DNA of 64,000 bases, from assembly GCA_021234155.1 (NCBI GenBank), contig JAJEKV010000030.1, positions 6,257,890-6,321,889 of the forward strand, given 5' to 3'. The position numbers and the translations under genes were made by a program. Shown piece after piece: positions 1 to 64,000 of this stretch (the first letter of the stretch is position 1; each line of letters begins with the position of its first letter). This stretch comes from Isoetes taiwanensis. Its lineage: Eukaryota > Streptophyta > Lycopodiopsida > Isoetales > Isoetaceae. Below the pieces are notes generated by a model, which was not told where the DNA came from, searched no databases, and saw only the letters and a program-made list of their open reading frames with translations.

Positions 1-137
1 CCCGCGTGATGTAAAGACATAGCATTCCTTTGAGTCATGCTCCGGCTATCAGCCTGCCGTTTATTGAGCAGTCGCCAGGCTTCAGCTGGGTAGTGAAGTG
101 AGCTGGTTCTGGTGCAGGCCAGTTGGCGAATTAGTTC

Positions 138-638
138 ATGTTATCGAACATCATAGCGCCGCGGCGAAGCTGGAAGGTATGGTTAAAGCCTGAAGTCGCG
201 TCGCTTGAGGTTGCTTTCCAGATGGCATGCGCCATTGCCCGCTTTCGGACAATACTCGCAGAGGGAATACATGCAACCGTCTTGCCTGTACAGCATGCAC
301 AACGCTGCCTCCAACATGACCAAAACCCAGCAATGCCACGTATGCTCGCCAGTCAAATCAGCACATACAAGACCGCGGTGTTCGGCCTTATGAACCTAAC
401 CATCAAAGACATACAAGCCATTTGGCAACGCCTCCATCGTGTTATGAATCCCGCAGAATTTTCAAGTCAATTCCTTTCAAGTGGATTCCTCGCCGCCAGA
501 GCAGGGCTTTGCCATTTCCGAGAACAATGTGATGGTAGTTCTGCTTATCAAATTCAGCAGCCAGACATGATATTAGACTCAGAACTGGCAAACATGACAT
601 TCCTCACCTTATTAACTACATCACGCCCATGCAATTGA
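138..638 (+). CDS. Unrecognised ORF, 166 codons
   Basis: An open frame of 166 codons starts at an ATG with no other support. The product resembles no family I know and has no clear membrane segment or zinc motif. Base composition is richer in G+C here than in the following AT-rich DNA. The opposite strand is also open in part (151-339), so even the strand is uncertain. It could be a fragment of a transposon gene, a captured exon, or a chance ORF. Confidence 0.15.
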   Translation: MLSNIIAPRRSWKVWLKPEVASLEVAFQMACAIARFRTILAEGIHATVLPVQHAQRCLQHDQNPAMPRMLASQISTYKTAVFGLMNLTIKDIQAIWQRLHRVMNPAEFSSQFLSSGFLAARAGLCHFREQCDGSSAYQIQQPDMILDSELANMTFLTLLTTSRPCN

Positions 639-639
639 A

Positions 640-1949
640 AGTTGGTCCAATGCCCTTCCTTCGGATAGGAAGAGAATATCCATCACCTATCTTTCACATC
701 ACCTCCAAACAGGTTCAAGTTCACGTAAACACATCCGGAATTCCCGAAGATGAACCGTGGCTCCCCTCGAAGTCCAAAATCCGCCAGAGCTCTTTTGGCC
801 GCCGCTGCAAGATTCAGATATATTTAGCATCAAAGTGGCACACGAATAAAGACTTGTCTCCTTTATTGGATCACAGTTTTCGTGTCACTATCCTTTGAGC
901 TTTTTTCTTCGCTTCTACACCACTATACCCCTTTTCACCACAATTCCGGAAGATTCTTGAACTTTTTGGATTTCTTACCATCGCATTCTCACATTTTCGA
1001 CTTCCTAGAGTCTTTGCTATCAAAGCAAACTTCTTCTTGGTGTCACCGAGAAGTAGACACAAAATTAGCATGGTCCACTCTCCCATCCTTTGCTTTCGCA
1101 CCAGCTCCTCTTGCTTGCAAAGAGAATATTTACTTTTATTTATATCAATCTTTCTCCTTTGTACCTGATCTTCAAGAGAAAATATCAAACTAAGGAGGAA
1201 GACCAACCAAGATATCTTGAATCACTTATTTTTCGCACAACACCGCTATGTAATCTAAGCCATTGTTTATCCGAAAGTAAGGTATGTCGTGACATTTGAA
1301 ATCGCCTAATTGGGCATGTGTCTCATTTTGTTCCGGGATCAAAGATTTTGAGTAGCCATATCCTTGCTATCAAGAGACTCTCTCCAAATGAGATCATATC
1401 TTTAAACTAAAGAAAATGGTTGACATGACCAATTGTCTCTTCAAACCAACATTTTGACAAGAGTAACAAGCTTTTGGTTTATCCTACCAAAGATTGGCCG
1501 ACTTGGTGCTAATAAAGTTCTACCAAACACCGCTCCCATGTCACTAAATATCAAATAACCGCCATAAACTTCTTCCAAGCACCTGCACTATTATTAATGA
1601 GCTTTGCATTCTGATGATAACTTAAATGGATCCATGAATTTCTCCCTCGCCGCCAGCCCAAAAAATGGTTGAGAAAACAAATTGCCACCAAACAAAGCAC
1701 CCCACTAAAGTTGAATCTTGAATTTTGTCGCCAAAAAGATTCTTTGAAAACTGACCAATACCCGTAATCCTACCGGAAAACTCAATCACCTCCCAAAAAC
1801 ACTTTCTCCAGCCAAAAGCAAGAATCTTCTCCAATGTCAGTAAAATGAGATAATTTCCCACCACCAAATCAGCCAAAGAACTCGAAATCCAAGGGCTAAC
1901 CAATTTGGATATTTCTTCAATAGCTTGCTCTTATTCTTCCCTCAAGAAA
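640..1949 (-). other. Possible decayed interior of a reverse-strand LTR element; no gene recognised
   Basis: This stretch lies directly downstream, on the minus strand, of the LTR and primer site at 1950-2328, so by position it should be leader and gag sequence. The longest minus-strand frames (1622-1903 and 871-1206) are 93 and 111 codons and give no recognisable gag, zinc knuckle or protease. The assignment rests only on position. It could equally be unrelated sequence joined to a solo LTR. Confidence 0.25.
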
Positions 1950-1964
1950 GCTGCCTCGATACCA
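1950..1964 (-). other. Primer-binding site of a reverse-strand LTR retrotransposon
   Basis: On the minus strand the sequence reads TGGTATCGAGGCAGC immediately after the LTR end. This is close to the common plant primer site TGGTATCAGAGC, which pairs with the 3' end of initiator-methionine tRNA and primes minus-strand DNA synthesis. One small indel separates it from the consensus. Confidence 0.55.
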
Positions 1965-2328
1965 TGATACCAAAATTCATACTCATGATAGAACTTTTAG
2001 TGCAAAACCAGCGATCGACTCAAGAGATAGAATAGAAGACAAAAAACAACTCTATTGAGAGAAAGCAATAGGAAATACAATCTCTACTCGAAAGCATTGC
2101 ACAGTACATAACGCATAAATCAATATATAATGCACCAAATTAAGAATAGTAGGCTCACCGCTTAACCAACCGGCCCACTTATTACGCAATCGATTTAGGC
2201 TCGCTGCTGACAGTGTCGCCATCTAGTATTATTTCAAGTACTTTCTCAAACATTCTGGAGGTGCTAAGTGCTTCTAACCATCACCGCCAAAGACATTATG
2301 CTTTAGTCAAGATATTTATATTCCAACA
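1965..2328 (-). repeat. LTR of a copia-like retrotransposon, minus orientation
   Basis: Read on the minus strand the unit begins TGTTGGAATATAAATATC, a very common start of plant copia LTRs, and ends in ...GGTATCA directly before a primer site. Length is 364 bp. It has the standard TG...CA termini. The matching second LTR is not visible in the window, so this is a 5' LTR of a truncated element or one end of an element continuing to the left. No target duplication could be checked. Confidence 0.6.
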
Positions 2329-2395
2329 AGCATTCCGATAGGCCGTGAAAAAACTCCTCGATTCGCCTATTAATCAACACTACTATTTGTTTCAA

Positions 2396-2435
2396 GGATC
2401 ATGGATCATGGATCATGGATCATGGATCATGGATC
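2396..2435. repeat. 7-bp microsatellite (GGATCAT)n
   Basis: About five and a half perfect tandem copies of a 7-bp unit containing GATC and ATCATGG. It is a simple repeat with no associated gene. Confidence 0.9.
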
Positions 2436-3116
2436 CCCAAGAGTAAACCATGAAAAAATTCGTGAGGCATTCAATTTTATATTCTTTTGGGGTCCACCCA
2501 AGGTTTAGATCAGCTACTTTAGAGATTTCGGCGATCCTAAGAGATAATAATCTAAAAATAGTAAACAAACACATCGAAGTCTATTTTTATTATTTTGGGC
2601 CAAATGAGGGGTCCACAACAGTCCTATTTCAGAAATTTCAATAAAACATATGCACTGGGATAAAAAGATATATTTGAGTAATATATCCTAATCAATCTTC
2701 ATGCTAGATTCAGTTTCTAAAGTAAGCTTAGCTGCTACGGCCCCTAAAATACCCTGTAGTAAAAGATAGATAGATAGATAGAACCGCAGTAATGTGCTCC
2801 CCGGCCTTTAGCTGTGAAGCCTTCCTTCCACAGTGATACATACCAAACAAACAAAGGTAACCGATCCTTTATTAATACCGGTCCCTTTTTTGGGGGCATT
2901 GAGTCCACTTGCATTTTTCTTATTAATGGCAACTTACATGGATGCAGTGGAACTATTTCGCTTGTTTGCATTTTTATATTCAAAGATCACGCCGTAATGA
3001 CGCCGACCGCCGAGGTCTCAAAAAGGGCCATGGGTCGGGCAAAGATGTGGAATCTTTTATGTGAATCAGCTACTGTTGTTCACATGCATCATTTTGGCGG
3101 AATCAGCCCCATTTGA

Positions 3117-4262
3117 GTCACTTTGCCTAAGATTTTAGAATATGAAATACAGAGCTTCAACTTACCAAAATAATTCAATGTCCTAACTAAGACTACTTTA
3201 ACCAATATACCCAATGAGTTAATGTACATTATTTTTACCTTGAATCTAGTTTTCTTTTTTTATAACAACTTATTCGATTGTTTTAGGGATATATGGTCTA
3301 TAGTTTCGTGAATTGTTATTTTACATCCATATCGACCCCCGAATCCCCTCGCTATTTTGCTACATATTTCTAAACTTAGGTGCACCTCGGACTACCACGC
3401 CGCCGGATTCGGCCGATCCCTCACGGCCCATCAGATGTTAGCCCCTAGGCACCTCTCATTTCGCTTTTATAGTCATTTATGATTGAGGTGCCTATGATTT
3501 TGAATATGAAATAATCTATTTCATCTAAGGTTTTGAGGGAATATCGAACTCCTCTATAATGACTTTGCCTAAGATTTAGAATATGAAATATGGGAGTTTC
3601 GAACCTACCACCAAAAATAATTCGATGGCCTAACTAAGACTACTTTTAACCAATATGCCCGCTGAGCTAATGCGATTATTTTTATCTTGAATCTAAGTTT
3701 TCCTTATAACAACTTATTCGATTGTTTTAGGATATATGGTCTATGGTTTCGTGAATTGTTATTTTACATCCATATCAAATCCCCTCGAACCCCCGTTATT
3801 TTGCTGCATATTCTAAACGATGATGCATCCGGATCGCCACAGCCGCCATATTCGGCCATCCTAACCACTCAGATCGTGATATTGGAGCCCTTGGGCACCT
3901 TTCGCTTCGCTTTTATAGTCATTTATGATTGAGGCTTTTATGATTTTGAAATATGAAATACCATTTTGCCCAAGATTTTGAGGGAATATCGAACCTCTAT
4001 ATGACTTTTTTGCCTAAGATTTTAGAATATGAAATATGGGGATTAAACCTCTACCAAAATAGTTCAATGTCCCAACTAAGACTACTTTTTTAGTCAATAT
4101 ACCCAAATGAGCTAATGCGCATTATTTTTTTATCTTGAATCTAACTTTTTTTTAAAACAACTTATTCAATTGTTTTAGGGATATATGGTCTATGGTTTCC
4201 CTGGATTGTTATTTTACATCCATATCAAATCCCCCGAACCTTCGTTATTTTGCTACATATTA
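3117..4262. repeat. Tandem repeat, unit about 445 bp, 2.6 copies
   Basis: Three copies begin near 3120, 3563 and 4007 with the shared start TTTGCCTAAGATTT. Each continues through the same blocks (CTAACTAAGACTACTTT, TTCGATTGTTTTAGG, ATATGGTCTATGGTTTC, TTTACATCCATATC). The third copy stops near 4262. Copies differ by many substitutions and by indels concentrated at GC-rich spots. ORFs here are spurious. It could be a small satellite or the remnant of a repeated transposon interior. Confidence 0.8.
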
Positions 4263-4621
4263 AATTGGCTTCATTTGGCCCAAACTTTACAACAACATGT
4301 TCTATTTCTAAAGCTTGTGGAGTTTAGAGGATTAAAATGGATATAAAGGTGATTTGACTCCAAAGCCACCTCAACAATGCAACCCAAGTTCATAAAACAT
4401 TGTTGACAAGAACATATGGTAAGCAATTAGCCATAGAAGAGCACGATAATTTTAAGCCCTCACAAAGTTCTACTTTTTATAGGTGGACAATTGTCTGAGA
4501 ATAAAATAGATATATTTTGGTATATTTGACGTCATAGTGGCAAGTGGCCATTTCAAGAAATATTGATGGCATTCCTTATGGTCAATAATAACATGAAGAT
4601 ATTGATGCTTTTTTAGCAAAG

Positions 4622-5180
4622 TTGGAAAGCTTAAGAATGCGCGATATGTTCACACTTTGCCTCAATTATTTAAAGTGTTTAACCCGTAAGAATTTTGGAA
4701 AAAAATATTCCCATCTCATACAAGAAGTTACTGGCCATAAGAAATTTGTGGATGGCTATACAGATGATAGATGTAACAAGTTGGTAGGACATACCAAGCC
4801 ATTATATTGTTTGTCATATCTAGATGATAAAGGAGCTCCCCAAAATGCAAAAGATAAGGTGCATCCTAAGCAAGCACTAGGAGAACCGGGGCCGGTATTG
4901 AACTTTTCAAAAAAGATTATGATATACAAAGTTCATTCGGGAAGGTGAACCCGAGCCGCCACTTATTGAACATATGAAAGAAGAGGAAAATATTATATCG
5001 CATTTCAAAACATACGCAAAAGGCTAGCAAGGTCGCTATGGACAAACTTCCACTATCATGAAGCACGCTCAATGGTGGAAGCCACTCAAGAAAGGTAGCA
5101 AAACTTTGAAAGGTCGATACAAAGATTATTGGACAAAACGTGGAAACAAAATCCAAGTGAACAACGATAATGGGTAGACA
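4622..5180 (+). pseudogene. Broken coding-like stretch, unrecognised
   Basis: A plus-strand frame (4622-4948, 108 codons) is lysine-rich, with mixed hydrophilic composition typical of real protein. Coding character continues after a frameshift near 4945 for about 75 more codons, containing EPEPPLIEHMKEEE and HAQWWKPLKKGSK. One stop lies near 5026. No domain is recognised. Flanks are AT-rich spacer and a tandem repeat, so it is most likely a fragment of a transposon-encoded or decayed host gene. The function is not known. Confidence 0.3.
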
Positions 5181-5839
5181 TCCAATCGCTGATCCATAGT
5201 TGGAAAGCAAAGGCCCTCAGCTATTTCGCGGAAATGTCTTCAAACGACACCAAGACATTGGTTCAATTGTTCAAAATTATTTGAATTATGTATTCTTGAG
5301 TGATTTAGTTTACCCAAAAGTTTTGCAAGGTTTCCTTATGTCTAAAAACTTTGAATAATTCTATTTTTCCTAAATAAGTCATGTTTGCGGTGAAGTGAAG
5401 ATCATTCATATCGATTTCAATGAATTTCACTTAAATAAGCATTTCTCAAGATCATGACGCCATCATGATTGTTGTTCATTGATTCTTAAGTTGACACATT
5501 TTATTCGATTTGTAATGTCACCATTACCGCTGAGGAAATAACCCATTTAATTCTTGGCAAGTAGTTCAACTCCATGGCTTGTCTTGACACCATTATCGGT
5601 GATCGCGAAACCTGATTTGCCATATAGGGTTTTGGAAGCGATTGTTGGAGCTATTGCACGCCGAAAGTGCTCATTAAATTACGGCCATCATTCAAAAGCA
5701 ATGGATAGGTGAGACTTTGGAGTAATATTTGAGGTGCCCGGTCGGGTTACCAATAAGATGATGGGGTCATTAACTCCCATTAGCCGAAGTTTTTTCTTTT
5801 TTTTTCTTTTTGATATTACTCAACAAGAATAAATACAAA

Positions 5840-5924
5840 ATGAATATTTTTGATCTAGTTATGCAAGCACAAAGTGTTGCTACAACACGAGCCGCAGAAC
5901 ACAATGTACTTACTCCATACTCAG
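5840..5924 (+). other. Candidate short first coding exon with consensus splice donor
   Basis: An ATG in an A-rich context opens a 28-codon frame (beginning MNIFDLVMQAQSVA) that runs directly into TCAG|GTAAGT, a perfect donor consensus. A pyrimidine-rich run precedes it at 5793-5813. No matching downstream exon was found with confidence, so this is either the start of an intron-containing transposon or host gene or a coincidence. Confidence 0.3.
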
Positions 5925-8200
5925 GTAAGTAAAAGGAGATCTGTGTCCGCTTAAGGGTCTAACCACATTGGACTTGTAATGGAGTCAAATCGATGTGACT
6001 CTTTGGAATCTTAGGAGAGTTTGAAGTGTACCATGGGCCTATGACAAGGCAATATTATCTTCGGTCGATTAGCCCACTAAAATGGAGCACGCCGCCATAT
6101 GCGGGAGGAGGAGCAGAATCCGCGAAGAGCAAATGACCGAGGGAGAGCTAAGATCTGAGAGGTGAGAACCCTTAGCTAACTTTTGAGGTTGACAAAGAGC
6201 AGTGGATGTTTGGGTGGATCAGTGGACACCATGACGATCAATATCCATGTATGCGCCCACAAACCTCTTCAACTTGTGCTCGCGATCCAAAGAATAGAGG
6301 TATGGGGACCAATGACCTGGAATAGATGTAGAGGAAGTCACAAGGGGACGAGGAGACATCCATTGAAGAAGGAGCGAGTTCAGGTACCGAGATTTGCGCA
6401 GAGGCAACTGGGGAAGCCTGGCTGTAAGACTTATGATATTGAGCAAAGAGAGGGGTCTTAGGAATATGAGCACGAACTCTAGACCATTTAACAATCTAGC
6501 TTGAATGGAAAGAACATGGGCCCATAATCAACAATGATTGTCCGAGGTAGATCACGCATGAATGGGCCATGCGACACAAATCTTAGTAATGCCATTGTTA
6601 TAGCATGTTGCCAAGTGAAGTCCAATTCTCATTAGCAATAGTAGAGATGAACTTCGTAATCCTGAAACTCGAGGAAAGTCTTCAGCCAGTAATTAGAATG
6701 GGGCACGTAAGGCATCCTGCCTACCAGAAAAGAGCCGTAAACATGCCAACATACAATAAAGAAATGTTTCCATAGAGGATCAACACCTCATTCTCGTGAG
6801 TTAAGCCACCGCCTCAAGAGACTCAAACATCGTAAGAAAACAACGCTGATCTTTGGCCATGAGCTTGATAGATTGACACGAGAAAGCCCCTAATTTGTGT
6901 AGATGTTGGGATAACCAAGATCACATATGCTTTAGATCTAAGAGGGGCCCGTTAAAAATAATAAAACAACAGAAAGCTACATGACGACAATGAACCTCAT
7001 GACCGACCGAGATTTAAAGGCCCCAAAGCCAAAGGTTGACCTACACTTCAACCTCATAAACATTTTTTAGTTGGTGGTAACGGGATATCCATGGAGTCCT
7101 CGCTTTGGCCCCACCGAATTGCGTAAGATAGGATGCAACTTCTTTTATTGTCCACCATAGTAGCGACCTCGGCAATCCACCTCGAGACCTAAGTGAGGTG
7201 GCTAGAGATGACACACCTTTGCATATCAACTCTAAAATGGACACCTATAACCCTTGCCATTATGTCGGAAGATCTTCAAGGTGTAGAGGTCAAAACATGC
7301 AATGTGGTTGAAGGAGAAGTTATTCTAGGCTTACTTTCGAGGGAAGAGGGAAAAACCTCTTGTCTTATAACCTCCAATATAGCTACTAATCTCATTTGTT
7401 CGAAGGATTACCGGTTGCTGCCATCTCCATTGAAAAGGGGCGTAGATTTCTAGAGTCTAATAGTCCACGTATAAGAGTAATTTCGAGCAAATTTAAGCCA
7501 CTCAAAAGACACCTCCATGATCTTTCCAAAGAGCCCAAATACACCACCAAATGCGAGGAGTTATGGCAAAAGAAGATTGCAGCAAAACCCTAACTGCGCT
7601 AATAAAAGGGCCAAAAGCTGTTGGTGAGCGACTTTTTCACTATCAAAATAGTCTAATCATCATATAAAACCACATATCAATGGATAGAGCACAAAAAATA
7701 TCTTTCCAAAGAGCCTAGAATCAGTCAAATCGACATGGAAATCAAAAGTTATGTGCGCATCGAATCTGGGATGAAATCATAGGCATCATCACCAAGGTGC
7801 CTTCGACCAAGTCTCCCCATTAGCCGAAGTTTGTCTGTAATAACGCGTAATATCGGCTTTCAAATTAACTCCATTAGCGAAGTTTACCAAGCTATAACTC
7901 AATATACGCCACTAACCAAACCCCATTCTTTCTTAGGCTCTTCAATCGGATCTTCACACACTTCTCATCTTTCTCCAAGCCATCAACATTATATTGATTT
8001 GAATCGGGCCAAGAGCCCCTCCCCTCCCCTCCTGGTGTTTGGTGATCTTGTTTGGATTCTCTCGTTGAGACTTCCCTAGATCACGTCCCCACAAATGCTT
8101 TGATTATTGGTCATCTTAGTCCTTATTAAATCATTTGTCGTGTCGGGGAATATCGCATTTTGGTCAAGCTTCCCTCAAGGATTTGCTTACATTCAGTGAT
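5925..8200. other. No recognised gene; short motif repeated three times
   Basis: Short frames occur on both strands (for example 6219-6494 minus and 7193-7453 plus) but none gives a recognisable product. A 17-bp motif containing CATTAGCCGAAGTTT occurs at 5776-5792 and 7816-7832. A variant lacking one C lies near 7866-7881. All are in the same orientation. Confidence 0.4.
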
Positions 8201-8499
8201 TTCATCTTGCTTCATTGTACCATATAGATTCTAAGTTCCTTAGAAAGAACCTTCCACGGAAATGCAACCTACGTAAGATGGTAGTAGAGAGTCCAAAGCT
8301 ACTGTGGCAATAGACTTTTGCCATCCCACAAAGATATTGAAGCCAAAGAGAAACTATCCAACAAGGAAATAGCATTTTGCAAATTCCCCGCCATCGAGAA
8401 TTAGAAATAAGAAAGTGTCATTTGCCTACCGGATTACAAATCTCTTGTGAGTTATTATTCATGAGAAGATCATGGAAGATGCCTTCATGCATTGCAAAC

Positions 8500-9680
8500 C
8501 ACTGCACAAAGATGCGGCTCATTGCTCATGTTGTCGTGAACTTTATTTGGGGTGGCAAGAGGAGCTGATGTTAAAATTAGTTGGATCAAGTGCATTTTGT
8601 CTAAATTTTGTGGAGGATTCGTGATGATTCACTTTCTTCTTGAGCAAAGTTGGTTTCTAAGTTCATATGGTTTGAATAATGCTGGATAACTCCCCAGTGT
8701 CCATTTGATCTCATTTATCGGATATTGCATTTCCTTTGGCTCTCCATCCATTAAGCCACTCTTTTTCAATGGGCATATCCTAATGCATCACCTTTCTCCA
8801 AGGGATTACTAACCGCTTTGGAAGATTGTGCACACTTTGTTTCGCCCATCCAGATGGCAGCGATCAATCCTACAACTAGCCAGCCGTTGATGGATTCCCT
8901 TTTGGGTGATGCTTAGGTAGATACTCTGAAATGCATTATCCATCGATTGATGCATTGTTGATGTCGAAAGCAATCGCTTTACCGACATGATTTTGCATGG
9001 TATAATGAGATAAGGTTGTTGACTTGAAATGAGTCCAAAATTGAGGGGTTTCTCCTCTTCAATTGAAAGCACCATTTGACAAAAAATAATCGCTATTTTT
9101 TTTCCATATCTACATGCGCGGGATCCCCTTTGGACCCGGTTCATAGCAATATTTCAAAGAGGAGCAACAATTGCATTCAATGTATATTAATGTTGTCTTC
9201 ATTGCCAAATGGCCTTTAGTTATCCTTAAGCCTCGCCGAGAAGCGGTTTGGCAATGGTATGGGATAAATTGCACCATCCTTAGCTATCTATCTTATGGTA
9301 TGATCACTCATAGATCGGCACCGTAAATATTGTTGTTCATGGATTTTATCGAATGTCTCTATGATTTGCCCCTCTCTCGATGCAGGGATGAGACAATTGA
9401 ACATTGTTTATTGTGCCAACATATTCTAAGATGCTTGGCAAAGTGGCTTATGGGCCTTTTTCATTGTGATCCTAATATTAGCGGTGTCCTATTGTCTTCT
9501 TCCTAACTCATGGAACAATGGAAAAGAGGGCTTTCCATTTGGCATCCTTAGGATCATCCGGTCCATTTGGAAAGACAGGACCTTCATCTTCAAAAAGCAA
9601 GGTTTTCCTGACACTCAAGTGATCAATCATGCTCAAGAATCATTATTGTCAAAGCATATAGTAAGTGCTCTTTCTTAAAA
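8500..9680 (+). pseudogene. LINE (non-LTR retrotransposon) fragment, 3' part of ORF2
   Basis: The clearest segment is 9337-9507. There a plus-strand frame reads through DLPLSRCRDETIEHC and LLCQHILRCLAKW, the cysteine-histidine pattern of the zf-RVT domain that ends plant L1-type reverse transcriptases. After a frameshift, RIIRSIWKDRTFIFKKQG follows (9548-9600), matching the usual IWKxRNxxIF signature further downstream in the same family. Upstream, 8570-9300 has multiple stops and only scattered similarity. The element is truncated at the 5' end and broken by several frameshifts. Known role of the family: copying of LINE RNA by target-primed reverse transcription. This copy should be inactive. 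Confidence 0.6.
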
Positions 9681-9857
9681 GATGACGCCAACTTAGGATT
9701 CATACTTATTCATAGCCACTTGTGCTCTTAGTGATATTTGTTCTTCTTTTTGTGTTATATATGGTGGATAGTTTTCCCAGTGACATTTTCTCCCATCGAT
9801 TTTGAGTCCTCCATGTACTCTTTGCATTCTTTTGAGGCCAAATATCCACATTTATCC

Positions 9858-9929
9858 AAAAAAAGAAGGGGGAGGGGGAGGGGGAGAAAGAGAAAAGAGA
9901 AAGCAAAAAAAAGAGAAGAGAAGAGGGGT
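9858..9929 (+). repeat. Purine-only tract
   Basis: An almost unbroken run of A and G about 70 nt long, with several GGGGGA units followed by AGAGAA-rich sequence and a single C. It is a simple-sequence region that could form triplex structure. It lies just after the LINE fragment and may mark its degenerate 3' end. Confidence 0.7.
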
Positions 9930-10972
9930 CTTGGGGTGATTTGCTTTTAATATTTGAGGTCATGATTTATGGTATAGTTTTATCTTATCTTTAACGCGAG
10001 CGGTTCCGCGAGGGTTTACAAAGTCGAGATATAATCTCGCCTATTGATTGAAGTGATGTTTTTACCAGTAACATTTCACTCAGCTCCAATTTTTACTCTC
10101 TCTTTCATAACATCCCTCCGGTGTCGCAAGAGATAAAATCCCTATAAAATTCTAGAGCGATATGTGAACCAATCGCTTTTGCTTCTTGTTGTTCAGTCAA
10201 AACTTTGCATAATCGAGATGCTAGACAGAGAAACAAAGAATTTAATATCCATTTCTCTCATGTGCATTCTCCAATCCTCAATCCCGGGACATCAGGTTGT
10301 TCTTCTTCAAGGCCTACCTGCAAATTTTTTAAAATTAAGAACATCTTTTTAATATAACGCCAATGAGCGGAGACTAGATTGACTTGAATTATAGGTGAAA
10401 ACAAGGTTTTAAGGTTTAAGTTAAAACTAGCTTAATTTTGTACCTTGAACTCCTGTAAATAAGCATCTCCCAAGAACACTACAAGAAGAATAAGATTTTT
10501 GGAAACCAGGAGGTTTGAGAGAGTCCTTTACCAAACACTATTACATGCCACCGTGGGAGGTGAATTGGGGCAAAAGATATCATCATATTCTACCATCCTA
10601 TTCAAAGATACTCATACGTTCCAACATATAAAATGACTTGACAAATGCTGGGATAGCCAAAAATGTCTTTTATATTCTAACCTCGAGATGATCTCGACAA
10701 AATCAAAGCAACTGCTAATACGAAAAAGCATTACAAATGTTATGGCTACTGAGAATCTTGGACATAATGAAAAAACTTTTGAACTATATTTTGGAGCATT
10801 CCACATCAAAACATAGCTTTTCGTAATAGGGGATAAATTTGTATAAACCCTCCAACTAGGGTGTTAAGCAATAATCCGCATGCAACAAGGCGATTACCTC
10901 AAAAATTTTGGGCCCCTCACCAAAAATGGTTGTGGTGCTTAATGGCCCCTCGCTTTTTTTTTCCTTCTCAAG

Positions 10973-11000
10973 ATAATGCCCCTCAGGCTGAGGGCATTAT
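10973..11000. repeat. Short near-perfect hairpin
   Basis: The arms ATAATGCCCCTCA and TGAGGGCATTAT pair across a 3-base centre with one bulged C. It sits in GC-poor spacer next to a T-rich run. No associated gene or transposon ends were found. Confidence 0.6.
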
Positions 11001-14000
11001 TTACACCATCCATGCCCATAAATGATGGTGCCCTAACCTATATATTTAGAGAATACCCTAACTATAGGGGAGATGATATATTGAACTCCGGGCTGCTTCA
11101 TAGAAGTTAGATTGTTATCAAGTAGTTAGAATGCAAATAGATTAGAGTTCCATCTCTTCATTTGTCTCTCCCAAGCTCTTTTGAGGAGAGGATCAAATGG
11201 GCAATCCCTTGGGCTTGGAGCGCAGCCCATATGCCTACCTCCAAGGGGTCCGTGGACTTGCAGATATCCTCCCATGGCGACCACAAGAGAATAGCCCTAG
11301 GTATTCCAAGAAGGGCAAAGTCCACAAACACCTCTGCACCAAATACCAAAAACTACAGTAGGAAATAAGTGAAATAAGGAGAAAAGAATGGAGAAACTAT
11401 ATTGAATGCACATGCATGTAATGCATAAAGTCATGAAGTCTTTTGGGTATTTGGTCTTATAGGTTTATAGTTGATAGAGGATAGATGCCGGTGGAGAGGA
11501 GACTTTACTCTTCCAACCACAGCCCTTCAACCCGACATTCCATAGCTAGTTAGACTCTCCCAAAGTCATACATACATGCCTTTAGATACCACAAGGGCGG
11601 CTAGACCCATCAACAATAAGGCTTAAACTTATGTCTATCCCTCCAAAAGATCCTGTGAGGTGGACTTGACTTAAAGATGAAGATAACAATGCCCCTTGCC
11701 TAAAATGGAGGTTTTATGACCTTGGCATTCTATTCTCACCACCCATTTTATTTCAAAGTGTAATAAGAAGATTGAAATATCATCTCAATAATCATTTATG
11801 CCAATTTTAATGCCAACTAAGGAGGCATTCTCACTTGATCTGACTCACATGAAGCGAAATCTATCGCAATATGAAACAAACAACAGAACAAGCTCAATGT
11901 GATCTATAGCCAACAAATAAAATAAAGAGGAGAAAAACTTCTCAAGCACTTAAAAAGTTCTTTTTTTGCTACTTACTTTATCCAACCAAGTAGAGTCGGA
12001 AATGGTATAACGGAAGATGCATCCTATTTTGCAAGCTCAAATGACTTTGTGATGTTACTTTTTCTCTCAATAAAGATGAAATATTGTCTTGGGTGCAATA
12101 CTTGATCGAGAGTTGTCACACATGTAAAAACTCTTTTTGTTCTTTGATTTTGCTCATCCATGTTCGGTAACTTTGTTTAGCTAGGTTTCTAATATGATTA
12201 TTTCCTCGAAAGAATCCTTCAAAGACGAGTGATGGCATGAGCATGTAATTGAGTAATAATCAAGGACCATTTGCTAGGCTCATAGGCTTTCTATGAATAT
12301 ATCTTCAAACATTTTGGCATGTTCCAAACATATCGGGTAAATGTAGGGAATGATAATTGCTGTAGAGAGGATGGGGACATGAGAGTAGTGGAGAGTTCTT
12401 TTTGGCATCATAATTTGTCAAAAGGATTAAACATTTTGGGTTGAATTTTTGACAGAATTATAGCATTATGCCATTCTAAAAGAAACCGACTCTATAGAAT
12501 AGCCTACAAAATGATATCGCAAAGGCCCTCACGCCGCCGAACAACCTTGAGGGGTAATCGCGAAATCTTGCTTCATTAATATTCAAAAATGACTATGTGG
12601 ACAGTCTAGATGTAAGGGAAGTTGAGAGGTCCAAAGAAAACTCCGTATTTTAGACATTTGGTCTTTTCTTGTTCATCCTAAAATGGAACCCTAATATGTA
12701 TTTGCTCGGCTTCTGCAATAACCAAATCATTTGAAATTAGGGAAACAATATGGAAAAATGCGCCCTCTAGAAATACTATAAATTCACTAAAGTATCAAGT
12801 CACCTTTGTTCTTTCATTAACACATGCCGATTAACACCGGTTTTCAATTTAAGTAGGAACTAGCCAAAGGAGTTTATAGTATTGTATTGAATCACGGCAC
12901 ATTAGACCCCGCCAAGCAGTCCATAGATGAAAAAGTTACATGCATGTTTTGATCAACTCAAAAGGAAAAACTAACAAAACTCGAGGGTGATGTGGTGATG
13001 ATGATCTGATTTAATTTTAGAGGAAATGATAGCGCGATCTTGCCGTAAATTCTTAACCCCTACTAGAAATATCAAGTGGCGGTGGTGAACTTCTCTCGTA
13101 TCAATTGCTAATAGACTTCGAGATGCATATTTCTCCCCCATTATAAATGGATAGAATATATATATCCAAAGAGGATGCTTCATTGCCCGCATTGTATTGT
13201 GGTGTGAAAAGTGGCTCTTGATATAAGGAAAGTTGGACCACAAATTGTTGAATGGCCCAGAATTGGCTCCTTATTTCACGATAAGCAGGCATGGGCTTCT
13301 TTTCAATGTGGTTCTTATAGTTAGTAGCGAGTCGACCTCTTCCACTCCTCTTGATCCAAATGATCTGAATGTGATAGTGCTTTTCGTGCCCTTGGCTTCT
13401 CCCATCATTTCATATACTTCCAATTTGCTACTAGTATTCCTCCCTCCTAGTACTTACAGGACAGACTTGTTGTTTCTTCTAGCTCTCATGTTGATGATTC
13501 TGTTGGATGTATCTCCTCATGGTTGGGATGCGAGGCTATCATATGTCTAATATAACTCGCTATTGGTGTACTAAATGAGCCTTGGTAGAGGGTTAATTTG
13601 AAGAAAGTTGCAAGGAAAAAAAATAGTTACAAATTAATGTGAGTCCGGTCCTTCCATCACGGTGCTTTTCATCTTTCTTTCTCCTGTGATTTTGTAGGCA
13701 TGACAACTTGATGTCAAAGTGATAAGTACCTATATATTGTGGAGTATATTGACTATGATGAGGCGCCAAATGCCTCAAAGTAATACAAGTGAAATGCTTT
13801 TGCTCATTATGAGTGGTTCGCTAGGTGTGTTCGTTGCCTCTAGGTTAGGTTTTAGTCTCATTACAATATCTATGATGTATTTTGATCTTTATAGTCTTTA
13901 GTCGCCCTTCAAAAAGGAAAAATATATTCATAATATTTTAAGTATTCCATTTTTTCCAAAAATAAAAAATATAATGCCAAACTATTTGTTAAAATTTTAA

Positions 14001-14920
14001 ATCCATCTAAGATTATCCTTCCACATCTAACTTGATCTACCTCTTATGGCAAATACATTTCATTTGCATTGCCCATTCAAATACGTATTAGAAGCATAGT
14101 ACCAACCCATCAATAATGACTTACAAATAACTACTCAAACATAAAAGCCCACATGCATTTCCAAATATACATATCTGAAATTTTCTTTTCATTCCAAAAC
14201 TTTAACATTCAAAGACATCTAATGTGTCCAATTAAGTAAAGGGAAACAACAATCTATTGTAATCCTGGTAGTTAATAAGAAAAATGGCTACATGTTCTCA
14301 AAAATAAATAAGGATTGGCGGATCTCTTTTAGTTTTGACCATAACAAGATAGAATAAGATAACAAATTGGAATTTAAAGACTTTTATTCTTTGCTAGGAT
14401 CACGTAGAACTAAAAGTTATTCGTCAAATTTTTCAATTAGCCGTTTAGAAGAAAAATCAACCAAATTATAGGTCATTTCTTCAAATTTTCCTTGAGAGGA
14501 TTTTATGAGCAACACATATTCAAATAATCAATTTGATCGTTCAAATAAATAATCAAAGATTTTTTGAAATGTGAGCCATTTAACTCATGGTTGGACACTA
14601 AATATCGCCTCCTTCACAAATTTCTCTTTGTCCCCCATTCATGAACTTTTTTTCTATTGTTCCGGTCAAGAGAGGCTAGTGATCCACACTTTCTTAGGCA
14701 TGAATAGCATTAGTTTAGATTTAGCGTGAGTGAGTTACAAATATGTATTTTTGGAATTATTTTGAAAATTATAAAGAAAAGTTAGGATGTAAATGAGAAC
14801 ACATATTTAGAAATTTTTTCATAAAGAGATGATACATAACCAATACAATGTAATCTTCAAGGAAACCTTGTCCCCAACTTCAAAACCATATAGGACAATC
14901 CATGGCCTCACTTGTTTCTA
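11001..14920. other. AT-rich spacer with no recognised gene
   Basis: Only short scattered ORFs with no family resemblance are present (for example 11158-11349 minus and 13233-13550 plus). Homopolymer A/T runs are frequent. Nothing here supports a gene. Confidence 0.5.
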
Positions 14921-14927
14921 CTTACGT

Positions 14928-15040
14928 GTATTTATTTTGCAACCATGATAGGAATTCCCACCTTGATATATTCTTTATGTTTGTATTTATTTTGGTAAAC
15001 CATGATATAAATTCCCACCTTGATATATTCTTTATGTTTG
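14928..15040. repeat. 55-bp tandem duplication
   Basis: Two adjacent copies start at 14928 and 14983 and share GTATTTATTTTG, AACCATGATA and ATTCCCACCTTGATATATTC. They are nearly identical, so the duplication is recent. Confidence 0.8.
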
Positions 15041-18000
15041 TTAGTAATTTTGAAATTGTGGATCCCAACGAAACTTTAATATACCTTAGAATAATGTTGA
15101 ATGGTTAATGGAGTACCTTTTCATTTAAGAGCAGGGGCGAAAGGCACTAGTAATAGCAGTGGGACCCAAGGGGGGCAATGAATGGGAGCCCATCTGGGAG
15201 GGAAGGGAGAGGGGAGTCTGAGGGAGGCTGAGGAGTAGAAGGTGCGGATGAGGGTAAGAGGAGACCAATGTGGTCATCCTTGATGAAAGAGAGCGAAACC
15301 AAGATGGGCCAAAGAACCCTACCAATAAAGGCATGATTGCGGTAATCCCACCAACCTGGCCCAAACCTAGATATACTCTATGCCAATGTAGATAATACAA
15401 ATTCTCTCGTCACAATAGGGTGTACGGCAGGCTATCTGTATCGATCATAGTTGAAGTTGATTTGGAATGCCAGGTTATACATCGTCAACAGATTTGGTAT
15501 TTGTCGTGTTTCCATAATAGTGCATTGGCAATCCCCAATAATATGCTTCTGAATGATCTCCGAATTCAGTGAAAAATCCCATCAATGCTGCCAGGAAAGA
15601 ATTTGCTATTGCATCTATGCTCGTATCTCTTGATGTCCTATCTCCTCTCTTCCCCCATTAGGATGTATTACTGTCAGGAAGTCCCTATTATACCTTTGTT
15701 GTTTCCAAACAACTTCTGTAGATAAAAACGATCCCAGCCTTTTTAGTTGTCTTCCATTTTGTTATTCCTAGTGTATTTTAAATTTCTGGCTTCTTAATTA
15801 TATTCACTATGATGCCATGGACGTTAGAAATTTTCTTACCTGTCTAGTATCTTTATCTTGCATTATATAAAAAGCAAGTAAAAGTAGTTTTCTTACGCAT
15901 TATCATTGAGGCAAATGGACTTGTTAATCACAGATGGGTACAAGCAGCTCTGGTTTCGGAAGTGTATTGCTGACAGTTAGACCAGAACATCTTTGCACCA
16001 TAGGGACACAAGCATATGTTGGTCCCTCAATCTGTATCTTTGCTTCGCCAAATTTCTTTACAAAGGGGCATTAGGAGGTTATTTACATCCATGAACATTT
16101 TGCTACCATTCAAATACATAGCATTAAATACAGTGATGTTCTCCCCAATTCAACGAATCCACCTTGCACGGGCAATTAACAGCGCCACTAGTATATTGAA
16201 AAAAGTCCTGCTTTAGAAACCAGCTTTTTGGTTTTGTCTTATTGTATTTGTCTGTGTCAATGGTACTCTTCCAAAAATGATGTAAACAATTGTAAATGTT
16301 AATAGAATGACAAATAGTCCCAATCGACAATACACCCGTCGATACGTAAAATTCTTTGCAGGCGTGCTGTTACAAAATAAATTTTTGAGAGAATCAAAAG
16401 CCATTTACACAAATGGAAGGATTAAGTATAAGGACGAAGATGGTTTTACATTAAAAGAATTTGAGCAAAAAATTGTATAAAAGGTAATAAGACATTGATT
16501 AAAATTCTTGAAAGCAGAATATTTGATGGGAAACGTAAACTAAAGCATTGGTTCATAAGGAAGAATACGATATAATCGTGAGAATAAAGGCGGTGGCTCC
16601 CATGAATCCCAATCTATTTCACCCATATCTGTTAGATTAAATAAAACTATGTTAGGTTTTAATCAAAATTAAAAATTTAATGTCCAATAATAATACTAAC
16701 ATATGGGAATATATAGACAACAAAAATTAACCCCCAATTCGCCTTATTGGTTCTATTTTTTCTTTTTTTTGCCATGAATTGTATGGGATGCACAAATCCT
16801 TAAACTTACTTTTTAAAATGAAAGTTCCATTTCCAGCTTAAAATGTAGGTTACACCATGGCTCATAGTAGAAATCGAACAATTTGCACTATTCATTATCC
16901 ATTATACTAAGGGTACTCTTTGTGGAAATTACATAGAATATGGCCACATAACATTATTACTTAAAAATCTTGAATGACATCATAGCTCATAAGTAGAATC
17001 AAACAATTTATACTATTCATTATAACTTCATTATGTGATGATGAATAGAATAACGTCCTTCAATATAAAAAATCTATACTATTCATTATCCACTATTAAG
17101 GATGCCAATTGTGGAAATTTATTAGAACATGGCGGAGTTAACGTTTAATTACATTTCTTAATGAACAAAGATCTAATTCTTTATGGTTCTATATTTAATC
17201 TTGGCGTTCATGGAAATTGGTGGCATAATAAATCTAAACTTGGACAATAACAAAAAGAGTAAAGCCTACGGAGTATCCATATCAAATGGGGGAACATAAC
17301 CAAAATACTTGTAGTCTACTTTAAAACAATAGAACAAACTTTTAACTTCTGCAATCTAAGTTGTTTTATCTTTCCCAATATGCCAATGCTACTTTTGCCT
17401 TATATTTGAGACGTGTTAAGATATAAGAAGGCATTGGGATTGTATACTAAAAAACAGTTGTTCATGCAATCTGCGGACACAATCTGATGGGTTTTTGGGA
17501 TCTTTTCTCAAGACATTTTGATCACCTCGCCATATGTCCTCAAACATGATATTGAGATTAAGTGTACCATGATGCATCATTTGCAGGTCTCTCAAAGATA
17601 CCTATGTTGCTTGAGTTTTTCCCTCGAACCCAGCCGGGTGTTCTTTAATCTACTTGATGATACACTTATTGTATCTTTGTTTGGGTCCCATAGGCCAATT
17701 GGTCCCTCATGGATGATAAATTCAATTCAATTGGACATGTAACATACGTAGCATAGAAGGCACTTAAATACGATCGGTAGCTTTATTAGGCTCTAGGTTG
17801 CGGGTTTCAGGTTTTATTGGACTCTAAAACTTGTATGGATTGAACAAGGTTAAATGCCAAATATCAAAAAATAAGTATTAGACTCTACGTCATGGGCAAG
17901 TTGGACAAGTCAAATATCTCAAGACGGTAAAAGAAGTTCTTAGAGCATGGATTAAAACCAACGCACTGGCCCTCTGTGCGATCTAGCATTGTTGCCTCAA

Positions 18001-20400
18001 AATGCATAAAGGGTCTTTTATATATACAATATAAAAATTATTATATAAATGTGGGATTTGGATCCCCCCAATTTGAATGGTGAGGATTCGCCCTTACGTT
18101 TGGACGGTGAAGACGATTCTTTTCACATGAACTCAAAATCCCTACCTCCTGAGCGCTCCAGGGGAATCCTCCGCGATCAGGTATGGCCCTAAAGTCGCAT
18201 TGCCAGACTCCGAATCCATCTTCAGAGATGTCAATAGTTGGTAATCTGGTTGAAATATTCACCTGGATTTTCATGTTCTCGCCAGTTCAGTGCTTCGTCA
18301 AGCTTTTTTATAGAGACGCAGCTTTGAAGCACGAACCTGCCCTTACCATTAGCTTCAAATCTATTCTAGGTATGGTGTGGATGTTTTCGTCTTGGTTGCT
18401 TCTTTATTCTTTCCCGTGCATCTTTAGCAGTATTTTTTTTTCTTTGCCTATGGTTTTGCAAGACATATATTATAACAGGAACTTTCAGGCAGGCTGCAAA
18501 AGTTTACCAGAAAAGAACAGACTTGGAGAGATGAGACGGCATTGTTAAAATTGTCTTTTCCTTTCTACATCAACCATGGAATAATGGGAAACAAATGTTT
18601 AGAAATATTAAAAGAGGTTTCAATTGGTGAACATTTCATTGGCTTTGCAAACAGATCTGCATGAAGTGCGAGATTCGGGTTATGGCACAGGATTATAGCC
18701 ATTATAATACAGGTCTGGCTATTGTGCATTTTATTACAAGATAGAAAGATAGAGTGATAGACATGAGCTAATTGAATTAGTCATGATCAACTATTCCACT
18801 TCTACCTAGCTATCAATCTCATCAAGGCATTCGTTATCACATGTTGTATACATTTTAGATCTGTAACTTCGCTATGGAAGTGTGAGCATAAAATTAGGTT
18901 TATATACACCAACTTAGCTTTGCGGTACCCACCATTGCAGATTAAACTTCAGGATTGAGGCTTCAAAGTGATCCCCAAAAACTCGGCATCCATAGGCAAG
19001 CAAACTATATAATACCACCAATTCAAAGGGATTTTGTGTGGTTGGTCAGCTCGTTATGCAATATTACTAAAAATGGTGCCCAACAATGCTAGGCATTTTC
19101 TTTTCAAATCTAACTTATAACACTGGTTCAATAGCCTTAGAAATTTAGGACTCAGTAACTACCTTTCAAAATAACTGCTATTTTACAAGAATTTCAAAGT
19201 TGCAAAACATGGATGGAACAATGTGGGCGATATGAAAGTGCAAATATTGCAGATGGATGTAGATGAATGATAATGTTTGCCTGCCGTGATGCTAGAAGGT
19301 AATACTGAGTTTTAGTCTTTTCTTTCAAATCTGCAATTTGTGCCTTAGAATAAAAGTTTTATACGAGGCTACAAGTACAACACTCTTGGTAGTCCTATAT
19401 GAAACACCCATACAAATACAAACGCATCTCTACTTACAAATGTGACATCTCTAACAACGCCGAGCATCGTTTACTATGGCCTTACAGGGTTGCAAACTTT
19501 GCTAGATTTATGAAAGAATTATATTGCTAAATTTGTGAAATACGGATGGTTTGGACACATTTTGGAAGATGATTCAGGGACATGTATTTTGAAATGGCCA
19601 AATTTAAATCCAAAACTATTCTTTATTCCCGGACATTGCCTCCTCATTCCATGCCCGTGTAGCATAAACCCAAAGTTTTTATATACACTATATTAGAAAC
19701 CTTAGGTTGTATTACCTTGTTAGATAGTCTAGCTAGCGTAAAGACTGAAGGATTAGCTAAAGACATTTGTAAAATAGTTTATCTAGCATTGAAGGTTGGC
19801 TGCCTAACGATTTTACCTCTTATCATTCCAGTTTGCTCCCTCAGGTTCGCGAAATCGAAAGGCGTTCAGGTGAATCTACAACGCACTAAGATTGGAGAAA
19901 AACTTTAAGCTTTTTGAGTTTCATGTGTTGAACAAAATTGGGTACACCTCAGTTTTGGGTTTTAAGCAAAAGTCAGGGGAACACTAGAAACCAACCGGTT
20001 GAAATTTCACAAATTTTTTGGATCGGTTAGTGTGTCGTAATTTTCTTAAGATTTTCTATTAAAGACAATAGAAATTTCTGACTCTAAACATAAGATAATC
20101 CGACGATCAAAAGTAACCATAGGAAATTTTCCGGTGGTACCTAAAACTTTCCCCAACACCGGTACACCTCCTTCATTTTGCAAATCGATTTGCTGCTTCT
20201 GTTATAGGAATCGCATTTTGAGTTTTGGCTTTTCTTTTTGGGGCTCGATTCCAAAAGTACCACAGAGTATTATTGAACAAGTCAAGCATAACTAGCAACT
20301 AAGCCCCAAGCCTGCATTGCTGGGGCTATAAGGGAAACCTGTTAATGATAGACTGCTTGAACTAAGATTTTTTCAAGGCTTTTCAAGTGGTTCGAAAAGG
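15041..20400. other. Spacer with diverged 130-bp repeats near 16.85-17.14 kb; no recognised gene
   Basis: Around 16850-17140 a motif of CTCATAGTAGAA..., CAATTT, ACTATTCATTATCCA and GTGGAAATT recurs about three times with strong divergence. A slightly GC-richer patch at 15125-15400 has a minus-strand frame of 91 codons without resemblance to a family. No other supported feature was seen. Confidence 0.4.
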
Positions 20401-20410
20401 ACTGTTGAAA

Positions 20411-21752
20411 CTAAGTAGTGCTATTATAGAGGTTATTCAACAACTCTGTTGGTAAAGAGAGTATTAGCAGGTACTTGCTTTCATATTTTCCTTTCAGATC
20501 TACGGTGTGTAAAGCAAAAGCACTATAATGCAAATAAACAGATTTAACTGAACCACTTTTCAAATTCCACAAACACCAATTTTCAACCAATCGCATGTCA
20601 AAGACACTGATCCTCTGTTTTAACGCCTCCTGTAATAGCATATTGTCCTAAAGTTTGATTTGATAGTTAAATACAACTAGTGTCAATAAATGATGATAGG
20701 TGAAAATACTACACGATCTTGGGCATATAGCAGGCCCATATCAAAGCATTTCAACCTTCAATAAATAGGAGATTTCTGAACATAGTTTTCATGCAATTTA
20801 GACTTTCGATTTTACATGTTATAGAGACATGGCAGTGTCAGGAACCAAGAACAACTTATATTTTGCAAACAGAAGTTCCAAGTCTAAAGGTAAAATACCA
20901 TCTTTCAAAATTCCATGCCCATTGTGCCTAAGCAAAGCACACAATGCAAAAGCAGATGTAACTGTATCTCCTGAATGACTTTTTCAATCCAACCAGTGCT
21001 GCTAATTTTTCAATCCCAGCAACATTAATTTCATTGGAAAATAATCCTTCCGTTTACAGCCTCTTTCTGTAGTAGTATATCGTCTGAAGTTTTATTGAAG
21101 ATAAATGGATTGGAAGCTCTTGTTGTCAAGAAGAACCACTATATCCATTATGAAGAGGAATAAGTCACGTCAATGGCAGCAGCATCAGCCTCACTAGCAT
21201 CATTCAACTTTATGGTTCAAATGAAGAATGGAGATCCAAAACATGTTACTATATTATAAATAACCCTTTAGAGGATCTTATGTATCTATTTGTCTCTAAA
21301 AAGGAAAGAGGCATCATTTAAAAGATGTTGCATATGAAAATGTTGCAACAATGAGAACTCTAACGACATATTTATACCATATTTGCTTATCTCCTTCCAT
21401 AAGTTTCAGAGTGTTAAGTACAAGCATAGTATCAAATGGCCTGACAACTTATTTTCTGCAGGCAAAGATGCAACGCTTGATGAATATGTATTACAAGGAC
21501 ACAATGAATACAATAGAAGAGATCTTGTCCAAGTCGGTAGCTATAAATATAATCATTCAATTAACCATCCCAAAGCTTATGCTTTCACATTGGTCTGATG
21601 GGACCTTTAAGTTCAAATACAGCTGGAATTTCTACCTGTTCTGCCATAAGAACAGCACCTAAGAATATGAACTAATGATCGTCTTTAATCATTCAACCTT
21701 CCAAGCATAGATACAACGCCTCTCTTCAGAGATCTTGGGCATATAGCAGGCC
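20411..21752. repeat. Diverged direct duplication, spacing about 0.5 and 1.0 kb
   Basis: On the minus strand, segments near 20640-20480 and 21090-20930 share similar short peptides (MLLQEALKQRIS against a related ILLQ.EAVNGRI) and matching base blocks. A 22-bp block, GATCTTGGGCATATAGCAGG plus CC, occurs exactly at 20715-20736 and 21731-21752. The region may hold decayed repeats of an intronic or transposon sequence. Confidence 0.4.
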
Positions 21753-23239
21753 TAGTTTGTGATTGCTAAGAACAAAAGAAAGATGTTTTGGTTCTGATGG
21801 AGCAAATACTTGCTTCGTTTGGTACAAGATAAGAGGTACAAACTAGAAAATGAATCCAGAATAGATGCAGGAATAGAACTACAGATACATACAACCAAGA
21901 GGACATTTTATGCAGATAATCAACTAACCTGAGAATTTCAAGGGCTATTTTTATTTTATACTGTTGTGAATAATTCATTTGTCGTCCTAGTTTCCAGAAT
22001 AACCATGGATGCCTTTAGTTTTTAATCCTAGACTAGTTTTAGCAGCACTGCAAGGGGCTCAATCTCCCTATTAATTGACCCCTGCTCACAAGAAGATTAT
22101 ATAAAGCATCGGCAGAACAGATATGGGAGAAAAGAAGGTATGGAATTGAACCCTCAACTATATTTTAGCTTTTGACAGTTAATTCGGATTTAATTACCGA
22201 GAACTATGTAAGACTCTTAACAACCATTCCTCAAAGAAGACGAGCTTAACAAACACAACAATTAAAGCCCTATAAAACCATCAGGTTCCAGATAGAGATG
22301 CCTGTTTGCTGGATAGAGATGCCCCTGATTTCTGTGAACTTCTTCAAAAGTTTCTCATCAAACCAATGAGGTTACATGCCCTAAGACATCGGTGTTATGC
22401 TTCATATAATTTTGAAAACAGTTGCATATAATACGGTGAAAGATGCTGCTGTTCATTATCAGTAAAACCGCGCTTTTTCAGTATCTCGATGGCGGTACGC
22501 CTCCTCTTGAATATACGCAAGTCCTGGATACACTTTCAATGTTTCCATTACCGACCACAGTCATCTATTTCGTCATGAGACTAGAGCAGCTTAATATAGA
22601 GGGCACAAGGACCTTATATGTCTATTAGTTCATTGCAGCCATGATATGGCAATGTCAGATACACTATGATATAATGCACAACCTCTTCCTGCATAATCGC
22701 TTCTCAGGCTCATAAAGCTTTTAAAACACATAACCACTTCAAGGCATGAATTCTGTTATTGCCCTGACTCCGCATCAGAACTGCTCATGTAAAGTACTGA
22801 AATCCAAAGAGCTGTGCCAGAAGAATGGCCCATTTCTGCCATATCCACAAATAACAAAGAACTTCTTGGGAGAGGGACTTATTAGGTAGGACAACATCAA
22901 ATAGATATGCTGTCATAAAGAGGTATCATCCAACATAACAGAGACTTAAACAATAGTATGTGCTCAGATTAAAAGTGAATCATATGCAAATTTATGCATC
23001 GACACTAAAGCTCAAAGCTTTGACTAATGGTCGTTAGTGAGGTTCCCTGCTTAGATGTAAGCAAGTTTATAAAATTTTCTACAGCCAAACCCAACAAAAA
23101 TACATAACTGCAGGGGGAAATTACCAGAATCTGCGAAGCTGAGCACATAATTTCCATAGCAAATGACACTTAGGAGCCAAAATTTGTATGCAATTTGAGC
23201 TACAAAGAAATCTAAAACAAGTATGATGTCAGAACTTAC

Positions 23240-23520
23240 CGATTTCTGCAAAACTTCCAATGCAAGTTTCTACAAAGTACTTTTGGGAGCCCCAAACCCT
23301 TTTTGTCGATTGAAGCCCTGCTCGACTCTGTCCAAAATAAGAGCGTCCCGCACAAAGAAGAGATCTCGGACGTAAAAAACAGTTAAAAGTGGCAATTCAG
23401 GCCTATCGGCCTATAACGCCACGTGGCACTTTTTGCCTTCAATACTAGAACAATGTGGGTTGCCTTTAAATCCTTTATTATAAAACTGTGGCGTCCCACA
23501 TTGCGCCACGTGATATGGCT
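23240..23520 (-). promoter_or_regulatory. Possible reverse-strand promoter and non-coding first exon
   Basis: Two CACGTG (G-box) motifs lie at 23420-23425 and 23507-23512, the core bound by plant bZIP and bHLH factors. On the minus strand a stretch without introns runs from about 23350 to 23240 and ends ATCG|GTAAGT, a good splice donor. This arrangement would fit a promoter with a 5'-UTR exon of a gene running towards lower coordinates. No downstream coding exon could be recognised in 18-23 kb, so the call stays tentative. Confidence 0.25.
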
Positions 23521-23799
23521 AAAACCTTGTATTATGGCTTCTCAGCCGTTGGATAACAGCACATTTGGCGGGGATAACAGCACATTTGGCGGCATATTCC
23601 CTCTCCCATAAATCCAGAACGTTCAGCCAGAGTCCTTTGCGAGGTCAAACTGGCCCGACTTTAAAGGGGACATTATTAAAGCACACACACCATTGGATAA
23701 AACGGTATTCTCGCTTTTGTACACGGTTGAAAGCACGTGTTGTAAGTAGTATTCTTTAACAACACTCCATGACTAAACATCACTCTAAGAACATCACAC

Positions 23800-24560
23800 A
23801 ATCACATGAGCACGGGGAATCGAACGCCGTTCAATGGATGCTCATGGCTTAATTCGATCCCCATACAACTTCGGACTTGCAATGTAGACCATGGCTTGGG
23901 GAATCCAACCCCCAACAAGAATCCTATGCCCCAGGCTTACCCGATGAACCAACCTTTGAAGATCTTCAACAAGTTTTTCTTTTTGTGGCTATGGCAAGGA
24001 TCTGCAGTAATGAGCTCAACCCCACCAAAAGCGAGATTATCGAGGAAAGCCTGGGGCAATATGCCCCTCCTTTCATCGTATTATAGAAGGAAAGCATAAG
24101 TCCATAAAAAACTCTCAAGGCAAAAGCGTTAAAAACTCGCAGGCTATCTCGTCCCTCCTTTCATCTCATCAAATGAGCATTTCCAAGTTTTTTCTTCATG
24201 CCCTTCCCCGGCTATGGCCTTCTTTCAGAGATCTTGGGAAGTAATATCACGGCGGAAGCGGGATTCAAACACCGACCCGTGGAAGCGAGTTCAAATACCT
24301 ACAGCCCGACTTATGCTCCTCCTGCTTGAGAATCATGCCGGAAACTGTCAAAATAGACTAATAAGCAAAAAACACCCGCGGTTTCTACTGAGCGCCATAT
24401 TTGCCATAGTTCCACAGAAAAATGGAGGCGCCATAGCTGCCGCAGTGCCTACACAAGCATGGAGCCGCCATAGCCGCCATATTCGCTGTTTGCATTCCGG
24501 CGTGCTTTCACCCTAAATGCCGGAGGAATAAAACCCGGGATTCTTCTATTTTGCATCCAC
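23800..24560. other. GC-richer patch with tRNA-like B-box motifs
   Basis: Near 23815 the minus strand reads GTTCGATTCCCCGTG, the form of a tRNA T-arm and Pol III B box. Similar GATTCAAAC-type motifs recur near 24258 and 24289. No full cloverleaf was found, so these are candidate SINE fragments. The 97- and 100-codon plus-strand ORFs here are not recognised. Confidence 0.25.
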
Positions 24561-26016
24561 GGTGCCCGCTTGGTCGGCATTTTACGGTATAAGAGCGGTA
24601 TTCTTATACGAATGCCATCGAACTGACAATCTTAGGTTATAGCGATGCGGCAGTGTCGGGCAAACATTATATCTAGAAAGAGTTTGTTTAGATGTAACTT
24701 TACATCCCATGTGGTATAAATTGACATCGCGGTAGCCATATATGAGCATTACGGCGGGTGGGGTGCAATTTCTATGTTTTAAGTTTTGGTGGATGGGCAT
24801 GATCAAGAGTGCTAATCTAGAATTTCATTGATATGGTGTAAGAATGGTATCATTATGATGTAAGAGTGCTTGAGCCATAACTTATTGTCTAGATGTGTTG
24901 TTGGATTCCTATAGCTTAAGTTTGAGATGTAATCACTTGCACAATCTCTAGCCTATAGTTAGAGGGAATGATGCAATACCCTTACAAATTAAATTTTGAA
25001 GCATGTTGAAATAGAACATGGCAACCTTACTTAGTGACTATATATGGGTTGTTTAGCATGATATGGAAAAGGTTGTGCATGGGGAGTTAGTTAATGGGTC
25101 ATTTTATAATGTTCATAATCAATCTTATAAGCTTAAATGAACATAGAGTATGTATGAGAGCTATAGTACAACATGGATGTTCAACCAAACTAGGACCCGT
25201 AACATGCGGCTGAGAAGCGGCAGTGAAAAAAGAATCATGACACTATAGGCAATAAACTTCGTGAATCCAACAACCCTGTGTCGTGCATCTAACCCTTGAC
25301 AAGGCATGCACGATTCTCTATGTTTTTGAGGATGTTTGATGATCCCCTTTCTGGCGCTTTTGAGTCATCCGAAAATGGAGTTTCATGCTTTCACCGCAAC
25401 TCGCCAATGGTGCATTGCATAGGCCTAAGAAGTGTAATGCCGACCTCCTAATGCGGCGGAAAGTATGATATGTGTTTTTCCCTTATTTTTGGGTGTTTGT
25501 CGAAGCCCATAAGTGCACTAAGGAGGGTAACGGCGTCTTCTTCCCCTCGGGCTCAAATCCCTATGAAATACCACTATTTGTGCTTGGGTTAATGCGAGGT
25601 ACCATGGATATCTAATGCTAGTTAGTCATCGTGGTCTCTTTGCATTGCAAGAGAACTATCAAGGATGACACATCCTTCTCTTTCTTTCTCTCTCTTCTCG
25701 ACTCAGCATGGAGCTTTGTGTTTTCCACAATAAAGCATGAATAGAATCTAATTGATTGGTGTACTATATAAATTTTTTTTATCGAATCAGGTTCATCTAG
25801 CATCCCAACAAAGTAATCCGCGACATTAGAACCTTGAGGGGTATTCACTACCTATATAAAGCAGTGTAATTTGTTCTCATAAAAAATTCACTTCTAATAT
25901 TCCTGGGCTGAGACGAGCCCACAGGTTGCCACGTCTATTTTTCTAAAATAAGAGGAGAAAAAATTGATACGGCCACACGTGTCCTTTTCTTCTGGTCGAA
26001 GAAACCCATTACGGCT

Positions 26017-26223
26017 ATGGCTGGACCCAAGGCACCTCTGTTCACCCCTGTTCTGCCATCGCATGTTCTGATGCAAGCAATGATCCGGCAGGCTATTGCT
26101 TGGAGCTATGGAGGCAAGGGCCGCCGGAACAACCTCGCTATCATAATGGGCCGCTCACATGGGCCTGCAGTTTTGCGGGGGCTGAAGTCCAGCTGGCCTG
26201 CGCTGATTCCAGTTTCCCCGTAG
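26017..26223 (+). CDS. Unrecognised short ORF, 68 codons
   Basis: This GC-rich frame starts at an ATG and encodes a proline- and alanine-rich N-terminus (MAGPKAPLFTPVLPSH) followed by a basic stretch (GGKGRRNN). It stands out from its AT-rich surroundings. There is no family resemblance. It might be a captured exon. Confidence 0.2.
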   Translation: MAGPKAPLFTPVLPSHVLMQAMIRQAIAWSYGGKGRRNNLAIIMGRSHGPAVLRGLKSSWPALIPVSP

Positions 26224-27005
26224 CCGTTCATATATGGCTGACCTCCTTATTCTCAGCAGCTTAGATTAGAAACAATATGTATCACCCGCGTTTCGAGAAT
26301 AAAACGGGATGGGATGAATCAAAATTGTAAATCCCAGATTGTAACAAATTGGAATGGCTCGAGCGATTGGGCTACAGCGGTGGGCTAGAAACTACAACAT
26401 TTGCATTGGGCTACAAAGATTGGGCGGTGGGCTCTGGCAGATTGGGCTAGAAAACGGTGGGAAAAAACTACCAATTCGCCGGCTGAAACAAAAAGAGGCC
26501 GATCTAGATTGAGGCAAGTGGACTCCAATAGGCTTGCCGATCCACCTTAAATGCGCGAAAGGTATCGCCAGCCGAAAGCGTCAAACCTCAAAGGCTGTCT
26601 GAGATGAATCGGTCGAAGCATTGGGCTGGATATAGGAGAAATAAGCGATTGGGTACAAAAGAATGGAATGGGAGAAATAGGAGCCGGAATGGGATGATTA
26701 GAAGCGGAATGAAGACCTAATAGCGGGGAGCGGAATCGAGATCTGAAAAAAATCGAGGAAGATGGCCCCGATGGATTGCCTTTTCGATTTATTTGTAGTT
26801 CATTCTTCCCTCAATCCGTACCGCCCGATTCCAAGAATCAGGTTCATGTGAATGGGTTTCTTTCTTCTTTGAAACATCGGTGATTAAGCCTTGAATCAGC
26901 GAGCCCATTTTCCTGAAAGTCGGCTCAGCGCCATGAAGCGGCGATCGATTCGAGAGCAAATTTGCGACTGGTCACGGCGGAACAGCGTTATCAGTATGAG
27001 GTTTT

Positions 27006-27611
27006 TTGGCCCCATGTGAATGGCCCATAAAGGCGTACTTCGAAGGGTATGGCTTTTGTGGTAGATGTCCCGCAACGGGTCCTCGGTTGAGGAGTTTCGG
27101 GCCCGGCACCCAACATATTGATCGTTGGCCCGGTGTAGCGGGTTCTTCAACCGCCCACGAAGTTTCGGATATGGATCTGATGCCAGTGCTTCTTGGCTAT
27201 GCCGTGAAAGGGCACTACAAAAAGCTCTCGTTTTTCCACAAAGGCAAAAGGCGATGGCGGCAAGTAAGCGGTGATGGATCTACTGAGGCGGCCTACGGCA
27301 TACCCATACTTGGCGCCCTCATCGTTTCTTCTTACGTTTGGCTTTACCCATCTATTGCCCGGATCCGTTGGCGGCCCGCAGCGGCATGTGCAAGAAGCGG
27401 ATATTTTTTTATTAAGCTTGGAATGATTTCACGATCAATTGCTAAACTAAATTTTTTCTTGCGGGCAATCACCGTTTATTGTCAAGCAAATGTGGCTGAT
27501 GGCTTTACTCGGTGGCAGAAGTTTGATCCGGTGTTATATTTAATCACGCAAAGGAACTTCGTTCGAAAAAGACTGATAATCCATGGCGATTTCTATAATT
27601 TGCTACTTTAA
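27006..27611 (+). CDS. Unrecognised ORF, 201 codons, with one possible membrane segment
   Basis: This is the longest open frame in the left half and unlikely by chance at this base composition. The product is basic, with a cysteine pair near the start (GFCGRCPATG) and a hydrophobic run at about residues 98-113 (GIPILGALIVSSYVWL). No domain is recognised. The following sequence (27620-27720) stays partly open and reads ADKKCSDKEISLIFSIGEEL in another frame, suggesting a frameshifted continuation. It could be a decayed host gene or a transposon cargo gene. Confidence 0.3.
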   Translation: MAPCEWPIKAYFEGYGFCGRCPATGPRLRSFGPGTQHIDRWPGVAGSSTAHEVSDMDLMPVLLGYAVKGHYKKLSFFHKGKRRWRQVSGDGSTEAAYGIPILGALIVSSYVWLYPSIARIRWRPAAACARSGYFFIKLGMISRSIAKLNFFLRAITVYCQANVADGFTRWQKFDPVLYLITQRNFVRKRLIIHGDFYNLLL

Positions 27612-27921
27612 ACTTTGCTAAGGCCGAGATTTTGGGCACTAATGCGGCGATGGCGGATAAGAAGTGTAGCGACAAAGAGATCTCCTTGATTTTTTCTATC
27701 GGTGAGGAGCTGAAGTCATGAAATCGATGAGACAAAACCATGGAGAACTAGAGCCTTTTCGAGGGTGAGTCTGCATGCGTAAAAACATGGTTAGGGATTA
27801 TTATGGTTGTTTAGGGTTTAATGTCGGTGCATGAAGAGCTTCTACGATCGCGTGCAAATTTATAAACCAACATTACAGGACATAAACGCAATTGGCTTCT
27901 TCATGGATTGACCCTTACGTC

Positions 27922-28055
27922 AAACCGGTCTTAGCTTACTCTAACGTATGTGTTGCACCCCTCTGTCCAAATCGGGTCTTAGCTTGCCCTTTGTATGTCT
28001 TGCACCCTTCTATCAAATCAGTCCTAGCTTGCCCTTTGTATGTGTTGCATATTTG
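27922..28055. repeat. 46-bp tandem repeat, about 3 copies
   Basis: Three adjacent copies share TCTTAGCTTGCCCTTTGTAT and GTGTTGCACCC with a few substitutions. This is a local minisatellite-like duplication. Confidence 0.75.
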
Positions 28056-29811
28056 TTGAGCTTAAATCAAATGCGGTAGCCTTCCATGTCATATTGTTTT
28101 TCCCACATGCAATGGAAACCACGGGCGATTATGTTCATAGCTGGCTCCTTTCTTATTTTCTTCCTCCTTGATGTCCAAAGATATGCTGCGTGATGGCTAG
28201 ATAAATGGATTCCTTGGGGTTAGAAGAGTTTCCAATTGTTGAAGTGTTGTGGTATGTATTTGCTCTAGATGCACCTAAACTAATATGAAAGAAGTAGATT
28301 TGTTGCCATTTGCTTTGGTCCAACATACATCCTTTTGCATAACAACAAGTTTGCTTCCAAAAGGTCTTTTAATTTGTGCATTAAATTATTACCGATATCT
28401 TGGCAAAACCGGGTTGAGGCTTCTTTATTTGTATATTGATTTCTTTGTTTTGCGGGATATTTACGTGTACCATTTAGAAAGCAACTTTTTAGAATATCCC
28501 TGGGGTAGGAAGGCAATAAGAGAATAGGAGAATCGGAAAGAGAACGTATTGACATGCTTAGCAGGGTTAATTACGCAGGTATTTGCTTTTCATATCAGTG
28601 GTTTGGATATACAGACTCATGTTCTTTAGTTTTTCTTTTCATTTCTTCTTTTAAGTTCCAAAGGATCTGAAATTATCAAGTGCTTATGATGAAAACTCAG
28701 GTCTAAATGTATCTTACATGGCATGAATGTCTTTATGTTCGGCGCCGACTTCTTTTGACAAGGTTTGTCAAACATAATTGCATCCTTCTTACAAAATTGA
28801 GAAATATCTCTTCCAGGTGTTTTGAGTGCATTTCAAATTTGAGCTCAACTGTTCGTGGTCTATGTCTGATCTGCCTTTTGTCTGTATGTAGGAACGACGG
28901 GGCTTATTTACTGGAATAGCACTAAAGAATTCTTTATTAGGGCAATAGGCTTAACAAGATAAGCATTGCAGAAGATGACAGCTTTTGTCAATCAGCAAAG
29001 AGTAGTCCTGCATTTTTTACAACTAGCTCAAGAATGATAGCAAAGCACAATCCCTTTGATTCTGATAGAAAGGAAATGGCTGATGATTTTTTTCTATGGA
29101 AATTCAGTTTTTTCTTATTACATGGCTGCTACATGGTTTGTCAAAGCCAAGAGACAACTATATAGTGCCCCCAAGTAGAGCCCGCTCCTTTATAGTCATT
29201 ATTGTAGCCCAGCAAATAGTATCTGTGAATGGTTTATGCCTTTAAAGTTTAGACATTTTATTATGAAAACTCTAAATCCTCAATGTTTTAATGGATGATT
29301 TTGGAAATTTGCGTCTTCTGCAAATAAGTTTGTGTGGTTCGAAGTGGATAATGTCTTTGAGGCAAAAAATAATTACAAAAAGTGTCACACAATGGCATAA
29401 GAGCTCCACACAACATCCGTGTGCTAAAAAACACGAGAGAGTTTTCACATTGATTAGCATCCAACTCAACATTCCTTTAGTAAATAAAGTTCTCTAATTA
29501 TTGCCATTATGACTTGGTGTTGCCCTATATTGGACCTATGTTTAAATGTGACCTTGTTAGATTTGTTTAATGATATGCTCAATGATATTAACATGTTAAA
29601 CATCAATATAATATTCATGTATTACAGTGCATAAATATGTATAACATCACTTCTAATAAATTTGGATATACTAATTATTGTAGCAATGCGTGTAAGGCTC
29701 GCATATTCAAGAACATCTTCGCATCATTGCGAAAAGCCTAGAAGTTTAGTCTTATAAATGATATAAACATACTAAAGGCATGTTGTCCAAGAGTGTATCT
29801 CTTCCTCTCCA

Positions 29812-29953
29812 GTTGACATCTAATATTCACAAAGCATAAAATACTAAAGTTAAAGCATCAAACATACTCGAAAAACTAAGAAGTTGACATCTAATATTCA
29901 CAAAGCATAAAATACTAAAGTTAGAGCATCAAACATACTCGAAAAACTAAGAA
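29812..29953. repeat. 71-bp tandem duplication
   Basis: Two adjacent copies start at 29812 and 29883 (GTTGACATCTAATATTCACA...). They are identical apart from one base visible in TTAAAGC/TTAGAGC, so the duplication is recent. Confidence 0.9.
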
Positions 29954-30270
29954 ATTTTGGTAGACAATTCAATACTTCAACTAAGTAAAATATATAACTA
30001 TTTGACAGCCATGTTTGCCTTGTGAGTACTTTGAGATACATAACTCTCAATTGCCACGAGTTTGATTAGGGAGTAATGAAAGGCCGAGAGAAAGATTGAT
30101 TAAGATAAGATAATAGGGTGAGCAAAGACACTATTATCCCGAACACTGATTCAATTTTTGTATGTTGAACTTAGATTCTTATGATTTAATGCAAAACATC
30201 TTTCGTAAGCAGTCGTTATGGTCAATATTCTTCTATCGTCGGCATGAACACAAGGCAACAAAATGCGGGT

Positions 30271-31538
30271 TCAAATTACGCATGTTCTAGCATGTATAGG
30301 CGAGTTGGGGAAAGAAAGTTTGGCGCGCGGCCAAGGCGCCCGCGATAAGTTTCTTTGTATAACTAAAAGCATGAGCTCTTGAAAGTGAATTGTCCCATTA
30401 TACGGTACCATATCAAATAACCAACAAAGTTGCATCATGTCACCCATCCGGTTATCATCATGGTGCGCAAAAATTATTTCCCAACCAATATTCTTAACGG
30501 GATCCTCTCCATTGTACAATGTCTTCTAAGGAAACAAAATAGACTATTTTAATATAAGAAGGAGATATACTACCATTTATTTTTAATCCACATTTAGGCT
30601 CCACATATACCCGATCACATTTTACAAACGTATTCAAACAAAGCAAAGCCATCCCTCAAGGCCTCATTCCATAGCGTGTGCACCTTCTTAAAGCCATCAA
30701 TCTGGCCAATCCTAGCACCTTTGTGTTCTTAAGTTTTTTCAATGAAAACAATGACATCAAGCTTTCAAAAACCTAAAACATTCCATACACCAAACACGAG
30801 GTTTTAAGTCCCTATCCGCAATCTCAAACTTGGACTCGACCACCTTGTATATATCCATTCTTACCCATTGCTTTTCTAGTTCCTTCACCTCAAATAATAA
30901 ACTCCCCGGTAGTTCAGGGCATTAGATCCTTAGCCAAATGTTTTGCCCTTTTAGCACACCTCTATTATGCAAGACTCTATCTCGGTCAACATCCAGTTCA
31001 GCGTTCAACATTTTGAAGCGGGGCCTGGAGGTGCGTCTCAACTTATTTTCAACAATTTTTGCTTTGCACACGGATCATGAAGAGACACTACATCCTTAAT
31101 AATTGCCTTTTAGATTGCCTTTTCCTCCAAAAGGAGAATTCCATATTCATTTGGCATTTTGCGTTGCTTGTTCTTCTTTAGCCCTCTCATCAAGAAGCAT
31201 GGAAACTCTAACTTCCACCTCTTCTAAAATGTGATGAAATGTCTTCTCTTTTGCCTTAAAATCATTACCTTCTGCATGGCTTTCAAATCCTTAATCTCTT
31301 TGCCGGGATACTACAATTACTTGCTTAGCCGCTTCCATTGCCCGCGTGCAAATCAAGCACTTCTTTTAGATGGTGGAGTTCTTTGCTTGCAAACTAGTTA
31401 TTTGTAATTTGCAATTTTTCCTCGGTCACGTTGAATTTTTTGCAAAGATCTCAATCACCACAGCTTTCGAAGTCCTCTCAATCCAAAAGTTTTGTCGTGA
31501 TGGGGGTATTGCTTGGAGGTACCAACCGTCGACCCCTT
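30271..31538 (-). pseudogene. Broken minus-strand coding-like region interrupted by the copia insertion
   Basis: Several minus-strand segments have coding character: 30519-30271 (82 codons, including DNRMGDMMQLCWLFD), and around 31280-31090 a charged, coiled-coil-like stretch (EEVEVRVSMLLDERAKEE). Stops and frameshifts separate them. The copia element inserted at the upstream (right) end, and the sequence beyond its other flank (62940 onward) would have been contiguous. No family is recognised. Confidence 0.3.
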
Positions 31539-31543
31539 TGTAG
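31539..31543. repeat. Target-site duplication TGTAG (left)
   Basis: This 5-bp sequence directly precedes the TG of the left LTR. The same five bases directly follow the CA end of the right LTR 31.4 kb away. Five-bp duplications are standard for copia integrases. Confidence 0.9.
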
Positions 31544-31752
31544 TGATAGAATATTTCATTCTACGTGTCATATGATGACTTGACACTTTTCTTCGGCGTG
31601 GCATGTAGCTACGCTTGTTGCTGACATGGCAAAACCTTTATAAGCCATAGTCATGAGTATAGTTAATCATCGGTTGGGAAGCTCAGGGAGGAAGCGTCTC
31701 TGTTTTGTATCTTCTCTCTATTTTCAATATATTGAAAACCTAAAGTCTTTCA
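31544..31752 (+). repeat. Left LTR of the copia element, 209 bp
   Basis: Begins TGATAGAATATTTC and ends AAAGTCTTTCA, immediately before the primer site. It aligns over its full length with the two pieces of the right LTR (44039-44166 and 62857-62934), with a modest number of substitutions and small indels near CG-rich spots. Confidence 0.95.
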
Positions 31753-31766
31753 TGGTATCGAGCGGT
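31753..31766 (+). other. Primer-binding site of the copia element
   Basis: TGGTATCGAGCGG abuts the LTR end. It matches the initiator-methionine tRNA primer site TGGTATCAGAGCGG with one missing base. Confidence 0.85.
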
Positions 31767-31998
31767 TTTTGAAAAGGGAGGCAGTGCAATTGTGGATCAA
31801 GCTTTTTCTAGATCTTTTTCTATATTTGGAGTTTTCCAAGTTTAGCCTTATCAACTGGGCGGATTTGGGCTGGCTTTTTTTTAATGAGCCTATTCTTATC
31901 AAGATTATTTGAATCAAGGTTGTGTTCTTGCATTTCTTGCAAGAATCTTGGCGTAGAGGTGGTTTTACCTCGAAATTTTAGGATTGTGGCTGAAATTT

Positions 31999-32136
31999 GG
32001 TCTTTCTTTGGAATTTTTTTTCGATAAGGTGGGTTTTAAGAAGTCTACTTGAATGCTAATCGTCTTGGTCTTTCTTTGGAATTTTTTCAACGATAAGGTG
32101 GGTTTTAAGAAGTCTACTTGAATGCTAATCGTCTTG
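31999..32136 (+). repeat. 68-bp tandem duplication in the copia leader
   Basis: Two adjacent copies start at 31999 and 32067 with GGTCTTTCTTTGGAATTTTT and share AAGTCTACTTGAATGC. They lie in the untranslated leader before gag. Confidence 0.85.
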
Positions 32137-32224
32137 GTGTATCTTTGCATCGATCGATAGTTCTTTGCGGGATTCTTTAAATTCTTTAGATCTTTGTGAT
32201 ATGTATTGCAGTTTTCGAAGTCAA

Positions 32225-33050
32225 ATGGCTTCTCATACTGATCCACGAAGTATTTTACACATCCGATATTGGATGCGAGAAATTATTTTACATGGAGGGA
32301 TGCATTTGAAACGAATTTGAATTTGAGGGATTTAGATGTTTTCTTGCTACATGGAATCCTATCATGGATGATGATGATCAGAAGAAGGATATGTATGCCT
32401 TGAATCATCTTAGGGCTTTTGCATCCACCTTGCATTTTGAGAGGATGTTAGAGGATATAAAACATTCTGAAGCTTTTGCATATCTTCAAAAACTTGTGTG
32501 CAAGAAGGAGGCGGGCTGACAAATCATGATATGTAGAAAGATGGACAATCTTAGACTTGAAGATTTGTACTAACATGAGGATTACTTGTAACATGAGGGA
32601 TTACTTGCGGCCAGTTCAAAGTTTTGAGAGAAAAAATCTTTGGAGCAAGAGGAAATATGGAAGAGATCACTCTTATCATGTATGTTTTGAAAGGGGCTGT
32701 CAAAGGAATATCAACATATCATTGATCATTATCAAATGAAAGTTAAAATCAAGATTACATTCAATCAACTTCAGCGAGCTGCTGGATGCAGAATTGAATA
32801 GGAAGAGAAGAGATCACTATGAGCATGCACATTACTCTCTGACTAAGGTTTCTTTGCCTTCTAATACTTCTTCTCTTACTTCTCCCATTAATTCTTCCTT
32901 TGAATTAGCATCTAAGTCTTCATCTAGCCCTATCACAACATCTAAAGAACCTTTTACTTTGCGGTTACGTGGAAAGAAAGGTCATATTGCGTGATTGCGG
33001 GGAAGTTGCAATGTGAATTTACCTGATATTCAAAGGCTCATGCTGTTAAA
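32225..33050 (+). pseudogene. gag: Copia gag, frameshifted
   Basis: The likely start is the ATG at 32225 (ASHTDPRS...), soon after the leader. The nucleocapsid-like region is recognisable near 32960-33000, where a damaged CCHC zinc knuckle (GKKGHIA followed by a cysteine in another frame) appears. Just before it, a serine-rich linker encoded around 32850-32950 is typical of plant copia gag. Several stops and shifts break the frame. The family role is assembly of the virus-like particle around the element RNA. Confidence 0.65.
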
Positions 33051-33149
33051 CAGGTTAAACAAGACTCGGTTCCAGCATCTAGTTCTCCAAAGCAGGAAAC
33101 CAGTGCCAACGTATCTCATATTTCTATTGATAATTTTGAGCTTGGGTTT

Positions 33150-35774
33150 CTAAATGTAGCAGCAGAGACCTTTGAAGAAGATACTTGGTTACTTGATTCT
33201 GCTGCTACTAAACATTTTGCAGGGAAATCCCAACTTTTTGACACATTAACACATTAACACCTCATGATACTACCATAGTGAGAATGGCCGATGGCAATTT
33301 GGCCAAATCTAAAGGCAAAGGCAGTGTTAATTTTCAAACTGAAAATTCTATCACTCTTAAAATTGAGGATGTCATTCTAGTTCCTGGATTGTTGGTGAAT
33401 CTCTTGAGTGTTAGTGAATTTGACAAGAAGATGGGTTATTCTGTCTTGTTTACTGGAGGATTAGTACACATTTTGAGCAAAAATCCATTAACTTTTGTGG
33501 ATATTCAAAAACTTGGGCCTATTGCCAAAGGTTATCTCAACGATGAAGGATTGTATATTCTTCATAAAGGGCATCATCCTTCACAACAAGTTGTTGATAC
33601 AATACATGATCAGTCTTCACTTTCAGCAGCAGTCCCTCAATCTCAAGAATCATTGTGGCATGCACGGTATGGACATATTGCTACTTCTGCTTTAGAAACA
33701 CCATCTAAATATCAAATGGTTAATGGATTACCTATACTTAAAGCTCAACTTGTTGATTGTCATGCTTGCAGACTTGGCAAGCAAGTCCAAGCTTCTTATC
33801 CCTCTCAAGCAGAATTTCGTGCCCAAACAGTTTTGGAACTCATTCATTCATTCATTCTGACATGTGTTATCTTCCTATTGAATCATATGGTGGTAACAGG
33901 TACTTCATGGTTTTTGTTGATGATTTTAGTAGGTACACATGGGTGTATCCTATTAAATTTAAGTCTCGAAGCCTTCTCTATATTTTTTAACTTTCGATAA
34001 GTTGGTGCGAGAATGAATTTTCCACAAGCATTAAGAGGTTGAGAACTGATAATGCCCGAGAATATCTCTCCCAAAAATTTGAAGAATATATTCCTCCAAA
34101 GGTATATATAGGGAACTAATTGTTCCATATGCTCATCCTCAAAAGCGGTGTTCTTTGAGCATGAGAACCAGAACCTTAATGGATTTAGCTTCGGAGCATG
34201 TTAAAGCATAAATGACTACCTTCGCAATTTTTAGAGAGGCTATCTTATTTGCGGCTTATGTTTCCAAGCGGGGCTCCTACTAAATCATTGGGTGCCAAAG
34301 ACTCCTTTTGAGGCTATATATGGTGTTAAAGCGGCGTGTCTCACATTAAAAGTTTTGGTTGTTTGGCTTTTGCTACTCGCCAAGGGAATTTGAAAAAGGG
34401 AAACTTTCCAATCGAGCACTCAAAGTTATTTTTTTATTGGTTATCAAGATAATATGAAGCTTGGAGATGTTACGATGGAGATGTTACGATCACGTTACGA
34501 GAAAAGGTCTTTTCATTAAGAAGTATGACTTTTTGTTGAAGATGCGGTTTATTCTAGTGATTTTTATCGGCCCTAATGTGGCCGGATTATGACAAGGATA
34601 TCTGCAATCGGTTTCAATTGGTGGTACTTCGAGAAAGTTCCACTATTACTAAATCTAACATTACTCTTGATCCAACAAATGTTTCTTTGATCCAACAACT
34701 ATTCCTTCTCTTCTTTGTTCTTCCTTTTACGATTTTGCACAATCAGCGGTGCCCAAACCGGTACATCTGTTTCCTCGGTTGGTTGATCCATACATTGATT
34801 TTCAACCCTCTTGGTTATGAGTCTCTGCCTCACTAGAATTTCTTTCTTCCAAGCCTCAATCAGGATCATTCTATTTACGATACCTCTTCAACCTCCAGCG
34901 ATATGACATCCGGCGGATGTTCCGGCCGGTCTCAAAGGATTGCCAATCTTCCTCCTGTTAATTACTCTTGCAACTATGCTTTAATGGCACAAGTTCTTCA
35001 TGAGCTTTAATGGCACAAGTTCTTCATGATGTTGATCCTACAGCGTATTCGAGGCAGCCGGACATCCTCATTGGGTAGCGGACTATGAATGATGAGATAA
35101 CCATGCTTCAAAAGCAACGGACACGGGGTACGGTGCCTAAGCCTCTTGATAAGAATATTATTGGTGCCAAGTGGGTTTTCCGGTACTAAACATCATTCCG
35201 ATGGCACTCTCTTAAAGCATATAGCAAGATTAGTAGCAAAAGGTTACACTTTCAGCAAGAAGGCTTTGATTTCAATGAAGTTTTTTTGCACCCGTGGTTG
35301 ATTGGATACCTTAAAAGGGCGATTTTTGGCTCTTCTTTGCACACAAAGGATGGCCACTATATCAACTTGATTTCAAGTCCGCATTCTGAGCGGAGATTTA
35401 CAAGAAGATTTATATATCCGAAGCCACCGGATTTAAGGACAAACATATCCGATTATGTATGCAAAATTAAGAAGAGTCTATATGGATTAAGAGGGCACCT
35501 CGTTCTGTCGGCATCCGAAAATCAATTCCTTTCTTATCTCTATGGACTATCAAAGGTCGTCGCGGATCCTAATGCGTACTATAAATTTGATAAGGATCGT
35601 GTTTCTATCATTCTTTTTATCGTTGATGACGCGATTATGGCGAGGATGATCTTGATGGCTTATTGTTCACACAAAAGAATTTCTTAACCAACATTTTGAA
35701 GTTCTTGATTTGGGCCTCATGCATTCTTGTTTAGGTCTTGAAGTTTGGCAAACTCCTAATGGAGTACACATTAC
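33150..35774 (+). pseudogene. pol: Copia pol, first part: protease, integrase, reverse transcriptase
   Basis: Protease: WLLDSAATKHFAG near 33186 matches the D-S-A/G active site. Pre-integrase zinc domain: LWHARYGHI ... CHACRLGK (33652-33780), an HHCC finger. Integrase core: FVDDFSRYTWVYP (33910-33960), LRTDNAREYL (34040-34070) and RTLMDLASEH near 34170 carry the D,D,E region. Reverse transcriptase: GAKWVF (35163), LVAKGY (35233), KKSLYGL (35470) and the FIVDD form of the YVDD catalytic motif (35615-35630). Several frameshifts are present, and the intact frame 33278-34000 is the best preserved. Sequence stops being pol at 35774, where element 1 starts. The frame resumes at 43135. Confidence 0.85.
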
Positions 35775-35796
35775 CATTAGAGAAAATATGGGGTCT
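35775..35796 (+). repeat. Left terminal inverted repeat of element 1
   Basis: 22 bp beginning CATTAGAGAAAATATGGGG. It matches the reverse complement of 43113-43134 exactly. The first 8 bp are shared with element 2. Confidence 0.9.
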
Positions 35797-36108
35797 CTTG
35801 GTGTCCCCTAAGAAATATTATAAGTTATTTTTTCTATTTTCCTAATTATATTGAGAGCATTTATCCTTCATAAATATAGAATCCAAGTGTATCTTAGAGC
35901 CCACGAGACCTATCCCATTATGCCGTCATTTGGAGAGAGAGGAGGAAATCTCGATTAGGGTTCCTCGAATCCGTTCGTGAGATCTCGAGGCGTGTCTAGA
36001 GATAAATACGAGATCTCCCTATTCAAGCGAGGTGTGCGGTGGTTTTCAAGGCAGCCGGATGCGATTTGAGCTTCGAGATCAAGGTTTAGGGTTCATGTGG
36101 GCGTGTGA

Positions 36109-36290
36109 GTTCAAATTTGAATTTCCCTCATTGCATTTGCTCTGAGAAATTTTTGAATCACAGTTCAAATTTGAAATTCCCTCATTGCATTTGCAGGAAA
36201 AATTTGAATTCTGGTTCAATATTGATTTTCCCTTACTCTAAAGTGCTCGGAAATTTTGAATTGTAGTTCAAATTTGAATTTCCCACACCA
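36109..36290 (+). repeat. Subterminal repeats of element 1, about 53-bp unit, 4 copies
   Basis: The motif GTTCAAATTTGAATTTCCC recurs at 36109, 36163, 36213 (diverged) and 36266, each followed by CTCATTGCATTTGC or a variant. The core CAAATTTG is palindromic. The position 330-510 bp from the terminus, upstream of the transposase gene, suits transposase-binding subterminal repeats or a promoter element (inference). Confidence 0.7.
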
Positions 36291-36319
36291 AAACATTTGA
36301 ATTCGTTATAAAATCAACA

Positions 36320-38870
36320 ATGGAGTTTAAGGATGGTTTTACGCTACTGCGATCATTGCCATGGTTCAAATGAGAATTACCTTGCCTTCATCGAATTTGC
36401 AAAATCCATCGACCAAAAAAAGAACATAATGCTTTTGAGATTGAGTGGAGCCAAGCATCGTATATATCTCACGGGCGAAGAGGGGAAATTTACCCACGAA
36501 ATCCATTCCGCGAGGTAAATGTCCAAATTTCAATTGTGTGTCAAGCCTTGTGAGGTTTGTTTGTGAGGGAAAGTCGGGGCTGCTAGGCTATTGTGAGAGC
36601 TTTGGCACAATCTGATTTACAATTAATTTATCAAAATAACAATTTGTCACATTGCTTGCATTTGAGAGACACGGAGTTGTCTAAATTGAGAGATCAGTTA
36701 AAGCGGCAAAGAAAGGAAAAGGATAAGCGAGGTCAGCCAACTAACAAAAGGAATTCTCAATTGGAGGAAGATATTGTGATGTTTTCGACAATGTGTCAAG
36801 CAAATTGATTTTTGCAAGACTTTCGGCAATGGCGGATGCTAGAAAGAATATGAAAAGCGATTAATGGGTGTCTTCTTGAGGAAGAGATTGGAGAGATCAA
36901 AGAGGACTGTTCTTGGTGCTCGAGAGAGAATAAAAGAATTCAAGCCAATTGAAACACTTAATATTAAATGTGGGGCTGCTCGAAGGAGAATTTATGCTAT
37001 GAAGCAAGTGCTACTGATCAAGTAAGGGAAAGAAGGGGTGTGAGGAAGAATGTTGGCAGCATTGTAAGAAGTATTGCCACAAAAGAAGAAATACTTTCAA
37101 TGTTAAATTCACCGAATTTTGATTTGAAGAAATCTGTTATGGACTGCTTCTTCATGAGGTGAGTTCTAAAATGGATGCAAATAAAATTCAAAATGTATGT
37201 GATTCTTTGGAATTAGTGCAGTGACTTATAGATTGCTCTTCAAGCAATTCTCGGATGCATTGAACATGGTTGGGACAAATAAAGTTATGGTTCCAAGGCC
37301 ACACCATCTGAATCTTGTCGAGGGCAAGGAGAAACACTATGGTTGAAGAGATCCTTGGAGGAATGCACTCAATCAAGTGTGAAGCACCATTCACTATTTC
37401 GGGGGCCAAGATCTAAGAAAGGTATCCCCAATGACAACAAAATTATAAGTCTCCATGAGAGAAACAATTTGTGGTTTGACTTGGAGAGCATTCTGAAATT
37501 TATGGTAGTTTTTCTATAATATACATGAAGATAGCATTCAAAGCGACCCATTTGGAGGTTTGTTTGAAGCTTGATGAAATGGAACTCGACCACAAAGTCA
37601 AGTATGAAAGGGTGTCTTTGGCGAGTCATGAATCGGGCATTTGCTGCAGATTATGAACAACAAAAATGTTAAAGAGGAAGGCTAGAGACTCCAGTGGTTT
37701 TCAATCAATCGAGGAGCATACGTGGTGGTTGGGCCTTTTCAAGTTCATAAGGAGAACAATGAAGTGCTGAAATGGGTCTTTGGCGACGGGTATACCTATG
37801 CTTGTGGGCAGCTATAATAAAGGTAAGAAGGTTTGTGTTGAAGGTTTTGGTTCTTTTTGATTAATTTCCACGGCATCAGATCTGGCGAAAGCCATGTATA
37901 ATATTAGGTCTTACGGTGCAAAAACTTCCGAATGTGCTTGTATTCTTTGTGAGACTTTGAAAGAAACAAAAATGGCCCCTCAAAAGAGTACTCTCAAATG
38001 TAATCGAGTTCAGCTCTCGATAGACACCTAAAGGATAAAGATCGATCCCAATTTTGCCTATTCCCTTGGATAGAGTTCACATTTGTACACTTTTGCGCTC
38101 TTGTTAGAATAGTAGAAAAGATGATTTGGCTTTCGAGGAGTTGTTTGTCCGGAACATTAAGGATGAGAAGCAGCGGAAAGAAGCTATTGAAGCAGTGGAA
38201 ACGGTATTATCAAATGCGAGGATTGCATGGTGGATGTGTGAAGCTGGAAATGGATACTAAGCAGTCCTCCAATGGAAGAAGCTTCGGTTCCAACCAAGGT
38301 GTCTATTGGAGGTGAGAGGCAAAAGCACTTTCTATGCAATGAAAGTGCCAAGGTAGGGTGTATGGGACTTGGGAAAAAAAAACTTGTAGATGCAGAGATG
38401 GATGAGAACCACTAATGGAAGAACCGAGAAAAAGGCATGCATGGAATGCCTTATCCAACTTAAATCTGTTGTTTAAGAAAGATTTACTCGGCCGAATTTG
38501 AGCGAATTTGGAATTTCGATTTCTTTTGTTAATGCATTTACAAAGGCATACATAGATGCATGGGGGAGAGCGAGGTTACACATTATGTGCATATAATTTT
38601 TGCACATGGGCCTTGGTTTTGCGAATAGGTATGGCAGCTTGGCCATATGGAACACACAAGGCATGGAAAAATCACATAAGCAAGCCAAGATGGTTTTAAT
38701 AGGAAGACTCAACGAGGGTAATCTAACTTCGTCAATCCAATCCATTGGTCCAAATGGGACAATGGTTCTATAGAGGAGTGCTAGCAAGACATGAAGAGAA
38801 TGTGGCAAGGCGTGCCTCGCCAATTTTGCATGATGCAATGGCGGTTGCTATGAAGAGGCGTCGACAATGA
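36320..38870 (+). pseudogene. Transposase-like gene of element 1, frameshifted
   Basis: Coding character runs along the plus strand with many frame changes. Around 36593-36808 lies a charged coiled-coil-like segment (LRDTELSKLRDQLKRQRKEK). At 37079-37114 is TKEEILSMLNSP. A cysteine pair in CACILCETLK follows near 37935. The C-terminal part 38483-38770 is one frame apart from a single TAA and contains FVNAFTKAYIDAWG and GMEKSHKQAK (38660-38689), then a basic tail (MAVAMKRRRQ). Two of these motifs recur in the same order in element 2, so I infer this is the family's transposase. Which residues are catalytic cannot be told from the broken frames. If the shifts are sequencing errors the protein could be near 800 residues. 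Confidence 0.6.
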
Positions 38871-39342
38871 GGGCTTGGTTTAATCGAATGGCAGGAACAA
38901 ACTAAATGAGTGGAGAAGCAAGAGACAAAAGAATTGGAAAAAGGTATATTGTTATCTGATTTCTTATGAATCTCAAACTTTATAGCAACTGCATTTGTAT
39001 GTCATTTATGGCATATCTTAATTTGTGCATATCGAAACCCGTTGTATAGTTGTATTGTTGTATCGATTTTGTGCATATTCTTGTTTCAAATTGTGCGGAT
39101 TTTTGTATCAACCATCTATCCCAAGAATTTTGTATCAAATTCTTGGGATCAAGCTCAAACTTAACAATTAATATCGGAGTTCTTAATATCAACAATGAAT
39201 AGCGAACTTAACAATCAATATCGGTTAAAACCCATCCCAAGGTCGAGTTCTCAAACCCTAAATAGGCAGTAGTGGTTGAATTATCCCACATGCTTAGGGT
39301 TAAATAAACTTAGTCATATATAAGGTTCTTTGTTTTCAATTT

Positions 39343-39428
39343 TGTATTTTCAATTGCAATACTTGTACAGAACATCAAACTCCCTTTTGTATTTTCAATT
39401 GCAATACTTGTATGAACATCAAACTCAA
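39343..39428 (+). repeat. 46-bp tandem duplication in element 1
   Basis: Two copies start at 39343 and 39388 with TGTATTTTCAATTGCAATAC. Both end in ...AACATCAAACTC. They lie downstream of the transposase gene in AT-rich DNA. Confidence 0.75.
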
Positions 39429-39790
39429 AACAATTCTAAGTTTCCATAATACTTGTTACCATATTTAAACATAATTGTGACCATTGCTTTGCATAATGAA
39501 CATGCTAGTTATGCTTTGATAAATTGTGACCATAAAATGCTAGTTCAAGATTCACCATAAACTTCATAAAGTTCACTTATAAAGTGTATGGTTCAATTTT
39601 GATAAAGTTCATGGTTCATAAAGTTTATGGTTCAATTTTGAACCATGAACTTCATACATATTTCCAAATGTGACCATTGACAAATAACAAATGTGACCAA
39701 TAGTACACCAAACTTGCACAACCCTAAACCAACAATAAAAAAAAAAATATATATCAGTTGACGAAGCCATTGATTGCATGGCACGCCTTT

Positions 39791-40213
39791 TTAGACAGTA
39801 CAGTGCATTTCGTATGCATGCAGATCATTGCACTCGATTGGCGGGTGCTCTTCATCTTCCTCCCAATTCCCGAACCATACCCAGCCGAGAATCGTAACCG
39901 AGCATGGCGAATCAAGATCACCTTGAGTTCCCATGGACGAAGTTCCGTGAATTCTACCCAGTAGGGCAAGAGGATCAAGTATGTCGCCGATTTTCGCGTG
40001 TGTGGAGGTGGGCGCCCTAGTTCGAAGGGAGCTGTAGTTTCGATAAGGTTCAGCGATGGCTAGACCGTCCTCATTCGGACCATGAGCCTTACGGAGATGG
40101 TTATTCAAAGCTGGTGGCAATGACTGCGTATGGAGCTCGAGGATGCAGCCCGACGGGGCGTGCCTAGGATACCCCCGTGTTTTTTCGATGTTGTGCTTTT
40201 GTTTTTCGACCAT
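39791..40213 (-). CDS. Element 1 minus-strand ORF, 140 codons, unrecognised
   Basis: This is the longest unbroken frame in element 1. The product is hydrophilic at the N-terminus (MVEKQKHNIEKTRGYPRH), contains LALLGRIHG and ends in an acidic, tryptophan-containing segment (WVWFGNWEEDEEHPP). There is no match to a family I know. It is convergent with the transposase gene, so it may be a second transposon protein or captured cargo. GC content is higher than in the neighbouring AT-rich spacer, which supports real coding. Confidence 0.45.
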   Translation of the reverse strand: MVEKQKHNIEKTRGYPRHAPSGCILELHTQSLPPALNNHLRKAHGPNEDGLAIAEPYRNYSSLRTRAPTSTHAKIGDILDPLALLGRIHGTSSMGTQGDLDSPCSVTILGWVWFGNWEEDEEHPPIECNDLHAYEMHCTV

Positions 40214-41400
40214 GTATATGAATCTCCATAACTCATCTCCATAACTTATGATGCTACCTCTTTTTTGTGATGGAACATTTTTATGTACAGGCCTTTTGTA
40301 AATTCGTCCATGAGGCGGTTGTTTTTGGGAGTATATAATATAAAATCGGTCATGTATTTCTTGTGTATTTCCTTCGATTTATGAGTTTATTCTTCAATGT
40401 CTTAAATATATTCACCATTGTGTGCTTATGTTCAAGTATTCTCGGTTTTACGAAAACTCTCAAAGTTTTTTGGGAACATGTAATCTAATGTCTATTTGCA
40501 TGCATCTTTGTGTGTACATTCTTCTTATCGCTTTACGAATATATCCTTCAATGCATTTTAAAAGCGTGATGTGAATACTATTGTCTTAATTTGTCAATGT
40601 TCATTGTCAATTAAATGTTTAAGTGTAAAATTTGGATACCATTGTCTCTTGAACTTTAACTTGTCATTGAACTTCAATGCATTTTAAGTGTGATGTGAAT
40701 ACTATTGTCTCTTGAACTTTAGTGTAAACTGAATACCATTGTCTATTGAACTTCTAAGCGTCATTGAACTTCTAAAAGTTCCAACTTGTTGACTAAATAA
40801 CCATCCGTTTAAGATTAAAGTCGAGCAAACATGGTTATTGAGCAAGCCACGAATATGAAAGCCCTTCCAAACCCAAGTTACATATAAGGCGGTAATATAT
40901 CTAGCAAATAATCAATCTTCTAAGACATGTCTATGATTTCATCGTGTTGTGGACAAAGAATAACAAGCACTTGAGATTGCGGCGAGTTCACATTAACCAA
41001 AAACAACGCCAATTCAGTGTCATATCAAATCGAGTCTTGCAAAACAGCAAAGTCTTTCATGAACTATTAGTCTTACATGGATTCAACAAGTATTAGTTCA
41101 CAGGAATGGTAGTGTCCATCTAAGTAGATATTGTTAAGTAGCAACAAAATTTAGATAAAGGCTGCGGGGAATTGAACGCAAAACCATTAACCACTTGACT
41201 TTGCAGTGCTAGTTCACATAAACAACAAAAGGCTTACATGAACTAATCAGCAAATGTTATAGCGGATGTATTTTTTGGATTCAACAAGTATTAGTTCACG
41301 GGGAATGGTAAAGTCCAGCAAGAAACATATTCTTAAATAGCAACCAAATTTAGACATAGTCTAGTGAATTGAACACGCAAAACCAACTGCCTTTCTTATG
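40214..41400. repeat. AT-rich filler of element 1 with internal duplications
   Basis: Near 40560-40760 the phrase ATACTATTGTCTCTTGAACT recurs three times with variation. At about 41076 and 41274 a roughly 120-bp segment is repeated directly (spacing 198 bp), beginning GGATTCAACAAGTATTAGTT. Each copy contains a GAATTGAAC motif resembling a reverse-strand Pol III B box, so these may be SINE fragments. No gene was seen. Confidence 0.5.
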
Positions 41401-41405
41401 TTTTT

Positions 41406-41852
41406 CTATCCATTAAAGCAACAAGTATTTGACGACAATGTAGATGGAGATTTACATTCCTTGCATTTTCTGTAACACTCCCTTCTATAACCAATCTTTC
41501 TATCATTCAAAAGGAAATAGAAGTCACCATTCATTGCACATGTATTCAAGAACTCCCGACATTCATGTAAAGTCCATTCTTCCTCAACATGCGGCACCTT
41601 CTCCGAATTTTGTCATCAAAACCAATGACTAAATCCATAAGGGTGAGTTCGTCCATGATCTTCTATCGATCTCCAAGCCCGGTGGCATTTCTCCCATACA
41701 CGCTTCCTTCTCTCAATAAAAAATTGATGTATAGCATCGGCTACACAACTTGTACTGTTTAACACCATAGAAATCGAAATGTATTCAATACAATGAGAAT
41801 CTAGTAAAAGCGGATATATGCAAATGTAAAACCCGATGCTAAAACTTGCCAA
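41406..41852 (-). pseudogene. Element 1 minus-strand coding segment, cysteine-rich
   Basis: Two overlapping-phase minus-strand frames look like one protein broken by a shift near 41610. The first holds AIHQFFIERRKRVWEKCH and HPYGFSHWF. The second holds EEEWTLHECREFLNTCAM and ends with RRECYRKCKECKS, a cysteine cluster that could bind zinc. It lies downstream of the segment 42060-42690 on the same strand and may be its next exon or a separate gene. The function is not recognised. Confidence 0.4.
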
Positions 41853-42059
41853 TCCTCACCTAAATATAAATGTGTCATTTGCAGGAGTGCACCTTGTGAT
41901 TTGCTGCCCGGTTTCATGATCCCTTTCCTTCCACCGGCGAGAAAATATACTCTCGGACTATTAGAGGATACACCTCGGATTGTATAAGTCGTGGTGCAAT
42001 CCTAATTGAAGTTTGATTGAAATAAATAAGAGAAAACATGAATTGGAAGAAACACTTTA

Positions 42060-42690
42060 AATGAGCATCTCACTCCTCCTCTTTCCCTAAGATTCTTAAA
42101 TACTTCTACGCCCAAATGATCTCGGTATCTTTGTCAACAATTTGAGTCCACCAAACTCGGTACCCATAAGTTTGGATCCGGTAGATCAATCTCTACCAAA
42201 CTTTCCTATCCCTTTACGATATCTTGTAATGATATGCATGAAACCATATACCTCTTTCTTTCAAGCTCCTCATGGTGAATCCTTGAACAACGGATGACCA
42301 ATTCTCGCAATGGTACACTTCAAGTACACTAGTTATGCTCTTTGGCTGAAACAACATCGGTAAAAACCGAGGAGCAAAAGCGAGTTGGGTTCAAGAGAAG
42401 GAAAGGAATGCTTCATTGAAATAGACTCCTTAGCCATGTCATGTGAGTCGTATGCATGCTCCACAACCGGATCCATTACAACCTTACCTCCGGGTCCAAA
42501 ACAAATTCTTTTACTTTCGTCCCTTCCAATGGGTGAGCGGTCTAACTGTTTAGCCCTTTTGACACCATGGTAGCCACACAACAGGCCTCATTGTCACCCA
42601 GGAACCAATTCTGAGATGGAGCTTCTCCCATTCGCCTTCTTCATTCTTGTTATTGCATAAGAAAACGGTCACTGCTCCTGATCTTGGCAT
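42060..42690 (-). pseudogene. Element 1 minus-strand gene start with splice-acceptor-like context
   Basis: The ATG at 42690 (MPRSGAVTVFLCNNKNEEGE) directly follows TTTCAG, so it could begin an exon after a 5'-UTR intron. The frame continues, with shifts near 42570 and 42370, through KRICFGPGGKVVMDPVVE, VYHCENWSSVVQGFTMRS and RVWWTQIVDKDTEI to a stop near 42080, roughly 200 residues in all. Basic and aromatic composition suggests a folded protein, but no family is recognised. It is transcribed inwards from the right end of element 1, opposite to the transposase. Confidence 0.45.
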
Positions 42691-43112
42691 CTGAAACGAG
42701 AAAAGAAACCCTGAATCAAAACCATGATCACAAAGAAATCAAATGCCAAAACTGGATTAGAATGTTACCCTGGCGTGCTTGATCGAGTTGAGTTTAGGCT
42801 AAACCTCGTGAAGGCGACTTGAGAACCCTAAACCGCCAGGTCGATCTGAAACTACTAATTGGGAGCTGTGTTTTTTTTCATGCATTAACTATTGGATGCT
42901 CGATGCAATACAATGTAGTTATTTCACACCTCACGTAAACAAGATTCCTATATATCTAACAATATCTTTAGGGGATTTCATGCACTATTTTCTAAATATT
43001 TGGGGCATCCCCTTGCCATGTAGACATGCCATTTGAACAAAGAGCAAGCCCCTTATTGGTGGATTGCAAAATCTGATGTGGAATTTCGAGCATTTTTTAA
43101 AGGGATATTCTA

Positions 43113-43134
43113 AGACCCCATATTTTCTCTAATG
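43113..43134 (-). repeat. Right terminal inverted repeat of element 1
   Basis: Exact inverse of 35775-35796, ending ...TATTTTCTCTAATG. Copia pol sequence follows immediately. Confidence 0.9.
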
Positions 43135-43985
43135 TCAGTAGAAGTATATTACAGAAATTCTAGAACGGTCACTATTACCTTGTGAGATCGGTCAAAAACT
43201 TACTCTTGAGTCTGATCATGAAGATGCAGATCCTACCTTGTATAGGCAGCTTGTTGGAGCATTATTGTATCTTACCCATACCCATCCAGATATCATCTAT
43301 GCAGTAGGTGTTCTTACACGGTTCATGCAACACCCTAAGCAACCGCATTGGAAAGCAGCCAAGACTGTCTTACGATATTTGCAAGGCACTAAAACCAACG
43401 GAGTAGTATATCTCAAAGTCACTAACCCTAAGCCCATTTTGTTTTCGGACTCGATAAAGGGATCTCAAAGTCACCGACCCTAAGCCCATTTTGTTTTGGA
43501 CTCGATAAGGGACCTTGATCATCTAAAAATGCCTCACAAGTTATGTGTCCTTTTATGGTGGTAACCCTATTAGTTGGAGCTCAAAGAAACAAGATACCAC
43601 TAGCATCGGCCTCTTTTGAGGCGAGCTATAGGCTCTTTGCATGACAAAGAAAAGAAATGTTATGGCTTCTTCATCTATATGAGGATTTATGTGTACCTAT
43701 CAAACACCGCACATCTTTCTTTGTGATAACAATTGGGGCTCTTTATCATATCAAAGATTACAAAAGTCACTTACTTAATTAAACATATGGATATCAAACT
43801 CGCTTCATAATGAGAGCAACTTGAAAATGGTTCTCTATCTCTTCTTTATTGCTTTACTCATGATCAAGCGGTGATGGATTTTCTGAAGCCTCTATCAGGC
43901 AAACAGTTTCATAAGATGAAGGAGATCTTCCATGTTTTACCCTCACGCTTCATCTCGGGGGGGATGATGCTAATACTTAGTGTGA
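43135..43985 (+). pseudogene. pol: Copia pol, second part: RT end and RNase H
   Basis: After the element 1 junction the frame reads YITEILERSLLPCE, then LYRQLVGALLYLTHTHPDI (43247) and HWKAAKTVLRYLQGT (43350), the conserved RT-RNase H connection of copia. FYGGNPISWSSKKQDTTS (43553-43605) matches the RNase H domain. Frameshifts near 43450 and 43600 interrupt it. The 3' end holds VMDFLKPLSGKQF and stops near 43975. The earlier part of pol lies 7.4 kb upstream, across element 1. Confidence 0.85.
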
Positions 43986-44030
43986 TTAGTAATAAGTTTG
44001 CATCGCTCTTGTTCTTAGGTGTGCTAGTCA

Positions 44031-44038
44031 TAGGGGGA
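44031..44038 (+). other. Polypurine tract of the copia element
   Basis: TAGGGGGA immediately precedes the TG of the right LTR, the expected position and composition for the plus-strand primer. Confidence 0.75.
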
Positions 44039-44166
44039 TGATAGAATATTTCATTCTACGTGTCATATGATGACTAGACACTTTTCTCCGACGTGGCATG
44101 TAGCACTTTGTTGTCGACATGGCAAACCTTTATAAGCCATAGTCATGTATAGTTAATCATCCAAAT
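44039..44166 (+). repeat. Right copia LTR, first 128 bp
   Basis: Matches the left LTR from TGATAGAATATTTC through AGTTAATCATC. It is then cut by element 2. The remaining 78 bp are at 62857-62934. Confidence 0.9.
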
Positions 44167-44197
44167 CATTAGAGTTTTTGAGGTCAAATAAGGGCCC
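44167..44197 (+). repeat. Left terminal inverted repeat of element 2
   Basis: About 30 bp, CATTAGAGTTTTTGAGGTCA followed by AATAAGGGCC. It matches the inverse of the right end except for two extra T in the T-run. Confidence 0.9.
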
Positions 44198-44571
44198 TTA
44201 CTCGATGCCACGTCAAAAAGCTCGCGGCCAATGGGGATCAGAGCTTATACGTAACTTTTTACCGAGACTTGGTTTAGCCTTTCTAGGTGTCAATCAGCTG
44301 CGTAACCCGGTAATATCCGTTGCCCTCTAGCCGGTGTCGTTACACGTGGCAATTATAACCGTTAGCTCCGCCCTCAATTCCCTTTCGGGTGTTTTCCACA
44401 ACGAGTTTTGCCAAGATCGATCACGCCAAGGGAGCTTCGGTTCACTTTCGAACCGCCGACCTGCGCTAAAGGGAGTTTCGACCACAGAAAAACTTCGATC
44501 AAGGTAAAATCGCGTAGCTTTTCCTAGTATTTCGATTCCGCTCCACATTCTAATTTGAATTACGTGACTAG

Positions 44572-44882
44572 ATGGCTATAAGCTCTATCACGATCGGAAA
44601 TGAGTTTGAAAGCTTCGTGGTGTCGGCTAAGGGAGCTTTGTTACACTCCAACCCGCAATGCGAGGTGAATGGCGAAGTCAAAAGATGCGGGGAGAAATGA
44701 TGTTTACGCACATTGGAAGGCTTTGGTGGTCGGATTTCGGGCAAAGAGATATTTGTACAAGTAAGGCATGTATACACTCCAACGGATATGGCAAAAGAAA
44801 AAATAAGCAAGCGATTTTAACTTTCCCACGGTTAGAAGCAAATTGTGAGTATGTAATTCTATGCAATCCATATTCAAATTAG
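44572..44882 (+). pseudogene. Element 2 module A1: small coding unit, one frameshift
   Basis: The ATG at 44572 opens ISSITIGNEFESFVVSAKG..., continuing to a stop at 44700. The next frame continues from about 44690 as MMFTHIGRLWW ... and ends LEANCEYVILCNPYSN before a stop at 44882. Together they make about 100 residues. Good codon-level character on both sides of a single shift suggests one protein. No family is recognised. It is the first gene after the left end. Confidence 0.4.
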
Positions 44883-44925
44883 TTCGCCATTACTTATCTA
44901 GTTCATTCCTATTCTCTCGAGGTTT

Positions 44926-45651
44926 GTGTATGTCGATGTGGAGAACACCGTCTCTTCACACTCGATAAGCAAAGGTGTTTTCCATTGCTTTCACCAAGAT
45001 ATGGGCTGCTTGTTGTTGAAGGTAGCACAAGATCATTTCGAGAAAGGGGTATATGGTTCTCGAGGTATGAATACTCTCCACGAAGATCAAGCTAACCGAG
45101 CTTCCATTGCCCACTGTCCGGATTTATACCTGCAAGAGACCTCTGGATGCCACTTCTATCTTATTAGCACGGAGTAAGTTGTCGCAGAAATGTTCACGGC
45201 ATTGAAGGAGAAGGGAGGAGTCTGCGGGCATGTGAAGATAAATTTAAGAATTGATCTGTTCATTGCCATATTCAAGAGCGCCGACAATGTAAAGAAGACC
45301 TTGAAGATGTTTATAGTTCAACAATCCATGGATAGTTTTTAGAAGGTTGGAGTGCTCGACTTCACGTTGGTGAGCTGAATGAATCTAACGAGGATAAGTC
45401 GAGACACGGTTCGGTTCAGATATTGCATTCGGAAGCAAACTTTGTATGTCACTTTTAAGTATAGGAGATGGCGAAATGTCCGTGAAGGAAGAAAGTACGT
45501 CTGGATTCATGTCGAACAAGATGATAATGATGGCACTCATTCCGTTGTCATAGACTTGAACATTCATAAGGATAATCGGTTGTTCAAAAGTCCGAGAGCC
45601 GGAGAGCGAAAGTGGTCTCTATTCGATGTTCGGGCGGCAATTGGAGTTTGA
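44926..45651 (+). pseudogene. Element 2 module A2: coding region of about 240 residues with two or three interruptions
   Basis: Three successive plus-strand frames follow one another without gaps: 44926-45177 (MYVDVENTVSSHSISKG...), 45190-45342 (MFTALKEKGGVCGHVKIN...) and 45379-45651 (...RYCIRKQTLYVTFKYRRW, HVEQDDNDGTHSVVIDLN). The last is rich in beta-type alternation and charged residues. The stop at 45651 is followed by spacer and then palindrome cluster 1. It may be a single gene broken by small indels. No domain is recognised. Confidence 0.4.
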
Positions 45652-45879
45652 GCAGACTTAAACTTCTTCCATTTCATGAGTGGAAAGCGCAGAGAAGAAT
45701 GTTATAAATTGGGGTCATGCATGCCACCCAAAGTCATATCAGATATGAATCTATCTAATATAAATATAAGTGATTGTTAAGCGGAGATCTATTGCATATT
45801 AATTGCAAACATATGCTTTCATTGGGATATAAGACTTAAAGTAGCCATGTTATGTACAACTTCGATTGTGGATGTGTTT

Positions 45880-46245
45880 TCACAACCGCACTTACGGTGC
45901 AAAATTGTGGCTCTCATAAAATATGGAAGGGCCATTTTCGCACCCAGAGCCCACGGTCTTGAAAAATGCATAGCATAAAAAAACAAAGGGTATATTCCGA
46001 CCGTAGCCACCGGTCATGGGTTATACATACAATAAGATATTGAAGGGTTGTTTCGCGACCGTAGCCACGGTGCGTGAAAATGTGCAATGAATAAAAAATG
46101 GAATGGGTATTTTTAGACCGTAGCCCGCGGCGAAATTGTGAATAGAATAAATTATCGGAAGTCTTGTTTTCGCGACATGAAGTATGCGGCGAATTTGTGC
46201 ATAGCATAAATTAAGGAAGTGTTATTTTCGCGATCGTTGCTACGT
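45880..46245. repeat. Palindrome cluster 1 of element 2
   Basis: Five to six copies of a degenerate GC-rich palindrome, best preserved at 46046-46074 (TTTCGCGACCGTAGCCACGG), spaced 60-80 bp. Between them is a cluster-specific spacer resembling TGTGCATAGCATAAATTAAG, varying between copies. It lies 3' of module A2. Confidence 0.75.
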
Positions 46246-46289
46246 TCTTAGTCTCTCTTGCAAATCAAGCCGCTACAAAGGCTCACATT

Positions 46290-47388
46290 CTAAGTGTCAT
46301 AAATCGGCCGCTCCACGAGAATGGCAAATAGCTGGTCGATAAGGCATGGGAGTCGTTTTAGCGATGGTATGACAAAATAGTGGAGAAAGAACGGGATTTT
46401 CGCCGAAGCATCTGAAAGAGTTCGAGGAGGAGCTAGAGGAGCCAAAGTGGATGCAACCACCGTGTATAATAATTTTTGCCCGAGCATAGACATTATGGCG
46501 AGTGTAATGAGTTTATCGATGCATATGGCGGCATCCTTCATAGCTTCATGGCCGGAGCTGGTCCCGACGTGAAAGCATGTCCTGCGGATCGGTTTTGCCT
46601 TCACTAAGCATCCAAGCTTTTCTTAAGATGTTTCAAACCCGATCAAGACCGAATTAGAAGGTTCTTGAAGAAACTACCGAACTGCGAGGCAAGAGGGGAA
46701 GGAAAGTTTTTTCGCCTAGATATCATGTTCAGCACATACATGATTTACACTAAGCCAAGCAAAGATGCCAGTTCTTCTTCAAATTGTGTCGCTCAAACGG
46801 CGCCCAGCCTCACCGATAGAGGAGCCGAGATAGATCCCGAGGAAGAGAAGATCGTCTTGGAAAATGAGGAGATCGAGATTGTGGAAGAGGAGGTCTCCGT
46901 GAAAAAGTTATCTACTTGGGGCTATCGAAGCATATCCCATCCAGGTGGGAAACCATACTTGTTCTTCTTGGGACATATCCGGGTGACGGGGTTGAGAGAA
47001 GACGAGATATTGGGCGAGATATATGCCCATGTTGTAGGCACAGGAGGACTTATAGACTTTGAGACCCGATGTCCCCGGACAAATGATGGAGGTCGTGACT
47101 TATGATGGATCCTCAATACCTCCGGAGGATGCATTTGAAATTGTCATGCAAAGAAGTGAAGCGGGGTATGAAGCAATGAAAGATGTCAAATTTGAAGTCG
47201 CTAGCTCTTCAAACAACATACGTATTCATAGAACGTGGAGTCAAGTCCTCTTTCAAAATAACAAACCCATTTGTTTGAAGCGGGACAAAAGAGAGGTATT
47301 TATCCGGTTTCATTTTCTATTTCTTCTTGAATCGATGTTTCTTTTATGCGGGGAGTTATTTATTGATGACTTACATGCAAGGCATTAG
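46290..47388 (+). pseudogene. Element 2 module B1: about 330-residue coding region, frameshifted
   Basis: The best part is the open frame 46665-47105. It holds KKLPNCEARGEGKFFRLD, then a strongly acidic segment (DPEEEKIVLENEEIEIVEEE), then YLFFLGHIRVTGLREDEI. It continues after a shift near 47090 as VVTYDGSSIPPEDAFEIV to 47388. Upstream, 46330-46660 has coding character in changing frames (ECNEFIDAYGGILHSFMA). The acidic central segment suggests a linker between two folded parts. No family is recognised. Confidence 0.45.
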
Positions 47389-47639
47389 AGAGTCACCCTA
47401 GGTAGGGGCCAAGATGTGCACATTATATGGGCTACCTTCACCTTAAGGGAAAATTATTGTGTTTCACAATAAATATAGTCCATCCGAGTACATGAGGTCC
47501 TCAAGCTTAAAGGCTCACATCAGCCGGCAACCACGTGCCCCTAGCCTCAAATTATGATCAGTGGTAGCGGTAGATAGGGCTATCGCAATGTATGTCTTCG
47601 GGGCTTCAAAATGTACTCTGTCCTTGCAAATAAAGCGAC

Positions 47640-47833
47640 TCTAGGCTTGGGTGGAGCGGACAAGGAAACACTGGCGCTTGTCACTTGTCCCAGGAATGAA
47701 GGACCTCGACATATTGTATCCGTTAGATGCAATTGGGGCTGGAGTAAAAGAAGAGGACTTAGAAGATTTTGATTCGGTTTACAAAGCCACGATGCCAAGA
47801 AAAGGAAATGTACTTAAAAAACTTTTGTATTAA
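47640..47833 (+). pseudogene. Element 2 module B2: short coding unit
   Basis: A plus-strand frame ends EEDLEDFDSVYKATMPRKGN and stops at 47833. An overlapping frame upstream (ANKATLGLGGADKETLALVT) suggests a frameshifted longer product. The stop lies about 170 bp before palindrome cluster 2. It may be the 3' end of module B1 after an intron, or a separate small gene. Confidence 0.3.
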
Positions 47834-47999
47834 TATAATGTCTTTTTCTATAAATTGTCTTTTCTATAATGTATCAATTGTTTTCATATATGACGGAATT
47901 GCTTTTATATGGATGTTCATTTATGATATTCATTAATTGTTAGAATTCAATGTGAGCAATAAATCCTTGTTAGATGTATATGTTAGGTATTCTTTAATG

Positions 48000-48365
48000 G
48001 TGGCTACAAAGTCGCAAAACAGATGTCGGCAGGTTTTTGACTGGCCGATTCCACCGCGGCTGGCTTCGGCATAAAAACGATCTGTCCGGCAATTTTTGAT
48101 CGCCCTATTTTCGCACCGCGGGCTACGGGCGAAAACAGATGTCTGGGCAGTTTTGGACTGCCGATTCGACCGTGAAGCTTACGGTGGTAAAACGTGATGT
48201 CGGCAGTTTTGGACTGCCCAATTCGCAATCAGGCTCTGGTGCGGAAAACAAAGCCGTCTGCGATTTTGGACTGCCCTATTTCGACCGTGGCTACGGTATG
48301 TAAAAGCAGATGTCGGCGATTTTGGACTGCCCGATTGCTAACCGGCTACCGTAACATTTTTCGAT
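48000..48365. repeat. Palindrome cluster 2 of element 2
   Basis: About six degenerate palindromes (for example CGACCGTGGCTACGGTATG near 48282), about 58 bp apart. They alternate with a spacer unique to this cluster whose core is ATGTCGGCAGTTTTGGACTG. The spacer itself holds a small inverted repeat (CGGCAGTTTTGGACTGCCG). Confidence 0.75.
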
Positions 48366-48377
48366 CCTAGGGGTTTA

Positions 48378-49735
48378 TGGGATGGGGACGAACAATATTG
48401 CTTCATTGAATTTCTTCTCCTTGCTAAAATCCGGCTCATGTCCATGCTAGCTCTGAATCCCCACAAAATGAGGGAAACGCTTGAGCCGGAGAATGTTGAT
48501 GAGGTCATTACTAGCGGCCGGAGACTTCTATTCCAATTCCACGAGGGCGAGGCGGTTATTCTCATCACAAGCCGGCCAGATGGGCGTAGAGGAGGTTGTC
48601 CTTACAAAGACTTCGGCAAACCCTTGAAATGTCGTCCACACTATTAATAATAGTGTGGGCGAAAACCCAAACCGTGCTTCCTAGTCCGGGTCACCTTGCC
48701 GATTTGGCGGTAAGGTTGTTGGGGAAGGAGTTTTTCGCGGCGCTTCATGCGCCACAATATTCCGATTCTGCATTCCGTATTGTGGTAAAGGGAACCATTC
48801 TGAATCCAATGTGACTGCCGTTCCCCACCCCTTGGCGGAGACATTGGAGGAAGCCATCGGGTCATACGTCGGTGGGCCGAGTTGATGTCATCCATGTCCG
48901 ACGAAGTCACGGCCATTCCGGTTCTTGTGTAATGAGTTGGATTACATGTTGAAACCACGGGGAGTTCTACACACCAACGCCGTGCTTTTTGTTGACCGAA
49001 GGCCATGGTGCCCGGTGGCTCATGATGAGGCTATCTCCTCGTCCTCGGGCGTTGGGACCACTATTGCATTCCCAAACGTTTGGCGGTGGTGGGGAGGAAG
49101 AACGCAGACTATGGAGGTAAAGATGACCAAAGATCGCCCTGGTCCATGATGGCCCGAGGATCGACGCCGCCAGACCCGGCAAGATCATCGGGTCCAGCAA
49201 GATCAGCCAGGATGCCGCCCAGCAAGATCATCATCGGGTGGACCGGCATGTTGATCCCGGAAATCTAGTTCAGGGAAAGGGAAGGTAATAGGAAGCCCCT
49301 GAAGAAAAGTCGAAATCCAGGCGAAGAAACCGAAAGCCCAAAGCCTCCTAGGCTTGTTCCTAGTCTTGAGAGACAATGGTAGAGTGATGCGGAAAGGAGC
49401 CCGATAAAGGTTTGGTAATAAGCGGAAGCCCAAGGAAGGGAGCCTAGTGTTAGATATGGTGGCCCCGAGAAGATGAAGGTCTCCTCCTCGCACCGGGGGC
49501 TGAGGGAGATTAGGCTTGGCGGGCATGCACCGACCTCGATTCCCAAGCTTGCCTTCGCTAGAATGGTGAGTTTGAGATGCGGGGAAATTATTGAGAGGAG
49601 GAAGGAATCAAGGAGGAAGAGGAGGGATGAGCACTGGACTTCGGGCCCCGATGGTGGAGGAGGAGGTGAATAGAATCCAGCAGAGGCCTTGGACATCTGC
49701 AGAAGAGGCGGCCAGAGGCTCATCTAATTAGCCTC
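48378..49735 (+). pseudogene. Element 2 module C: coding region of up to 450 residues, frameshifted
   Basis: Coding frames chain along the plus strand: 48438-48590 (MSMLALNPHKMRETLEPENV ... LLFQFHEGEAVILITSRP), 48600-48814 (AVRLLGKEFFAALHAPQYSD), 48800-48890 (PHPLAETLEEAIGSYVGG), 48925-49120 (ELDYMLKPRGVLHTNAVLFV). They are followed by a basic, low-complexity tail (IIERRKESRRKRRDEH, then a run of glycines) that ends at 49673. The tail looks like a nucleic-acid-binding or nuclear-localisation region. No family is recognised. The minus strand is also open for 152 codons at 49265-49723, so the strand of the tail is not certain. Confidence 0.4.
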
Positions 49736-49959
49736 TTTGAGGACATGTCCATTTGCTAGGTGCACAGAGGGGCGTTGTTGCCATCTTGAGGGCAAACGAC
49801 TATGCCTTAGCTAGATACTTCCGTGGATGCCTCCCTTAGCATCCTTTGTAACACTTTTTGTTTGTTAATATATGAGTGTTTTAGTATTTATCGTGATGAG
49901 TGTTTTATATTTATGTAATTATTTGCTATTCTATTTATTGCGGCTGTGCATTTATCTAC

Positions 49960-50165
49960 TAGTGTTGACCGTGGCCACGGTGCAAAAATGACTATTCCAC
50001 ATTTGTGGGAAGGTCTATTTCGCACCGTCGCCACGGTGCGAAAATGACTATAATTCCACATTCTTTGGGAAGGTCTATTTCGCACCGTGGCCATGATGCT
50101 TGAAAAATAGTAGTTCCAAAGTTTTGAGGGCTTAATTTTGCACGTGACTACGGTGCGCGAAACAG
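49960..50165. repeat. Palindrome cluster 3 of element 2
   Basis: Four palindromes, among them almost perfect copies of CGCACCGTGGCCACGGTGCG with flanking TTT/AAA, about 60 bp apart. The spacer is cluster-specific (ATGACTATAATTCCACATTC). The cluster lies between plus-strand module C and the minus-strand gene pair, that is, between convergent genes. Confidence 0.85.
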
Positions 50166-50379
50166 ATCATTCCCACACCGCTAAGAGAATCTTTGAATCC
50201 AATTTAGAATCTACACGTAAGGGAAAATGGCCAAGAGCTTTCCAAATTGAAAATGTGCGGTAAATAGGGCGGATCACATGTATCACTTATGGTTACATAC
50301 TTATAACTCATATAAGAGGCATAGCATATACATAGAACTCATATAAGAGGCATAGCATACATGAATGAAGAAGCTTATT

Positions 50380-50700
50380 CGCGATCGGGATCATCATGAA
50401 AAGGTAGTTGAGTGATGCGATTAATCTCATAGACGCCACGCTCTGGAACCTTCCAAAGGTGGATAACAACACGATAAAACCCTCCTGAAGAACGATTTGA
50501 CCCCTCCGCTACTCCTTCCGGCCGAGGGGATCAGGGGGGATACCCCTCCGAGAACATCTATAAAGATCATTATATGTCATAGTGCAAGTAATGGAGTCCA
50601 TATCTTCTGGGGAGGAGGCCGAGACATAGCAAATGGATGCCTTCGCATTGAGTGGAACCGCATTTATATCGAACAAAATTATTGACATGCACCAGAAAGA
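50380..50700 (-). pseudogene. Element 2 module D1: small minus-strand protein, paralogue of D2
   Basis: The C-terminal part reads FYRVVIHLWKVPERGVYEIN followed by RITQLPFHDDPDRE and a stop near 50380. It aligns with the C-terminus of the neighbouring D2 at V-I-H-L, Y-x-I-x-x-I-T, P, and the acidic end. The N-terminal half is frameshifted. The two genes are adjacent on the same strand and probably arose by tandem duplication. Function not known. Confidence 0.4.
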
Positions 50701-50786
50701 TTATTGGTTATACATACGAGCATAATGTACAAAATACACATGTATATAATGTAATTATATAGCGTATATACATTCTGAGTATTGAT

Positions 50787-51075
50787 TTAGGGGGACTCTT
50801 CTGAGTCATTGTCACCAGGCACCCCAGTGATCTTTTCTATCATGTACATTTGATGCTCTCTATTCCATATTAGATGGATGATAACATCGAAGGGAGCAGG
50901 ATAATAGCGAGGATTGAGAGCGGTGGTCATCCGGTCTTCCATGGGTATTTCTCGCCGCGACAATCGCTTTGAAATTTTCGGGTGATTCATCTTGCGGTAA
51001 TGGAATCACATTCGAGGACCGTAATGAGACCACATGGCTAGGCGGAGGAGGCCAATGTTCTTTGCACTTCGGCAA
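50787..51075 (-). pseudogene. Element 2 module D2: small minus-strand protein of about 95 residues
   Basis: The ATG at 51075 opens MPKCKEHWPPPPSHVVSLRS... After one shift near 50950 the product continues YYPAPFDVIIHLIWNREHQM, MYMIEKITGVPGDNDSEES and a stop at 50787. A proline-rich N-terminus is followed by a compact beta-type C-terminal region shared with D1. No known family is recognised. Confidence 0.45.
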
Positions 51076-51532
51076 TTTGATGTATATTTATACCCACAAA
51101 ATTATTGATGGTATATACCCACCAAAATTATTGATGGTATATACATAGAAATTATTGGATAATTATACATACACCTTAATTTTACATTATAATGGCAATG
51201 AACATCAATAGTATGCTACATGAGCTACATAATTTTCATTACTCTTTAAATAGGCATCTATGCCTTCATTGTCTTTAATGCGCTTCTTGTTTGCATGCTC
51301 CTTGCCTCCTGTTAAGCTTCTTGTTGCTCTTTGCCTCCTTTATGCGCTCCTTTCTTGCATGCTCCTTGCACCAATGCGCTCCACTAGTTGTTCCTTGTGC
51401 AATGCGCTCCACTGGTTTCTTGCAAATGGTAACTTTGCAAGAACATCCTCATTGGGCTGATCGAGATACCGCAAGCATCGGCGGGAATTAATCGATGCAC
51501 TTTGATTTTTTTAACAACTTTTTGGGGCATCG

Positions 51533-51886
51533 ATGGCGTCGGTCCAACCCGTGAGCTTGCAAGGCGGTGAGCAACTTCATTATCGATCGGCTCCCTCCAA
51601 GCGGAGGAGATCAATTGGAGTCAAGCAAGGTTCAATCTAAGTGCTTTGGGACTTCTTGAACCCCTCTGATTTAGAAGATAGGCTAGAAACGGTTGAAGGA
51701 CATGCTTTTACATGGTTTCATGGCCTACTCACGGATCGATATGTGCCTACGGTCATTCCTACTAATGAGAAGAATAGGATTTATATCCTCATTGAACTTT
51801 ACGACTTCCATTACAAATCTTTTGTGGATATTGGTAAGCTCCTATTCCGTTCCCTTGACTTCAACATCCACGTAGTTCTTGTCTAG
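51533..51886 (+). pseudogene. Element 2 module D3: 117-codon frame with one in-frame stop
   Basis: The ATG at 51533 starts ASVQPVSLQGGEQLHYRS with a basic cluster (SKRRRS). A single TAA occurs at codon 36. The same frame then runs to 51886 (FLNPSDLEDRLETVEGHAFT, YILIELYDFHYKSFVDIG). One stop in an otherwise open frame suggests a point change or base-calling error. No family is recognised. Palindrome cluster 4 lies 280 bp downstream. Confidence 0.45.
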
Positions 51887-52164
51887 ATTCCCCACACGGG
51901 ATACAATTCCTTGGGATACCGTGACCTATGGCTACATAGCACCAAAGACACATATCATTACATATCACGGGTGAAGATACTCCCTTTGATTTTGGTATAA
52001 AGATTTTCATAGAAATTAAGTATATAAGCAAGTGATTTCAGTGTAATTAAGTAACATCCTTATATTATCATGTATTATCTTGGCAATCTTACACTTTTAG
52101 TGTAATTGAATGATTTCTTCTACCATTTTTCCTTGTATTTTTCATGTGAATGTTTTATTTGTGG

Positions 52165-52300
52165 TCATATATCGGCACCGTGTACGATGCGAAATAAATC
52201 GATCCTCGATTACAAATTATTGAAGGGCCTGGCCCCGCGACCGTGGCTACGGTCGCGGAAATCGATGGATCCGGTTTAGTTCACGGGCCCATCTTTGCAG
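52165..52300. repeat. Palindrome cluster 4 of element 2
   Basis: Two palindromes (CGCGACCGTGGCTACGGTCGCG at 52236-52257 in slightly shortened form, and a degenerate copy near 52169). The spacers CAAATTATTGAAGGGCCT and ATCCGGTTTAGTT are shared with cluster 5 but not with clusters 1-3. Confidence 0.75.
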
Positions 52301-52419
52301 CCACCACCAAAGGGTATAATACTTCAGCATTATTGGTATTATTCTTCAACTTTCTTGGTATTATACTGGCGATTATTAGTATTATACTTCAACATTATTG
52401 GATTCATTAGCTATAAATT

Positions 52420-52890
52420 CTTTTCACCTTGCTTTCACTTCTCACCTTTGTTCCATGTTTTTCACATTGCTTTCACTTCTCGGTGTTCTCACCTTGCTTT
52501 CACTTCTCACCTTGTGTTCCGTGTTCTTTGCTAATTGATCTTGATCCTTGCTTCTTGCTCCCTTCATTTTTCGTGCTACTTCATGCTACTTGGTCTTGTT
52601 CCTTGCTCTTGATCTTGCTACTTGATCTTGTTCCTTGCTTCCTTGCTCCATGATCTTCCTTGTTCCTTGCTTCTTGCTACTTGATCTTGATCCTTGTTCC
52701 TTGCTACTTCATCTTCCTGGTCCTTGCTACTTGGTTTTCCTTGTTCCTTGATCTTCTTGCTCCTTGATCTTCCATGTTCCTTGCTTCTTGCTACTTGATC
52801 TTGATACTTGTTCCTTGCTACTTGGTCTTCTTCCTTGCTTCTTGCTCCTTGTTCCTTGCTCTGCTCCTTGTTCCTTGCTCCGTCGGTGAT
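52420..52890. repeat. Pyrimidine-rich degenerate simple repeat
   Basis: Long run of CTTG(A/C)T and CCTTGCT-type units, for example TTGCTACTTGATCTTGATCC repeated many times. On the minus strand it yields a spurious-looking lysine/glutamate/arginine-rich ORF (52618-53067). It could encode a charged coiled coil if real, but the simple repeat explains it better. Confidence 0.7.
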
Positions 52891-52908
52891 CCTTGCTTGC
52901 TTGTGCAA

Positions 52909-53480
52909 ATGATTGGACCCAATCCTCCCTGGGTTACTCCGAAGGGCGCAAGCATGCTGGGGCATTACTGTGCGGGCCTGGCCCGATGAGCTATTTGACC
53001 ATTTCTTGGAGTGGAGGTTGCACCACAGTCCCACCAAGGAGCTTGCAATGGAGTTGATCAACTTCATTCTGGAACGATTCGATTGTGGTCATGAACCACT
53101 GATGGAAATTAATCCATCTGAATGTTATAGGAGACTTGCAATGAGGGGAATTCTTGAACCCCCTCCTTATCTGGACGAGATGCTTCTGGCCAGATTCGGG
53201 CCTCTTCTTCGTCTTTGGTTATTTAGCAGCATCTGCGGATCAATACATATCGAGAGTTCATTCATGAAATTTCTAAAGGGATGATGTATGGCCTTATTAG
53301 GGCGTGCTACAACGAAAGTACAACGGTTTTGTGGAGTTGGGTCCGCTCTTCTTAGTGAGTATCATCTGTGGGGGAATTACTTTTTCTAATGACTAGGTAC
53401 CCATATGGTGGGAAGAATCAGGTGGGATACTGGCGTGAGCTCGGTTTCCTAACCCGGATCGTGGGTTACCCCTCGCATGG
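52909..53480 (+). pseudogene. Element 2 module E: coding region of about 130-190 residues
   Basis: The probable start is the ATG at 52909 (IGPNPPWVTPKGASMLGHYC). After a shift near 52985 a clean frame runs PDELFDHFLEWRLHHSP, ELAMELINFILERFDCG, PSECYRRLAMRGILEPPPYL to 53284, followed by further coding character in another frame (GPLLLSEYHLWGNYFF, near 53340-53385). Helical, amphipathic composition. No family is recognised. It is convergent with the transposase C-terminal part, with palindrome cluster 5 between them. Confidence 0.45.
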
Positions 53481-53694
53481 GAAGGCAAGGGGAAGGGAAC
53501 AGGGGGAAGGTTACTAGGGACATACGTAGCCGTGGTCTCTAGTAACCTTTGCTATCTATCATAAATATTTCATCTGATACCGTGTTAATATGTTCTATAA
53601 ATATTCTCTAATATGTTAATATGTTCTCTAATATGTTAATATTCTCTAGTTAACGACCCATATTTCTTATTCTTGTTAAATGGCCTCAAATTTA

Positions 53695-54090
53695 TGCACC
53701 GTAAGCCATGGCGTAAATTGACCTGAGTACAAATTATTGAAGGCCTATTTCGCAACCGTAGCCACAGTCTTGAAATCGACTGAGTTACAAATTATTGAAG
53801 GGCCTACTTCGCACCGTGGCTACGGTGCGAAATACGTGGATCCAGTTTAGTTACAGGCCCATATTTCGCACCGTCGCCACGATGCGAAATCGACTCAGTT
53901 ACAAATTATTGAAGGGCCTATTTCGCACCGTAGCCACGGTGCGAAATCGACTCAGTTACAAATTATTGAAGGGCCTATTTCGCACCGTGGCTACGGTGCG
54001 AAATACGTGGATCCAGTTTAGTTACAGGCCCATATTTCGCACCGTGGCCACGATGTGCAATACATGCATCCAATTTACTTACAATACAGC
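53695..54090. repeat. Palindrome cluster 5 of element 2
   Basis: Six palindromes, several perfect or with one central mismatch (GTGGCCAC, GTAGCCAC or GTGGCTAC at the centre). Two spacer types alternate: CGACTCAGTTACAAATTATT... and ACGTGGATCCAGTTTAGTTA.... The spacing is about 60 bp. This is the best preserved cluster, with copies at about 53814-53834, 53867-53889, 53928-53947 and 53986-54006. Confidence 0.9.
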
Positions 54091-54197
54091 ATTTCGCACA
54101 CTGAGCACTATCGAACTGATAAATAAACCAACTCTTTTACAGTAGAGACGTTATCAAGAGCTCTCAATACAGACATAACCTTTGCCTTGCATACATC

Positions 54198-54775
54198 TCA
54201 TTGATCTCCACTCCCTTGATCGCTCAACATTTGCGGACTTATACCAAGCCGCCCTCTTTTTCCTTCTGGGTTTTGTCTAAACAACTTAGCAAAGTGTTGA
54301 TTCACTTTCGGTTCCGTGATTTCTTCACCCACTTGCACCACGATCATACGCAAAACCATTGACACATCTGCGCAGAAATTCCTAACCGAACCTGCGTGTT
54401 GAGTGAAATGGAAGAATGCATTCTTTGCTTGCTTATGAGACTTCTCCATTCCCCATTGTATTCCAAATTCCCGGGCTTCCATATTCCACGACAAACTACG
54501 CCATATGCGAGCATATATGGACATAGTGAGTCAAATTGGCCTCACCCCATGCCGTCGGGGAAAGACTTAGTGAAGTTTGTGACGCCCTCACGGAATTTGG
54601 CAACATCATTTTCCTGCACCTACCTTTTACGCATTTCCTTTACGGTCTGGAGAAATCCACGCCATGCCTTGATTTTTTCTTGGTGATCGCCATGATCATT
54701 TCGATCATCCTCAGCTGCAATAAGATCCTTGTAAGCTTCCCAAACACCAGATAAGTTCTCTTTCGCGGGAGGCAT
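54198..54775 (-). pseudogene. Element 2 transposase-like gene, C-terminal part
   Basis: Minus-strand frames from 54775 (MPPAKENLSGVWEAYKDLIA) pass through FREGVTNFTKSFPDGMG, then, in frame 54524-54198, SLSWNMEAREFGIQ and GMEKSHKQAK (54423-54452). They end in a basic tail (RQNPEGKRGRLGISPQ). The order FTK-x-x-x-D-x-x-G, then GMEKSHKQAK, is the same as in element 1, with similar spacing. This is the strongest evidence that both elements carry one transposase family. Its N-terminal part lies across the array at 60.7-62.3 kb. Confidence 0.6.
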
Positions 54776-54852
54776 GTTAATGTCTAAATAATGTCTAAAT
54801 AATATTTTGGCATTATTAGGTGAGTTGAAAAGTCCTAGGAGATATGTTTATC

Positions 54853-57520
54853 TGGTCCTAGAATGCCCAAAAAGTCATACGTGGCAGGCGGCACTAGGCT
54901 GGTGACGTTGGATTCAACGATGCCCCTAGAGTTGCCCCTAGGATCCGAAAACTTCCTCAAGGTGGGATTGAATCCTGCCTACAAAGTGTGCATGTATGGC
55001 CAAAGTTTTGCCCAACGGATGTGTGGTGAGTTGGTATAGGCCTAGTAATGCCAAAAATAAGTGTTCATTTGGTCATGGGTTCAAACCTTGCCAATGTCAC
55101 TTATATTTGGAAGTTGGTTACTAGGGGTACTGATGATGATGATCCCCGTGGTAGAACTTAAAAGCCTATACATGTCCTCCACTTTTGGCTTTCGTTGGCG
55201 ATGGGACAAAAACTAGCTAGTTTGTAAAAAACTAGTCTAGACCATAAAAAGTTGGTTTGGATTAGCGTGGCTGGTTTCTTTGGTTACTTGTCTAAAAGCA
55301 TGCCCAAAAGTCATCACGTTGGCGGCGGCACTAGGCTGGTAACGTTGGATTCAACGGCGCCCCTAGAGTTGCCCTAGGATCCAGAAAACTTCCTCAAAGG
55401 TGGGATTGAATCCACGCCTACAAAGTGTGCATGTATGGCCAAAGTTTTGCCCAGCGGATGTGTGGTGAGTTGGTATAGGCCTAGTAATGCAAAAATAAGT
55501 GTTCATTTGGTCATGGGTTCAAACCTTGTCAATGTCACTTATATTTGGAAGTTGGTTACTAGGGGTATCTGATGATGATCCCCGGCGTGGTAGAACTTAA
55601 AAGCCTATACATGTCCTCCACTTTGGCTTTCGTTGGCGATGGGACAAAAACTAGCTAGTTTGTAAAAAAAACTAGTCTAGACCAGTAAAAGTTGGTTTGA
55701 TTCAGCGTGGGCTGGTTTCTTGGTTCTTGTCTAAAGCCCCTCACGGTCCTAGGATGCCCAAAAAGTCATGCGATGGGCGGCGGCACTAAGGTGGTGACGT
55801 TGGATTCAACGATGCCCCTAGAGTTGCCCCTAGGATCCAGAAAACTTCCTCAAGGTGGGATTGAATCTGCCTACAAAGTGTGCATGTATGGTCAAAATTT
55901 TGCCCCAACGGATGTGTGGTGAGTTGGTATAGGCCTAGTAATGCCAAAAATAAGTGTTCATTTGGTCATGGGTTCAAACCTTGCCAATGTCACTTATATT
56001 TGGAAGTTAGTTACTAGGGGTATCGATGATTACGTGGTAGAACTTAAAAGCCTATACATGTCCTCCACTTTGGCGTTGGCGATGGGACAAAAACTAGCTA
56101 GTTTGTAAAAAAATTAGTCTAGACCGGTAGGAAGTTGGTTTCTGAAAAAGCCCATACATGTCTAAAGCCCCACGGTCTAGGATGCCCAAAAAGTCATCAT
56201 TCGGGCACTTGACGTTGAATCTGGTCCTAGGACCAAAAAGTCACTGGCAGGCGGCACTAGTTTGTGATGTTGGATTCAACGATGCCCTAGAGTTGCCCTA
56301 GGATCGAAAACTTCCTCAAGGTGGGATTGTACAAAAATGTATGGCCAAAGTTTTGCGGATGTGGTGGTGAGTTGGTATAGGCCTAGTAATGTCAAAAATA
56401 AGTGTTCATTTGGTCATGGGTTCAAACCTTGCCAATGTCACTTATATTTGGAAGTTGGTTACTAGGGGGTATCACGATGATGATCCCAAGCGTGGTAGAA
56501 CTTAAAAGCCTATACATGTCCTCATTTTCGCGATGGGACAAAAACTAGCTAGTTTGTAAAAAACTAGTCTAGACCCGTAAAAGTTGGTTTCTGGTGGGCT
56601 GGTTTTCTTGGTTCTTGTCTAAAAACCCTACGGTCCTAGGATGCCCAAAAGTCATGCACGTGGCGGTGGCACTAAGGCTGGTGGCGTTGGATTCAGCGAT
56701 GCCCCTAGAGTTGCCCCTAGGATCGAAAACTTCCTCAAGGTGGGATTGAATCACGCCTACAAAAGTGTGCATGTATGGCCAAAGTTTTGCCCAGCGGATG
56801 TGTGGTGAGTTGGTATAGGCCTAGTAATGTCAAAAATAAGTGTTCATTTGGTCATGGGTTCAAACCTTGCCAATGTCACTTATATTTGGAAGTTGGTTAC
56901 TAGGGGTATCACGATGATGATCGAAGCGTGGTAGAACTTAAAAGCCTATACATGTCCTCCACTTTGGCTGCTCGTTGGCGATGGGACAAAAAACTAGCTA
57001 GTTTGTAAAAAAACCTTTCTAGACCGGTAAAAGTTGGTTCCTGATTATTGTGGTTTCGGGTTTCTCGGTTCTAAAGCCCTCTTGGTCCTAGGATGCCCAA
57101 AAAGTCATACGTGGGGTGGCACTAGGGTCGTTGGATTCAAACGATGCCCCTAGAGTTGCCCCTGGGATCAAAACTTCCTCAAGGTGGGATTGAATCACCA
57201 TTACAAAGTGTGCATGTATGGCCAAAGTTTTGCCCAGCGGATGTGTGGTGAGTTGGTATAGGCCTAGTAATGCCAAAATAAGTGTTCATTTGGTCATGGG
57301 TTCAAACCTTGTCAATGTCACTTATATTTGGAAGTTGGTTACTAGGGGTATCGATGATGATCCCGGCGTGGTAGAACTTAAAAGCCTATACATGTCCTCC
57401 ACCTTTGCTTTTCGTTTTGGGACAAAAACTAGCTAGTTTGTAAAAACTAGTCTAGACCCGGTAAAAGTTGGTTTCTGATTCATGTGGCTGGTTTCTTGGG
57501 TTACCGGTTTCTTGGATACC
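54853..57520 (+). repeat. Forward tandem array, about 445-bp unit, 6 copies
   Basis: B-box-like GGTTCAAACC recurs near 55077, 55516, 55966, 56417, 56848 and 57298. Each copy carries, in order, CCTAGAGTTGCCCCTAGGAT, GTGGGATTGAATC, AAAGTGTGCATGTATGGCC, GTGAGTTGGTATAGGCC (A-box-like), GGTCATGGGTTCAAACC (B-box-like), GTGGTAGAACTTAAAAGCC and a CTAGCTAG...CTAGTCTAG palindromic tail. Copies are almost identical except in a few GC-rich hotspots. Confidence 0.9.
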
Positions 57521-57529
57521 ATTATTTTT

Positions 57530-60408
57530 AGAGCTTGTTTAAGGTCCATACTAGACTAATCTTGTGCATGGATCAGCTAGTTTATCCCACTACCTGCGGC
57601 GTGCCCAAAGTGGAGGACAACGTATAGGCTTTTAAGTTCTACCACGCAGTTTTAGGGGGATCATTATCATTATAACCCCAAAGAACCAACTCCCAAAGAT
57701 AAACATACATTGGCAAGGTTTGAACCCATGACCAAATGAACATTTATTTTAGCATTACTAGGCCTATACCAACTCACCACACATCCGTTGGGCAAAACTT
57801 TTGCCTTACATGCACACTTTGTAGGCAGGATTTAATCCCGCCTTAGGAAGTTGGGCACCATAGCGGTCGATCTATGGCCCATTATTTTTTTAGAGCTTGT
57901 TTAAGGTCCAGACTAGACTAATCTTGTACAGACTAGCTAGTTTATCCCACTACCTTGCGGCAGCCAAAGTGGAGGACACGTATAGGCTTTTAAGTTCTAC
58001 CACGTCGGGGATCATTATCATTATAACCCGGTAACCAACTCCCAAAGATTAACATACATTGGCAAGGTTTGAACCCATGACCAAATGAACATTTATTTTG
58101 GCATTACTAGGCCTATACCAACTCACCACACATCCGTTTGGGCAAAACTTTTGCCTTACATACACACTTTGTAGGCGGGATTTAATCCGCCTTAGGAAGT
58201 TGGCACCATAGCCTGTAAGGCGGTCGGTCGATCCATGGCCCATTATTTTTTAGAGCTTGTTTAAGGTCCATACTAGACTAATCTTGTGCAGACTAGCTAG
58301 TTTATCCCACTACCTTTGCGGCGACCAAAGTGGAGGACACATTATAGGCTTTTAAGTTTACCACGTTGGGGATCATTATCATGATAACCCCAGTAACCAA
58401 CTCCCAAAGATAAACATACATTGGCAAGGTTTGAACCCATGACCAAATGAACATTTATTTTGGCATTACTAGGCCTATACCAATCACCACACATCCAGTT
58501 GGGCAAAACTTTTGCCTTACATGCACACTTTGTGGGCAGAGGATTTAATCGCCTTAGGAAGTTGGCACCATAGCGTAAGACGGTCGATCCATGGCCCATT
58601 ATTTTTTTAGTGCTTGTTTAAGGTCCATACTAGACTAATCTTGTCTGGGACTAGCTAGTTTATCCCACTACCTGGCGGACCTAAAGTGGAGGACGCGTAT
58701 AGGCTTTTAAGTTCTACTGCGTCGGGGATCATTATCATTATAACCCGGGTAACCAACTCCCAAAGATAAACATACATTGGCAAGGTTTGAACCCATGACC
58801 AAATGAACATTTATTTTGGCATTACTAGGCCTATACCAACTCACCACACATCCGTTGGGCAAAACTTTTGCCTTACATGCACACTTTGTGGGGTGGATTT
58901 AATCCGCCTTTAGGAAGTTGGGCACCAACAAATGATCGATCCATGGCCCATTATTTTTTTTTTAGAGCTTGTTTAAGGTCCATACTAGACTAATCTTGTG
59001 CGGACTAGCTAGTTTATCCCACTACCTTGGCGGCGACCAAAGTGGAGGATACATTATAGGCTTTTAAGTTCTACCACGGGGATCATCATCATTATAACCC
59101 CAGTAACCAACTCTCAAAGATAAACATACATTGGCAAGGTTTGAACCCATGACCAAATGAACATTTATTTTGGCATTACTAGGCCTATACCAACTCACCA
59201 TACATCCGTTGGGCAAAACTTTTGCCTTACATGCACACTTTGTGGCGGATTTAATCCAGCCTTAGGAAGTTGGGCACCATTTAATAAGGCGGTGGTCGAT
59301 CCATGGCCCATTATTTTTTAGAGCTTGTTTAAGGTCCATACTAGACTAATCTTGTCTGGACTAGCTAGTTTATCCCACTACCTTGCGGCAGACCAAAGTG
59401 GAGGACACATTATAGGCTTTTAAGTTCTACCACGCCGGGCATCATTATCATTATAACCCTAGTAACCAACTCCCAAAGATAAACATACATTGGCAAGGTT
59501 TGAACCCATGACCAAATGAACATTTATTTTGGCATTACTAGCCTATACCAACTCACCACACATCAGTTGGGCAAAACTTTTGCCTTTACATGCACACTTT
59601 GTGGCGGGGATTTAATCTCGCCTTAGGAAGTTGGGCACCATGGCCATTGTAAGGCGGCGATTGATCCATGGCCCATTATTTTTAGAGCTTGTTTAAGGTC
59701 CATACTAGACTAATCTTATGCCAGACTAGCTAGTTTATCCCACTACCTTCGCGGCTGACCAAAAGTGGAGGACATTATAGGCTTTTTAAGTTCTACCGCG
59801 TCGGGGATCGTTATCGTATAACCCCAGTAACCAACTCCCAAAGATAAACATACATTGGCAAGATTTGAACCCATGACCAAATGAACATTTATTTTGGCAT
59901 TACTAGGCCTATACCAACTCACCACACATCCGTTGGGCAAAACTTTTGCCTTACATGCACACTGGGCGGTGGATTTAATCCGCCTTAGGAAGTTGGGCAC
60001 CATAGCATTTGTCGTGATCGATCCATGGCCCATTATTTTTTTAGAGCTTGTTTAAGGTCCATACTAGACTAATCTTGTACGGACTAGCTAGTTTATCCCA
60101 CTACCTTACTGGCGCCCAAAAAGTGGAGGACACCGTATAGGCTTTTAAGTTCTACCACGGGGATCATTATCATTATAACCCCAGGTAACCAACTCCCCCA
60201 AAGATAAACATACATTGGCAAGGTTTGAACCCATGACCAAATGAACATTTATTTTGGCATTACTAGGCCTATACCAACTCACCACACATCAGTTGGGCAA
60301 AACTTTTGCCTTACATGCACCTTTGTAGTGGATTTAATCCCGCCTTAGGAAGTTGGGCACCATAGTATTTGTAAGACAACGGTCGATCCATGGCCCATTA
60401 TTTTTTTG
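57530..60408 (-). repeat. Reverse tandem array, about 357-bp unit, 8 copies
   Basis: The same repeat core in the opposite orientation, with B-box complements (GGTTTGAACC) near 57716, 58064, 58428, 58784, 59141, 59499, 59857 and 60222. Units are shorter because the 5' block of the forward unit is replaced by one containing ATGGGCCATGGATCGA. The tail ends TTAAACAAGCTCTAAAAA. The steady 348-365 bp period shows real tandem amplification. Confidence 0.9.
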
Positions 60409-60659
60409 TTAGGATAAACATATCTTGACATATCCTAGGACTTTTCAACTAATCTTGAAGTATTTTGTAGTGCCCACCATGAAGTCCCACATTAGATAGC
60501 ACCTTTTCAACTTCATGCATGGCGGCTTCCTAGAGCTTTGGGGTGATTTATTCCAAGCAAGCGGGATACTAATGTAAACCATCTTGTCTATGATTCTCAA
60601 GAAAGCATGAAGGGTGCATATGTGTACTCTTCTTAACTTGGAATTGAGAAACTGGCATC

Positions 60660-62300
60660 AAGGTTGTGTCCTTCTCTTCTCTATTTGGTGGCTCATCCCG
60701 GACGCGATCCTAATATACTCTTGTCCAATCCAATTTGAATCTCTTCTTGCATAGAGGCCGGTAGGGACAAGCATGAGTAGTCTTACCAGACACCATGCTT
60801 CATTACGTACATGCATTTTATTGTCTTCAAATCTGCAAAGAAGATGCCATTCAACCTCGTTACTCACCATATCCGAGGGCGCAAGTTTTTCTCCGATTAC
60901 GTGACAAAAGCAATCATTGTGGGAATGGGTGTTTGATCAAAACCCATTTTGTTATCTTTGTGATTTTCCTGCGTACTGAAATAAACCAACCCACCAAATG
61001 TGATCTTAATTTGGACGGGAAAACTTACCATCTAGATTTGACTCTTCATTCCACGTATTCAAAGCTCTGTTCATTAGACTTCGGTTGAAACCCTCTCGCA
61101 TTTTTCGCCTTTCACCAATTCCATTTCTTCCGACTTCAAAACAATTCTTAGTTTGCCGGTAGCACTCTTCTACCTTCATATCATAAAATCGAACCAAAGG
61201 CTGAAGCATTCTAGTTAAGTCTATCCGGCCAATTGTTATTTTCATTAAAAGCGAGAAAGTCTCACCAAAGCCGACTTCTTCTTACCTTTGGTATAGGATG
61301 CCAATGTATCCACGTTGACTTCTGGCGGTCGGTGATACATATCACCAAGAAGCTCTTGCACTTGTACGTTTCTCGATGACCTACAAGTCCTCACACTAGT
61401 CATCCTTGGTAGTAGAATAGTTTTGGTAATGCCTTGTTGTTTAAGGCCATCACGCAAGCATCCGAACAAAAGCAATATAAGCTTGCCTACTTATTCAGAC
61501 ATTGTCACCACAGTTCTTGCAGCGATTCGAGGTTTGTTGTTCCCCAACTCCTGCAGCAGTTGATGTACTACTGGCTTTCCTAAGTTGAATGCTACGGGGA
61601 AGCTTTAACATTCTCAATACATCATCTTTAGTAACTAATTTCTTTAATAAACCGCAATATTAGCGGGTTTTCTCTTATTACTAATACGCAAGATTTGGAT
61701 CAACAAGCTTTTTTTAATAGCCATGACCCTTTTTTTGAGCCTCCACCCCCGGGGGCTAATATATTTATGGGCTTGGGTTTTGCCCTCTCCCGATACCGGT
61801 GGAGTTCTTTTCAAGCGTTTGACCCGCTTGTGAAGGGAATCATTTTCTTCGCGCCAACCCTCTTCATTCCTTGTTGCGGTGCATTCATCTCGACCACCAA
61901 TTTTACGATTTGCTACCTCCAATTCAATGAGCTTGCGGCATTGTTGAGGCAGTAGTTACGCCTGTTGGAGCTGATTAACATCGATAAAACTTTGCAATTG
62001 AATCCATACAAGTGGTTATACATGGCACGCAAATGTGGATCAGTATTACCATTAACCAAATTATTACAGTAACCTAGTAACCCTTGCTTTGTCCCTTACA
62101 AGCAAATTCAATAAGAATGGGATGCAGTGGAAGTTTGGATGGGCTCGAGTGCAAGGATCACATGGATACAGTTGGCCTTTAGCCCAGAGGTCTATATTCA
62201 TGGCTCTTAAGCTCGCAATGCATCTTCATCTATTGGTTGCTTCAAGTGAACTTATTCGTAAGGCGAGGCATTCTTTTGGCACTTGCACTCTAAATTGACC
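60660..62300 (-). pseudogene. Element 2 transposase-like gene, N-terminal part, frameshifted
   Basis: Read from right to left: NHLYGFNCKVLSMLISSN near 62020-61960. Then a coiled-coil-like charged stretch (61920-61780: REENDSLHKRVKRLKRT). Then TKDDVLRMLKLP at 61632-61597, followed by GVGEQQTSNRCKNCGDNV, with a possible zinc-binding cysteine pair. Then 61475-61245 and 61245-61006 (VRFYDMKVEECYRQTKNC), and finally 60870-60660. The coiled coil followed by TKxxxLxML matches the order in element 1. The frame is broken at least five times. Confidence 0.5.
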
Positions 62301-62696
62301 CTTGAATTAGTTTGATCACAAAGCGAAGTATTAGAAGGAAGAACACTCAAAGGAATGCAATGGCGACTTCGGAAACCAAATACCTTTGCCATAGGCGTTG
62401 CAAAAAAGACCGGGGGCGGAGATTAAATTAGGAAGATTCTTGCCAACAAACGAGCGAAATTGAAAATTTTTGCTCTATTTCTTCGGCAAGAATCCTCCAT
62501 AATTCAATTCAAAACTTACCGGGCGCGATGGCAAGATCGTTGGCATTTCGATGGCCGCGATGGCAAGGTCGATAAGCGAGGGCAAGCTTCGATCGATGGC
62601 GCTGAAGCTTCGATGGCATAAACTTCGAAAGGTGGGAAAAACGAAAATCCTAGATATAATCATCAAATATTCGTGTCGTTAGGAAATAATGATTGC

Positions 62697-62778
62697 GGGG
62701 GTTAGGTTGGGGGGTTAGGTTGGAGGTTAGGTAGTTAGGTTGGGGGAGAGTGAAAGTTAGGTATGGAGGGGGGGAAGC
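62697..62778 (+). repeat. G-rich GGTTAG-like subterminal tract of element 2
   Basis: Repeated GGTTAGGTTGG and GGGTTAGG units with longer G-runs occur 80-160 bp inside the right end. The plus strand has many runs of three or more G and could form G-quadruplexes. It resembles degenerate telomere-type repeat. No equivalent is seen at the left end. Confidence 0.75.
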
Positions 62779-62823
62779 TAGGTTCGGGATCCTACGTGGC
62801 GGCCCCTTTAATATATTCTTAGG

Positions 62824-62856
62824 AGGCCCTTATTTGACCTCAAAAAAACTCTAATG
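62824..62856 (-). repeat. Right terminal inverted repeat of element 2
   Basis: Inverse of 44167-44197, ending AAAACTCTAATG. The rest of the copia LTR follows directly. Confidence 0.9.
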
Positions 62857-62934
62857 TGGGAAGCTCGGGGAGGAAGCGTCTCTGTTTTGTATCTTCTCTC
62901 TATTTTCAATACATTGAAAACCTAAAGTCTTTCA
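62857..62934 (+). repeat. Right copia LTR, last 78 bp
   Basis: TGGGAAGCTCGGGGAGGAAG through AAAGTCTTTCA matches the left LTR 31675-31752 with two or three changes. Together with 44039-44166 it completes a 206-bp LTR. Confidence 0.9.
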
Positions 62935-62939
62935 TGTAG
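62935..62939. repeat. Target-site duplication TGTAG (right)
   Basis: Identical to the five bases before the left LTR at 31539-31543. It marks the outer right end of the nest. Confidence 0.9.
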
Positions 62940-62989
62940 CATCCATAACCATGTTTTTGTCAAGATTCATGTGAACAACCTCATCTGAC

Positions 62990-63270
62990 TGTTAGAATAG
63001 TATAATGTGATATATATTGGACATGTTAAGTCATTGTAACTTAACGTTGTAACTTAACGTTGTATCCCATGGGGCATTTTATATTAGCTCATGGGTCCCC
63101 CCATTCTTTACCTTTTTCCCTATTTGCCACCCAACATGAGGACGTGGCACATATATATGTACACCTTATGAGTTAGGGTAATACATAAGTTTCTTGCTCC
63201 TTTGTTGCTTGCAGCGTCTCCTCCTCTCTCCATAGTGTTTTGATGTTCAGATCATCTTCTCCACTCAACA
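62990..63270 (+). repeat. 5' LTR of a third LTR retrotransposon, 281 bp
   Basis: Begins TGTTAGAATAGTATAATG and ends CTCCACTCAACA, followed by TT and the primer site. It contains an internal short duplication (TAACTTAACGTTG twice) and a TATATATGTACACC block that may be promoter sequence. The rest of the element lies beyond the window. Confidence 0.75.
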
Positions 63271-63272
63271 TT

Positions 63273-63284
63273 TGGTATCAGAGC
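63273..63284 (+). other. Primer-binding site of the third LTR element
   Basis: TGGTATCAGAGC is the exact common plant copia primer site complementary to initiator-methionine tRNA. A second, slightly altered copy (TGGTATCGGAGG) is at 63858-63869. Confidence 0.85.
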
Positions 63285-63584
63285 GGTGTTCCATCCTTGG
63301 GTGCTTCATTCGTGTAGGAGAGGAAGTATTTTGAGAAGGTTTTTACGCTTTGTGAAAAGCAGTGATTTTAACCCTAACTTGTGTTTGAGCCTAGAGAGAA
63401 GCATTCTTAAGCATTCTTACGTTATGGAGAGTTGCATGCGGCGTTAACCAAGCTAAAAGCGACCCTTGAGTGTAAAATCGAAAAGATTTCTTTGCGGCCC
63501 TTGCACATTGCCTTGCATGTTGAAGATAGAGTAGGGGTTTGCTTGATTTGTGGCTTTGATTAGAAGAGGCTTGTGTTCTTCACA

Positions 63585-63614
63585 ATGGACACTGGAAAAG
63601 GTGTTCATGAATGA
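63585..63614 (+). pseudogene. gag: Truncated gag start of the third LTR element
   Basis: ATG followed by codons for DTGKGVHE, then TGA. The position, about 300 bp after the primer site, is right for the start of copia gag. The sequence switches back to LTR at 63623, so gag is cut off by the tandem duplication. Confidence 0.35.
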
Positions 63615-64000
63615 AAAGTTCACTTAACGTTGTAACTTAACGTTGTATCCCATGGGGCATTTTATATTAGCCCATGGGTCCCCCATTCTTTACCTTTTCC
63701 CCCTATTTGCCACCCAACATGAGGACGTGGCACATATATATGTACACCTTATGAGTTAGGGTAATACATAAGTTTCTTGCTCCTCCTTTGTTGCTTGCGG
63801 CGTCTCCTCCCTCTCCATAGTGTTTTGATGTTCGGATCATCTTCTCCACTCAACATTTGGTATCGGAGGTGTTCCATCCTTGGGTGCTTCGTACGTGTAG
63901 GAGAGGAAGTATTTTGAGAAGGTTTTTACGCTTTGTGAAAAGCAGGCGATTTTAACCCTATGTTTGAGCCTAGAGAAGCATTCTTAAGCATTCTTACGTT

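Follow-up and report, generated by a model that had tools for sequence, protein, structure and literature searches.

Vertebrate antibody genes are cut by the enzyme RAG1; RAG1, the RAGL transposons and Transib all insert with a 5-bp duplication of the target. According to one survey, RAG1 arose from Transib, which belongs with EnSpm/CACTA, Mirage, Chapaev, Plavaka, ESTA and Lanisha to the CMCT clade; transposases of this clade carry C(2)C and H(3-4)H motifs between the second D and the E, the termini are in most cases CA..TG, and the target-site duplications (TSDs) measure 2-5 bp (PMC12730594). Lanisha is listed there as a CMCT lineage similar to EnSpm, with a reference to Repbase Reports 2020 (PMC12730594). 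RAGL transposons are described with a 5-bp TSD, terminal inverted repeats (TIRs) resembling CACTWMCAAAC and convergent RAG1L and RAG2L genes (PMC7204232). Spy elements (PHIS) leave no TSD, target AAATTT and encode a PIF/Harbinger-type transposase (PMC4482050).

Here we describe two transposons, elements 1 and 2, which very probably are two families within a single group of TIR DNA transposons with a predicted RAG1/Transib-type core, 5'-CATTAG ends and no target duplication. If true, a relative that combines a RAG1-like predicted core with a lack of duplication would offer a direct test of the geometry that sets target stagger. The transposons related to V(D)J recombination would also gain an apparently plant-hosted branch that has its own arrangement of two convergent genes, and annotation tools reliant on TSDs would overlook this high-copy class.

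Two elements in one copia retrotransposon

The window is the whole 64,000-nucleotide stretch analysed (G000:C1035:6257890-6321889), and the assembly searched comprises 1.66 Gb in 1,110 contigs. This genome size, the copia element and the CHG-like pattern of sequence errors described below suggest a plant host. A single copia retrotransposon hosts both elements, namely element 1 in pol and element 2 in the 3' LTR.

35775-43134, no strand assigned: element 1, 7,360 bp, in copia pol (TIR alignment, copies ending alike and the empty site at locus L011)
35775-35796 and 43113-43134: TIRs of element 1, 22 bp, identical
44167-62856, no strand assigned: element 2, 18,690 bp, in the copia 3' LTR (TIR alignment, LTR comparison and genome matches)
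both ends of element 2: its TIRs, about 30 bp, differing in length by two bases
31544-31754, + strand: copia 5' LTR, the empty site for element 2, with the junction near 31671-31675 (blastn of the element 2 flanks and alignment)
56269-60407, no strand assigned: tandem arrays within element 2, with 438-bp units at 56269-57487 and 356-bp units at 57525-60407 (Tandem Repeats Finder)

Both elements have the termini CATTAGAG...CTCTAATG. The TIR alignment and copies that end at the same bases confirm the boundaries proposed in the sequence-only reading, as well as its claim that the outermost 8 bp alone are common to the two elements: CATTAGAG is shared, and the families diverge inward of it. Within the window CATTAGAG alone is not significant (it occurs 5 times, where 2.32 are expected, and 9 of 100 shuffles contain at least 5). 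Genome-wide, it marks repeat boundaries as the outer end of the element 1 and element 2 TIRs. With element 1 as query (40 of 111 candidates scored), 35 of the 39 non-self matches start exactly at the C of CATTAGAG, three start 1-2 bases earlier and one starts 15 bases later. For element 2, 40 of the 340 candidates were scored, and each of the 39 non-self matches starts at this C or at most 7 bases before it.

Several repeats within or derived from the elements were also observed. A palindrome like GCACCGTGGCCACGGTGC occurs at nine sites between window positions 46056 and 54056, all within element 2 and with at most 3 mismatches; counted on both strands these are 18 matches, against 0.01 expected. 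In the tandem units of element 2 (window 55416-60320), stretches of about 90-138 nt are repeated in opposite orientation, and one sequence seems to have been amplified in both directions. Elsewhere in the assembly, at G000:C334:196300-210631, four element 1 left ends follow each other on the same strand at steps of about 4.74 kb (two of them seen in L040), where a truncated element 1 copy seems to have turned into a tandem array.

Insertion sites

The sequence-only reading had proposed that further copies be collected and compared with empty sites. For element 1, 20 loci were fetched; 14 of these have both ends and, together with the window copy, make up the 15 copies tested, while L029, L032, L036, L037, L039 and L040, whose fetched stretches hold no right-end match, were excluded. 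Twelve of the 14 loci measure 7.3-7.8 kb and two are shorter (3,626 and 4,358 bp). The left terminus reads CATTAG in 14 of the 15 copies and CATTGG in L035, and the right terminus reads CTAATG in all 15. None of the 15 is flanked by a repeat of at least 3 bp (about 0.3 expected). Three copies show flank identity of length 1, against 3.75 expected. A 2-bp TSD for element 1 is not supported, with three of the 15 copies matching over 2 bp (CT, CT and GT; 0.94 expected).

Three empty sites were recovered for element 1. A second copia copy, in L011, aligns through 60 identical bases spanning ATTAC|TCAG; the alignment as a whole covers 325 columns at 88% identity, and a 24-base gap and other differences lie away from the junction. 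The other two empty sites are neighbouring tandem units of the copies in L025 and L021, ungapped over the junction and carrying substitutions, at 85% and 87% identity. The other junction-spanning rows are the copies' own loci, extend no more than 12 bases beyond the junction and were left out of this evidence. These empty sites demonstrate that element 1 inserted with zero duplication and zero loss of target bases. Joining the flanks of element 1 restores the copia frame save for one in-frame TAG; this TAG is also present in the empty L011 copia copy and thus does not derive from the insertion. The claim that copia resumes without a duplicated base is borne out, as is the broader expectation for further copies and their empty sites.

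At element 2, the junction ATCATCCAAAT|TGGGAAG was compared with ATCATCGGTTGGGAAG in the copia 5' LTR. Since the 5' LTR is two bases shorter and carries substitutions, it is uncertain precisely how many target bases there are; the inserted LTR nevertheless holds no direct repeat of 2-9 bp, in agreement with the lack of duplication claimed for this element too. A further element 2 copy has its left end in L011 and its right end in L042 and spans 12,997 bp by coordinates, with its interior mostly unfetched. It occupies the same LTR position and has the same outer flank as the window element, which identifies it as the same insertion, duplicated along with its locus; the two therefore count as one independent insertion of element 2. 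The copia element with element 2 and its outer flank recurs in this way on contig C937, where identity is about 89-91% and both element 1 and the tandem array of element 2 are missing (window 60452-64000 compared with L042, and window 43135-45764 with L011).

Genes and predicted transposase core

Each element carries two convergent genes, one encoding a transposase of about 880 aa and the other a second protein of about 300 aa.

36320-38957 (approximate limits), + strand: element 1 transposase gene, frame broken in the window copy and open over 885 codons in copy L034
41876-42764 (approximate, transferred from copy L024), - strand: element 1 second gene, a 296-aa open frame in L024, convergent to the transposase gene
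54172-62297, - strand: transposase gene of element 2, fragmented (located by tblastn with the L034 protein) and split by the tandem array
44997-45077, + strand: recognisable part of the second gene of element 2 (by tblastn 57% over 28 aa, with E 3e-4); the gene itself is longer

Fragments at window 36445-38867 match residues 45-856 of the L034 protein. In copy L024 the transposase gene lies in two overlapping frames, and copy L042 lacks the array that splits the transposase gene of the window element 2. By tblastn, the transposases of the two elements align in pieces with 26-40% identity, and the L042/L043 copy gives the best combined E (7.5e-42). The element 1 second protein matches 11 of the 12 element 2 left ends searched, most strongly in L017 (34% over 254 aa, with E 5.8e-33). 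Because termini, transposase and second gene are all shared, the data support assignment of elements 1 and 2 to one group of two families without target duplication, as the sequence-only reading had supposed from the termini. The second protein has no Pfam match at E<=10, and its PDB matches are chance-level chains only.

The broken frames bear on sequence reliability. Scored against the column majority of 13 full-length element 1 copies, CAG/CTG triplets deviate much more frequently than other triplets in copies L021-L038 and at window 35775-43134. In the window element, 138 of 198 CAG/CTG sites are altered, compared with 6/315 for ATA/TAT, 16/313 for CTT/AAG, 29/416 for CAA/TTG, 33/369 for GAA/TTC, 51/322 for TCA/TGA and 20/48 for CCG/CGG; in the other copies the CAG/CTG count ranges from 21 (L024) to 140 (L027) of 198. 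Among the 138 altered sites, 54 change length, 14 are of the deamination type and CAG>CGG is the commonest substitution (23). This pattern suggests that basecalling failed systematically where CHG sites are methylated, and many of the frame breaks in the window, which fall at CAG/CTG sites, are probably assembly errors. Broken frames are thus weak evidence of decay.

Searched alone, the transposase matches nothing in Pfam above the cut-off, and a search of 5.8 billion proteins with residues 480-860 yields 1,938 candidates, of which none reaches E<=0.01. An alignment of both families, in contrast, retrieves 23 unannotated relatives (P0001-P0023, E 4.4e-84 to 2.5e-16), and a widened alignment returns the same 23. 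Conserved in the group are a D (LDE), a D (HLA.DLKT), C(2)C, VHICT.HA, H(4)H and an E (QGMEKSH). QGMEKSH is invariant in all 18 rows of the C-terminal alignment, from which L034 was left out; the intact L034 frame has V at the position of the E. In the L024 core these residues are D63, D168, C189/C192, H403/H408 and E428, with spacings of 105 and 260 and 25 residues from H to E, and they are also conserved in those relatives that cover the positions. The corresponding residues of RAG1 are D600, D708, C727/C730, H937/H942 and E962, with spacings of 108, 254 and 25.

Sequence similarity to RAG1 is weak or marginal. PDB searches placed RAG1 at the H(4)H-E stretch in the single match of one search (E 0.96) and in 13 of 13 matches of another (best E 0.17); a further search gave RAG1 as 14 of 16 matches (best E 0.057), but its top match was a designed repeat protein aligned in seven tiny pieces (E 1.5e-4). 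The whole L034 protein returned four weak BAG6 matches and no RAG1 from PDB, and profiles A3 and A4 returned no RAG1. The Pfam RAG1 family matches four of the 23 relatives at E<=0.1 (best E 0.0038, below the Pfam cut-off); of the 11 families listed at that threshold, the ten others have one member each, and no transposase family but RAG1 is among them. In viral_contigs and genome_contigs, patterns of 7-8 residues gave three pattern matches each with none confirmed, and hence no viral or prokaryotic source at that sensitivity. Many of the relatives P0002, P0004-P0010 and P0011-P0020 stop or start at THYM|QHIL, as if they shared an intron there that is absent from elements 1 and 2.

A structural model of the transposase core reached a pLDDT of 77, after a poor first model (pLDDT 34). 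All nine Foldseek matches of the core model at E<=0.001 are RAG1, RAG1-like or Transib structures. A second look, VIA, covered Foldseek's own matches; families that it lacks may match as well. The core is accordingly modelled as a predicted RAG1/Transib-type RNase-H fold with a D-D-E triad. We know of no solved CACTA transposase structure, so a fold search does not distinguish a Transib-like from a CACTA-like enzyme.

As to mechanism, the transposase most likely would pair both ends and cut at the outer C of CATTAG. Both 3' ends would then most likely be joined to directly opposed target phosphates, that is with zero stagger, leaving no gap to fill; alternatively, any stagger might be removed before sealing. 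Excision may proceed through a RAG/Transib-like nick and hairpin, movement would be cut-and-paste, and the second protein may act as the partner of the transposase.

Identity of the group and known systems

We give an even chance to the proposal that the group constitutes an undescribed superfamily, probably of plants, in which a RAG1/Transib-type recombinase, CATTAG termini, two convergent genes and zero-stagger strand transfer would come together as the first TSD-less branch of the RAG1/CACTA alliance. The literature consulted, mainly openly accessible and without Repbase Reports, yielded no plant group with a RAG1-like transposase and no plant group lacking TSDs; likewise, the mainly openly accessible literature yielded no described group that joins target insertion without duplication to a RAG1-like transposase fold. 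The sequence-only reading had also suggested a new superfamily. Its TSD-less group stands, but the transposase carries motifs of the CMCT clade, and the group could equal Lanisha, the cut-and-paste superfamily proposed in Repbase Reports 2020, which is compared here by name and reference alone. That identity is a possibility we hold tentatively. The authors of Lanisha reportedly work on mosses, and a plant host would fit. Its placement in CMCT, similar to EnSpm, also agrees, but CMCT lineages are summarised with 2-5 bp TSDs, and the present group has none (PMC12730594).

The same absence makes it improbable that the elements are a diverged family of CACTA/EnSpm, Chapaev or Transib that lost its TSD or varies in it. 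The motif order and CA..TG termini are those of CMCT, but no element 1 copy keeps a repeat of at least 3 bp, the junction is exact or free of gaps in each of the three empty sites, and RAG1 is the one transposase family among the 11 Pfam families listed for the 23 relatives at E<=0.1. The CATTAG termini and missing TSD likewise uphold the earlier view that CACTA does not fit. Spy or another PHIS element would account for insertion without a TSD (PMC4482050), and the sequence-only reading had raised a Spy relative; the predicted fold matches RAG1/Transib, though, and the element 1 sites are not AAATTT, leaving this explanation hardly credible. Finally, the termini could be read as ...TA|GAG...CTC|TA..., with a Tc1/mariner-like 2-bp TA duplication inside CATTAGAG/CTCTAATG. 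Neither the L011 empty site (ATTAC|TCAG) nor the 5' LTR contains CATTAATG, which refutes an internal TA duplication, reduces this alternative to a negligible probability and agrees with the earlier rejection of Tc1/mariner.

Set against the described systems, the transposase of elements 1 and 2 has the D-D-E of CMCT with C(2)C and H(3-4)H between the second D and the E, and the termini are 5'-CA..TG-3' (CATTAG..CTAATG), whereas no TSD of 2-5 bp accompanies the 15 element 1 copies or the empty sites. We therefore call the group allied to CMCT, not an ordinary member. CACTA/EnSpm, Mirage, Chapaev, Plavaka and ESTA resemble it in C(2)C/H(3-4)H placement and CA..TG termini, while CACTA/EnSpm and the other CMCT lineages differ in having 2-5 bp TSDs. 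CACTA termini and its 3-bp TSD are not found in element 1, and no CACTA family appears among the Pfam transposase matches of the group. Lanisha resembles the allied group in being a CMCT lineage similar to EnSpm. Spy shares the lack of a TSD, evident here in the element 1 copies and empty sites, but its AAATTT target has no counterpart at the junctions of the 15 element 1 sites, nor does its PIF/Harbinger-type transposase in either element. RAGL transposons differ in their CACTWMCAAAC-like TIRs and 5-bp TSD, where elements 1 and 2 have CATTAGAG and none (a 5-bp TSD being absent from the 15 element 1 copies and the empty sites); they are alike in having two convergent genes, although nothing links the second protein of elements 1 and 2 to RAG2. 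With RAGL/ProtoRAG, Transib and RAG1 the group shares the same predicted RAG1-type core fold, the D-D-C(2)C-H(4)H-E order at near-identical spacing, and termini that start with CA.
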